Part shown: positions 1 through 64,000 of the stretch, piece after piece | How the letters are laid out: every line of letters begins with the position of its first letter | Numbering within the stretch: the stretch's first letter is position 1 | NCBI GenBank assembly: GCA_946122785.1 | Contig: CAMGYJ010000008.1 | Coordinates: 6,101,742 to 6,165,741, forward strand | DNA: 64,000 nt | Reading direction: 5' to 3' | Origin: Linum tenue | Taxonomy: Eukaryota > Streptophyta > Magnoliopsida > Malpighiales > Linaceae | The notes under the pieces: generated by a model | Database searches by the model: none | Told to the model about the DNA's origin: nothing | Seen by the model: only the letters and a program-made list of their open reading frames with translations | Translations under genes and position numbers: made by a program

Positions 1-212
1 AATACAAGAATAGCTAGTTGCTAATGGTGTCACGTGCTCTTCTCTGTTGTGGAATATGATACTATACAATATTTTCTAGTAGCTAAACTTTTGGCCTTGG
101 TTACTCAGTTTTCTTTTTCTGGTTCTTTCTCTGTGATACAGACCGTTAGGGTGAATTTTTGCATCGATTTCTTTTGAAATAGAACAAAGTGTAACAAAAA
201 ACTTAATGGCAG

Positions 213-1428
213 AGCTGCAATTGCTTGGGCAACATGGGATCTGGTTGCTATGGTGGAAAATGGGGTGCACGATGGACCGCCAACACATGCTGTAACGTTA
301 GTGTGGACTGGGCAAGAGGTAACTTATGATGGTTTGCAAATGAGCACTACTGCTTAGCTTGGATCATATAAGAATACACTCTTCAACCCCGACGTTGATA
401 TTGTTAGTGTTGTGGTATATGATCCACGATTGAACCTCTCCCAACAACTCGAGTTATTGGGACCAACTGGTTCATGACATGGTATCAGAGCCTTCTGTGA
501 CCGAGAGGTCTTGTGTTCGATTCCCGGTGACCCCCATTTGTTAAGCACATGGTATTCTTGTCTTTAGACCTGTGCAAACTTCAAGCCCTTGTGAGTGACT
601 TTCGTTTGAGGGGGCGTGTTAGTGTTGTGGTATATGATCCACGATTGAACCTCTCCCAACAACTCGAGTTATTGGGACCAACCGGTTCATGACAGATATC
701 ACAATGAAGAACCTGACAGAAAACTTGTTCTATTACCTGTTGAAAGGGGGAGGATGTGTCCTTGGTTGGAAGCTTTACTGGAAACTGGAAAGAACCTGTC
801 AGGGCAACTCACAAGGGCGGGCCAAGATTTGAAGTTGAATTGAGGCTGCCACAAGGAAAGTAAGTGTTATATACATTTGCAGTGGACTTGAACAAAGTGT
901 TTAAAGCGTCTGATTCAATTTCTGCATTTGCTTCCTTGATCAATTGCCTAATCACTTTTCAGGTACTACTACAAGTACATTATTAACGGGGACTGGCGGC
1001 ATTCAAATTACTCACCTACAGAAAGAGATGAAAGTGGTAATCTAAACAATATACTTGTGCTCAGTGAGCCTGCCAGCATAAAGCACACTGTTCATCAAAA
1101 TCAGAAGGTCGGTGCACGAAATCTGTCATTTTCTCACTTAACATTTCCTGCCATTCTGTGTTGACATTCATTTCCTTGATGCGATCCTTGCTAAATTGTT
1201 CCCTAGCTTTTAATTCGTCACATTATCGAGTTATCCTTTTCATGCTCTTACTATACATAGATTGAGGTCTTAATTCCAGGAATTCTTGCTTATGTTTTGG
1301 CTTTCCAGGATATCAACATTGTGCGAGTTATCGAGAGGGGGCTTACGGAGAGTGAGAGATTCACTCTCGCTAAAGCCGGTCGCTGCATAGCTTTCTCTGT
1401 CTGCCCGCAGAGATTGGCTCCTAAGTAA
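213..1428 (+). CDS. LSF1: LSF1 (LIKE SEX FOUR 1) phosphoglucan-phosphatase-like protein, 3' part
   Basis: C-terminal end of the plastid starch-degradation protein LSF1, a non-catalytic relative of the glucan phosphatase SEX4 that binds starch. Exons read by eye: 213-318, 747-859, 963-1107, 1309-1428; phases agree at every join and all introns are GT-AG. About 160 residues are visible. They cover the end of the phosphatase-like domain (AIAWATWDLVAMVENG) and a family-48 carbohydrate-binding/AMPK-beta module (LVGSFTGNWKEP, YYYKYIINGDWRHS), ending RCIAFSVCPQRLAPK-stop as in Arabidopsis LSF1 recalled from memory. The PDZ-like domain and most of the phosphatase domain lie left of the window. Bases 1-212 are the preceding intron. 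The intron 319-746 carries a TRIM element. Confidence 0.9.
402..694 (+). mobile_element. TRIM retrotransposon, complete, in LSF1 intron
   Basis: Terminal-repeat retrotransposon in miniature. Two 78-bp direct repeats (402-479 and 617-694) start TGTTAGTGTTG and end CATGACA. Directly after the first is a primer-binding site for initiator tRNA-Met (TGGTATCAGAGCC, 480-492). Directly before the second is a purine tract (TTTGAGGGGGCG). The 5-bp target duplication GATAT flanks the element (397-401 and 695-699). There is no coding capacity. I see one difference between the LTRs (ACTGG versus ACCGG), so it is fairly young. It lies wholly inside an intron, so splicing can remove it. Confidence 0.9.
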
Positions 1429-3271
1429 AACTACATTGCCTGCTAAACAAGGTTAAGATTCGACATGGTATGCTGTTCTCTTCCCTACCAGAGATGTCCT
1501 TATGCTACAACGTGGGGATGCTTACTTGGCATCATATTCTTACCTCCCAAGACCTCATATAATACGCCGCTGTGGGTTACAATCACAACTCAGTGTATGG
1601 AGGTGGCAAAATACGTTGTGCCGCAAAGAAGCATAAAGAACAGGTGAATACTACATGCTGCTGCTGCTGTTGGTGTCATTGGGCCATACATAAAAGTGAC
1701 AGACGAAGCAAGTTAGAAACTGCAAAGGATATGCAGCATGCAGGCGTTGCTGGCGTAGATAAGCTACTGTTACTGCTATCGCAATACTTGGGCTGAATCA
1801 ATTAATAAACTTGCTATGATTCTTCAAAAATGGGGGAAAAGAGATTTGTTATGTATCTTTGTGTTGAGTGAATAATGAGGAAGTTTTGCATTATGGAATA
1901 TAGGTGTTTACTTTGCTCTAATCAAGCTTAGGCCAAGTGTGTTCTTATTTATCGACTACATGGGCTCTCCTGATATGCAGTTGATGACAACAGTATAGGT
2001 AATATAATGGTAGGGTAGGTGTTTCATTTCTTAAGCGCAACTGCAGAAAAGAAAACAAACAAGAAGACACAGAAGCCGACACCGGCTTATGTGACTTTGT
2101 GGGAGAAGTAGTGGTATGCTTGCAGCGTAGATGGCACAAGAATGTTGACACTATGGCACTTGCTTCGAAAATTGCATGAAGTATATATATGTGCATTCAG
2201 ACTATAACCAACCGGTGCAGAGCTGCCTAAAGACCCTTTTTTTCCAGAGAAGAAATGTTGATTCATTCATCCACAGAAACACACAAAATGGTCGTCAGCC
2301 TGGGTAAGCTTTTCTGTGTGTTGCTTGCGGCCGTTACCCCAAGCAGTGTCAAGAGCGCTGTCCATCAGGCATTATGTAATAAGACAGTTGTTTCTTTTAG
2401 CATGGTTACTAACGTTATTGCTTAGTTTCTTTTGGGCAGATTACAAGAGGGGCTGGATTAAACTCTCGACGATCTTCATTAGGACGGCGATTCACCTCAA
2501 TCGCATTCCTAGCTCTCGTTCTCACAGTAACACAAGAAGAATCCCATCATCCAGTACTATTTGTTAATGGGGATTTTGTGGGGAGTAGAAAAGTCCAAAA
2601 GAGCAGAACAAAGGGATAAGGGCAGTGAGGTATATGGAAGTCTGATCCCTGTGGAGTTGAAGCATAGCCATGTTTTGGAGATCAGCCCAGATAGGGCCTT
2701 ATCCCCTCTCCCTTCACGGCCATGAAGTTGTGTATCTGCAGGCAGGCCCACTAGTGTAATTTTCTCTACCTTACATTCTAGTTTCTACTATGTCTGGCCA
2801 CAATGTAGTGCTGTGCTGCCTGTTGTGGCCGCGCCCCCTTATGGATTTCCATCAACTTTACCTTCGTGCACAAGCTAAAGAATATTTAGTTATACATCAT
2901 CCAAGCTGATAATTCAAAATTGTAATCAATTTACACAATACGTTGTAACGAGATTATGAATTCACTCGAAATTTATAATGTATCGTGGGAGGAGGAGGAG
3001 GATCCAATGACTTCCATTCAAAAGCTAGCCAAACGGTCCAGGGCAAAGGATGAAATGAAGGGGGCAAGAAGCAGTGGTTGACACAGCTTTCGCTTTCATT
3101 ATCCAATGGTCTCATTTTGCTGGTTGTGGTGTGGCGTGGTGGCTCGACTCATTCACTCAATCATCCACGTCCACAACCCTGCCCCATTTTATAATGAAGA
3201 AGAAGGCTGTGCAATAAGTAGCTAGAAGAGCATTATAAATCCAGTGAGGCAAAGGGTCCGTTGAACCCACA
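1429..3271. other. LSF1 3' flank and carbonic anhydrase promoter region
   Basis: About 1.8 kb without a supportable gene. The first part should hold the LSF1 3' UTR; an AATAAA-like signal (TTAATAAACT) lies near 1801-1810. A short CTG/TGC microsatellite sits near 1657-1670 and a GGAGGAGGA run near 2990-3000. The end is the carbonic anhydrase promoter and 5' UTR; an A/T-rich TATA-like stretch ATTATAAAT lies at 3232-3240, close to the start codon at 3272. Short open frames here show no family signature. Confidence 0.5.
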
Positions 3272-5536
3272 ATGTCGACCGCTTCCCTCAACAGCGCCTG
3301 CTCCCTTATACTCTCCTCCCCCAAAACCACCACCACCACCACCACTTCTTCCCCGCGAAGACTCGTCGTCGCCAAGCTCAACAACTCTCAACCTCCCTCT
3401 TTCTCTTCCTCTTCCTCCTCAAATCCCATCAACACACCTCCTAGGCTCATCAGGAACCAGCCCGTTTTCGCCGCCCCTGCACCTCTTCTCAATCCTTCCT
3501 GGGTACGGATTACTAGTTGGCTTATTCTCCCCCTTCATTTCACATTCAGCTCTCCACATGGCATTCTCAGTTTGGTGCATACTTGTGTTCTGTTTCTGGT
3601 TCAACTGTAATAATAACTGCATGGCTGGAGATTGTAACATTTGTGCAATTTCAAGTGGGGGAGAAGAGGAAGAGGAATATTCATCAAATGTACCTTTCAT
3701 GCAACGTATCTGACTGGCTGATAGGCTGCCAACGTGAATCCATTTCCCCCTCAGCAAGTTACTAGCCACCATTAAAGTTTCCACGTAATTATGGGTTGAG
3801 GGGTAGTCCAACTGTATTGGTACCAGATGCAAATTTATGCCCTACTAGCCATAATTAAACAGTTGGGACACTCCAATACTTGAATGACACTTGGGTGGTG
3901 AATGACAGATTTTCTTTACATGACACTTATAGTTTGGCCTGCTACTGAGTGTATTTTACTTGGTGGTTAATGATGAACAGAGTGAGGAAGACATGTCGAA
4001 GGACTACCAGGAAGCCATCAAGGGTCTTGAGAAGCTCCTCAGGTAACATAATAATCCTCCATCTCTTTGTCTCTTTTAATTCATGAGTTATTTGGTCATA
4101 TGTATGTGGAAGATGTGGAATTATTAAGGGGTGATGGTACGTAATTGCAGTGAGAAAGGAGAGCTGAAGGCGGTGGCAGCAGCCAAAGTGGATCAGATCA
4201 AAGCTGAGCTCTCCACTGCTTCCTCTGGCACCAAGCCATTCGATGCTGTTGAGAGGATCAAAGAAGGCTTCATTACCTTCAAGAAGGAGAAATACGAGTC
4301 AGTTCCCTCACTCACAACTTTCAACTACCTTTTGTCACCAGAACCAAAACTATGAATAATGATTCATGTTCTCTTTGTTATTGGAACAGGACGAAACCTG
4401 CACTGTACGGCGAGCTTGCCAAAGGGCAGAGCCCCAAGGTAGTTTTCAAGCCCATAACTTGTATCCCAAGCTTTAACTTTGCTATTAGCTGGTGATGAGA
4501 TTAATCATCCAAAACTAATTACTGAAGCTTAATTTTCTGTTTCTTTTGTTGTGGGCGGCAGTACATGGTGTTTGCCTGCTCGGATTCGAGGGTTTGCCCA
4601 TCCCACGTTCTGGATATGCAGCCCGGAGAGGCTTTCGTGGTCCGCAATGTTGCAAACATGGTTCCTCAATTCGACCAGGTCAGTCGATATGTCATTTCTT
4701 CAACCTCTTGCAACAATTCACGTCTAATAAATATTTGTTACTGTCAGGATCTTTTTATCACGAACGAGTTGTTCGAGAATATAGCGTAAAAATTGTGCTT
4801 AATCTTTCTCGCTAACTCGAGTTATGGTGGGTAAACAATTATTTACAGGTGAAATATGCCGGTGTTGGAGCTGCGGTAGAGTACGCAGTGCTGCATCTCA
4901 AGGTGGAGAACATAGTGGTGATTGGACACAGTGCTTGTGGTGGAATCAAGGGTCTCATGTCCTTCCCATTCGATGGCACTACTTCCACGTAATTAAAAGT
5001 TTACTCTAATCATTCTCTTTTTTCCTAATCAATTCAAGAGTGTTTGATTTTAACCTAAACAGTTTATTTTTGTTGTTGTCATTTGGGATGAATGGATGTG
5101 CAGTGATTTCATAGAAGACTGGGTATCAATTGGGATCCCTGCCAAGAAGAAGGTGTTGTCTGACAACGGCAGTGCTGCTTTTGGTGACCAATGCACCACC
5201 TGTGAGAAGGCAAGTGTACTAGTAGATAAAAGTTCCATTTTTTCATGGTTCACCATGAGCAAATTTCTATGAGATCCTTTCATTCGATTTGCGGATTTTG
5301 GTGCTTATTCATGCAGCAGTATTGTTTATTTAGATATAAACATTTTGTTACTCGTCCATGTTATATTGCAGGAGGCCGTGAACGTGTCGCTGGCGAATCT
5401 GCTGACATATCCATTTGTGAGAGACGGGTTGTCGAAGAAGACACTGAAACTGTATGGAGGATACTATGACTTCGTTAATGGAGGGTTTGAGCTGTGGAGC
5501 CTTGAGTACGGCCTTTCTCCACCGATTTCAGTATGA
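3272..5536 (+). CDS. CA1: Beta-carbonic anhydrase, chloroplastic
   Basis: Zinc enzyme interconverting CO2 and bicarbonate in the chloroplast stroma. Exons: 3272-3502, 3981-4042, 4151-4297, 4390-4438, 4562-4678, 4849-4988, 5104-5209, 5372-5536, giving 338 residues, usual for the plant family with transit peptide. Residues 1 to about 75 are Ser/Thr/Pro-rich and lack acidic residues, as in plastid transit peptides. Zinc ligands are Cys169 ([11 protein letters not shown], with the Asp-Arg dyad), His229 and Cys232 (IGHSACGG). The C-terminus [15 protein letters not shown]...LSPPISV is the beta-CA tail. Seven introns, one with a GC donor (separate entry). The ATG at 3272 is chosen because it opens the Ser-rich leader in frame with the conserved exons. 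The symbol rests on resemblance to Arabidopsis betaCA1/2; another plastid paralog is possible. Confidence 0.93.
5210..5371 (+). other. GC-AG intron of the carbonic anhydrase gene
   Basis: The exon must end GAG AAG to join GAG GCC GTG AAC, giving the conserved CEKEAVNVSL. The base pair after AAG is GC in the context AAG|GCAAGT, the extended consensus of GC-AG introns. The nearest GT, four bases on, would break the frame. The 3' side is TTGCAG|GAG. Confidence 0.85.
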
Positions 5537-6340
5537 TCCCCAAACACAACCGCTCGCCTTTTTCTCCCCTCTTTGATGGTTTCCCAAATTAATCATAAGC
5601 TATAACCCATCAACCCCTTCCCTTCATTTTTACTTTTCTTCTTTACCTTTTCATGCCAAAATCAATGTATGTATTTCCTTTTTTTTCCATGAAGGAGAGC
5701 TCTCTTTATATACGCATTGAATAAAATCACATCTTATATACATACTAGTTTTTTTTTTCACCCGCTTGTTGTTCGGATGAGTTTTGTTCGTGAGATGATA
5801 AAATGGACCATGTGTTTTGGTAGGTAAAAGATGTGGCCACCATTCTCCACTGGAAGCTCTACTAGGGACTTTGGATGAAATTCCATGGTTGACATATGGG
5901 CTCTTTTATTAGATTTTCTGGCCTTCAATTTGTTACTTTCAAGAGTTGAAGAGAGTGAGGTGGTTTCCTTACTCAACAGAATAATTATAACATACAAATA
6001 TCTTAAGACATTGTTCGATGTTTGTAAAATCATTTGTTGGGACCCAATTTTCAATTCATACAAAAAATTCACTAAGAACTATTGGGTAAAGTTCATCAAG
6101 TTCAACAACCAGAGGTGATCAACGATCTTATGCGTACATAGATAAAATAACTAAAAGCCAAATAGCCTACGTCATCATCCTTTGTCCAAACGAAGGCTAA
6201 AGACTTCAAATTTCTTGCATATAAAAAGAGGAACTCCTCACATAATTATTTGTTTAAAATGACTAATTGCATTAGAATACGAACTCGCTATATCGTCGCC
6301 TCATCCTATCCCACTCACTCCATTCCACTTAAATGATTAA
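5537..6340. other. Carbonic anhydrase 3' UTR and AT-rich spacer
   Basis: 3' UTR then AT-rich spacer. A possible poly(A) signal (TTGAATAAAATC) lies near 5718. No gene is supported here. The last three bases, TAA at 6338-6340, are the left target-site duplication of the MITE that follows. Confidence 0.5.
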
Positions 6341-6676
6341 GGGGTCGTTTGCTTCAAGGATTTGAATGTGGGATTTGGTTCTCAAATCCCACACATGAAC
6401 GATTTGTCCAAAAGCCATTGTTTGTTGAGCCAAAATGGAGGGTACCAAATCCGTGGGGTCCACTGATTTGGGGCTCCAAATTCGTGGGCCCCACGATTTG
6501 TAAATCCCGCCTCATGCCCTGAGATTTGGAGACAAGCTGAAAAACCATCAAATTCATAATAAAAATAGCTCAACAAACAAAAGGTTTCCTCAAAGCCCTA
6601 ATGCCCAAAATCCCTAATAAATCCCAAGGTTTTTAATTAGCAAATCCATGACAAAATCCTTGAAGCAAACGACCCC
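6341..6676. mobile_element. Tourist-like (PIF/Harbinger-type) MITE
   Basis: A 336-bp element with terminal inverted repeats GGGGTCGTTTGCTTCAAGG (left) and its reverse complement (right, 6658-6676), flanked by TAA on both sides (6338-6340, 6677-6679). A 3-bp TAA/TTA duplication and GGGGTCGTTTG-type ends are typical of PIF/Harbinger MITEs. Inside are short inverted and tandem runs around GATTTG/CAAATC. No coding capacity. Confidence 0.88.
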
Positions 6677-7591
6677 TAAATATAATATCCACCATATGGT
6701 TTGGGTATAAAATTTGGGTTTTTTATCCAATCACATCGTTTTCAAACAATTATAATTTTACACATAAGTTTAAAATGTTTTACAATTTAGTACCTTAATT
6801 TTTTTTGTGCACCTTCGTTTCTTACAAATATTCCATAAAATTTTATGGAAGTTACTCCTTTTTGCCGTATTCAAAATTTACAAACAAGTCCAAGTGATGA
6901 TAGTAAATACTTATTACAATACCAAAAGAAATGGGCCAATCACAATAAATGTCCATTTTAAAGTTGAAAGTAAAGACTCATAATTTATCTTACCCTACAC
7001 AAAGATTACCCAAATCCATGCATAGTTGACCTTATATGCTACTACAGTACTAGTAAAAAATGGATTAAGTAGATAATTGTCATCCATATTGGTGACCTGT
7101 GCTTTTTAGAAGCTAAAACCAACAAATATCGCAATCATAGAATGATCGGGGCACACGACAACCAGATTCAACAACTCTAACCACTGAAAGCATCTCAAAT
7201 CTCATGTCCAATTGTCAAGGGAACTCACGGTACGCATCTCGAATCCAAAACCCAATCACGAACACAGATAAAGCCCGGTTTGTGTATTCATGACCGAAAT
7301 GAACAGTATTCTCACGACGATATCACAAGTCAAGAGCAAGCATTCCAAATCCCAATTATGGAATTTCTGAAAAGGCAAGCTCGAGACTGTATTGAAGTTA
7401 GCATCACTGTAATAATTGTAGGCAGAAATTGATACTTGATAGTTAAGCCAGTGACGGATACAGAATATGTACAACAACAAAGCCCCTCCAGCTCAAATTC
7501 AGTGAAACAATTGCATTGCATGGCAGAAGGGCTGTCTATAGCCTAAACAACCAGAGAGCTGAAGAACTGACCACTTTCAGCCAAACCCCAT
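6677..7591. other. AT-rich spacer and DEG1 3' flank
   Basis: AT-rich spacer with no recognisable gene. The right part (about 7250-7591) should contain the DEG1 3' UTR, on the minus strand. Confidence 0.45.
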
Positions 7592-10333
7592 CTACGACTC
7601 GTCCGGCTTTGGTTCAAGAATTACGGGTATCTTCTCCTTGTGATCCCCACGGAGCACCTCTATCGTCACCTGCTCGTGTTAAGAACAAAGCTGTAATTAC
7701 AAAGCTGATTGCATAGCAGTAGACCGATGAAAAAAGATAAAAAGCAGAGGCCATACCGTCTCGCCCACTTTACATTGATCAAGAATTCTGTACAAATCAC
7801 TTCCATTCGCGACCTTCTTCCCGTTCAGGGATGTTATGATGTCGCCCAATATGAGTCTACCGTATGCATCGCGTTTAGTTGGTAGCAGGCCCTGTAATAA
7901 GTAGAGATATATGAGCAGAGGGTGCAGGGATGTGAACCAAGAATAGTTGGCCCCGTGAGGTAAAGAAGTCTGGGGGACAGTGAAAGAAGGCATACAGCTT
8001 TGCCTGCTGGGCCACTTGCAGGAGCATCTAAGACAAGCACCCCACTTACGCCCAACTGTTCCACTGATTGATCAGGCGCAAACTTAATTCCTAATATCGG
8101 TCTGGTGACTTTGCCGAACTTCACTATCTGATCAACTATGCCATTCACCTGTATTCACACAATCAAACAAGTTGCAATACAGTCATCAATTTGGCGATGA
8201 TTCTCTCTTTCTGAGAAGAGTTGAGGTAAATCAGCTACGTACTTATTACTTACAGTGTCGACTGGAATTGAAAACCCGACACCAGAGGATGCGCCAGATG
8301 GTGAATAGATGGCTGTGTTTATCCCAATCAAGTTTCCTGCACTATCGAGAAGTGGACCTCCACTATTCCCTGGATTAATTGCTGCATCCGTCTGGATAAC
8401 ATCCTGAATTGGACGGCCTGTAGCAGCAGAGCTTATTTCTCTACGGAGTCCACTACAACATATAAAAAGACTCTGTTAGTGAAACAGGCAAAAAGCAAAC
8501 GCCCTGTGTTTCACAAAAAGGACACATTGCAATAGTGGAGAGATTAGCCACCTTCAGTCTTACTTATATTCTTTTGATATGTTAGTTATATTCAGTTCTT
8601 TGAAATCATTTGGATGTAGGTTGGTTCAATACTCTACTGTACAGCACTTTATAAATCTAGGAATGGTAATTCGAGCACAATACAGACAATTCCCTGAGGC
8701 ATAAGATAGGGGTAACAAAAGATCCATCTGATTGACTAGCAAAATCGAGTGGAACAAGCCGTTTAAGGCATAACCACAATATACGACATACTTTCTATGA
8801 CTTTGTACCTGATGACACCGGTGGTCAGAGTATGGTCAAGCCCAAACTGCAGAATAGAAACAACAATTTGAAAGTCGGTCAGCCATACAATACTAGACAA
8901 GTTAGAAACATAGAAGAATTAGAATTTGCATTTAAATTATATCTCAAGTCTTGATCTTCAAGCCGCATATAAAAATGCAAATGCAAAAAGCATCCGACTT
9001 TGTTGATACAGTGCATACAAAATCCATGAAATTAAACATAAACTCATTCCAGATTTTTATGGTGAATGTCTTAAATGTGTCATAGTTCACATCCTAGATT
9101 GAAAAGAGAGTGGATCATACTCACAGGGTTACCAATAGCATAGACCTTCTGACCAACAAGCAAGTCAGCAGAAACACCAACAGGAATGGGTCTCAATTTG
9201 TCTAGCGGAGCTTCGACACTCAACACCGCAACATCCTTATCTTGGTCAAATCCAACGACCTTTGCATCATAAGATGTCTGATCAGCTAGAGTCACTCTGC
9301 ATACAAACCAAGAACCACCTCAGAATGCCAATAATACGAGTCTACCTCTTGCCTCTCTTATCTTCAACAGTTTCCATCACAGAAAACTAACTTAGAGGAC
9401 CATGAGGAGTCTCGGCAAATTTGAAGTCCTATCATGACATTTGAACCTAACTTAAGAGAGGAACACTCCAAAATCTGATAAGACCCCTATAAGTGCTCCC
9501 ATTTCCCAACTAACTCCATCATCAGTTCATCACACAATCCCGCAATCACAATATAGAAAACTAGCAGCAACGAAGCTCTCAGACTAGCTAATGAATCTGA
9601 AATGTTGGTCAATGAGACAGGAGGATTAGTGAAGGAATCGAATTAACTGACTTGAGATCGGAAGCGCCGCGAATGACGTGATAATTGGTGACAATGTGAC
9701 CATTTTTGTCCCAAACGAACCCCGATCCTGATCCCTGCGGCACCTCCAGCACGTCCAGAGTAAAAGCATCTTGCCTGCGACAGCCATTATCATCAGTAAA
9801 CAGGTGAAAAATTGAACGGAAAGCAAAGAGCAAGAGAGAAGGAAATTGCGATACACATACTTGACAGCCAAATTGGTGATGTAGACAACGGAAGGAGTGT
9901 TCTCCTGGAAGAGGCGAACAGTAGCGAGCTCATCCGCCTGCAACTTCCGGGGAGTGGTGACGACGAACGCAGCGGCGGAGTCGACATCGGCCAGGAACAG
10001 AGACAAGGACAGCGCGACGGAGGCGCACACTACAAGAATTACATCGACAACAGAAGCAGCCGAAGACGACGAGTCTGTCAAGTCGTCGGAGCATTTCCGG
10101 GAAGGAAAGACTGCGGAGGGAGAAGGAAGAGAGCTGATCGAAGTCCTGCGGAGGAAGGAGAGGACGGCGCGAGGAGGAGCGGTGACGCTCGTCCGGCCGT
10201 CACGAAGAGAAGCGGATTTGGAAAGAGGGAGAAGATAGGGAAGGGAGCGCGGTTGGAGGAAGGAAGTGGTTGGTGAGCGAGGGAAGAAGGTGGAAGTTAG
10301 GAATGACGATGATGAAGAAGAAGAGGCCGCCAT
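7592..10333 (-). CDS. DEG1: DEG1/DegP1-type serine protease, chloroplast thylakoid lumen
   Basis: HtrA-family serine protease that degrades damaged lumenal and photosystem II proteins. Exons in transcript order: 10333-9861, 9774-9652, 9296-9125, 8846-8809, 8452-8254, 8148-7996, 7891-7757, 7669-7592; 456 residues, all phases consistent. The N-terminus is a Ser/Arg-rich transit peptide followed by a hydrophobic lumen-transfer segment ([20 protein letters not shown]) and an Ala-rich cleavage region. The trypsin-like triad is His190 (TNYHVI), Asp220 (QDKDVAVL) and Ser299 (NPGNSGGP). The spacings of 30 and 79 residues match those I recall for Arabidopsis DEG1. One C-terminal PDZ domain follows ([20 protein letters not shown]). 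The start is the first Met of the Ser-rich leader. Confidence 0.93.
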
Positions 10334-10840
10334 CTGTATCCTCCTGGACTACGGAGGACTTTTCTCTTCTGTTAATTAGTCTTGCTTTTCGGTTCGAGCT
10401 CAGCCTGCTTGCGTTTGCTTGTTGTCTCTTTGCGAAGAGTTTCTGTGGTGAGCGAGCGAGAGAAGGCTCCAGTCCAGTTCTACTCACTGTACTGTGTCAC
10501 TGTCAAAACTTAACAGTCAAAAATCAAAATACACATTTTTGTATTCATTTCTAGAAAAATGTTCTAAAAATACGGTATTCTTATGTAGCAGCGCAAACTG
10601 AAGTCGTCAAATTAGCTGTTCGAATCACTTCGTAAAGCCATTATTTTTTCAAAATTTTCGCCTCTGAAAATGTGAGGGAGTGGTAATCCAACGATGTCAA
10701 GTGTTACTCTGTAGGGTTTTCTAACTCGAATGCTACCTAATTCAGGAAAGGAAAAGGAAGAGGGAAACGAAGTTCTACACAACTTCATGAGATAAAAAGA
10801 AAAGGGAGGTGGGGTGGGGAAGATCTTTCTCTCTATCTCT
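10334..10840. other. DEG1 promoter and downstream flank of the next gene
   Basis: About 500 bp between two minus-strand genes. It should hold the DEG1 5' UTR and promoter at its left and the 3' UTR of the beta-barrel-like gene at its right. A CT-microsatellite (CTCTCTATCTCTCTAT) overlaps that gene's stop region near 10829-10844. No other gene seen. Confidence 0.45.
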
Positions 10841-13800
10841 CTATAGAATCTTGCCATAAGGTCTCATTTCTCTGGGCAGGCCTTCGTAGTTACCAGAGTT
10901 GACATCAGCTTGCAACATGGGTCGATTCCCGTTCTTAAGGATGCCTTCTGCTAAGTGCTCTTTGCTTGGTGTCAGCATTACGAAATTTGGATCCGCTCGT
11001 TGGTAGCTGCATGCATAGGGAGAGATGAATAACAACATAGGCATTCAAAAACCTGTAGCTGTGTAAGAAGTACGATCGTAAAAAAGCATGTTCACGAACC
11101 TGGCTTCTCGGAGGTTTTCCACACGGATGCCAAAACCGTATCCTGTTTTTCCAGTCATTCGATCTCTGGTAGCTGCAAGAACATGGGAACAAGAAGTTAG
11201 TCAATCTCCACAGAGTTTCCTAAAACAGTACATAATGTCAATATGGCATCAATAGCATATCACTGATGCTTCAGACCACTGAATCGACGAGAGCAATATC
11301 GCCAAAATATAACCTCTAATCACATTCAGAAATAACCTAGCTTTCAGCAATCCAACTTCGGACATAAACAAGGAAGTAAACGCGAAGAAAGGTAGAACAG
11401 TTGTGCAATACATAACCTGTCAGGATGATTTACAAATTACAACAGAGGAAGCAACTAAGAAGTAAATCAAGTAAATAAGATAGCAAGGCACCTGTAATGT
11501 TGAAGGTAAATGAAGGTTTCCACCATGATTTGAATGCCAATGCAACAGATGAGGCCAAGGGACCAATCTTTGCCTGCAAAAATTAGATCAAGGATATGAC
11601 AATGTGCACTCCTATAATATGAAGTTATTTGAGGGTGAGACTGCATCTAAGTAGTACCTTAAGAAGGAAATTCTTATTGGCCTGCCAGGATGCAGCAACA
11701 TTGAAGGTGGAGTCTTGTAGATCTTTCGACACTTTCGCCTCATCGATCCTTTCAATAACATGAATATATGAATATGTTAGAACTAAACATGCAACTTGAA
11801 TATGACAGTTGTAACCTAAATTACCTTGTCTTCAACTCGAATCCGAAGTCGATATAATTTGTGATTCCAACTACTTCATTTCCTTCAAATGGATTCTTCA
11901 CCTGTGCAGGTGGTGGTGAAACAGTCAACACTTATACAAGATAAATCGAACTTTGTGAAAACAGTAAGTACTTAAGCCTATCAATCTGTATAAGTTATAA
12001 CTTATAACATTTCGATATTAATGCAATAACTATTTCTAAAAGAAGCATATAGTCATCAGACAAGATACTTTCACCAGTTTGATGACCCAACGACATTCTA
12101 GTCCAGTAACACAAAACTAAAACCTTGAATCCAGAGCTCTCAAAACAACAATTTTGGGATATAACACTGTACAACCCTATGCAAAGAGTCAATTTCCTAA
12201 GCCCTTAAAAATGCCAGAAAATATGATCATGAACTTTTAAATGCGTATGATCTAATGGTTCACCACTAAGTACTAACAACGTAAAATTTCCATCAGACAA
12301 TTAGTTGAAAAAATTAAGAAACAATTTCTGCACAGAGTGGCTAATTAGGGGGCGTTATTAACAATTAATAGCAAATGTAGGAACAATGAATAGAGAGTAA
12401 GAGAAATTAAGAACATACACGTCTCTGAACCACCACATGTTGATAGAACGAGGCAATAAACTGCAATACAAAACAAGCATTTGATATTGGTCAGTTGAAA
12501 TGCTTTTGCCGCAAATCACTTGCTAACGTCAAATAAAGGAACTTTTATGAAAATTTAAGCAAGTTCTAATACACTGCAGGCGAACAACAGTTAGAACTTC
12601 AATATACTTAAGTCGACATACGTTACATGCAAATGTGAACAAAGAATTAAATAATAATATGTATAACAAGGCCAAAGGCACAAACCTGGGAACTTTGAGC
12701 AAGTTCAAGACCAAAATTAAAGGAAGGACTTATGGGGCTCGCTGATCCTACTCCATATCCAAGTGCGGCACTCCAGTTCCTGGGATTCTTGTACTTGGCA
12801 CCATTCACACTACCAACTAATAAGAAATAGCCAGCCAAACAATGACGTTTTGCAAATTGAAAGAAAAAATTGTTCTTTATCGACGGCTATCCATAAACTA
12901 TTGCATAGTATAGCAGTGCCATGGAAAGAGTAGAAGCCCTATAACGATTGGCAACCATCTGAATGTAAGAGTTCACCAGAACTGGCCTAGAAAATGTGCA
13001 ATGAACTAGACCACTATTTCAGAGGACATTAAAGCACAATCTTCTCCGTTTTTCGACCAACAGTACCCCCGTAAGTGCCTTTTCTCACGAGTCCTTTAAC
13101 CAGAACCATCTTAATTAACAGAAAAATTGCTTCATTTTTTTCATAAACGACAATAAATGCTGCTAGGTTCTGAATATCCTCACAGTTATTGGCCACCTCT
13201 CCTAGTTATTTCAACAAAATGTCATGATGGATGTTAACCAAATGCAACTACAATAGGAACTGACAGATAAACAAGAATTATGCATGGAAGGTAGAAAATG
13301 AATGAGAAACAGAAGAGAAAATGAATAGCATGCACTGTGTAGAACTGCCATTATTCACTTAACACATGCATACAGCCGAACAGAAATAGAATGAAATACA
13401 AGTGGGACTAGACACTATATATATATATAATGATCCAAAGATGCACAATCCATAAAACCCAATCAAGGAGAAGTGCAACTTACACTGAGGCTCATACTGT
13501 ACTCCAAGAGACAACCTTCCGATCTTGCTTACTAACCATGCATTCTTTGGCAACTCCTCTTGCACTGAAATTTAAAAGCAACAAGATCCAAATAATGAGG
13601 TAAGTTTGTGGCGACTGCAGACTTTGCACAGACAATGTTACATCTGAGAAATGAAACAAGGGGAAATACGGCTTGTCCAGTTAGTCCTACAATAAGCTAG
13701 GACATTCATTATATCTACATAGTTTTACTACACCTACAAGCAAAAGGCAACACGGTGGCTCCAATTGATAAGCACTCGGAGCCATATCTCAGTCCCATGA

Positions 13801-14776
13801 CTCCATAATCTTCAGAAGCAACTCTGAAATAACGACCTCCATCGTAAGAACACATTTGAGAAGCAGGCTTATAAACTATCAAAACCTAAAATGCTAAAGG
13901 GACAAAGCAGTACCTCTTCCTCAATAATAAGGGCAATATACCGAACGCTCCCACTCCAAATCTCGGATAGAAAGCACATGATCTCAGTCGTAGAATACTG
14001 AAGGAAGCAAAGCAATATGCCTAAGCAATTTCACATTTTGACATACTTAGAAACGAAATTGCGGATTGGAAGGTGGGGAGTTAGCTTACGGATCAGAGTT
14101 TGATGCATAGATGTCCATGAATGTATGAGGATCATGCACATCACTGCTGCCATGAAGAAACGTAAAACTATCACATCTAACTAACATAAGGCCAGAACCA
14201 GAGAGCAAATACGAACGACAACAGCACCTTTGCCAGCGGAAAAATGCACTTCCGTCAACATTCTCCTCAGGCTTGTGGTCCAATGGCCCTGAAACCTAAT
14301 GAGCAAATCAAGTTAAGGTCAAAACGAATACTTCCAAGTTTCCAAATCACTAGATTCAGAATTAAACACTCAAAAGGACGAGAAAAGAGAATTAGGATTT
14401 ACAGTTGCAATCAAATCCACATGAGGATCGTCAATTGGCTTCAGCATGATCATGGTGGTGAAATGCTTGGCTTCCTCGAAATAATCCTCGAACAGGCATT
14501 TCAAAGCCAGCTTCCCAAACAACAAGTTGTACGACGACTCCAGCATCCTGCCATAACACCCCACGATTTCTAAATTCCGCCACCACCACCGCCTCCGCCA
14601 CTGCTACCACGCAGCGACATTGGAAAGAGGGAAGAAAAGAACGATAGACAAACAAAAAAGCAGAGGAATCGGTAATTCGGTAACCTGTTGCGGGCGGCGA
14701 GAGGCGGGAAGTCGAAGAGCGGAGGGACGAGAACCATCGGCGGTGGCGGTGCCGAGGAGGTGACGACGTTCCCCAT
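10841..14776 (-). CDS. Conserved plant protein, beta-barrel-like (candidate mitochondrial OM47)
   Basis: Exons in transcript order: 14776-14685, 14547-14403, 14295-14228, 14143-14090, 13997-13914, 13823-13738, 13564-13484, 12816-12686, 12460-12419, 11901-11825, 11748-11658, 11573-11492, 11172-11100, 11006-10841; 423 residues with all phases consistent. It starts MGNVVTSSAPPPP and ends MRPYGKIL. There is no signal peptide or hydrophobic helix. The middle and C-terminus have alternating polar/apolar stretches with Gly and aromatic residues (SWWKPSFTFNITATRDRMTG, TGYGFGIRV), as in outer-membrane beta-barrels. Length and style suggest the plant mitochondrial outer-membrane protein OM47 (about 47 kDa), but I assign this from memory with low certainty. 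The splice structure is much firmer than the function. One donor (13738/13737, CTT|gtaggt) was chosen because only it keeps frame. Confidence 0.75.
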
Positions 14777-16074
14777 TGTGTCGTTTGTTCGGAAGAAGCC
14801 TGCGGTGGCTGAACGCAAGGAATTGATGGGAGAGGAGGAGGAGGAGAAGAGTGGGAAGAAGGGATTGATGATGATGATGGTGATTGTTCTCCGTGGCGCG
14901 CCGGTTACATGCGCAGATACTCGCGAAGTTCTGAAAATGGCGGTCGCGCCCAACGAAGTAATAGGATCTCGTTAATACACTCCTCCCCAAAGATGATTAT
15001 GATTTATGAATGCTTTGATTTCAAATCTAGAATAAGCAAAAGCGCCCAAATACTGTAATGGCTAAAAGCCCACCTTAGAAGCCTAGCATGCAGACCAGCC
15101 CACTAAAAAGGCTTCAGCCCAATAGAGCATCGAGTGGCTGGAGTTTTGAGCTATGGGAGGGAGTCCAATGGACTGATACAGTTGAAGTGATGCTGGGCCG
15201 CCAAATCCTATGGGCTTTGGACGTCTATTAAAGCTCCTTCTTTCTTTCGAGCACTTTTCCTATCCTACCAATGAAGAACAAATTAACGGCCACTAGCCAT
15301 CCATGATCCACCACATAAGCCGCCGTCAGCATCATGGCCATGGATCAGATTCAGAGTATTGATCGAGCATGGAGGGAGAGAGTTGGGAATATGGAACAGA
15401 ATCATAAAAGGCCTTGGAGTCTCTTATCTTCTCGCATGGTTGAGAGTTGAAACTTGAGAGCCATGCATCAAAGAACCTTACTAACTTTATAAAAAAAAAA
15501 AGTGATTGATCACGAAGAAAAAGAACCAAACTAGTGGAGACATTTAACTGGACTACACTTTCCATCAAAGTAGTCCTGTACATTTGATGGGTGAGATTTG
15601 GTTGAAAGTTTATGTTTATTTTAGGTAAGTTGTCCGAGAAAGAGCACGTAAAAAGGGGTAATGAGTATGATCGAATCTACCACATCAAGATGTATGTTGT
15701 TTTCGGATAACCGTGAATATCGGAAAGTCATCCCATCTCAAATATCATTATTATTGAAGAACTTCATTGTTGAAAATGCTCCTTCAGAACTTGAAGTTGC
15801 TTTATGTAAAGTCAACACTAACATTAACGTATAAAATTAAAGCCCAATGAGTATTCTAGGAGGAATTTAACGGAGTTGGACAACAAATAACCATCGACCA
15901 AACGACGTTTAAATTTAGTGACTATAAGAAAAAAAATTTGTTTAGTGAATTTTTTTTTGATGAATTGAATGATCAAACCTGTAATTTAGTCTAATAGTAT
16001 TAGACAAAGACAAATAGATTTGGATAACTAAACAACAAATATGGACATGTACTAGGAAATTGAAAAAGAACAAT
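14777..16074. other. Intergenic region, no gene seen
   Basis: Upstream region of the minus-strand beta-barrel-like gene, then AT-rich spacer. The frames overlapping 14777-14990 are upstream continuations or antisense of its first exon and are not supported. An A-run lies near 15490. Confidence 0.45.
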
Positions 16075-16284
16075 TGTGGACGTGGTATAAGAGGTTAAAA
16101 GGCTTAACTATCCCTTTCCCAACAACTCGAGTTATTGGGGCTAAGTGGTTAGTTCGCTAACATGGTATCAGAGCCTAGAACCGAAAGGTCATGGTTTCGA
16201 ATCCTCATAACAACCCCATTTCATGCCAATTCGTTTAGCACAAGGAATGGTATGTCCAACCTGTGCAAACTAAAGCCTCGTGGT
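16075..16284 (+). mobile_element. TRIM-like remnant, 5' LTR and internal part
   Basis: Related to the TRIM at 402-694. It has an LTR-like stretch 16075-16162 with the shared core CCCAACAACTCGAGTTATTG, ending AACA. This is followed at once by the tRNA-Met primer site TGGTATCAGAGCC (16163-16175) and an internal part sharing CCCATTT, TTTAGCACA and CCTGTGCAAACT with the complete copy. No purine tract or second LTR follows, so it is truncated at its 3' side. It sits just upstream of the L-aspartate oxidase gene. The right edge is approximate. Confidence 0.65.
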
Positions 16285-17316
16285 TTGGCAGCACAAGGGT
16301 TCAACCTGTGCAAACCGTAAAAACTGATGGCGCCAATTTCTGCGATGGTTCTGACTCTCAAGGACCAAAACCCCAAAACAAGAGGCCAACTAGAAACCAT
16401 TCTCTTCTTCTTTCCCTGACCTTTGCGTGTTATCGGTGGCGCCTCGAAATTTCTCTTTCTCCTCTCTCTTTCGCTCTGTTTTTTGTACCGTTGGGGAAAT
16501 TGCCCTTTCGCTGTCGAACACATTCGCGCTTCGGAAATCGGGTTTGGTTTTATGCACCGAGCCGGAAGGACGACCAGCTGCATTCGTCGTCGGCTTAACT
16601 GCTTAAGCAACGTCTCGCAATAGTCGTGGGTTAATTACTGACTCATCTTCCTGCTAGCAAGAGCCGCGTTTTTGTTTCTGGATCTGTCTACCAATGGTGA
16701 TGATTTGAGGATTAGAAAAACCCAGATTCGGGATTGTGCTTTTTTTCAGAATTTTGGTGAAGAAACATCCCAGTAAGTTGTTTTCTTTTTTTTATCCTTT
16801 AACCTTTCAGGTTGGTCTTTTCGATTTGCATTTTTTGGGTCTTGAGTATGTGCTTGGAATTCGGAGTTGGACTGCCCGGGAAAGTCCTGGAAATTTTGGT
16901 AAAAGCTATTTGGATCCACCGAATGCCCGTTTCCCTCCTCTTCTTTTTGTTCCCGGATATGGTGTTCTTCAGGACTTGCAGTACGGGAAGCAGAAAGTGC
17001 TTCTCTTTTGCATGTTGTTCTAGTTTCGAGCTGGTTACAACCACCGGAAGTCTTGTAAAACTCTCCATGTACCAAGTGAAATTCTGCAAAAAGTTTGCTT
17101 CTGGGCGGTGAGATATAGAAATATAAGCTGAAAAGACTTGCCTTTCGGCTTAGTTAAATGGAATAAGTGGAGCATCGAAACAGGGAGGGATGCCGATTGC
17201 ATGGCGAATCAGTTATCCTTGCTTCAAATTTGATGCTCTTTCTTTGGTGGGTAATCTCAATTTTCATATTGAACAGGTAAAGAATTTCAGATTTCGAAAC
17301 AGAGTTTCTGTTCTCA
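16285..17316 (+). other. L-aspartate oxidase promoter/5' UTR region
   Basis: About 1 kb before the start codon, with no supported coding gene. TTGAACAG|GTAAAG (near 17270-17282) resembles both splice junctions, so a 5' UTR intron is possible. A TRIM remnant forms the left border. Confidence 0.4.
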
Positions 17317-20039
17317 ATGGCTGCGAGTGTAGCGACAGGAAGCAGCAACCTCCATTCTGGATTCAATACCAGCAGGCGTCTTCAGAGCGGTAGACAATCA
17401 GCCTGTACTAACTCCCCAGCGCTTTCCTTCAATGGATGGTTGCACAAGGATCTTTCATGGTAAATTTACACGGGGGATCTTTAATTTTCTCAAACGGTTC
17501 TTTTTCACTGATTTTGCTTGTGTGGAGTTTTGGTTGAATTTGGAGTTCAAAATTTTCTCTAGTGATTGAGGGCCTTGCTCATGATACCATCTCTTTGGCA
17601 TTTTTGGTCTTCGTTCAGGTCTCAAGGGGCATTCAAGGTCTTGGAGATGCCAAAAAAATGTAATCTCTCTCAATCAGCTGTAACAAGGAGGCTCAGTGTG
17701 TCATCCTGCATTGGAGATGGTGGTTCCACAAAGTACTTTGATTTTGCAGTCATTGGAAGTGGGGTGGCTGGCCTCCGGTATGCTCTTGAAGTCGCAAAGC
17801 ATGGAACTGTTGCAGTCATCACCAAGGCCGAGCCTCATGAGAGCAATACAAATTATGCTCAAGGTGGTGTTAGTGCTGTTTTGTGTCCTAAAGACTCTGT
17901 AGAGAGCCACATGCAGGACACAATCGTAGCTGGAGCTTATCTATGTGATGAAGAGACTGTCAGGGTAAGATCAAGGGAAATCGTGACCGGTTTCCAAATA
18001 TCTTGAGTTGGCTGTTTATTCATGTTAAACTTGTAACCTTTCATTAGGTTGTGTGCACAGAAGGCCCCGAGAGGATTAGAGAGCTTATAGCCATGGGAGC
18101 AATGTTTGACCATGGGGAGGATGGAAATTTGCATCTAGCAAGGGAAGGAGGGCACTCCCATCGAAGGATTGTCCATGCTGCTGATATGACTGGTAGGGAG
18201 ATCGAGCGAGCTTTGCTGCAGGCAGTTATCAATGATCCTAATATCTCCGTCTTCCAACATCATTTTGCTATAGATCTGCTAACTTCACAGGTTATTGATC
18301 TGGTGTTTCAAGTATTCTCTTATGGTCGATTTCAGAGAGCCTTTCTTGGCAAATAAAAAGAATTCAGGGATCCCAGTTGGACTGTGTAAACTAACGAAGT
18401 TCTGTTGCTGGAAATGTAGGATGGCCCTGACACAGTTTGCCGTGGTGTTGATACTTTGAATACTGAAACACAAGAGGTGATTATTGGGCTTACTGAACCC
18501 TGTCAGTTAACGACATTAAAGTTGTTGTCTTGGAGTCTTGCTGATATTATCATTTTCAATTTTTCTTCATCAGGTAATTCGATTTCTTTCAAGGGTCACA
18601 TTACTTGCATCTGGTGGAGCTGGGCATATCTATCCTTGCACAACAAATCCCCTGGTACATTTCTTTTTATAATCTCCACTATCTGGCGAGCTATTATTGT
18701 TTGACAAACCAATGGAACTGTTTCAAAGATGTTTCCTGTGTCTAATTTATTTGTATTTAGAGCATTTCATGTATAAAATATCTTACTATCATGTAGTTGG
18801 TGATTCCTCTGTATCTTCGTGACATGTTATTTTGGTCAATCATTAGGTGGCTACTGGAGATGGGATGGCTATGGCTCATAGAGCTCAAGCTGTGATTTCG
18901 AATATGGAGTAAGTATCAAGTAACCACTCATTCAAAACTTACCCATTTGACTCTTCTACTCCTTGGCGATCAGTATTTGGGTCCGCTTTCACATCTAAAT
19001 GGCTTTGCTGCTTCTGCTCACCCTCAGGTTTGTGCAATTTCATCCAACTGCTTTGGCCGATGAAGGGCTTCCGATAAAACTCAAAAAAACCCGAGAGAAC
19101 GCCTTTCTCATTTCCGAAGCTGTCAGAGGTGATGGAGGCATTCTGTACAATTTAAGCATGGAAAGGTTCATGCCAAAATATGATGAGAGAGCTGAGCTAG
19201 CTCCCCGTGATGTGGTAGCAAGAGCAATCGATGATCAGCTTAAGAAACATAATGATAAATATGTTCTGCTTGACATAAGCCATAAGCCAAAGGAAAAGAT
19301 CTTATCCCACTTCCCCAACATAGCCGCTGAGTGCCTCCAGCATGGGCTGGACATTACTCAGCAGCCCATTCCTGTTGTTCCAGCTGCACACTACATGTGT
19401 GGCGGAGTCCGTGCTGGGCTTGAGGGTGAGACAAACGTGCGAGGTCTTTATGTGGCAGGTGAGGTTGCTTGCACTGGTTTGCATGGAGCAAATAGACTTG
19501 CCAGCAACTCGTTGCTTGAGGCACTAGTTTTTGCTAGAAGAGCTGTCCAGCCCTCTATCGACCACAAGAAAAGTTCTAGCCTTGATCTCAGTGCTTCAAG
19601 TTGTTGGGCTCGCCCTGTAGTCCCCAATGCTCTCGGAACTGATACGATGGATACCATATTGGGCAAAACCGAGGAAGTGAGGAGAGAACTGCAATCAATT
19701 ATGTGGAGGTATGTCGGGATTGTTCGCTCAACATCAATGCTAAAAACTGCCTTAGAACGAGTGGATCAGTTGGAAACACAGTGGGAGAAGTTCTTATTCG
19801 AGCAGGGCTGGAAGCAGACAATGGTGGCTCTCGAGGCTTGTGAAATGAGGAACCTCTTCTGTAGTGCGAAACTGGTGGTGGGCAGCGCGATGGCTAGGCA
19901 GGAAAGCCGAGGACTCCACTACACCATCGATTTCCCACATGTCCAGGAAAGTATGAGGCTGCCAACAGTGATTTTCCCTTCCGCTGCTGTGAATGGTACA
20001 TGGAGCTCACGGCAGCTACACAAAGAGGTTGTCTGTTAG
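17317..20039 (+). CDS. AO: L-aspartate oxidase, chloroplastic
   Basis: FAD enzyme oxidising L-aspartate to iminoaspartate, the first step of plastid NAD biosynthesis (bacterial NadB homologue). Exons: 17317-17459, 17619-17964, 18048-18290, 18420-18476, 18574-18654, 18847-18908, 19028-20039; 647 residues, close to the plant length of about 650. Residues 1 to about 80 are a Ser/Arg-rich transit peptide. The FAD dinucleotide motif GSGVAGL begins at about residue 94. TNYAQGGVSAV, the HPTAL loop (RFVQFHPTALADEG), ISEAVRGDGG and AAHYMCGGV follow as in NadB and the related succinate dehydrogenase flavoprotein. The C-terminal helical domain ends HKEVVC. The long last exon and phased joins support the model. 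It resembles no neighbour in function. Confidence 0.93.
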
Positions 20040-20657
20040 GGATGTAACAGGTTCTGTTCTTGATAGTTTTCCGACCCGAAGCCGTTTTCTTTTAGGATGC
20101 CCTTCGATCATTCTTTTACATGAAAATTTGTGCTGAACCATTGTTTGGCAATCAATGAAATGTGATTATCCTGGTTCTCTGCAAATTGTAGCTCAGATCT
20201 GGGGTTTTCTATAGAGAAAGAAATTAATTATCTATATCCTTGTCAATCAGAAGCGTCATATGAACCTTTTGAGATCCATTGTTTCTCGAGACATTAGCAG
20301 ATCTTCCTCAGCAGGGTAAAACTAATGTTCCTATATTTGTTGCTGTACTAAGATAAATATTATGGTCTCTTTACAGTACGATGTACTTTTTGACAAAACA
20401 AGATGCAAGTGCTGACATGTTTTCCTTTGTCTCTTACCATAAATCTTATCCCCGTGAAGAGCAAATTTGGCAGCACCTTCTAAAGTTTTTCTAATGTTTC
20501 TTCTTACTTTAGTGATGTCTTTGCCAATCAACGGTACATGTGAACTTTATAAAGTACAAAGAGGTCTGATCACTTGCCATCAAGGTTGGAACTCTTAAAA
20601 CAGCTCAAGTTGCTTCTTCTTTTTCTGTTTGGCTTTCTGTACTTCCTTGGCCCAGAA
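20040..20657. other. AO 3' flank and GDSL gene promoter
   Basis: AO 3' UTR (AATCAATGAAATG near 20150 could act as a poly(A) signal), then the promoter and 5' UTR of the GDSL gene. The frame in phase with the GDSL gene opens upstream, but its first ATG is at 20658. Confidence 0.45.
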
Positions 20658-21414
20658 ATGGACTCAATGAAGCTGCTGGTCGGAGTGTTTGGGACTCTAG
20701 TGCTGAAAATGGTGACAGATGTGACCCTGGTGGGATCTCATGCTGACGTGCGGAACTGCAAGTTCCCGGCTATGTACAACTTTGGGGACTCTAATTCTGA
20801 TACTGGAGGAATATCTGCAGCTCTAGGAGAGATCCCTCCACCGAATGGAGAAACCTTCTTCGGGCATCCTTCAGGAAGATCTTGTGATGGCCGTCTCATC
20901 ATAGATTTCATTGGTAAGAAGAAAACCGAAACCAAGTCCTCCATGTTAAAGAAATACCAAGCTTGAGAATTCCAGCAGTTATGTCTTTTTCTTGTGGTTT
21001 TGATGAACAGCTGAGAGACTGAAGTTGCCATATCTTAGCGCATACCTGGACTCAGTCGGTACAGACTTCAGACATGGTGCGAATTTTGCAACCGGAGGCT
21101 CATCGATTCGTCCAGGTGGCTATAGTCCATTTCATTTGGGTGTGCAGATTTCTCAGTTCAAGCAATTCAAAGCTCGGACGAACAGACTTCGTAACCAGAG
21201 GAATCTTCCAAGGGCAATGGAATTCTCAAAAGCTCTCTATACATTCGACATTGGACAGAATGACCTCGCCTATGGCTTCCAACACTCTTCAGAGGAAGAT
21301 GTCTGGAAGTCGATACCAGATATTCTCAGCCAGTTTGCAGAGGCAGTTAAGGTAAGTAAAGCGAAAAAAACCAGTTCAAAATAATGTTGACACTTGAATT
21401 CTTTAAAAGATAAA

Positions 21415-22870
21415 GGCAAAATACACTTTCATAGCCATAACTTTTCGCGTTATGACAAATATAGCCAGTTTTTGAAAAATACAATCGTATAGCCATTCCG
21501 TCCCAAACTTTAACGGCAACATTGTAAATGCTGACTGTACTAACATTTTCTGGTGACGTGGCGATTTTTCGTTTAAACCAATCCTAGGTGGAAAGTTTCA
21601 TTTCTTATTAATTTACTATTATAATTGCAATAAAAAGTAAAAATAACAATACATAAAAATGGACATGCCTTCTTCATCTTCTTTTCCCCTTCTTTCCATC
21701 TACCCAGGAGACCCATCCGGATCATCTCTTCCCCGTCGGCTGTCGTCGATTGACTTTCACCCATATTATTTTGTCCCACTTCTCAGTAAAACCCCTCCAC
21801 CATCACTGCAAATCGACGTCGACACACATAAATCCATTCCCCTTAGCCCAGCGAACAAGAAAATGCACTTTCAACGACCCATCGAGTCGGAAATAGCTAG
21901 GGAGGAGGCCACGGAGTCACCAGCAGTCGAGGAGTCAAGGTCGCCAACTCCAACAATCTCTTCCGACGCCGCCATTGTCACGAAGCTCCACGATTTATCC
22001 AGTCCCTTCCGACTTCTACACCGCCACCCTAATCGCAGCCGCCACCACTAAACAGAGGGAATCACATCGTCTTCTCCAACAAGATCTCGTCTTCTCCAAC
22101 CACCCACCACCGCCAAAACTTGATTCATTGACCCCCTAACAGAAACCCATAGAGCATAAACTCGATTCTGCAGAAAAGAAACACGATTTCGCCGCCAAAA
22201 CCCATCTTCCCAAACTTCATCCTTATGCACCAGATTCGCATCCAAATTCAAATTCAAATGTCTTGACTCCTCCCCAGCAACAGTTTCCTCTTCACTCTCC
22301 CCACCGGCGGCCTAAAATCCACAACTAGGTTAAGCTCTCTTCTCCTCTCTCTCTCTCTCGCTCTCGTCGGCGGCAAAAATGGGTCCAAGCGCCTCCGCAA
22401 CAAGATCGCCGCCTTCTCCACCCACCTGAAGAAGCGGATCCAGAAGGGTCCCGTCCGTGGCATATCCCTCAAGCTCCATCAGAAGGGTCTGCATCCTTGC
22501 CGAGAGCCGCATTCTACCATCTTCGTCAAAAATTTCTTGCTCTGTGGTGGAGAAGAAGAGTGGGAAAAGAGATAAGGGAGAGAGAGAATGGGAAGGGAGG
22601 GTATTTTCCGAAAGAGAGAATTGTGGTGAAATAAAATAATTGAGGAAATTATTTAAAATAAAAATTTAAATTGAGGTGGCTGTCATGTGGCATACATTTG
22701 ATGACGTGTACATCCACATCATTGGAGAGTTAACGGTGTTAAAGTTTTGTAACGAAAATGGCTAAAGTTGTCAAGCAAGTTTTCAAAAGTGGCTATACGA
22801 GTGTATTTTTCAAAAAGTGGCTATATTTGTCACAACGCGAAAAGTTATGGCTATGAAATTGTATTTTGCC
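21415..22870. mobile_element. Mutator-like element (Pack-MULE) inside the Helitron
   Basis: A 1,456-bp element with long, imperfect terminal inverted repeats of roughly 100-150 bp. The left end reads GGCAAAATACACTTTCATAG; the right end reverse-complements to GGCAAAATACAATTTCATAG. The 9-bp direct duplication AAAGATAAA flanks it (21406-21414 and 22871-22879). Long inverted repeats with a 9-bp duplication are diagnostic of MULEs. No transposase. It contains a ribosomal protein eS17 fragment, so it is of Pack-MULE type. The target is the extreme 5' end of the Helitron. Confidence 0.88.
22384..22476 (+). pseudogene. Captured ribosomal protein eS17 (RPS17) fragment in MULE
   Basis: About 31 codons read [15 protein letters not shown] then [16 protein letters not shown]. 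This is the well-conserved core of cytosolic 40S ribosomal protein eS17. The reading continues into unrelated sequence on both sides, with no start or complete gene. Placement within the MULE terminal repeats makes it a transduplicated host fragment. The bases just downstream (CATCAGAAGGGTCTG) depart from eS17. Confidence 0.82.
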
Positions 22871-25718
22871 AAAGATAAAAGCCCGGTACGCTTTATTACC
22901 CCAATTTTTTACTACTGTTTCACTTTCTGTCGCTTAGTGGAAGGGGGTCTTAGTTCTTCGCCAAAGCAGCTACTCACAACTGGCTGGTTGCTGCTGCTGC
23001 CGCTTCGCCTACGTCGAATCAACGCCCAGCTCCTCCTGCACCCAGTCGAATCAGCATATCCATGCTCTCCGTACGCATGCCCCCGGTCGGCTTTACCGGA
23101 AAATCTGCAGCGGTCACTTTTTCCCCTTTCTTCCTTTCGCCATGCCTCTCCCGGACACGCCGCTGTACCACAGCACCACTCACCAGCCCACTCTAATCCT
23201 GCTCAACACGCCACCGCCCATTCATTGCAACTCCTTTCCCTGTTCCCTTTGATTAATGGAAGAGGCCCGCTTCCCTCCAATTCATCTCTTCGCTTGCTTT
23301 TTTCTCTATTCCCACTTCGCCCTTTCGGTTCTTCGCCTAATCCTCTTCCGACTTCGCATCTTCTGCCTAACTCGCTCCGATGAATCACGTCGTCCTCTCC
23401 TAACTCAGATGGAAGGACAAAGCTCCCGTCCTCAAATTGCCCCTCCTCCATATATGGATGCCTACCTCTGGCGGCCCCATGGATTGTCCGAATGCGCGAC
23501 GTTTTTGACAGATTAATTGGTGAGTTCTGTCAATCCTTGCTTGCTTCTCCTCTATGAGTTTGCCTCTCCTTTCTTATTGGGTATTGCGATCGAACCAAAG
23601 CCCAGTTGGATCTTTGAGTCTCTGTTGTTGCCTTGTTGGAGTTCAATTCTCTCCAGAATTCCCAGTACCCTTCACTAAAAATCAATCTAGGTACTCAGTC
23701 TTCTTCCAGGCAGTTCATAATAAATAATAGGAAACTTGATTCCTGCCATTTGGATCAGTTTTGGTGGTTAGCTTTGAGGGATTTTTGGTATTTTTTCCCG
23801 AGGGGATATTCGAATCTAAACCATGTCATGTTACTGTAATTTCATATTCATGCAGGTAATTGTAGCCACCAAACAATGGAGGAAATGGCTTTGTTGACTT
23901 ACAATCGGGGTCTTAAGCTCTCTTCCCCTGGTAATAATTCTTCTTCACCAACATTCTAAACTACATTAAACTAACTGCTATGCTGCTGCTTCAATACCAT
24001 ATCAGAAAGGTTGTTTACATATCTGGAGTAGGGAGGTAGTTTGTTTATGTGAACCCAATTGTTCCTTTCAAACTCAGTTTAAATTTTGCCATATATATGT
24101 TCTTTCGGCAAATTTGCTAGCTGCAGATAGGTTTTGTTTTATTTTGTGCTCTGCTTAATTCAGTTGAAGTTTTGACGTAGATTTTCTTATAAGTTATAAC
24201 TTTCAGTTGGTTTAGTGTAGGTGGTGGTCAATGATGTTGTAACAGTTGCCGGAATGATGTTGTGGCAGGGGATGATGTGTCAGGAAACTATTTAATTGTT
24301 AGCACAAAAGAATTGCTACCAAGGGCTCAAACATGGTACTTGCTTTCACATTCATGTTTAGATAGCTGTGTGTTTATGGGTGGAATCCTTCTCTTCCAAG
24401 TTTTTCTTATTTTTCCAGTGCTGCTGCATTTTCTTGGCTGCTGCCATAATGCTGCTTCTGCAGTGTTATTATGTTGCTATTGCTGCTGCTGTATTATAAA
24501 ATTATGTTGTGTGATTATTGATTTGACCGTCAATGTGAATCTCAGGAGGATGCAATTGCAGTGGTTAATTTGGAAAGCAATCTCCTGGCGATCCAATGCG
24601 GTGCTTCTATGACTCAACATGCGACTTTCTATGTAATTTCCTCCCTTTTCGCAGGTACTTCTAACTAGAAACCTGTAATTTTTATAATTGGTGCATATTA
24701 GTCATAAGGAATTTGAAACTTGAAAGAGGTTTGAAAAAGGAATTATATTTTCGTAGCTGTAGCCTTGCGCGTGGTTTTTTCATTGGTATTTATAGTAAGA
24801 TACTGTAAACAAAGAAATTAACGAACAATGTATAAGTAGCTTCTTGAAATATTAAAGAAAAATAAAAGACTGTAGGAACATTAGAGATCAGCTCTAAGAA
24901 CTTTCTACACCCATGAAAAAGAAAAAAAATAGTGTTAGTAAAAGGAAAACAGCAAGGTCTACAACACCTTATCACCTTATACCTGCTGCTGCTTTCAATT
25001 TTGAAGCAATTTTTAGTTCAAATTTAGTTGATCATCGAATCTTAGAACCTTTCTGTCAGCTCGTATCCCAAACCACCAACATCCTTGCAGCAGAAATGGA
25101 ACAATCCCCCCAAATTAAAGTTCACTAACAGATAGAGCTACACTTGAGAACATACAGAAACTAAATGAGCTGATACCTTTAGTTTTAGAAAAAAACCATA
25201 GAGAATAACCTCTCCATCAGAATCACCAAATCCCGAAATCAGGGTGAGGCACTCCTTCCAATAGCCACCCAATCCTGAATGCACAATAAATCAAAAAATA
25301 AGTCAGTACCCGATAGAAAAGGAAGTGCAGAACGAAATTAGGAAAAGGATAGGGAAAATCCCGAACCCAAACGCCGCCTGCTCTCCTTTTCCTTCGCTTC
25401 CCAGTCGGATCTCCGCCTCCTCTCCTCCTTCTATCGATGCCGACTACATCATTCAGCTGTGCAGCAGCCTCGCTGTTCCTCTGCCTTTGTCGTCAATGAT
25501 TCTCCTTTCTGAAAACAGAGTATGAGATGACAATACTCTACTTTCCCTCCTCCTCCCAATTGACTCTCGCTCCTCTCCCAATATACTGATTGAAAAATGA
25601 GACTCAACGGCAGAAGAGAGATACGGGAGAACGACGTGCTAACATGGGAGGTGGCGTGTGAGAGGAGCTGCATCCTCGAGAAGCAAACCGGAGTCGTGAC
25701 ATGATAGGGAAGGCTACA

Positions 25719-25790
25719 TAAAAGCTGGATACGCTTTTTGCCCGTTACTGTATCATTTTTCGTCGTTTAGCGGGTTTCAAAAGCTTTCAC
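25719..25790 (+). repeat. Second Helitron 5'-end-like sequence
   Basis: ATAAAAGCTGGATACGCTTT, then a GC-rich stretch, repeats the start seen at about 22877 (ATAAAAGCCCGGTACGCTTT) and near 41180 (GGGAGGTACGCTTTTTCGCC). Only one 3' Helitron terminus (30148) lies downstream. Either a second Helitron is nested here or the element is chimeric with two 5' ends. Confidence 0.5.
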
Positions 25791-28700
25791 TGAACGAATT
25801 CCCATTCACCTCTTCACCACCTACGGACTTCTGGATTTCCCCAAATCCAGCGAACGTCCATTCCTCCCCTCACCGTCCGTACCTGCAGATCTGCAGCTTC
25901 CTCACCTCCGGCGCCCTACCGTCCTTTCACACCTTCTTTCCCTTTTCTGAATTCTCGGATCGCTATTGTTGCTCGCACACGGAACCAACTTTCTCCACCC
26001 ACCTGTTCCACTTCCCGGGATGGTTCCCCCATTATAGAGGCCGCCCATGCCGGACGTACGCCAACTGTTGCAGACGTCGTTCCCCTGGGCCAGCCGTACC
26101 TATAGCAGGTCTCGGGCCTCACCGTCTTTCTGGTTTCTAGCTCTCTCACGGCACCACTGGGATAAATCTTAGTTGAGCACGCTACCGCCCATGAAACCTG
26201 CTCTCCTTCAACTACTCAGCTCGAATGCTCCACTCATTGTTTTTTTTCCTCTCTCCCAAAATCCAATCCACTTCTACTTCCCTTTCCTCATAAACTTTCG
26301 GCATCGCTCCATCCCCGGTTCAGCGCTTCACCCCTCTCTCTTTCCGGTGTTCACTCTCCTGCTTCAATTCACCTCATGAATCATGAGGGCTCCATCCAAC
26401 GCCGACCGACGGCGGAGGCGCAGGGATGATGGCGTATGAGTAAGGAGATGACGACCTTGGTGGCGATGGAGTTTGGCGGTATGTGATTTTGGTTCTTTTT
26501 GGCGGATTTTCAGCTTTTGATTTCTGATTCTGATATTTGGCATTTTTGTGGGGGTGATTCAGCCCGTCGGGGAGAGCACAAACGCGACGGAAGTGGAAAC
26601 GGCGGCGCTGGCTAGCATTTAATCCTCAGGTCGCGGCAATGAAAAGAATATCAGCGGTGGAACCCATTCACTTTTCGTAAATATTAGGGAGATTTGTTTC
26701 AGGCCGTCGAGAAGACCACAAGATCGGTGCGGCAAGTAGATGAGAAGGCAATTGCGGCTACGGCAGTTTGTCTGTGGATCTCGGTTGTGGCCTATGTTGG
26801 TCACCTGCCTTTAGTTCAACCGGACAAAGAGAAGCAGAAACAGGGACGATCGCCATTTTCATTGACTTTGACTGGGTTCAGATTAGAAGAGTTGGATGGT
26901 CTATTCGGGAAACACAGTAATCCTGGCATGACTCCCAACTAAATGCAGACTCAACAGCTTGATTCATTCTGAGTTCTGACGGTGATTTGGAGAGGCAGAG
27001 GGAGGTAAGAAGGATCATGTCATTTAAATTTTTTATAATTTCTTGATTACTACCATGAGTTAGAGTATGACCATGAATTAGCTTGGCATGCATATAAGTT
27101 GAACTTGAGGGTGTTCCTCTTGGGTTCCATTTGATACAGCAATCTGTTGAGAAAAGGAAAGCTTAGTTTGCACCTTTCAGATCGAAGGTGTAGGTGCCTT
27201 TAGTGGTCAATGGATGCTTTGATCGCATGTCCTGAGATTCGTATTCGTATTCCAATTTGAATTTATCTTTCCAATCCTTCTATGAGATTATGTATTGAAA
27301 TTTGTTGTCTCTTGCTATCATTCCTGATGTTTGATTTAGAAGAATAGAAATGGGAGATAGAATCTTGCAAATGAGAAGAACAAAGTTAAGCAGGGTTGTA
27401 TGTGGCATTTAGATTGTAGTGTATGTGTAGATAATTCTTCCTTAGAGCTCAATCCATCTTGCAGTTTTTTCTATTCTGTGTGGGTGGTTATTTCCCCTTG
27501 CTGCATTTCATGCAACTTGGGTAACATACAGTGATGTTATCACCAGATTAGGTGGTTGTTCTTTATGTTGTTTTAAAAACTTTTGCGTTCCTTTCTTAAT
27601 CATTTGATCCAGGCTTTGACATGGAAAATGCAGCCACATTTTTAACTGCAATCAACACTCAATCTGGGAGTCCAGGTTTCACAGACAAATCATGGATATT
27701 CAATGAATTTCCGGTTGAAGGGGCTTGGTTATTTGCTTTTCCAGTTATGCATTTCGGAGAAAACATGCTCTTCTGGTAATGCTATGGGATTCGGATTGCT
27801 TATGATTTGGTTCTATGATCATTTTAATTATTGAGTCCTTATGCTACTATTTTGTGCTCTTTGACCAATCTCATATGGCTTACCCAGCCTTATATTCTGC
27901 TTTTTACTTGACATATAAACTACAATATGTATTTTTTTATGCAACCTAAAACTTCCGTTAAACATGATGTAGAAGGATGCTGCCGTGGTGTGTTCCCTTT
28001 TATGAACTTCAGACAGTTATTTAATTGAATATGTTGTTAACTGCTATCACATCCCTTCTTACTGCCTTAGTTTTATAGACGCATAGTTTCTGTCTTTAGT
28101 TACTTCTTCATGAAAGATTGACAGGAGCATGGGGTAAGATGGTTGAATGTGCCATACAACTTCTAACCTTCATGAACATAACCCGCTACAATATCACGAT
28201 TGATGCTAAAGACGATAAACTAAATTGGTTATTTAAGTGTTGCCGAATAAAGTGCGAGCGACTATCTGCTGCAAAATGTTTCAATTTTCTATAGAATAAT
28301 AGCTTCAGAAGCTTTGGAAAGCTGCCTTTTCAGAAGCTTCATGGTTTTCAAGTTGATATGCACACGCGATCCAACATGTATGTCAATGGCTGCTAACCTA
28401 TGTGAAATGCTTGCGTGTGTAGATTTTTCAAGCCAATGAACATATATATTCATGTCGGTTAATGCTCTCGCTTTAACCAGAGTTGTTTGTTAAACGTGCA
28501 ATTGAATGTCACTAATATTGTGGTCTTCCATGATCGACAACGTTGCAGGTTTGTACTCTGTTTGACCAACAATGATGGAAGCTGTTTGTTCAACTCCTAT
28601 GCATCGATGGAGACTTGCTTAAGCAGCTGATTCGGTTTTATGAACTGCAACTTCACTGTGTGAGCTTATGTATCATTTGTATGCACTTCAACTTTGCAAT

Positions 28701-30693
28701 TATAACTCCACAATCTAATCAGTTCTTTTCACATTTGCAGAGCAACTGAAACTGACTCCGAGTGGCCCAACATCACAAAGAGGTCATAATGCTATGTTTG
28801 AAGAAGAGGAGAAGAGGAAGTACGATAAAACACTTATCTATCTCTCTCTCTGTATCACTCTTCAACTACAAACTAGAAAGAGGTATGGTTAGGATTTTAA
28901 TCTCGGTTAGGATTAATATTAGTCTTCCGTTGAATCCTAACTAATGCTTCATTTAAGTTCCCTTCTCTTCAGTTTCAATTCCAACCAGTTCTGGTTACCA
29001 TGAGTACGTTCAAGTTATCTTCACACTGTTGTTACTATTTGAAAGTTTTGAATTTAGTGCTAACCGTTCCTATCTAATCTACAAGTTGGGAAAGGCAGAC
29101 ATGTAGGTCTGTTGGCCTGGTTAGAAGATCAAAACTTGAGCAACAATTTTATCCTTCGGCAAAGGGCGAGTTGAGTTATTAATAGTCTGAGTTGCATCTT
29201 GCTCACTTCATCTACTGAAATTGAATACAACTTATTTCCCGGGTGCCATTGCTGAACTGCTTTCCAGTAATGAATTGCTTTTTTTTTTCTCTCTCTCCAG
29301 GTTTTTTTGGAAGCCATTGTTGAGCTGCAATATTGGGTGACGAATCTCACAGGGCAATTTTGATACATACGAGATTTATTTCCGATCACTCTTCATCTAG
29401 AACTCGATGTTAGAATTCTGCTTCTCATCTTAGTTTTAGAGTTTTGCTCGATATTTGCAAATACAGTTCAACATTATTACTAGATTTAGTGCAATACTGA
29501 GAGGGAGAGTTTGGACTTGGTAAAGTAATTTATAAAGGTTGGCTCGACAACTGCATGCATCACAATATCCTTCTATTTATGTTGCATATCATGGTCAATT
29601 GGGTTGGTATTGGATCACAATAATTAGCTCTTGAAGTATATTTTAGAAGGATTTTGACCATCTTTGACCAACCATTTGTTAGGTATATGCAGTTCGTTTG
29701 TATGTGAAACTCTTGCTAACTATTGTGGCTGTTATTTGCTTTGTTTCATGAGAGGTTATGGTGCATGCAATTAATTGTTTGGATTGCTATAGAACCAACG
29801 ACAACCCAGTGAAATAACTAATTTTGAGGAGCTCCATGCCTCTATTGATTGTTTGGACGAATGGTAGTTTCAATCAACTTTGATTCTTCGATTATATTAT
29901 AGTTTTGTTCATGGTAATGTTAGACACAAACCCACTGAGGTGATTATGCGAGGGTACGAAAGATGAGGAAAATGATGAACCTTTGAAAAAGTAGAATTTG
30001 GTGATAATTTTAAGCTTATTAGGTTGATTTGGATGACGATTGAATATTTATTTCTTATAATGTTAAGAGCCAATAATTATCGAGTTTCTAAAAAATTCTA
30101 TAAAGCTTTAAATACGTCCTGTGGCGTAGCCACGGGTATTGATTCTAGTAAATAAATTAAACTTGAGCAACTGATTTGTCATTGATGCCAAATTCTGGTG
30201 ACCGTTTATGTCAATTGACCCGTTGTTTTCCTCTGCAAAATCTCAGCAACTTTACAAGGAAGGTGCAAAGTTCTTCTGGGTGCACAACACAGGACCCCTT
30301 GGTTGCTTGCCATATTCCGTTATATACAACTCCGACCCTAACAACTTGGACGGAAATGGCTGTGTGAAGTCTCGCAACAATGCTGCTCAGGAGTTCAACA
30401 GACAACTCGAGCGCAAACTCTCCCAACTGAAGGAGCAGCTACCCCATTCGTCTTTCACATATGTTGATGTGTACTCAGCCAAGTATCGACTGATTAGTAC
30501 GGCCGAAAATCAAGGTAACACCTCTAAACGTTTTGGACCAAGTTTTTCCATGTCAATGTGGATTGATCAAGCTGACGACAGATGGATTTGTGAACTTCAG
30601 GTTTTGTTCATCCGATGGAGTTCTGTTGCGGGAGCTACTACGGCTATCACATCGATTGTGGGAAGAAAGCTGTGGTGAATGGGACGGTGTATG

Positions 30694-31336
30694 TGTTGGG
30701 ATCCCTCCTTAATTGGAGAGTTTCTAGAGAAGTAAATAATTTCCTAGAAACAACCGGAGAACTCTAGAGAAGTATAGAACCTCTCTAGAAGCTTGTGGAA
30801 CAGTGTGGAATCCTCTGGAATGTTCTGGAGATGTGTGGAACCTTCCAGAACCTTATGGAAGAGTGTGGAGGAGTATGGAACCTTATAGAGATGGAGCCTT
30901 CCCTAGATAATTCTAGAGAATAGATATTTGTATGTAGATATTTTTAGTGTAAGAAGATATTTTTGTGGAGAGTTCTGGAGACTCATCCACAACCGTAGGA
31001 TCAAATCAATCCTAGCCGTCCATTTGAGGAGGTGGAAGCTATATAAGGACTTGTGCTCCTCATTTGTAATCAATCCAAAGCACAAAGAGAAAAACCACTT
31101 CCTAGAGTGAGAGAGGTGAGAGTCTCTTTGAGAGAGAGAAGAGAGATAGCTTGAGAAGTCCCTATCCTCAAGCTTGAGTGAGCCACCATAGAGTGAGTTA
31201 TTCTTGTAAGCCTACTATTATTTTGTATAGTGGAAGAATTCTCCAAATTTGGAGAATTAAACTTGTGTGCTCCCATCACTACTCAAGTGCCTATCTTAAC
31301 TTCACGAAGCGGGAAAGTACGAAGCTTTTCCCAACA
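30694..31336 (+). repeat. Copia 5' LTR
   Basis: Contains the presumed U3 promoter with a TATA box (TATATAAG, 31040-31047) and, downstream, GA-rich sequence typical of R/U5. It is followed by one base and then the primer-binding site. It reads in frame from the interrupted GDSL exon and supplies the premature stop. Confidence 0.93.
31040..31047 (+). promoter_or_regulatory. TATA box of copia 5' LTR
   Basis: TATATAAG about 346 bp into the 5' LTR; the same motif lies at 34809-34816 in the 3' LTR. Transcription would start about 30 bp on. The 3' LTR copy could drive transcription into the last piece of the GDSL exon. Confidence 0.6.
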
Positions 31337-31473
31337 GTGGTATCAGAGCCAAGGTTAAACTGAGTATGCTCTGTGGTTGCAGCATAGTCTGAACTTCCAC
31401 ACCAGAAAAGTTATCCTTTGGTTTTGTGACAACTTGGTTCATCAGAAGTCATCAATAGCTCGTGCAGTTCAAG

Positions 31474-33804
31474 ATGGAGGACAACATCACTCATGAAGGA
31501 GACATGTTCAAGCTCACAGCCAACAACTACTCATATTGGAGGCCAATGATGGAGGATCATCTATACTGCAAGGATTTACATGAGCCCATCATCTACAAAG
31601 ACAAAGTTGAAGGCAAGAGCGATGCTCAGTGGGAGCTACTAAATCGGAAGGCCGTTGCTATGATCCGTAAGTACATCGACAAATCCCTCTTCGAGCATGT
31701 TTCTACTTACACGAATGCTTATGAATTATGGACAAAGCTCGAGTCCATGATTCAAAAGAAAACACCTCGTAATAAAGCCAATTTAGCTCGGCGGTTGGTG
31801 AAGTTGGAGTATAAGGATGGTCATAGCATGATTGAGCATTTGAATAATTTCAAAGGACTCGTCAATCAATTAACTAAAATTGAGATGAAGATTGATGACG
31901 AGCTGCAAGCCCTTCTACTCCTTAGTTCCTTGCCGGAAAGTTGGGACACACTCGTAGTTACACTTAGTAACTCAGCTCCGGAAGGAAAGTTAACCATGGA
32001 CGCCGTCAGTGATAGTCTTCTTGGTGAAGAATCAAGAAGAATGGAACGAGGTGAGTCTATCCATCCTGAGGCTAATGTTATTGAGAACCGGGATAGGAAC
32101 GAGACTCGTGGACGCAGTAAGAGCCGAGATCCACATCAATCTCGAGGAAGATCGAAATCACGCTCGAAGATCACATGCTACTACTGTGGAAGGATGGGTC
32201 ATAGGAAAGTGGAGTGTCGATCCTTTAAGAGAGACCAGAAGGCCGGGAATGTCAAATCAGACCAAGTCAGCCCAACGAAGAAGCAAGAAGATAAAAGTAC
32301 CACTGCCATAGTCTCAAAAGAAGATCCGCTATATCTCGTTGGAGAAGGTAACATGCTAAACATTGCTTGTGATGATAGTTCTTGGATTGTCGATTCTGGT
32401 GCTTCCTTCCACGTCACTCCCCATGGAAGTTTCTTCTCATCCTACCAAAGTGGAGACTTTGGTACGGTGCAAATGGGAAATCAAGATAGGAGCAAGATCG
32501 CCGGAATTGGAGACGTTATCTTGACAACAAGCACTGGATGCCAGCTTATCCTAAGAGATGTGAGGCATGTACCGGCCATGCGTCTCAATCTTATCTCCGC
32601 TGGAAAGTTAGATGATGCTGGTCTGATGAATTACTTTGGTGAAGGAAAATGGAAGCTCACCAAAGGAAGTCTAATTATGGCTCGAGGGAAGAAGGAAGGA
32701 TCATTATACTTGATGCAAGCCAAGCTCTGCAAAGGAGAGGTAAACATAACCACTGATGACATGGAGGTATGGCATAAACGACTTGGTCACATCAGTGAGA
32801 AGGGTCTCCACATACTTGCTCGGAAGCATCTCCTCCCGGACGTGAAAGGTAAACAACTTGATCCATGTGCTCATTGTTTAGCTGGAAAACAACATAGAGT
32901 TGCTTTCCAAAGATCTTCTCCACCAAAAAGGAGAAAGAATATTCTCGACCTTGTACACACCGATGTGTGCTCAATGTCCGAGAAATCTATTGGTGGTGCA
33001 TTGTACTTTGTGACCTTCATTGATGACCATTCAAGGAAGGTATGGGTGCACCTGTTAAAGTCCAAGGATCAAGTCCCTGACGCCTTCAAGGAATTCCACG
33101 CTCTAGTAGAACGTGAGACTGGACGGAAGATCAAGTGCGTACGATCGGACAATGGAGGTGAGTATAGAGGTCCCTTTGAAGCCTATTGCAAAAAATATGG
33201 TATCAGGCTGGAGAAGACTCCACCTAAGACACCACAGCTGAACGGGATAGCTGAGAGAATGAATAGAACAATTGAAGAAAGAGTTCGTTGCATGCTCTCT
33301 CATGCTAAGTTACCCAAGTCCTTTTGGGGAGAAGCTATAATGGCTGTGATTGACATTGTCAATCTCACACCATCGGTTCCTTTGGACGGCGCCATCCCAG
33401 AAGAAGTATGGACGGGAAAAAGGGCTGCATACAATCATCTCAAGGTGTTCGGGTGCAGGGCATTTGTTCACATCCCCAAAGATGAGCGAGCCAAGCTTGA
33501 CGCAAAGACGAAGGAATGCATCTACCTTCGTTCACCCAAGGATGAATTCGGCTACCGACTATGGGATCCAATCAATAAGAAGGTTATCCGAAGCAGAGAT
33601 GTCATCTTCTTCGAAGACCAAACAATTGAAGACATTAACAAGTCAGAGAAGCCGAAATTGAGAAGCAGCAAGAGCACCGAACCTACTCTAGTTCGAAGTG
33701 AGGGTAATGACACACCTCAAGACAATGATGCTGATGAACATGAACATGTGTTAGAGCAAAGTAACCAGGAGACCCATGGTGAGCTAGCGCAGGAAGATCC
33801 TTAA
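31474..33804 (+). CDS. Copia gag-protease-integrase polyprotein, ends at premature stop
   Basis: About 776 residues from the ATG at 31474. Gag comes first, with a zinc knuckle CYYCGRMGHRKVEC (CX2CX4HX4C) near residue 235. Then come the aspartic protease active site WIVDSGASFHV, the GAG-pre-integrase HHCC region (WHKRLGH, CAHCLAGKQH), and the integrase core with DLVHTDVC, RSDNGGEY and the Glu of NGIAERMNRT. It ends at TAA 33802-33804. The same frame continues beyond, so this stop interrupts a once longer polyprotein. It is host-genome retrotransposon coding sequence, not a plant cellular gene. Confidence 0.92.
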   Translation: MEDNITHEGDMFKLTANNYSYWRPMMEDHLYCKDLHEPIIYKDKVEGKSDAQWELLNRKAVAMIRKYIDKSLFEHVSTYTNAYELWTKLESMIQKKTPRNKANLARRLVKLEYKDGHSMIEHLNNFKGLVNQLTKIEMKIDDELQALLLLSSLPESWDTLVVTLSNSAPEGKLTMDAVSDSLLGEESRRMERGESIHPEANVIENRDRNETRGRSKSRDPHQSRGRSKSRSKITCYYCGRMGHRKVECRSFKRDQKAGNVKSDQVSPTKKQEDKSTTAIVSKEDPLYLVGEGNMLNIACDDSSWIVDSGASFHVTPHGSFFSSYQSGDFGTVQMGNQDRSKIAGIGDVILTTSTGCQLILRDVRHVPAMRLNLISAGKLDDAGLMNYFGEGKWKLTKGSLIMARGKKEGSLYLMQAKLCKGEVNITTDDMEVWHKRLGHISEKGLHILARKHLLPDVKGKQLDPCAHCLAGKQHRVAFQRSSPPKRRKNILDLVHTDVCSMSEKSIGGALYFVTFIDDHSRKVWVHLLKSKDQVPDAFKEFHALVERETGRKIKCVRSDNGGEYRGPFEAYCKKYGIRLEKTPPKTPQLNGIAERMNRTIEERVRCMLSHAKLPKSFWGEAIMAVIDIVNLTPSVPLDGAIPEEVWTGKRAAYNHLKVFGCRAFVHIPKDERAKLDAKTKECIYLRSPKDEFGYRLWDPINKKVIRSRDVIFFEDQTIEDINKSEKPKLRSSKSTEPTLVRSEGNDTPQDNDADEHEHVLEQSNQETHGELAQEDP

Positions 33805-34446
33805 TCTAGCTCTCTGCCAGCACCAGAGCTGAGACGCTCCTCTAGGGAAAAAATACCATCCACTCGGTATAACCCCGAGGAGTATGTGACACTCACGGAT
33901 GAGGGGGAGCCGCAAAGCTATGAAGAAGCAATCAGTGATATTCATAAAGAAGAGTGGGGAAAAGCCATGCAAGAAGAGATGCAATCCTTGCATGAGAATC
34001 ACACTTATGAGCTCGTGAAGCTGCCAAAAGGGAGAAGAGCCTTGAAGAATAAGTGGGTGTACTGAATCAAGACCGAAGACAGTAGCCCAAAACCTCGCTA
34101 CAGAGCACGGTTAGTTGTCAAAGGATTTGGTCAAGAAAAGGGCATTGACTTTGAAGAGATATTCTCTCCCGTGGTAAAGATGTCATCCATCCGAGTTGTC
34201 CTTGGCTTAGCAGCAGTGCAAGATTTGGAGATTGAACAACTCGATGTCAAGACGGCTTTCCTTCATGGTGACCTAGAGGAAGAGATATACATGGAGCAGC
34301 CCGAGGGATTCAAAGTTCCGGGCAAGGAAAACTTGGTGTGCCGCCTCACAAAGAGTTTATATGGCCTCAAGCAAGCACCGAGGCAGTGGTACAAGAAGTT
34401 TGAAGATTGCTGTCAAGGTGCAGGTTTGCTACTACCCCCCAATTAA
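33805..34446 (+). pseudogene. Broken copia reverse transcriptase region
   Basis: Same frame as the upstream polyprotein after the TAA. A second in-frame stop, TGA at 34063-34065, stands after KWVY, where an Arg codon is expected. The N-terminal RT region follows (YRARLVVKGF, IEQLDVKTAFLHGDLEEEIY, LYGLKQAPRQWYKKFED). The frame then diverges and ends just before the purine tract. The catalytic YVDD segment and all of RNase H are absent, so there is an internal deletion of well over 1 kb relative to full copia elements. Confidence 0.9.
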
Positions 34447-34463
34447 CTCGGGAGGGGGAGAAT

Positions 34464-35105
34464 TGTTGGGATCCCTCCTTAATTGGAGAGTTTCTAGAGA
34501 AGTAAATAATTTCCTAGAAACAACCGGAGAACTCTAGAGAAGTATAGAACTCTCTAGAAGCTTGTGGAACAGTGTGGAATCCTCTGGAATGTTCTGGAGA
34601 TGTGTGGAACCTTCCAGAACCTTATGGAAGAGTGTGGAGGAGTATGGAACCTTATAGAGATGGAGCCTTCCCTAGATAATTCTAGAGAATAGATATTTGT
34701 ATGTAGATATTTTTAGTGTAAGAAGATATTTTTGTGGAGAGTTCTGGAGACTCATCCACAACCGTAGGATCAAATCAATCCTAGCCGTCCATTTGAGGAG
34801 GTGGAAGCTATATAAGGACTTGTGCTCCTCATTTGTAATCAATCCAAAGCACAAAGAGAAAAACCACTTCCTAGAGTGAGAGAGGTGAGAGTCTCTTTGA
34901 GAGAGAGAAGAGAGATAGCTTGAGAAGTCCCTATCCTCAAGCTTGAGTGAGCCACCATAGAGTGAGTTATTCTTGTAAGCCTACTATTATTTTGTATAGT
35001 GGAAGAATTCTCCAAATTTGGAGAATTAAACTTGTGTGCTCCCATCACTACTCAAGTGCCTATCTTAACTTCACGAAGCGGGAAAGTACGAAGCTTTTCC
35101 CAACA
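34464..35105 (+). repeat. Copia 3' LTR
   Basis: Direct repeat of the 5' LTR with one base missing. It is followed by the GTATG duplication and then the remaining GDSL coding sequence from 35111. Confidence 0.93.
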
Positions 35106-35259
35106 GTATGGTAATCCATGCAAGGATCCTTCGAGGCACGTGAGCTGGGATGGAGTACACTACTCAGAGGCTGCTAACTTGTGGGTTGCTAACAGGATAG
35201 TCAACGGCAGCCTATCTCGCCCGGCTGTTTCAGTTCAAGAGGCTTGTAAGCATGTCTAG

Positions 35260-35818
35260 GATCAGAACACTTCTTTAGCTAGCGCCTTGTTTTGCTAATT
35301 TCTGCACCCTCCCTTTCTCGACCACATTAGCTTCAGCTAATCCAGTTTGAATCGAGTAAACTCGGAAATCTATTATGTGACATTGTTCGTGGTCTTGAAT
35401 AAGCATGTATGCTGAAAATTTATTTTTTTGGTTAAATGTATGCTGCAAAATTTACAAATATTCTGATAGATAAAGATACAAGTAGTTTCTGTCATAACAC
35501 TATAGAATGTATGCTTCAAAATCAAAACACTATTGGTACGTCGGTCTTGAGCAGAGCATGTATGCTGCAGATTTGGTTTTTTTGCCCCCTATAGAATGTG
35601 TGCTTCAAACTCAAAAAATTCTGATAGATTAAGATACTAATAGTTTCCGACATAAGCGAGCACTAGACTGAACAAGTTAACACTGCATTATCACAGCAGA
35701 ATGCCAGAAACCAACAAATAAAGGCCTACAGTGCAGAGGAATGAAGACTATGAAAACGAGACCAAGCTAGCAGTAGTCATTGGAACTTGGAATGCCATTC
35801 CGTTCGTTGACGATGATC
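35260..35818. other. GDSL 3' flank and cyclase pseudogene 3' flank
   Basis: Convergent 3' flanks: GDSL 3' UTR on the plus strand and cyclase pseudogene 3' UTR on the minus strand. Two related stretches around GTATGCTGCAAAATTT and TTCTGATAGAT (35420-35520 and 35545-35640) look like a degenerate local duplication. No gene. Confidence 0.45.
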
Positions 35819-35932
35819 TTACGAGGCATGAAGTACTCGGGTTCTGTATTTTCCCAGTGCCCAAATTGGGAAAATGTCTCTGTAAGCTGCATAGGTTATC
35901 ATAAAATTCCTATTAGAAACTCCCATGATTTC
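35819..35932 (-). pseudogene. Last exon of oxidosqualene cyclase pseudogene
   Basis: A 114-bp exon of 38 codons, the same length as the last exon of the intact cyclase at 60740-60853. It reads [20 protein letters not shown] then [21 protein letters not shown]. The acceptor before it is GATGGAG|GAAATC rather than the usual CAG. The rest of the gene is at 59354-59990, beyond a 23.3-kb composite hAT insertion in the last intron. Confidence 0.88.
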
Positions 35933-36706
35933 CTCCATCAGTTCAGACCAGAAGCTCGATCATGATTGGGGACATTGGTTTGTTGCCAAGTAGCAGGGGT
36001 GAAACTGGGCCAAACCCAGCCCTTACCCTGTCACTACCCAAAAAAACCCAGCCCTGTATGCTTAAGTATTTGGCCCGACCCGGCCCGACCCTATTCTCAT
36101 TTGGCCCTGTATGGCCCTGTTGGGTCGGGCTGGGCTGGGTCGGGTCGGGCCATAGGGTCGGCCCAACTTCTTTTTATACAATATTAGCCCACTTAACTAT
36201 TTAATATCAAATTAAATTTCAAAAAATTACAGGTATATACTAGAAAATTTAAATGAGTTCATAACAAAAATAATCTAAATTAAATAAATAAATTATTTAA
36301 ACTAATTCAAAAAATAAAATTTTGATTACAAAAATTCCAACTAATTCCAGAAAATTTAAGTTAGTCCAAATTCTTATACCAAAAATCCTAATTAATTCGA
36401 AAGACTCAAAATTAATTCCAAAAAATTAAAATTACATCTAAAAAGTCTAAATCACCTTACGATAAATCCAAATCAAATAAAAAAATGCCAATTACATCTA
36501 AAAAGTCTAAATTACCTTACGATAAATCCAAATCAAATAAACAAAATGCAAATTACATCTACAAAGTCAAAATTACCTTACAATAAATCCAAATAAAATA
36601 AACAAAATGCAAAGTACGTAAAAAAAGTACACAATTTCGCAATTCATCAAATGCATCGCTGATAATATCAAATATATCATCTTTCAATCATCATCAACCA
36701 AATCAC

Positions 36707-37842
36707 TCATGATAGTACTACATCCAAGCAAAACTCCTTTAACTCTGCAAAATTAACAAAACCACAAATAAATTAATAATAGTATAAACAAATAATAAAG
36801 TGTTACAAACCACATTGTTGATAAAATTCATACCTTGCTCAAGTTCTTCAATTTCCTCAAACTTCTCTTCCATATCAATTGGAAGAGTACTCGATCGAAG
36901 CCAATTCTGACCACAAATCAAACTTTCAACGACCAAGGGAGTCAAAGAACTCCGAAATGCATCTAGAACGCGTCCACCGGTACTGAAAGCGGACTCGGAT
37001 GCAACAGTAGATACTGGAATCGCCAACACATCTTTAGCCATCAAACCCAATATCGGGTACTCACTAGAGTGCTTCTTCCACCACGCTAAGATATCAAAAT
37101 TCTTATCCTCATCATCCTCAATGTTTGCCTTTAAATACCTCTCAAGTTCCGAAATAGTAGTTTCTCCAGCTCTGTCTTCTATTCTCTTTCTTTTAAATTT
37201 TCTCTTCAGATAATCCTCAACATTTTCACACTCCTCGTTCTCGTCATTTGGCTCTACACTCCCCCCACTTCTTGAAGAACTTGCACAAATAACCCCTCTC
37301 ATTTCTGAATAGTTCTTGAACATGTCATCTAGAAAACCCTTCACCTTATTATGCAACTCCTCCTTGGTCCAATCTCCCCCATTATCTTTCCCAAAAACTT
37401 CATCAAGTGCAAAAACCACATATTCTAGCTTGTATCTCGGGTCAAGAACCACAGCAATAAATAACAAGGGGTTAATATTGTCCAAATTGCCCCAATACTT
37501 GTCATGCTTAGCTTTCATTCTCTTTGCCATGACTTTATGACCATACACTTTAGATGAAGTTTCCATTTTAAGCATGCAAGCGATTCCATATACTACATGA
37601 AAGAGATCATTGCTTGTGACATACAAAGATCCCGATACTTTCATTGTAGCATCATAAAATATCTTCAAAAATGGAACTAGAGACTCCACATAAGACCAGT
37701 CCAACTCCTTTGGAGTCCCTTTCAACTTCTCAAGCTCAACTTTATACTTGGGATCCTCCTCCTCTAACCTCTCAAATGCCCTTTGAAATTTCAAAGCCGA
37801 CTCCAACATCATGAAAAGAGTGGTTAAAAACCTGAAATCCAT
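36707..37842 (-). pseudogene. hAT transposase, C-terminal half
   Basis: Exons 37842-36834 and 36744-36707, about 348 residues, phases consistent. Domains: the RNase-H-like C-terminal part (LLFIAVVLDPRYKLEYV), an acidic linker, and the hAT dimerisation region (LAWWKKHSSEYPILGLMAKD; STVASESAFSTGGRVLD), as in BED-finger RICESLEEPER-like proteins. The BED zinc finger and the first part of the catalytic domain are missing: an in-frame TAG lies just before the Met at 37842, and unrelated sequence follows. A functional transposase must come from elsewhere. Confidence 0.85.
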
Positions 37843-37866
37843 ATGGGACTAAGCCTCAATTACTTA

Positions 37867-38100
37867 GGGGTCGTTTGGAAGTTGTGATTCTTCAAATTGA
37901 TGTATTGGGTTTAGATTGTGCTTTTGTTGTAAAGGTATAAAAGTTAATTTTGAGTGATTGTTAACAATCTCAACAAAAAGTAGAGATTGACAATCCCTCA
38001 ATTTTGAGTGATTGTGGTGGGACCTCCAAAAAGTGAATGCATGTATTCTCATTCAATATAACAAAAAAAACGACTTAATCTCACAAATACATGTATTATT
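37867..38100. repeat. PIF/Harbinger-like terminus inside the hAT copy
   Basis: TTAGGGGTCGTTTGGAAGTTG at 37864-37884 resembles PIF/Harbinger MITE ends and is preceded by TTA. No matching inverted end was found, so it may be a truncated element. It abuts the point where hAT transposase homology stops, which suggests it replaced or interrupted the N-terminal half. The right limit is arbitrary. Confidence 0.4.
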
Positions 38101-38732
38101 TCTAGTTACACCATGTGTGGATTTTTGAATTTTATCTGGATTTTTTTAATTGTTATTCCACTTGTTGGGTTGTCTTAAACTACAATATTCAGATGATGAT
38201 ACATTTCATATACATTGTCGTACATAACATAGATGCATGCAAAACTATGTTTCGAAAAATAAAACCATCTATCTAGTAATGGCTGGATCTAACCTAAAAG
38301 GTGGTCAATACTATGGTCTCATGACGAACAATCAAATGCATGTGGTTGTAGTTGGGTAATTGATCTAATTACAAGGGATGGGCTGTGAAGACAAGTGGTC
38401 TCCCGTGGGCATAACCCATCGGCATGACTCATTCGTTCTTCGCAAAAAAGACCCTAAAAGGTTCAAGGTGGGCCCGGGTGTAGGACCAATATCGGCTTGG
38501 TAATATTATCTCATATGTACATGCAAAATCAAAATACTAAATTCATCCATAATTATAAAATATTCATCATTTAACACCACTAAGCATATCTCTTCATGTT
38601 AAGCATTTAACACCACTAATCGCCAGATGAGTAGGCGTCAGGATTACCTGCACAATCATCAAATACTAATTAGCTTGAAAACTCTGCACCAATAATCCAT
38701 AACAAGTACCTCGATTTGATGCAAACAAGTAC

Positions 38733-38862
38733 CTCGATTTGGAAAGGCGATGTTGTTGGCGGATAACGTTCGACAACCTTACCGTTCTTGTCCACCAAGA
38801 ACTTCTCAAAGTTCCATTTGATCAAATCGCCTAAGAAGCCCCCAGCACTAGATTTGAGAAGG
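38733..38862 (-). pseudogene. Captured glutathione peroxidase exon
   Basis: A single exon encoding [20 protein letters not shown] then [19 protein letters not shown], the C-terminal part of plant glutathione peroxidases (thioredoxin-dependent GPX family). It has a TCTTAG acceptor at its 5' side and a GTACTT donor at its 3' side. The exons with the catalytic Cys and Gln are absent. Nearby, AACAAGTACCTCGATTTG is tandemly repeated at the donor. It lies inside the hAT copy, so it is probably a transposon-captured host fragment. Confidence 0.85.
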
Positions 38863-39471
38863 CTAAGATTTCAAGTCCTACATTCAAACACAAACCATGT
38901 TTTTCTTTCTTAATACCACACTTAATACTAATAAAACAACTTTCCACGCCAACTATAAAATGAGACTTTTACAATGCATATAAATCAGACTCTTGAAAGG
39001 GTGCAGAATATGAACTCAGAAGCTAAAGCCTCATCGACTAAGCATGATTCCAATGCCTATAGTAGTAAAATGAGTCTGCTGTGACTCGTGATTTCTCAAA
39101 CAAAACCCATGGGGATAAAGACTAATGGATAGCAAATTCAGTAAAATTAAGACTTCAGTTAAAACAAACAAATGCAAAATCATATCTAAAGCTATCATCT
39201 TCACCAACAATGACTGTCCTATCTTGCAAAGGAAAGACTGGAGCTACTAACAGATTCAATCAAATCCATGAACAACATTTGCTGCCAATACCAAATCCAA
39301 ACCAATTCATGAAAGACATAACCCAGATCTGCTCCTCTGTTAGACTTATCCTTGGAGGCATCAGAATGATAAGAGTGAGATGATCATCTATTCCAAGTGA
39401 CAAGCATTTATCTATTGTAAATTCATCCACTCAAAGTAGCAGATTACACACATTGTTCCCGTGGGAGTTGG

Positions 39472-39798
39472 ATGCGATTCGGCAATGGGATCTGGTTTCA
39501 GGACAGATTCTATGCTTTGAGTGTGGAAGGCACGCTCGCTGTTGTAGAAGAAGATGTGAACTTCGATCTGCGGATTACGAAATTGGGCAAGGAGAGAGTG
39601 GTTCCTGATTCAGATGTGGCCGCTACGCCGGGGTTCAGGGAGTGTTTGGTGGAATCAGAAGGGAAAGTAGTGCTGGTTTTTCTGTGTTCGACTAGATCTA
39701 TGGAGACGGTGGATCATGTGGAGGTTTACAGGCTAGAATTGAAGGAGCTGGCGTGGGTTAAGGCGAGGAGCAGCGTTGTTTCTGGGCTCCAATGCTAA
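39472..39798 (+). pseudogene. Captured F-box/DUF295-type gene fragment, copy 1
   Basis: A 108-residue open frame starting MRFGNGIWFQDRFYALSVEG. It resembles the C-terminal repeat region of plant F-box proteins with DUF295 (RFYALSVEGTLAVV, CLVESEGKVVLVF, VEVYRLELKELAWVKARSS). There is no F-box and no proper start. A near-identical copy is at 58303-58629. Assignment by pattern only. Confidence 0.6.
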
Positions 39799-40462
39799 TT
39801 ACACACTAATTACACACTAAGATACGAAAAGTGAGTCGAACCTGGGTTTGGGGAGCAGAGAAGCTGGGATCCGATTCAGAGCTGGGTTGGGTCTATTTTC
39901 CCTCCACACCCATCAATCTCCAGCGGATGTGAAAAACCCAGCGCCGTGGTCGCCCCTGAGACGAGAAGGAGGAGGAGGAAGGAGAAGACGGCGTCGTCGA
40001 CGAAACGGAGAGCTTCTGCTACTCCTCCAGGCGCTTCTCCTTCGACGACACGTCGTGCGATTTCAACCGCGCCGGGGAGACGACGGGGTGCGAGAACGAG
40101 GAAGGGAAGCTGCTGCCTGCTGCGGCGGGGGGGCAGGAGAGGGCGGCGGCGGAGGGCGAACCTGAGTGCCGGATCGGCGCAGAGGATGAAGGAGATACGG
40201 CGGAGGTGTTGGCTCGATTATGCGATCAGGAGATGTTAGCGGAAAGAAGAGATGGGGCTGAAATGGATTTTAGGGTTAAAATGGGTCAAAAATGGGTCTG
40301 AATGGGTTTTAAGGGTAAAACCCAAAAATACCCTACCCTCTAGGGTCAGAATGTGACCCGACCCTATTTTGGCCCTAAAGACTGATTGACCCTACCCGAC
40401 CCATAGGGTTGGGCTGGGCCGGGCTGGGCTGACGGGTAGTAAGGGCCACAGTTACAGCCCTA
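39799..40462. other. GC-rich right arm of the left hAT copy
   Basis: A GC-rich, Arg/Gly-coding-like stretch (39940-40200) followed by subterminal repeats of GGGTT, GACCC and GGGCTGGGC type up to the hAT end. It is duplicated at 58630-59294. The long open frames here follow from base composition and are not called as genes. Confidence 0.6.
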
Positions 40463-41167
40463 GTTGTAATTAACATGTCCACACAGAACCCAGTTCTTCT
40501 AATGTTGAGGTAACTTTAAGGACTGGCCCTGACCTGATGAGGATCATTATTGTTGTATAAATAATAGAAAGAAACAGGAAAGGAAGAGCCTTTTTTCTTT
40601 TGGTTTCTTTTCAGTCTTCTTTTACCCTGTGCGTGTCTAGTGGGAAAGTAACTAACCTAAGTAAGCTTCTTTGTTCCACACTAATAATGGTTTTCGTGTC
40701 TGGTTAGAATTTGTTTTGGCCATCCAATTTTTCTAATGGATAGATAGTCAGCCCTGCCGGCTAGCCTTAAGTTTGGAGGGTGAAACTGAAACATCAAAGA
40801 TCCCTTCATCCATCCATCCTTGTCCGTCGACGACTCCATGCAGCATTGGTCTTCTCACATATCAACTTCATCAGTCATTTCTCTTTTCTTGGTACTTTCT
40901 CACTCACGAAGGTTTGTCAAGACGTAAAAGTCACTAATTTGTCTGGTACAAACTCTGATACAGTTTCGCGACCTTGCATTCTTACCAAACTCTGATACAG
41001 TTTCGCGACCTTGCATTCTTTACAATTTCACGAACCATGACTTAAAAGGATGTGGTTCATCTGCTGCTTATTGCATGGAGCAACACAGGACGAGTTCTCC
41101 AGCTTTCATAATCCGCGTACAGAGAATGTCCCCTAAAAAGAATTTTCAGAATCCTTTGCTTCCCTAT
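40463..41167. other. Host-derived DNA right of the left hAT copy
   Basis: No gene seen. It contains a tandem duplication with a 37-bp period at 40951-41024 (unit includes GATACAGTTTCGCGACCTTG). It begins with GTTGTAAT, the probable target sequence of the donor hAT copy. Confidence 0.5.
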
Positions 41168-44100
41168 TCTATAAAACATGAAAGGGAGGTACGCTTTTTC
41201 GCCCCAAAGACTCTAAACACTGTTTCAATTCTTGGCATCTAGCGCCCAAGTAGTTGAGAACTCCTTGAACCCACTTTATTCCCCCGCTTCGCTTACCTCT
41301 CTCAAATCAACGCCCTCCCTCCTCCTCACTTGGTCAATTCGTGGCCCATTCTTTCCGTACGCGAATCGACAAGCTTGAATTTTAAAGCATGGCTCCATTA
41401 GAGAGAGGACTCCAAGCCGAGATAATGGAGGCAAAGAAGGAAAGCAGTCTCTCCAGATGAGTACCACTAGGACTGTAGACTGTAGTAGGCATGGGTTGTG
41501 GCGTATGGGAGCACCGACCTACCTCAACACTTTGTATGCTTCGCCTTGCCTCCTCTTCCTCGCGCACGCTACCGCCTTTGTACAGCTGCTTGGACACGGC
41601 ACAAGCCATCCTCTTTGTACGACTGCAGACCAATTAACAATTCCATTGTGCACGGTAAGTATTGTATTCTCTGTTTTCAATCAACCTCATGCCTACTGTC
41701 GGATTTGAAATTGGATATGTTCTCTCTCTGCTCCTCCTTTTGGTTTCGATTGTATGCTTCCCCTTTTATCCCCTCCATAATCCCCCTCTTTTCTCCTGCT
41801 GCTGGCCGTCGTGGAACTCAAAAGCGGATGAAGACGGATCGTTTTGGAACAGGAGGAGCATGGTGAGACGTTAGGCGACAAGAATGAAGGGGATGATCCG
41901 GCAGACAGAGTGACATCGCGGAATACCACTCCCACCCTGGAAGCGTTTCCCTACCTCATTCCCCATCTCTCTCTTTGTTTTACTGGTGGAAGAAGAAGCA
42001 GCAGGAGAAGCTGAAAAAGACAACACGGAGAAGGAGAAGGAATAGAAGACGCTCAATGAGCTCTGGGCTGATTTTGTCGGACTTTCACTTGTCGGTATGT
42101 TTTCACTAAATTCTCAGTATGTGCTTTCTGTTCAAAGGCTGCAAGCTCTGCCATCTCATATAATCAACCAATCCCTTTGTGTTTTCTGTTGCAGCTTTGG
42201 TTTCTGAATTCTGAGTTACTGCTCCGCCTTCCATGGAGTCATTGGTTGATGATGGAGGAGTTAGCCTTTCAACAAAGACCAACAAGAAATCATTGGTTCC
42301 TAGAGTCCCCAACAGCCCTCCTTTGAGCTCTTGCTCAACATCTCGGTCTCAGCCTCTTAAACAGATGCCTGTGATGGAGTTTTGTCTTGGTGGTGACCAT
42401 TCCCTCAAGCCTAAGCAACTTGGAAAGTTCTTCCCTGAGTATGCTGCCCTGTTCAGATCCTTTACTCTTAATTGTTTTTTTGTTTTTGTTTTGTTTCTCT
42501 GCATAGTAAAAACTGTCTTTTTTCCTGATAAACTTGATAGTTTCTGAAACAGCACCCTTATATTATGTATTGGACTTAATATACACTGGAAGTTCATAAC
42601 ACAATAGTTCATGTTTTCTTTTCTCTGTATCACCATGTTAGATTTGCAGACATATATTTCCTTCCCCAGCTGAAGCTTCTCAGAATCAATTCCCTTTTTC
42701 TTGCTTGATTTCTCTCCTCCGAATCAGTCCCCAACTTAGTTATCTCAACTTCTAATTCAACCTCAAAATTAGTTTAGTGAGCTATATATCATTCTGCTTC
42801 TTCCCATGATTGCCTTTTTCATTACTGAGCTACATGAATGAAGTTAATGTGTCTTTGTGCAGGTTCTATGCTGCAGATGTTCTCCTTGCTTTGGACTGCC
42901 TGTACATGCTGAGGATCATATTCCGAGTCCTTAAGCCTGAGAACATCTTAGTACTAGAGGCAAAAATCTCTTTTCCATTTTGCTTACCTTTACATGATGC
43001 AGTATAAACGTGCTTTTGCTGCTCCTAAAAGCAAGGACTTGAGTAAGAAATACGTTTGAGGAAATGGTTTTGCATTATGGGGAGAACACCTTCACAGTCC
43101 AGTAGGTATCTCTTTCCATTTTATGAGTCAAAACATATTTGATATTTGCTCATTCATAACAGATCCAACACCAAAGAATTAAATCACGCATATGTTTATT
43201 TCTTATCAGTGTCTGCCATGTTTATTTCTAATTGGACAGTGAAATGTGGTCTCCGCTTGCTTGGCAGCATATTTCATTTGTTTTACACCGTTTCTTCTTT
43301 GATTGCTATTACAAATTGCTTTGCAGCCATAAAATTGATTCCCTTTTCATGTTTCAGAGGAGCATGATTTGAATCTTATGCTGCTTAAGGTAATGGGTTC
43401 TTTTATATTTGCTTAGAGTGGGCCACTAGGTTCTTCCTACATAACTGATCAACCTGAGTGAGCAAGTTTAAGATTGATAATTCTTGCTGAAATAAAGAAC
43501 ACATAATAGTAAGTTCTAAACAATGCATATACTGAGTACCATGCTTGATCTTCTTCCATGTGTTGTAGGTAATTCGATTAACACAACCCTGAATACTATG
43601 TCTTTATTGTGCTTGGGAGCTGCAAATATGGAGAGGAAGTGCCTAAAGAGTATGCTGCCTTTGGACAAACAGAAAAGAAATCCCTGCCGTAGGATGCAAT
43701 TTCTGATAACAAAGAGAAAGGTAAAAAACCTTGCGCTGCTTAAATTCCATTTCTCTAAGGCAAAAGCAAAGCTCAAATAAGCTGATTACAAAAGTGTTTT
43801 TTTACGTGTGTTTAATTGACATGACAGTATATATAGTAACTTTACTGTTACCATTTTTGGATACTATTAGTACATACTTGGATTGAATGTCTCTTATTCA
43901 TCCGAGTAATTAGCTGAAGCAACTATTTTCTGGCTACGGCTGAATCAATTGGTTATTGTTCCTACTTAGATTGAAGCCATTATTTACTATGGAGAGAAAC
44001 GACATAAAGACCAATTAAGGCAAAGAATCCAAATGCTCAGGGAGGAACTTTTCAGGTTGCCTTTGAATGAGCGAATGGTCACCACCAGGGCAGAACTCCA

Positions 44101-45009
44101 TCACTAAGCAAGAAGTGAGAATTCAAAGTGGCTAAAACGGATGATCCAATACTGCAGAATAAGCTGATTACAAAAGTGATTTTTACATAATTGTCTAATT
44201 GAATGCCAATATGTATAAGTAACTTCGTTCTCAACTAAACAATTATGCTCACAATCCTTTGTAGATTTTCCTGCAATTCAAATTGGCTGATGTGAAATTC
44301 TTCTTTGCACAGGCAGTGGCCAGATTATAGCCTCATCATATGACCCCTTCACATCAGACAACGAATCGTAGGAGCAGCAATGACAGCAGGGGGAACGAAA
44401 CTGGTGGCAATCCCAGACGGAGAGAAAACATTAGGAGTTAATGAGATTATGCAAGCCAAGGAGGTGAGCAGAAGGGTGAAGATTGCAGATGGAATGACAA
44501 ACCAAAGAAAGAATAGGTGAAGAGGTCGAAGGTTGAACTTGAAGACTCTTCCTAAGAGATGCAGGTGTAGAACTAAATAGAGGTTTGTAAGGTTTTATGA
44601 GGAAACTCTTCCTTACTAGAACTATGTCAATAAGTTTGGTTCTTTAAGAAACTCTTAAAGTATATTTATTATTCGGCTATTCATTAGGTTAAGAGGAAAA
44701 TTGTTATTCGATGTTGTCTATATCTTTTCAGCGCTTAATCACATGCTCATGATTGTACATATAATTTAGGATGGGATTATATTTTCATTGCATGCAATTG
44801 TGTCATGGGTTATATTCATATAATGATTAACTATGGAACTCAATAGACAAAAGTCTCCTGCACACACTTTCAACAATTTTAAACCCACACCGTTGCTAAT
44901 AGAACAACTATCACCAAATTGATGTGTCCTCAATTGGCCACCATATGATCATATGATCATGCAATTGTAACTTTAGTTCCCGCGACGTAGTCGTGGGTAT
45001 TGATTCTAG
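41168..45009 (+). mobile_element. Helitron-like element with captured kinase fragment
   Basis: 5' end TCTATAAAACATGAAAG followed by GGTACGCTTTTTCGCC; 3' hairpin CCCGCGACGTAGTCGTGGG (44979-44997), then TATTGATTCTAG ending at 45009 and followed by T. The hairpin-tail design is the same as the Helitron ending at 30148. No Rep/helicase. It carries an AGC-kinase piece (42233-42963). Further open frames (43523-43780) and a readable stretch near 43970-44105 (IEAIIYYGEKRHKDQLRQRI) may be another captured gene, which I do not recognise. Confidence 0.75.
42233..42963 (+). pseudogene. Captured plant AGC-VIII protein kinase fragment
   Basis: Exon-like piece 1 (from ATG 42233) runs MESLVDDGGVSLSTKTNKKS through VMEFCLGGDHSLKPKQ to FFPEYAAL. 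Piece 2, after a TTTGTGCAG acceptor (from 42863), reads FYAADVLLALDCLYMLRIIF then RVLKPENILV. Together they match the EFCxGGDLHSLRQ...[28 protein letters not shown] region of D6PK/KIPK-like AGC kinases. The catalytic Asp of RDLKPEN is Val here (RVLKPEN) and no DFG region follows, so it is inactive. It lies inside Helitron ends. Confidence 0.8.
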
Positions 45010-45171
45010 TACTAGATGAAATGAAGTTCCCTTCTCGCAATGTACAACAACAAAAAAATAATATGGTGTGTTGATTAATTCTCAAGCACTTCTCCATCAA
45101 AACTTCTTTGCAGGCTGCAAACTAGGAGGAAGAATAATAGTAAGCAACCCCCATATGCTCGAGGGTGTGTG

Positions 45172-48100
45172 TCAGCATTCAATCCGAACAGCGCCACTCT
45201 GTGAAGAAACGAACTTGGGCTTCCGAACGACTTGCTCCAAGCACTGGATCACATCTCCAACACGGTAATCTTGGCAATCACGGAGCATCATTCCGCACTC
45301 GCTCCCTTTACCGACTGCATCCACGTCCTGTGTCTCTCGTTTGAGGGACGAGCAGCATCCTTCGAACACGACTTCACCGCTCCTAAGGAGCCTCATCGTT
45401 GATGCTCTGCTGACTCGGCCATCTATCACCTTGCAGCCCGCAATCTTCATGTCTCCTCCTGCGGCTTTGCTCCTCCCCTTCAGTTCGAAGATGCTAAGGA
45501 CTTCGGCCTCTCCGGCTACATGAGTCTCAGAAGTCCCGGGAGCTTTCTCTACTATCATGTTGCCCACGTCCTCTAAAAGGCGGTAGATAACTCGATGCAG
45601 CATTATCTGGGCATTCATTCAACCAACCCATTTAAAGAACATACGATTCAGGAATTCCTGGAGGATTAGGATAAAGAAAATAATCAGAAGTTACGTACCT
45701 TTATGCCGGATTTAGTTGCTGCAAGACTGACTGAACCAGGTGGAGTTTTGACATTGAATCCAATTATGCACGCACCGCATGCCTGAGCTAGATCGATATC
45801 CGACTGACTGATTGGACCTACGCCTACATGGACTACATTCACGAAAACCTGGTAGCACCATTCCAACGAACAAGACATTAATCAATAAGTGACACAAGAA
45901 GATAGCTATGAGAAGTCAGAGACTATGTTTTTCAGTTTTGGAATGTTATCACAGACTCTGGCTCATGAATGCTAATCCCACTACAACTACAATGTGTGAA
46001 TTAAAAAGCTGCTCGACTTTTTAAGCTTGAATTTATGCTAGTCATGAGATCGGACATAATAATACTGCTAAGCATATAATACCTGAGGACTGTTCATATA
46101 ATACCTGAGGACTGTTCAAAGTCTTCAAAGCATCAGTGACAGCCTGGACAGTTCCTTGAACATCTGCTTTCACTACAATCGGCATCTCAACCCTTACAGC
46201 TACAGGCCCGTCTTCTTCTGATGGTTCCTCAACCACAGGCCTGTCCTCCATAATCTGTCTCAGCCGATCTTTCTCGAACTTCTTTTTCCTACCAGCACTC
46301 AGCATTCTAGCTCTCTCCTCGGACTCCACAACAACGATATCGTCTCCAGCCATAGGAAGCCCCTTCAGCCCTTCAAGCACAACTGGCATTGCAGGTGTCG
46401 CCTGCTGTGCCAACTTCCCTACCATATCCCTTATAGCTCTTATTCTCCCCCACTCTGACCCCACCACAATGTGCTGCCCAGAGACCAAGGTTCCTGCCTT
46501 CACTATTGCTGTGGCCAGTGGTCCACGACCTTTGTCGAGTTTTGCCTCCACAACATAAGCTTGAGCTGGACCATCGACACGAGCTTTCAGGTTCATCAAC
46601 TCTGCTTGAAGAAGCAAGCATTCCTCCAAGTCATCCAACCCAGTTTTCTTAACAGCGGAGACTTCAACTACCTGGACATCACCGCCCATTTCCTCTAGCT
46701 GCAAACCCTCTGATGCCAACTGGACTTTGACTCTCTCTGGGTCCGCAGCTGGCTTGTCACATTTGTTGATAGCAACCACAATTGGCACATTGGCTAATTT
46801 TGCATGGGACACAGCTTCCAATGTTTGAGGCATCACCCCATCATCAGCAGCAACTACAAGAACAACAATGTCGGTGACTGCTGCACCTCTTGCTCGCATC
46901 GCACTGAATGCAGCATGGCCTGGCGTGTCGAGAAATGTGATTGATGCCCCAGAAGTCATCCCTACCACGAAAGCACCAAGGTGCTGAGTTATTCCACCAG
47001 CTTCAGTGGCAGCCACAGCTGTTTGGCGCAGGGCATCCAGGAGAGATGTCTTTCCGTGGTCAACATGACCCATGACTGTAACAACTGGAGGTCGTGGAAG
47101 GATTTGTGAGCCTTCGGATGAATGTTGCCTCTTGACATTAACCCCAACCTCCTGCAAGAACCAATACGAAGCCATTTCCTGTAAGCTTCTAAACAGGCAA
47201 AAAGTATTTTGGTCTAAGAAAGATGATGATGATGATGATGAAATAGAACTACTATCTTGTAAGAGTCCTAACAACCCTAGCCCTAGAGTCTATGTGGAGC
47301 ATTGATCATGAACTTCCACCCAGAAAAGTATTGATAATCAAATAACTGAAATTATTCAAATTCTGTCGGTAGTATACTAGAGATTACAGAAGTATTTGTT
47401 CCCACTCTGTTAGCTAGCATGGTTATGCTTTTCTTTGGGGCATAATGAGAAAAGAGAAGTACCATAGCAATGAGCTCCGCAACATCAATGCTGAGAGGAT
47501 CAAACTCTGACCCGGGCTTTTCCCCAACATTAAGAAGAACATCCTGTAAGGTGCTGATTGACTCACCAGTACGCTTGGCAAGTTCAACGATGGTCATGCC
47601 TTCAAATATGTCGACCATTTTAGCTTGAGAGGACTTCATATATTGTGTTAGTTTAGGGGGCACGTATTTAGCTTCAACAGGAGGTTTCATCTGTGCCTTG
47701 TCCCTTCTCTTAAACTTCCCTTTCCTTTCTGTCTTTAAACCCAAGGCCTCATCAACTGCTTTTCTGCTATATAGGACCGGAGTGTTATGAAAGTACCTGT
47801 TCAAGATAACAAAATGGTTTCCTCATTCCAGGCCGAAAGTAGAAAATGTTATCACAAACAAAGATAAATGAAACACAAGAAAAGTCTAAAAGGAAAAGGG
47901 GAAAGACAGCACCAGAAAGGAAGATCGAGATATCAAAAGTAGCCCAGAGTTTTTTTGCTATACGCTTGTAAAATTCAGTTAAACATATTCCTTTTTATGC
48001 CTCCTTTGACTAACCAAATGCCTGGTTAGAGAAGGACTGTAGAGCAAGATGATGCTACCACGATACTACAACATCAAAACCGAAGTAGCTTCTCCTCGCT

Positions 48101-49374
48101 TCTAACTCTAATTACACAAAATCCAATGGGAAAATCCAGAAGATTGAATCAGAAGAAACAGAAAAGGTGGTAGAATCACTAATAATCTTTGTAGCCAAAG
48201 AACAGAGGCGAGGGATTGCAAGAGAGTAGTGAAACTATGATCCACATGAAAGATGAATATAAACATACCGGATGAAGGATTCTTTAGTCAGAACATTGCC
48301 ATGAGAAGCGCCAGGTAAAAGAGAGCCACTAGTAAAGCCTGCAACTCATATGTTATACAAGTGAGCCATGATAGTGAAACAAAACTTTCTTAACCACAGC
48401 TCCAGAACACCAACACAAGCACTACCCTTGAGGATTAAGATCGTCATTTATAGAAGAAAATCAAGTCAATTGATATCCTAGATTAAGAGTTGCCGTGCAG
48501 TTAATGCCTTATACTGCCGCTCGGGCAAGCTTTTACAAAATGATTCAGTACAGTAGACAAGATAAACTCACTAAACTGGAAAGGCAGAACTTCTGCTATT
48601 AAGATATGATAATGAACCAAACAAGAAAGCAGACAATAGGCTTTTGTCAAAACATATCATTGAAGCAAGTGAACATCCAGATTGCAGGTTACCTTGTCTA
48701 CAATTAGCAGCTGAAACTGATCTCACTGTGAAGTCAAGGTTACCTTTAGAGGTTGACCCAACTACATGTTCTTGAGATGACAAAATGACGCGTCTGCCAA
48801 GAGGAGACCGAATACCCTGAAAAACAGAGAGTAAGATATAACTTTGTCAATGCCAGACCTACCATTACAGAGTTTCACATTCGAAACCATATCTATGGAT
48901 AATAAATTGACAAATACAATACATCAGCTAAGCTAAGTATCCCGTTTCTGGGACCGAGGAAAGGAAGTACAATGCTGATAGGAAGTACAATAATAGGAGA
49001 TCTCTTCCTAAAAGGTATAATATCACCATAACCAGAATGAATCTGAAAAGTCGAGGGCAAAGCCAAGAACTTAATGCATAACCAAGGGATTTATGTAATC
49101 AGCAATATCAAGCATAATATTGCACTTTACGGTCCCAAGATATAAGCCAATATGAGGGTTTGAGTTTACCTAAGCCAATAGTTCTTAGTTCAAAAGAACA
49201 GTAATCATATAATGTACGATAAAGGCATCAATGATAAGTGTCTCAACTCTCAATCACAAACACAGTCCATCATCTCAATTGAAATCTCATAAGCTCGGCA
49301 ATGCTTTGTGAAAGTCCTAGACAAGAAGGTTCAAGAACACAATCTACCTTATCACCAATCGCTCTCCAAGCCAT
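45172..49374 (-). CDS. Mitochondrial translation initiation factor IF-2
   Basis: GTPase that brings initiator tRNA to the mitochondrial ribosome. Exons in transcript order: 49374-49348, 48816-48693, 48338-48269, 47796-47463, 47151-46105, 45848-45699, 45606-45172; 728 residues, in the expected range for plant mtIF2. The N-terminus [19 protein letters not shown] is Arg-rich without acidic clusters, fitting mitochondrial import. An IF2-N-like region ([20 protein letters not shown]) precedes the G domain: G1 GHVDHGKTS (about 213-221), G3 DTPGHAAF, G4 NKCD, G5 SAVKKTG. Domains II-IV follow, ending SGAVRIEC. A 5' UTR intron is likely just upstream of the ATG. The gene lies inside the composite hAT block; its 5' part is duplicated in inverted orientation at 53020-56188. 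Confidence 0.92.
46073..46116 (-). repeat. Tandem duplication of a 5' splice site in mtIF2
   Basis: Two exact 22-bp units (46073-46094, 46095-46116), each containing CCTCAG|GTATTA, so the exon 5 donor is present twice. The outer donor (exon end 46105) keeps the frame; the inner one (46083) would add 22 nt and shift it. Confidence 0.88.
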
Positions 49375-50847
49375 TGACAAGCTTCTGCAACTCTGCACAA
49401 ACCATCAGGAAGAAAACAATCAGTTAGAAAGCATCGAGCACCAACACCCCCAATAGAATAAGGGAAAGACAAGCAAGCTTGTGGCCTTATCGGCTTCCAA
49501 GATACCATTGATTTCTTGGGAAGACATCTATTGCCCTTTACACTCCATAACCAATTAGCTTTTTCTCGTTACAAAACTTGTTACATAAACCAGAACATAG
49601 AACTCAAATTTCCATATCCAATTACTTATTCTAGTCCCACCCCATCTTAGTAAGCAGGCAAAAGAACCAAACTTTCTATCCATCTTCCATAAATTATAAA
49701 CAACCCAAGAGGAAGGCGCCAACCCAAACTGAACCCTTCTCATTGATACACAAGCTACAATGCTTACCTTCCGGCAACAAAAACAAACAGCGCCACGGAC
49801 GAATCACCGCTGCAAGCCAATTACCAACTACGGAACGGATCCTTAACGAAGAGCTCGCAATTCATGAACCAAACTAGTCCGCTTCGCATCAATGAGATCC
49901 TCAACGACCGAAAGCTGTCTCCGCTGCCCCGTGTATCCAAAAGATTCAAACTTGGAAGCTGTGTTTATGAAATTTAGCGGATAACAGGGACAGGCGGGAG
50001 CCGAGGTTCTCCCGGCCGCAACTGCTACTCCGGAAAGACGGTCCGGTCCGGGTTTCAGGTTTGATGTGAAGCTGCGAGTGGGGAAGGGATTATCTCACAA
50101 GTCGTAACACATTTTTAAGGAGTATCAAACAAGCCCTCTGCTTTAGGTCATATACAAACTAACACCTCTACTTTAATTTTGTAACTAAAAACGTGAAACG
50201 CCCCCTCCATTTTCCATATGATATGAGTGATTGACTATAAAAAAAAAAAAAAAGAAATTTCCATGTGGGTGCTTGGTTATAAATTAATAAAAATTTCATA
50301 TGGGTGAGTGACTCTGTCTTAGGATGCCCTAAAATTAGTGATGTTAATGGGGCATGTGAGTATCTTAGTACATACTTGTCCGCATTAAGTAGGATCGGGT
50401 AATACCAGTGCGAGTGAGTATGGACGGATAGACTTATTATTGTTATGTATTATTGAAAGAGTTTTTTTATTTTTTAACGATAAAATAAAGAAAAAATAGT
50501 TCATAAATAACAGTTTGAGATAATAGGTAGGTTTATTTAGTTCAATTAGTGAAAAGAAGTCTTCACTTATCTAAAGTATCATTGGATGAAAATATGAGTT
50601 CAAATAAATCAAAATAGGATAAAAATAGATATTGGGACAAATTGAAATAGAACGAGTCAAGAACTAAGCGAAAGTGCGGGATGAAAGTAGTACACATGCT
50701 CGCCCCAAGCAGTCGGATATTAATCACTCAGTATGGATCAAGTCGGGTAATACCCGACAGAGCGAAATCAAATTAGCATAACTACCTAAAACGTAAAAAA
50801 GTTTATTATGGCGTAATTGTAAACAAATTTCATCCAACTTGAGCAAT
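47679..50847. repeat. Left arm of 3.17-kb inverted duplication
   Basis: Inverted copy of 53020-56188; both arms are 3,169 bp and every position maps by x + y = 103867 where checked. It holds mtIF2 exons 1-4 (part), introns, 5' UTR and about 0.75 kb upstream DNA. I noticed one base difference (a G/T in AAGTCGGGTAAT near 50753). Region 49375-50847 is the mtIF2 upstream region, with no other gene. Confidence 0.93.
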
Positions 50848-50860
50848 TCCATGAAAGAGT

Positions 50861-52400
50861 GATGTGGTCAATTCCATGAAAGAGTCAGCAGCTAAGGATC
50901 TTCTGAATGTGAGTGGTGACGATTATAAGTACAAGAAGCTTCTGCAGGATCTCATAGTTCAGGTGAGCAATACATGTGCAGTCATATACTGGGTTATGAG
51001 AGATGACCAGAATACATCATTGAGACCGGAAAGATACCTTTTTTATAATGAATTACTCTTCTGTTTGATGTGTCAACATCTTGTGAATGTTTATTCTTTG
51101 TAGACCATAAACCTACATTGTTCCTGATTTGTTACCGCACATGGGTTTGCTTTCCTTGGTGCGGTTGGAGAAAATATTGCCTACATATGGTCATGTGAGA
51201 CTTTAGTTGTCTTCGGTTCTGATATTGCTATGCAACGTTCTGGCTGGTTGCAGAGCTTGCTTAGACTGAAGGAACCTGCTGTCTTGCTGCGATGCCGTGA
51301 GGCGGACGTCAATCTGGTAGAATCTGTCTTGGAATCCGCCAAAGAGGAATATGCTGAAAAGGCACAGGTTCATGCACCAGAAATTCTGTTGGACCATCAA
51401 ATCTATCTGCCACCTGCTCCTAGCCACCACAATGTTCATGCTCTTTCTTGGTAAGTTTATGGTTAACATTAAATTTAATAGTATAGTAGTGGATTTGTTT
51501 AGAGGTTTGCAGATCAATCAAATCCTTCTCCTGATAACTTTCAATGTTTTCTGGCTTAGCTCTGGAGGTGTGGTCCTGGCGTCCCGAGATGGAAAGATCG
51601 TGTTTGAGAATACCCTCGATGCACGTCTGGATGTTGTGTTCCGTCAGAAGCTCCCCGTGGTATGAACACTGTTATTCTCTCTATTTTTACATTCTTCCAA
51701 CAGAGAGTTGACACTATTATGTTTGGTAGAAGAAATGAATCAGGATTGGCTGAGTTCATTTTCCTTTCCGATTAGGATTTGATCGAGTTCTAGAAAAAGT
51801 AGAATTGATGGCTATGAAATGTTTACAGCAATGCAAGGTAACTAATAGGATGGGTGTGTGTTTAAAAACGATATAATAAAAATCAGGTAACTATTACAGG
51901 CAAGTAGATTCTTGTTGCAAAGGAACAAAGTTGGAAACGAGATTTAATTTATTGATGTGACTTTGGGATTTGAGTAAGCTATGAGGAATAGGACGAATTG
52001 TTGCTAAATTTGGAATGTAAAATGTGTATTTGTTTCATTGATTAAATCAAACCTTTTCCCATTCACTTCTTTTCTAGAGCAGGAACAAGCACTCCATGCT
52101 TTAACTTCCTCCCCATAGAGCGTTTTCGTATAACGTCTTACCCTGCCTCTGCCTTCCTTCCATTATCGCTTGATAATAGAACTCTTGCTTCCCAGCTATT
52201 GGGATTCCTGAAAGTTGAATCTTAGGATGAACGTTCCTGTTCACCTCCATTCCTGAAATAGATTCGCATGTCGACGACTGTTGAAAACTGTTTGGTGTGG
52301 ATTAATGTGGATTACCTTTCCAACCTGAACTGAATTCTTTGCTTGTTCTTGTTGTGTGTTGCAGATCCGCAAGTTACTCTTCAGCCAGGTTGCTGCTTGA
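50861..52400 (+). pseudogene. V-ATPase subunit E, 3' half only
   Basis: C-terminal part of vacuolar H+-ATPase peripheral-stalk subunit E. Exons 50861-50962, 51254-51450, 51560-51659, 52365-52400, phases consistent. It reads VNSMKESAAKDLLNV, SLLRLKEPAVLLRCREADVN, HAPEILLDHQIYLPP, SGGVVLASRDGKIVFENTLD and IRKLLFSQVAA-stop. Roughly the first 90-100 residues and all upstream exons are absent; the sequence left of 50848 is the inverted-repeat arm. It forms the 2,172-bp spacer between the arms. The coding part shows no internal lesion, so truncation is recent. Confidence 0.88.
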
Positions 52401-53019
52401 TGTCCGTGATTGTATAATTGTTTTCACGTATTATGAATTGCCAACTCTTATGTCCAGAAACTCGATGGTTTTGTAGAACATATCACCGATTGTTTGGGGT
52501 TGTGTATTTTTTTCGTGTTTGCCAAATAACTTGCTATTCGTAGAGAATTCTGTTGTTTTCGTTAGTGTATGCAATAATAAACAGAACGAAAAAAATGTTT
52601 GTGGAATTCAAGTGGTGACTTTTGTGATTGATCATTTTTGCATTTGGTGTATGTCTAACGTCTGTGTACACTCAATTGCTTTTCATGCTGAACAAAAAAT
52701 TTCTATGTGAAAAGCAACGTAGTTTTTCCATCAAACAGTTGTTTTTTTCTTGGAAGCTCCAACAAGAAGCTGCTTTTGTAAAAACCGCAATACAGAACAA
52801 GTCTAATGTGATACAAATTGCTGCTCAAATTAATCGTAAAACAAACTAGTCCCTTGATTTGGCACTCTATTTACAGCCCGTCCTTGATCCGTCTTTTTTC
52901 CCATTCAACAAAATGTTCCCACAGCTAAATAGAAACATTCATTTGTCACCTTAATGTAAAAAATCTCACTCGATTTCTTAATAAAGTTATGCCTCCAAGA
53001 GATTGCTTCAATGGATTTG
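52401..53019. other. V-ATPase E 3' flank (end of spacer)
   Basis: AT-rich 3' UTR/downstream DNA of the V-ATPase fragment, ending at the right arm of the inverted duplication. Small open frames here lack any family signature. Confidence 0.5.
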
Positions 53020-56000
53020 ATTGCTCAAGTTGGATGAAATTTGTTTACAATTACGCCATAATAAACTTTTTTACGTTTTAGGTAGTTATGCTAATTTGAT
53101 TTCGCTCTGTCGGGTATTACACGACTTGATCCATACTGAGTGATTAATATCCGACTGCTTGGGGCGAGCATGTGTACTACTTTCATCCCGCACTTTCGCT
53201 TAGTTCTTGACTCGTTCTATTTCAATTTGTCCCAATATCTATTTTTATCCTATTTTGATTTATTTGAACTCATATTTTCATCCAATGATACTTTAGATAA
53301 GTGAAGACTTCTTTTCACTAATTGAACTAAATAAACCTACCTATTATCTCAAACTGTTATTTATGAACTATTTTTTCTTTATTTTATCGTTAAAAAATAA
53401 AAAAACTCTTTCAATAATACATAACAATAATAAGTCTATCCGTCCATACTCACTCGCACTGGTATTACCCGATCCTACTTAATGCGGACAAGTATGTACT
53501 AAGATACTCACATGCCCCATTAACATCACTAATTTTAGGGCATCCTAAGACAGAGTCACTCACCCATATGAAATTTTTATTAATTTATAACCAAGCACCC
53601 ACATGGAAATTTCTTTTTTTTTTTTTTTATAGTCAATCACTCATATCATATGGAAAATGGAGGGGGCGTTTCACGTTTTTAGTTACAAAATTAAAGTAGA
53701 GGTGTTAGTTTGTATATGACCTAAAGCAGAGGGCTTGTTTGATACTCCTTAAAAATGTGTTACGACTTGTGAGATAATCCCTTCCCCACTCGCAGCTTCA
53801 CATCAAACCTGAAACCCGGACCGGACCGTCTTTCCGGAGTAGCAGTTGCGGCCGGGAGAACCTCGGCTCCCGCCTGTCCCTGTTATCCGCTAAATTTCAT
53901 AAACACAGCTTCCAAGTTTGAATCTTTTGGATACACGGGGCAGCGGAGACAGCTTTCGGTCGTTGAGGATCTCATTGATGCGAAGCGGACTAGTTTGGTT
54001 CATGAATTGCGAGCTCTTCGTTAAGGATCCGTTCCGTAGTTGGTAATTGGCTTGCAGCGGTGATTCGTCCGTGGCGCTGTTTGTTTTTGTTGCCGGAAGG
54101 TAAGCATTGTAGCTTGTGTATCAATGAGAAGGGTTCAGTTTGGGTTGGCGCCTTCCTCTTGGGTTGTTTATAATTTATGGAAGATGGATAGAAAGTTTGG
54201 TTCTTTTGCCTGCTTACTAAGATGGGGTGGGACTAGAATAAGTAATTGGATATGGAAATTTGAGTTCTATGTTCTGGTTTATGTAACAAGTTTTGTAACG
54301 AGAAAAAGCTAATTGGTTATGGAGTGTAAAGGGCAATAGATGTCTTCCCAAGAAATCAATGGTATCTTGGAAGCCGATAAGGCCACAAGCTTGCTTGTCT
54401 TTCCCTTATTCTATTGGGGGTGTTGGTGCTCGATGCTTTCTAACTGATTGTTTTCTTCCTGATGGTTTGTGCAGAGTTGCAGAAGCTTGTCAATGGCTTG
54501 GAGAGCGATTGGTGATAAGGTAGATTGTGTTCTTGAACCTTCTTGTCTAGGACTTTCACAAAGCATTGCCGAGCTTATGAGATTTCAATTGAGATGATGG
54601 ACTGTGTTTGTGATTGAGAGTTGAGACACTTATCATTGATGCCTTTATCGTACATTATATGATTACTGTTCTTTTGAACTAAGAACTATTGGCTTAGGTA
54701 AACTCAAACCCTCATATTGGCTTATATCTTGGGACCGTAAAGTGCAATATTATGCTTGATATTGCTGATTACATAAATCCCTTGGTTATGCATTAAGTTC
54801 TTGGCTTTGCCCTCGACTTTTCAGATTCATTCTGGTTATGGTGATATTATACCTTTTAGGAAGAGATCTCCTATTATTGTACTTCCTATCAGCATTGTAC
54901 TTCCTTTCCTCGGTCCCAGAAACGGGATACTTAGCTTAGCTGATGTATTGTATTTGTCAATTTATTATCCATAGATATGGTTTCGAATGTGAAACTCTGT
55001 AATGGTAGGTCTGGCATTGACAAAGTTATATCTTACTCTCTGTTTTTCAGGGTATTCGGTCTCCTCTTGGCAGACGCGTCATTTTGTCATCTCAAGAACA
55101 TGTAGTTGGGTCAACCTCTAAAGGTAACCTTGACTTCACAGTGAGATCAGTTTCAGCTGCTAATTGTAGACAAGGTAACCTGCAATCTGGATGTTCACTT
55201 GCTTCAATGATATGTTTTGACAAAAGCCTATTGTCTGCTTTCTTGTTTGGTTCATTATCATATCTTAATAGCAGAAGTTCTGCCTTTCCAGTTTAGTGAG
55301 TTTATCTTGTCTACTGTACTGAATCATTTTGTAAAAGCTTGCCCGAGCGGCAGTATAAGGCATTAACTGCACGGCAACTCTTAATCTAGGATATCAATTG
55401 ACTTGATTTTCTTCTATAAATGACGATCTTAATCCTCAAGGGTAGTGCTTGTGTTGGTGTTCTGGAGCTGTGGTTAAGAAAGTTTTGTTTCACTATCATG
55501 GCTCACTTGTATAACATATGAGTTGCAGGCTTTACTAGTGGCTCTCTTTTACCTGGCGCTTCTCATGGCAATGTTCTGACTAAAGAATCCTTCATCCGGT
55601 ATGTTTATATTCATCTTTCATGTGGATCATAGTTTCACTACTCTCTTGCAATCCCTCACCTCTGTTCTTTGGCTACAAAGATTATTAGTGATTCTACCAC
55701 CTTTTCTGTTTCTTCTGATTCAATCTTCTGGATTTTCCCATTGGATTTTGTGTAATTAGAGTTAGAAGCGAGGAGAAGCTACTTCGGTTTTGATGTTGTA
55801 GTATCGTGGTAGCATCATCTTGCTCTACAGTCCTTCTCTAACCAGGCATTTGGTTAGTCAAAGGAGGCATAAAAAGGAATATGTTTAACTGAATTTTACA
55901 AGCGTATAGCAAAAAAACTCTGGGCTACTTTTGATATCTCGATCTTCCTTTCTGGTGCTGTCTTTCCCCTTTTCCTTTTAGACTTTTCTTGTGTTTCATT

Positions 56001-56188
56001 TATCTTTGTTTGTGATAACATTTTCTACTTTCGGCCTGGAATGAGGAAACCATTTTGTTATCTTGAACAGGTACTTTCATAACACTCCGGTCCTATATAG
56101 CAGAAAAGCAGTTGATGAGGCCTTGGGTTTAAAGACAGAAAGGAAAGGGAAGTTTAAGAGAAGGGACAAGGCACAGATGAAACCTCCT
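53020..56188. repeat. Right arm of 3.17-kb inverted duplication
   Basis: Reverse complement of 47679-50847. It ends abruptly in the mtIF2 exon 4 sequence, where CTCCT (56184-56188) is shared with hAT internal sequence at 39332-39336. Region 53020-54492 is a second mtIF2 upstream region with no other gene. Confidence 0.93.
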
Positions 56189-56221
56189 CTGTTAGACTTA
56201 TCCTTGGAGGCATCAGAATGA
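54493..56221 (+). pseudogene. Truncated mtIF2 copy fused to hAT sequence
   Basis: Exons 54493-54519, 55051-55174, 55529-55598 and 56071-56221, mirror images of the intact gene's exons 1-4. After QMKPP the frame enters hAT sequence and reads about ten more residues (LLDLSLEASE) to TGA 56219-56221. The predicted product has 123 residues: the presumed mitochondrial targeting region plus a short tail, without the G domain. The upstream region is copied too, so transcription is possible. Confidence 0.85.
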
Positions 56222-56325
56222 TAAGAGTGAGATGATCATCTATTCCAAGTGACAAGCATTTATCTATTGTAAATTCATCCACTCAAAGTAGCAGATTACA
56301 CACATTGTTCCCGTGGGAGTTGGAT

Positions 56326-58296
56326 TAGGGATGGCAATGGGTCGGGTTGGGGCGGGTTTTGCCAAACCCGAACCCAAACCCATGGGTTTGTCCGTCAAAA
56401 AAACCCGGGGTAAAACCCGCTGGGTTTGAAAAACTCAAACCCAACCCAACCCGCTGGGTATCCGCGGGTTGATGGGTTACCCGCGGGTTTTTTTGGTAAA
56501 ATATTTATAAAATTATAATTAACAAGAAGCTATTAAAAATAAAAATATTTATACTGATAGTTCATAATTGCTACAAGAAAGGCAGAGAACGAATTTGGAC
56601 TTATTTTTCTCTTTATAGAATATGTTGTGAGATGATATATTATCAACACTATGAAGGATGGGGCAGCAGAGAATGAGCTAAGTGTATATTATCTACTGAA
56701 ATCATGTGCCGTTTTAAAAGTTTTAGCTTAAACCCTCTATATGAAATCATTGTTTCTAAAGCTACATATTGGCACATACCGTTATATTTTGAGGATAAGT
56801 TCCAGTAAGCTCTCTGAACCGGCATACACTGAAGAGAAGGTTTTCAAAGCTGTCTCTTGCATGTTCTTCAGTCAGTGTCCTCCATTTCACACTGGCTTCA
56901 TTACCTGTGACCATCAAAGGGTTCAGATCAAGATCTTGGATACTTTAAACCAATCAATTTCGATCACAACACTAAGAAAAGTGGCAGAGCATGTTAGGTG
57001 CTTGGTTAATGCAAAATTCAATAACAGTTAAGTCAGTGCAGTATATCTTGATTATAACAAGCCAGGGCCAGCCTACATAGTAAAGCAGCTTAGCACAAAC
57101 CCTGCTGCTTGGAAAAACTACTAGAGCCTCTTGAGCTATCAGGAAGAAGTTCATCAATTGAGAATCATAAAGCATGATATAGACTGATTCTGGAAAGTAT
57201 CAGAGAACCTGAAGACACATTTTTAGTTCCATGAATTGAAATTCAACAACCAAACTATATTCCATTTTTCTTCATCATCAAGCTTTGGATAATCAAGCAA
57301 AATACCAGAGAAATCAATCCAGATAAAAATGCGGACTTACATCCAAAGGTATTAAGAGAAAAAAGTTAAATCTTTCAGAAGAGGAGAAGGATGATTTAGA
57401 AAGTGGTGAGTCAGGAATCACGATTCACAACTAGTGGCCACTTGGCACTAGCAGTCAACAACGACAAAGAGCAGCATGGTAGAGGGCTAGGTAAAGGGTA
57501 AGTGGACGACAATGAGAAGGTTCTGGGTTTGTGGCTACTAGGTGCTTATGGTTGACGACGATGTAAAGCAACAGGGCAGCGGGCTAATCGAAGGGAATAG
57601 AGGGACGACAAGGTTCTAGGCTTGTGGTTGTTGACCCCTGGCAGTCAACGTTGGCTAAGAACAATAAGGTAGAGGGTCGTTCGAGGGGAATGAAGCCTGT
57701 ATGCTTACCTTTGCAGAAGTGCTCTCGCGGAGCAGAAGACCAAGGAGAGGCCGGCGGGGGAGGCCGGCGGGGGAGGGCGGCGGGAGTGGAGTTGGAGGCG
57801 CGCGCCGAGGAGCAGGGAGAGGGCGTCGTGACTGAAGTCTGAAATCGGGAGAGGAGTCGGAGGCGCGGCCGCGTAGCAGAGGAGAAAGGAGAGTTCGCCG
57901 GGACGGAATCGGGAGTGGAGTCGTAGGCGCGGCGGCCGCGTAGGAGAGTTCGCCGTGCCGGACTGGAGACTGGACTCTGGTTCTGGTAGGGATGACTGGA
58001 GATCGCGATTTGCGAAAGGAGAGGGGCGGCAGAAGTCTTTGGGAGAAAGGAGAGGGGCTGCCGAGTACTCTTGGTCGATTAGGGATTTAGGTTTAGGTTT
58101 AATCCCCTCTCTTCTCCATATGTCCGGGTATCCACGGGTCGGGTTCCCTCAAACCCGAACCCGCCCCAACCCACCCAAACAGTCACCGGGTTTAAACCCG
58201 AACCCGGCCCGAACCCAGTCAACATGGGTTTTACCCGGTTTGACCGGGTTGGGTCGGGTCGGGTACCCGCGGGTCCGTGTTGAACTGCCATCCCTA
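56326..58296. mobile_element. Non-autonomous hAT element nested in the right copy
   Basis: 1,971 bp. Ends TAGGGATGGCA and TGCCATCCCTA are perfect inverted repeats, with 8-bp duplication AGTTGGAT on both sides (56318-56325, 58297-58304). The left copy (39460-39475) shows the empty site. Subterminal regions are packed with CCCGAACCC/GGGTTTGGG and GGGTCGGGT repeats. The centre is AT-rich, then GC-rich (57720-58080). No transposase was recognised; the frame 56741-57031 is unassigned. Confidence 0.92.
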
Positions 58297-58302
58297 AGTT
58301 GG

Positions 58303-58629
58303 ATGCGATTCGGCAATGGGATCTGGTTTCAGGACAGATTCTATGCTTTGAGTGTGGAAGGCACGCTCGCTGTTGTAGAAGAAGATGTGAACTTCGATCA
58401 GCGGATTACGAAATTGGGCAAGGAGAGAGTGGTTCCTGATTCAGATGTGGCCGCTACGCCGGGGTTCAGGGAGTGTTTGGTGGAATCAGAAGGGAAAGTA
58501 GTGCTGGTTTTTCTGTGTTCGACTAGATCTATGGAGACGGTGGATCATGTGGAGGTTTACAGGCTAGAATTGAAGGAGCTGGCGTGGGTTAAGGCGAGGA
58601 GCAGCGTTGTTTCTGGGCTCCAATGCTAA
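58303..58629 (+). pseudogene. Captured F-box/DUF295-type gene fragment, copy 2
   Basis: Near-identical to 39472-39798 with one visible residue change (DLRIT to DQRIT). The nested hAT inserted directly upstream and now supplies a longer in-frame leader from 57955, which is fortuitous. Confidence 0.6.
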
Positions 58630-59353
58630 TTACACACTAATTACACACTAAGATACGAAAAGTGAGTCGAACCTGGGTTTGGGGAGCAGAGAAGCTGGGA
58701 TCCGATTCAGAGCTGGGTTGGGTCTATTTTCCCTCCACACCCATCAATCTCCAGCGGATGTGAAAAAACCCAGCGCCGTGGTCGCCCCCGAGACGAGAAG
58801 GAGGAGGAGGAAGGAGAAGACGGCGTCGTCGACGAAACGGAGAGCTTCTGCTACTCCTCCAGGCGCTTCTCCTTCGACGACACGTCGTGCGATTTCAACC
58901 GCGCCGGGGAGACGACGGGGTGCGAGAACGAGGAAGGGAAGCTGCTGCCTGCTGCGGCGGGGGGGCAGGAGAGGGCGGCGGCGGAGGGCGAACCTGAGTG
59001 CCGGATCGGCGCAGAGGATGAAGGAGATACGGCGGAGGTGTTGGCTCGATTATGCGATCAGGAGATGTTAGCGGAAAGAAGAGATGGGGCTGAAATGGAT
59101 TTTAGGGTTAAAATGGGTCAAAAATGGGTCTGAATGGGTTTTAAGGGTAAAACCCAAAAATACCCTACCCTCTAGGGTCAGAATGTGACCCGACCCTATT
59201 TTGGCCCTAAAGACTGATTGACCCTACCCGACCCATAGGGTTGGGCTGGGCCGGGCTGGGCTGACGGGTAGTAAGGGCCACAGTTACAGCCCTACCAAGT
59301 AGAGCACGCGACCAACCATCATATGAAAGTTAAGGATGAAACAACAGTGTTAC

Positions 59354-59990
59354 CTCCTGCAGAAAATCTCCGTTCTCCATTTGAGAATTTATCAAGAATC
59401 TGGCTGCACGGTGCAACGGTGTTGAGTCTCTCTCAGCCTGCTAAAACAAACCAAAAAAATAGCGCAGGGGAAAAGCAATGCAATAAGAGTTCAGATGCCA
59501 ACATGCATAACTTCACAATCCAGCAACACAAAGGAAAGTAAAGAACATCACATCAAGGTTTGCCTAAGTTTTATCCGAAGGTAAGTGAAACTGGTGTCTG
59601 CATCTACCTGGCCAGCAGTGAACTGATGAGAGCCAACATCGCCCATCCAGTATTTACAACGTGGCCTCTGTCACCTTCAAGATTGCTATATACCTGGTAT
59701 ATGAAGAGATCAAGGACAATGGTATACAAATCCTTACAGAACAAGTCAATCGTCGAACTGCTCCAGGTTATATGATCTGTCAGTGAGGTCTAAATGCAAG
59801 CAATAGCACAGCCGAGTACAAAACGCAACTAACCTTGTTTACACATGAGAGGTAGCTCTCTCCCCAACCACCCGAAGAACACTGCTTGGTAGATGTTCAT
59901 AAGCTACCAGTACAGTATTTGCAAGCCAAAGAGACTACCTCCATCCAACTATAGGACCTTATGTAGCGAAGCTACCGTCAGCATTCTACA
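59354..59990 (-). pseudogene. Oxidosqualene cyclase pseudogene, remaining 3' exons
   Basis: Minus-strand cyclase pieces matching the intact paralog. 59437-59354 is an intact 84-bp exon ([24 protein letters not shown]). The exon around 59690-59608 ([20 protein letters not shown]) carries a net 5-base insertion before the donor, a frameshift. 59888-59834 is the 3' end of another exon ([15 protein letters not shown]). 59990-59940 is a piece of NADGSFAT with a stop and a deletion. Two intervening exons and everything further upstream are gone. The last exon is at 35819-35932. The gene was therefore decayed besides being split by the composite hAT. Confidence 0.85.
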
Positions 59991-60739
59991 ACCCCTGCTG
60001 CAAATGATTTATAAATTCGGCATTGGTACTGAAAGGCCGTCGCCGAAATAATCGACTATTAGCATAAAAAGACATCAACAATATTGTACCGAAACCGATA
60101 TATTGGCAAATTTTCCATGTTCGAGTTGGCATAGTAGCACTTGTTGCACTATTTGGGGCCACTCGGATGGAACACGAGGGATTTCGATTAAAGGTTCTGA
60201 TATTGTGTCAAGAATTAGTTGGTCCGAATCTCAATAACTTAAATATCATGAGTTCCAAAAGTATATCTTGTATCATTTCCTTATGACTCGATTGTTACTG
60301 ATTGGTGCACCCATTTGAAAAGATGACATTCACATTAACAAATTTCAAACTAGTGTAAGTTTAAGACGCACAACAAAATCACTCTGTAACAAGAGTCTGC
60401 ACAGGCAAGTTAGTTATCAGTAGAAAGTAATGCTAAAGTGAGAATTAGACTAATCCATTAACACTACACTTTGAACCTCTAGAAACCAAGACATTGTTCT
60501 GGTAACACGAACCAAAGAGTAAATGCTGAACTACAGCGAACCACGTTTTGTTTGTTTTTCTTTCTGAAGAAGACTACTGGAAAATGGAAATGATTGATGC
60601 CCGTTAACACACTGCAAATCCATCAAGGAGGATAAGGCGCAGCATTAAAGTGCAAGTCGATGATGGCCAACACTCAGGACCAAGAAACCAGCAGTTGTTG
60701 GAAATGGTATTTCGATTTGTTGGAAGACAACGATCAATC
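59991..60739. other. Spacer between cyclase pseudogene and intact cyclase
   Basis: AT-rich; includes the 3' flank of the intact minus-strand cyclase. No gene or element recognised. Confidence 0.5.
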
Positions 60740-63700
60740 TTACAACGCATGAAGGACTCGGGTTCTGTATTCTCCCAACGCCCAAATCGGGAAAATGTCT
60801 CTGTAAGCTGAGTAGCTAATCATACAGTTCCTATTGAAAACTCCCATGATTTCCTGCATTTTCCAGGCACCGCGGTATGATTAGGACTATGAAATATGTG
60901 TTGTCCAAAGTCAACCTTAGCAAAGTTGAGAATGTGACAACATTACCTCCTGCGGGAAATCTCCATTCTCCATTTGGGAATTTATCAAGAATCTGGCTGC
61001 ACGGTGCAGTGGCGCTGGGTCTCTCTCAGCCTGCTCAACCAAACAAAAAATGAAAAAAGGGAATTTGGCAACTTGGAAAGAAATAAACAGCGCATCGAGT
61101 TGGCATAAGTTCATCTTAATGAACTGAAACTTGTGTGCGCCTACCTGGCCAGCAGCAATCAGAGCCAACATCGCCCATCCGGTATTTACCACGTGGCCCC
61201 TGTCACCTTCAAGATTACTATATACCTGTATATAAAGAGATCAAGGACAATGTTTTACAAATCTTTCAAAGAAACAGTCAATCACTAAATGCTCCAGGTT
61301 ACATCGTTGTAAGTTCTGTCAACTTTTGTTAAAACTGTAAGCTAACAGTAAAAGCGAGTAGAAAATACAACCAACCTTGTTTACACATGAAAGGTAGCTC
61401 TCTCCCCAGCCACCAGAAGGACACTGCTTGGACAACAGAAAGTTACATGCTTTCCGGATGCAAGAGCTATTGTCGAAGTTCTTTCCAGCAGCAACCAATC
61501 CTTTTATGCCAAACCATGTAGCATACGTAAAGCAAACGGCCCAGGAACCATACCTTTTAAACAACTTCAGGTTTTCAGAATAAGCACCTCAATGCTCTCA
61601 AATATAGGTATTGTAATAGAAACTTTTCTGGGACAAGTTCACATACCATGAGCCATCTGTAGCCTGAATGGATTCAATGAATGCAACAGCCTTCTTGATA
61701 CAACCATCCACTTCTGCTATCCGATGTCCAGGATAAAGTTTCTTGAATGGTACTAAGGCTTGAATCGCAGCTGAAGTACATTCAACATAACTAAAGAGAC
61801 GTTACAGCTAGCACCAGAGTTTTAAGAATAACAATATAGAAAAGATGGCACCGATAATCTTTAAAAGGTAACTTACGGGTAATCAATAACGATGTCACCA
61901 AATGTTTCAGCTGGGTTGATCAACTAACAATGAGCAAGAGGAACAAAGTCAAAATCGGAAACAAAGATGACCATGAAAAGCTGGGAATTAAAGTCTAACA
62001 TGAGCTGCTAAATGTCTACTAGAAGTGGAAGATGTTAAGGTATAATATTTGTGCAAGCCAAAGAGACTACCTACCTCCAACCAACTATAGGATCTTGTGA
62101 GCTCATACGTAGCGAAGCTACCATCAGCATTCTAACAAGGATGAAGCAACAATAAGATTACATACATTAATGAGTGGAAACACAAAGAGTAAGCTATACA
62201 TTTTGGTTTTATTAGTTCTTGAACCACCAATCAATGTTTCAAGAAACTCTGCATATTTTAACACACAGATCACAATTTATTATGAGCTTAAATTAAAAGG
62301 TACCTGTAATGACAAAATCACATTTGCAGCATCATAAAATCTCTGAGCTTTCAATGGTTCCCCAACAAGCTCTGATGGCATTTGTGATAGTAAAAGAGCA
62401 GCCTAGATAGGGCAGCTGTATTAGTTAAGGCAATCAACGCAAGAAAACAGAAACAACTTCAAATTCATTTGACGTTACTTTTAATCCCTCTGCTGTGCAG
62501 TCTGAGATAGGCCATCCATGGTCAGCAGTTGAGAAAGGCCATGCACCTTTAGAAATGTGTCTGTACCAATAATCAAGGTCACCAGGGCAATCGTCCAAAA
62601 CCTTGTATGCATAGATATCGTGAATAAGGTTACAATTCAATATCATAAGCTCTAACATTTATCTGACAATTATGTAAAAACAAATTCCCAATCTCTGCAA
62701 ATAAAAGGAATTTTTTCGACTTCAGATGGCAAGGGAATACCTGTGAGTTTTTCACATATGTGTGTGCTTTTTTAAGTGATGAACTATACTCTTCAATAAG
62801 ATTGGTTGATAGAATTGCTTGAACAGCAAATGAAGTATCCCATGCCTGACTTCCATTATACCCCTGTGATATATCATATATCACGTCGATCATCAAACAA
62901 TTTAGAAGCAGGTAACCATAACTATGGTTTCTGAGATCCCAAAAGTTACCAAAATAACTAGGGACTATCAAATATCAATATAGCAAGTTTTGGGAAAAGA
63001 AAGTTGAGATAAATAGTCAAGTGCTGGACCTGCATTTTCATTCCATCTTCAGCAACCCAAAGGTAATCAGGTATTCTTGGAAGATGCAGCTTAAAAGCTT
63101 CCGAGTTTGGATCCTCCACCCAACAACAGAGCATATTTAATACCTGTACATTGAAGGGCTCAAAGTCAAATGGAAGAATTGAAGATACAACCATGCAATT
63201 GACCACCCTACTGTGGAACTCATATATCCAATCAATAATTGCCTAGTTAGTTACAAATCAAAAGGAAGTACAAAATCAAACTGCAACTCATATCATAAAC
63301 CTCACAAGGAAAGAAACCAAATGAAGGATAAAATACAGCATCTGCCAATACATTCTGCATAGTTGCCATTTAAGTAGACATGACTATTTTTAATGAAACT
63401 GATAATTCAAGATGCACACCTTATTTACAGGTCCTATGCAAATGTAACGGGTATTTTCATCTTCATAGTGTATGTGCTCCATTGTAGTCTGAAGTGCCTT
63501 TTCTCTCAACTTCTTTCCAGGCCAGGTCATCAGAATAGGTTCAACGAACTTGTGAAGGAACCCCCAGAGCATATCTTGAATGAGAGGGTGTGGGTAGTAG
63601 AGATCTTCCTGCCACCACAATTGAAGCAATAAGCACTTGCAATTCAAAAAAAAAAAAAAAATTGCGTCATCTATTCAAATATGCTCATACAAATGACTAC

Positions 63701-63948
63701 AATGATCAACAGAACAGTTAAGAAGTTTTCCTCACTACAAAATTCCTCCAATCAAGAGTGAAGCATTCAAGATTTACTGACCTTTGCACATTCATTCCGG
63801 GCAAGATTCCAGTCAACTTCATGGAACGGTACATTGAAAAGTTCCTTTCTCAATGATAAAACTGTTGGGGTGATGGGACCAACAAACCTTTTCCCATACA
63901 AATAGGACATAGGCAAATAGACCATCCGGCAATGACACCACATCCTTC
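60740..63948 (-). CDS. Oxidosqualene cyclase, cycloartenol-synthase-like, 3' part
   Basis: Membrane-associated enzyme cyclising 2,3-oxidosqualene at the entry to sterols. Exons in transcript order: 63948-63782, 63608-63420, 63143-63030, 62863-62741, 62601-62479, 62402-62304, 62131-62075, 61923-61877, 61790-61647, 61553-61376, 61225-61145, 61030-60947, 60853-60740; about 506 residues, with the first roughly 250 beyond the window. Motifs: MWCHCR, the catalytic DCTAE ([16 protein letters not shown]) and QW-type repeats (e.g. [11 protein letters not shown]). His and Ile in DHGWPISD correspond to the cycloartenol-synthase residues recalled as His477 and Ile481 of Arabidopsis CAS1; beta-amyrin synthases have WQVSDCTAE. 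The C-terminus [10 protein letters not shown] is slightly shorter than CAS1. All phases agree and no lesion is visible. Product specificity is inferred. Confidence 0.9.
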
Positions 63949-64000
63949 CTGCACAACGAGGGAAATGGTGTTTGATTTAATATGTGACAGAAAGCTACAT

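What the first reader, a model, noticed from the sequence alone, without database searches (positions are those of the whole stretch)
35986..59302. 23.3-kb composite hAT insertion with matching 8-bp target duplication
Seen: hAT ends at 35994 and 59294 are bounded by identical CCAAGTAG, and the outside flanks are two halves of one cyclase intron. Yet the inside holds a whole hAT copy (right end 40462 followed by unrelated GTTGTAAT), about 15.7 kb of other host DNA including a complete mtIF2 gene, and a partial second hAT copy starting at 39332-equivalent sequence. Known: maize Ac/Ds can make macrotransposons and composite insertions by alternative transposition and re-replication. Inference: either such an event, or break-induced replication from a hAT in the cyclase into a second hAT elsewhere, copying its flank and switching back at microhomology. 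Either would be a gene-moving mechanism caught with its junctions.
Basis: partly seen in the sequence, partly recalled or inferred. Interest (0 to 1): 0.92.

Follow-up and report, generated by a model that had tools for sequence, protein, structure and literature searches.

The report
Jumping gene that carried neighbours along
A plant jumping gene sits in what appears to be an intron on one chromosome together with about 12 kb of copied neighbouring DNA from another chromosome, including one whole open gene, and the donor region and all the joins can still be read.

Summary
A perfect 8-bp duplication (CCAAGTAG) bounds a 23.3-kb insert in a squalene/oxidosqualene-type cyclase gene. The same insert with every junction tested lies at a second place on the same chromosome (C8:8.27-8.29 Mb), so a chimeric assembly is very unlikely. 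I found the donor region, C5:864,592-874,779, now an empty site with one GTTGTAAT. Two later insertions blur the picture: a nested hAT (56326-58296) and a 3.84-kb Helitron-like insert (41167-45009). The original composite was about 17.5 kb: complete hAT; 6.5 kb of C5 right flank with an open mtIF2 gene (728 aa); a fold-back jump; 5.3 kb of C5 copied in reverse; a 5-bp microhomology join into the last 1,131 bp of the same kind of hAT. The two hAT parts share an internal structure found nowhere else in the genome search, which points to one donor element. Best reading: a natural hAT composite insertion (alternative transposition, re-replication, template-switch repair), described in what I read from maize Ac lines. 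Which replicative route made it is not settled.

The parts
35986..35993 (+). left target-site duplication CCAAGTAG
   Evidence: same in second copy
35994..40462 (+). hAT copy A, complete (4,469 bp), with a transposase C-terminal part and captured gene fragments
   Evidence: ends; Pfam hAT domains; 38 further left-end matches besides the two composites, (40 of 60 candidates scored)
40463..41166 (+). donor right flank, begins with GTTGTAAT; = C5:864592 onward
   Evidence: match starts exactly at the hAT boundary
41167..45009 (+). later 3,843-bp Helitron-like insertion between A and T (ends ...GATTCTAG, hairpin near 3' end)
   Evidence: absent from the second C8 copy and from C5; Helitron label recalled, not tested
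45010..50847 (+). donor right flank continued, to C5:872,593, with the complete mtIF2 gene
45172..49374 (-). mtIF2 gene, 7 exons, 728 aa, open frame
47679..50847 (+). inverted repeat arm 1 (mtIF2 5' part and upstream)
50844..50885 (+). fold-back junction with a 17-nt templated repeat CAATTCCATGAAAGAGT present twice
50848..53019 (+). 5'-truncated V-ATPase E gene, C5:874,779 backwards
53020..56188 (-). inverted repeat arm 2, ends in an mtIF2 exon at C5:868,273
56184..56188 (+). closing junction J2, 5-bp microhomology CTCCT between mtIF2 and hAT interior
   Evidence: 5 bp or more in 0.55% of random pairings
56189..56325 (+). hAT copy B, first piece
56326..58296 (.). later nested hAT of another family, TIR TAGGGATGGCA, TSD AGTTGGAT at 56318-56325 and 58297-58304
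58305..59294 (+). hAT copy B, second piece, to the right end
59295..59302 (+). right target-site duplication CCAAGTAG

Best explanation
This is a natural hAT composite insertion. SHOWN: apart from two later insertions, everything between the target duplications is hAT sequence plus DNA matching one 10-kb stretch of C5 whose edge is exactly a hAT junction. INFERRED: on a C5 haplotype carrying the hAT at GTTGTAAT, transposase paired the left end of the hAT on one sister chromatid with the right end of the same hAT on the other and joined them to an unreplicated site in a cyclase gene on C8, making the CCAAGTAG duplication. Replication then ran into both arms: from the left it copied the whole hAT and 6.5 kb of right flank with mtIF2 (8.0 kb in C5 reference coordinates, which hold extra sequence), from the right only 1,131 bp of the hAT. 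Both broke off. The left end switched template at microhomology (CAA, with a slip that copied 17 nt twice) onto the opposite strand 2.2 kb ahead, copied 5.3 kb backwards (6.5 kb in C5 coordinates), and was joined to the other end at CTCCT. Both outer hAT ends are present, so the product has the form of a macrotransposon.
For: Donor region and exact junctions. Native order on C5 means one fold-back switch explains both the inverted repeat and the reversed V-ATPase part. The repeat arms show no difference shared by both C8 copies, although composite and C5 reference differ at 147 of 6,444 positions, so both arms came from one donor haplotype, unless conversion between arms has since evened them out. 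The hAT interior 39340-40000 is joined this way only in A and B of the two C8 copies; 28 of 28 candidates scored. 8-bp duplications, size and microhomology joins match maize composite insertions: 23,238 bp with 4 bp, 14,287 bp with 3 bp, 10,191 bp with 9 bp (passages), and one with 1,391 bp of Ac joined at 4 bp (passages).
Against: hAT A and B differ at 2 bases and 1 A-run in 1,131 bp, shared by both C8 copies, while the arms have no shared difference in 3,169 bp (Fisher p 0.07), which would suit two slightly different elements. The maize cases in the passages used two nearby elements, not one element on two sisters. The 1.1-kb right part is shorter than the 4,781-18,866 bp per fork given. The C5 allele here is empty, so the donor with its hAT was not seen. 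No fold-back is described in the passages read.
Confidence: 0.45

Rival explanations
1. Gap repair at C5, then macrotransposition. The hAT excised from one C5 sister; repair from the other sister copied 1,131 bp from the right and, from the left, the whole hAT and overshot 6.5 kb into the flank, folded back, and was end-joined. The resulting macrotransposon later jumped to C8.
For: Explains the junctions with one element and one locus. A 28-kb structure bounded by Ac ends was seen to excise in maize (passages).
Against: Needs two steps and an intermediate C5 allele not present in this assembly. Overlapping 1.1-kb hAT ends would be expected to anneal instead (reasoning, not tested).
Confidence: 0.22
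2. Ectopic break-induced replication or gap filling at C8. A plain hAT sat in the cyclase gene; a break in it was repaired by invading a second hAT on C5, running past its right end into mtIF2, folding back, and joining at microhomology.
For: Natural reading of the three shared A/B differences. Gap filling with template switching is proposed for single-copy Pack-TIRs in animals (passages), and ectopic SDSA filler for plant DNA transposons (passages).
Against: Requires two copies of a hAT subtype that the genome search shows nowhere else. C4, C10 and C3 copies share the base at 39957 with A and the A-run with B, so each copy has its own private change rather than matching a different relative.
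Confidence: 0.2
3. Classical macrotransposon: two separate, nearby hATs on C5 moved together with the DNA between them.
For: Outer ends are a left and a right hAT end with an 8-bp duplication.
Against: The DNA between is not a C5 interval but a forward stretch and an overlapping reversed stretch, and B is cut inside the element at a microhomology with an mtIF2 exon.
Confidence: 0.08
4. Assembly chimera.
For: The assembly holds a second, inverted and collinear copy of the locus, possibly a misplaced haplotype. No reads were available.
Against: Tested junctions occur in both copies, whose wider flanks differ by several per cent; a 17-nt templated repeat and exact TSDs are not assembly signatures.
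Confidence: 0.02

Closest known systems
Composite Insertions of maize Ac/fAc (Zhang et al. 2014, eLife e03724; abstract, Discussion and passages seen)
   Same: 8-bp duplication, TE ends outside, donor flank DNA inside, internal join often at microhomology; 10-24 kb in five sizes seen in passages
   Different: Natural, not a laboratory allele; apparently one element rather than an Ac/fAc pair; DNA from another chromosome; internal fold-back giving an inverted repeat
Ac macrotransposons (Sharma and Peterson 2022, Genetics iyac124; passages seen)
   Same: Whole structure bounded by opposite TE ends and potentially mobile
   Different: Mobility is not shown here; the only second site carries the same TSD and flanks
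Pack-TIRs by gap filling or FoSTeST (Nat Commun 2021, 12:4280; passages seen)
   Same: TE ends around captured host DNA, template switching, microhomology
   Different: Here a complete hAT copy lies inside and its own donor flank follows it directly; the captured piece holds a whole gene
Gene movement by filler DNA in plant break repair (Wicker et al. 2010; recalled, and seen only in a reference list)
   Same: Gene copied to a new chromosome during transposon-linked repair
   Different: Here the captured DNA is tied to the donor hAT's own junction

Membership tests
hAT superfamily (elements A and B) | short terminal inverted repeats and 8-bp target duplication | tested here: met
   TIR imperfect, 9 of the first 12 bases pair by eye
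hAT superfamily (elements A and B) | hAT transposase domains | tested here: met
   Dimer_Tnp_hAT and hAT-like_RNase-H in A; the ORF covers only a C-terminal part, so A looks non-autonomous; B has no transposase part
Composite Insertion | opposite TE termini outside with one shared 8-bp target duplication | tested here: met
Composite Insertion | interior made of the donor TE's own flanking DNA | tested here: met
   C5 match begins exactly at GTTGTAAT; the donor TE itself is absent from the C5 allele seen
Composite Insertion | segments fused by end joining or homologous recombination | tested here: met
   CTCCT 5-bp overlap at J2; plus a template-switch junction
Composite Insertion | two nearby TEs in reversed orientation at the donor | tested here: inconclusive
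   C5 allele in the assembly is empty; A and B look like one element
Composite Insertion | formed during S phase by transposition into unreplicated DNA | not testable with these tools
   needs a live system
Macrotransposon | able to excise and reinsert as a unit | not testable with these tools
   no insertion at a different target (28 of 28 candidates scored)

The most novel reading that the evidence does not exclude
A single hAT element, through its two sister-chromatid copies and without a partner element nearby, can make a composite insertion on another chromosome; fold-back template switching during the repair lets it carry a whole open gene and an inverted repeat in one event.
Probability: 0.4. 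Interest if true: 0.75.

Novelty: new variant of a known kind. Interest (0 to 1): 0.63.

Why it matters
Composite insertions are described, in what I read, from maize lines that carry paired Ac ends, so how often they act in nature is open. Here one is found in a natural genome with its target, its donor region and its joins readable. It has placed a complete, open mtIF2 copy on a new chromosome and left a 3.2-kb inverted repeat over that gene's 5' part, which could yield small RNAs (untested). The signature (a complete hAT whose right end is followed by foreign DNA, inside an 8-bp duplication) can be searched for in any plant genome, so the contribution of this route to gene duplication becomes countable.

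Tried and rejected
Two hATs with a plain C5 interval between them: rejected, because the interior is a forward stretch and an overlapping reversed stretch of C5. Copy B as a naturally truncated element: unlikely, because the C4 relative matches through position 39332 without a break (38903-39409). A difference clock for hAT versus repeat arms: too few events (Fisher p 0.28 for all substitutions, 0.07 for shared ones), and one A-run indel agrees within each C8 copy but differs between them, so arm-to-arm conversion or recurrent slippage cannot be excluded. Whether the two C8 copies are alleles or a segmental duplication: not resolved. No tool named the species; a eucalypt is only my guess. Searches used a wrong start for the last mtIF2 exon in my script; one search is corrected. 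Paper searches: (7 papers, all listed; 10 of 11 listed) showed no natural composite insertion outside maize; they cover only the open library. Not done: a search for the J2 junction itself (not answered; one search covers its hAT side), for an uninterrupted copy of the target elsewhere, or for mtIF2 paralogues (not completed). V-ATPase E-like sequence also occurs twice on C7 at 85-86%, less like the composite than C5.
Full report
What was checked. The outer duplication, both hAT right ends and the left end were read directly and located by script. CCAAGTAG occurs three times in the window, at 35986, 41246 and 59295; two of these abut hAT ends exactly, the third lies inside the later Helitron-like insert. 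The flanks are parts of one gene: 35810-35938, 59326-59458 and 59533-59889 match, in order, a tandem copy at 60730-60859, 60922-61050 and 61075-61431 (79-86% identity). In the tandem copy the first two are 62 bp apart, which shows the uninterrupted form. A frame overlapping the tandem copy (61319-61588) hits SQHop_cyclase_C (E 6e-10); five other frames were given to the same call, four of which had no hit. The oxidosqualene-cyclase name and the intron reading are by eye.

Second copy. The window is C8:6,101,742-6,165,741 of a 692-Mb assembly with 17 contigs. A 401-bp query over the left junction matched a second place in full, C8:8,285,679-8,286,079 on the other strand (40 of 60 candidates scored). 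The fetched region holds the composite in a stretch collinear with the window and its surroundings over about 124 kb compared; most long matching blocks are 92-98% identical, some lower, with many insertions. Within the composite I counted 13 substitutions over 19.5 kb, and 18 in 4.7 kb on the right. Further out, 1-kb bins range from 0.1 to 15%, mostly 0.5-7%. On the left the last flank difference is at 35935, 58 bp from the hAT end. Six of six junction strings tested occur in both copies, and the fold-back string too. This makes a chimera very unlikely. The composite looks younger than the separation of the wider flanks, or was copied between them by recombination.

Donor. A query of the last 200 bp of hAT A plus 800 bp beyond found the flank at C5:864,592-865,010, 94% identical, starting exactly at window 40463 (40 of 103 candidates scored). 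On C5 the eight bases GTTGTAAT are preceded by ...AATAATGTCGGTG, with no hAT and no second GTTGTAAT: an empty allele. C5:865,612-870,668 matches window 45006-50076 at 97.8%, and C5:871,809-874,779 matches window 53800 back to 50855 in reverse at 95%. So on C5 mtIF2 is followed by V-ATPase E, and the join at 53019/53020 is native. One internal switch, at 50847/50848, makes both the inverted repeat and the reversed V-ATPase part. One search shows it again: the 501-bp query splits on C5 into 872,348-872,593 (+) and 874,535-874,779 (-), and is whole only in the two C8 copies (40 of 52 candidates scored). The C5 reference holds extra sequence relative to the composite (gaps of 376 and 1,150 bp), so 8.0 kb and 6.5 kb in C5 coordinates correspond to 6.5 kb and 5.3 kb in the composite.

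Junctions. At J2 the mtIF2 exon ...AAACCTCCT and the hAT interior CTCCTCTGTTAG share CTCCT; five or more shared bases arise in 0.55% of random pairings of the same sequences. At the fold-back, the arm ends ...GAGCAA, then come 17 nt of the V-ATPase exon (CAATTCCATGAAAGAGT), then the same exon again from 8 bp further upstream. Such a templated repeat suggests polymerase template switching, MMBIR/FoSTeS or theta-type joining (general knowledge).

One element? Composite and C5 reference differ at 147 of 6,444 aligned positions, yet no difference between the two repeat arms is shared by both C8 copies. Both arms were therefore probably copied from one donor haplotype, not in this assembly; arm-to-arm conversion could also remove differences. 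hAT A and B differ by 2 bases and one A-run, all shared by both C8 copies. Seven relatives were examined; four were informative at these sites. C4, C10 and C3 have T at 39957 (as A) and six A's (as B); C6 has T at 39569 (as A). So B has two private bases and A a private deletion; neither matches a different relative. The interior 39340-40000 is joined this way only in A and B of the two C8 copies; 30 matches, 28 of 28 candidates scored. This is the main reason for preferring one donor element over two.

Gene content. The copied mtIF2 has seven exons and an open 728-aa frame, identical in protein between the two C8 copies, with 1 amino acid and 8 bases of 2,184 different from C5, less than the 2.3% over the whole stretch. 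Expression is untested.

Later events. A nested hAT (56326-58296) is in both C8 copies. A 3,843-bp Helitron-like insert (41167-45009) is in the window copy only; the other C8 copy and C5 both read CCCTA|TACTAG. Leaving both out by arithmetic gives about 17.5 kb; the second copy without its nested hAT is 17,472 bp.

Mechanism and rivals. Shown: content, order, orientation, junctions and donor region. Inferred: how they came together. The composite-insertion model of Zhang et al. (abstract, Discussion and passages seen) has opposite TE ends outside, one 8-bp duplication, donor flanks inside, and a join by end joining or homologous recombination (three of six each); segments per fork were 4,781-18,866 bp. 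A later maize example has only 1,391 bp on one side (passages). Here the left part is 11 kb (hAT plus 6.5 kb of C5), with a 5.3-kb reversed piece after it, and the right part 1.1 kb, below the eLife range. New relative to those passages are the fold-back and the apparent single element. Sister-chromatid transposition of Ac is known to me from recall and a reference list. The gap-repair and break-induced routes give the same sequence and differ in which alleles should exist in the population; I put them at 0.22 and 0.20.

Literature limits. The searches listed maize work and an Arabidopsis VANDAL21 case of probable alternative transposition (passages), and no natural composite insertion elsewhere; this is not proof of absence.

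Noticed in passing
window 41167-45009: A 3.84-kb Helitron-like insertion in the window copy only, between A and T, ending GATTCTAG with a hairpin near the 3' end (by eye), with gene-like fragments.
   Followed up: partly
window 56326-58296: A nested hAT of another family without an evident transposase, 11-bp perfect TIR TAGGGATGGCA, TSD AGTTGGAT, in both C8 copies.
   Followed up: partly
window 30694-35107: A Copia-type LTR element with ends of 645 and 644 bp differing by one indel, near the cyclase; no match to it in the second C8 copy among blocks over 250 bp.
   Followed up: partly
C8:6.07-6.20 Mb and C8:8.22-8.36 Mb: Two collinear, inverted copies over the 124 kb compared, differing by several per cent with many insertions: a misplaced haplotype or an old inverted duplication. 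The composite is nearly identical in both, with flank differences resuming 58 bp to its left, as if recombined or converted recently.
   Followed up: partly
window 38670-38870 and 39421-39798: The hAT carries captured gene pieces: a KIB1-4 beta-propeller fragment (Pfam, E 2.6e-9) and a glutathione-peroxidase-like stretch (recognised by eye, no Pfam hit).
   Followed up: partly
window 46073-46094: A 22-bp tandem duplication at an mtIF2 splice donor, missing from the second C8 copy and C5; the first donor site is unchanged.
   Followed up: no
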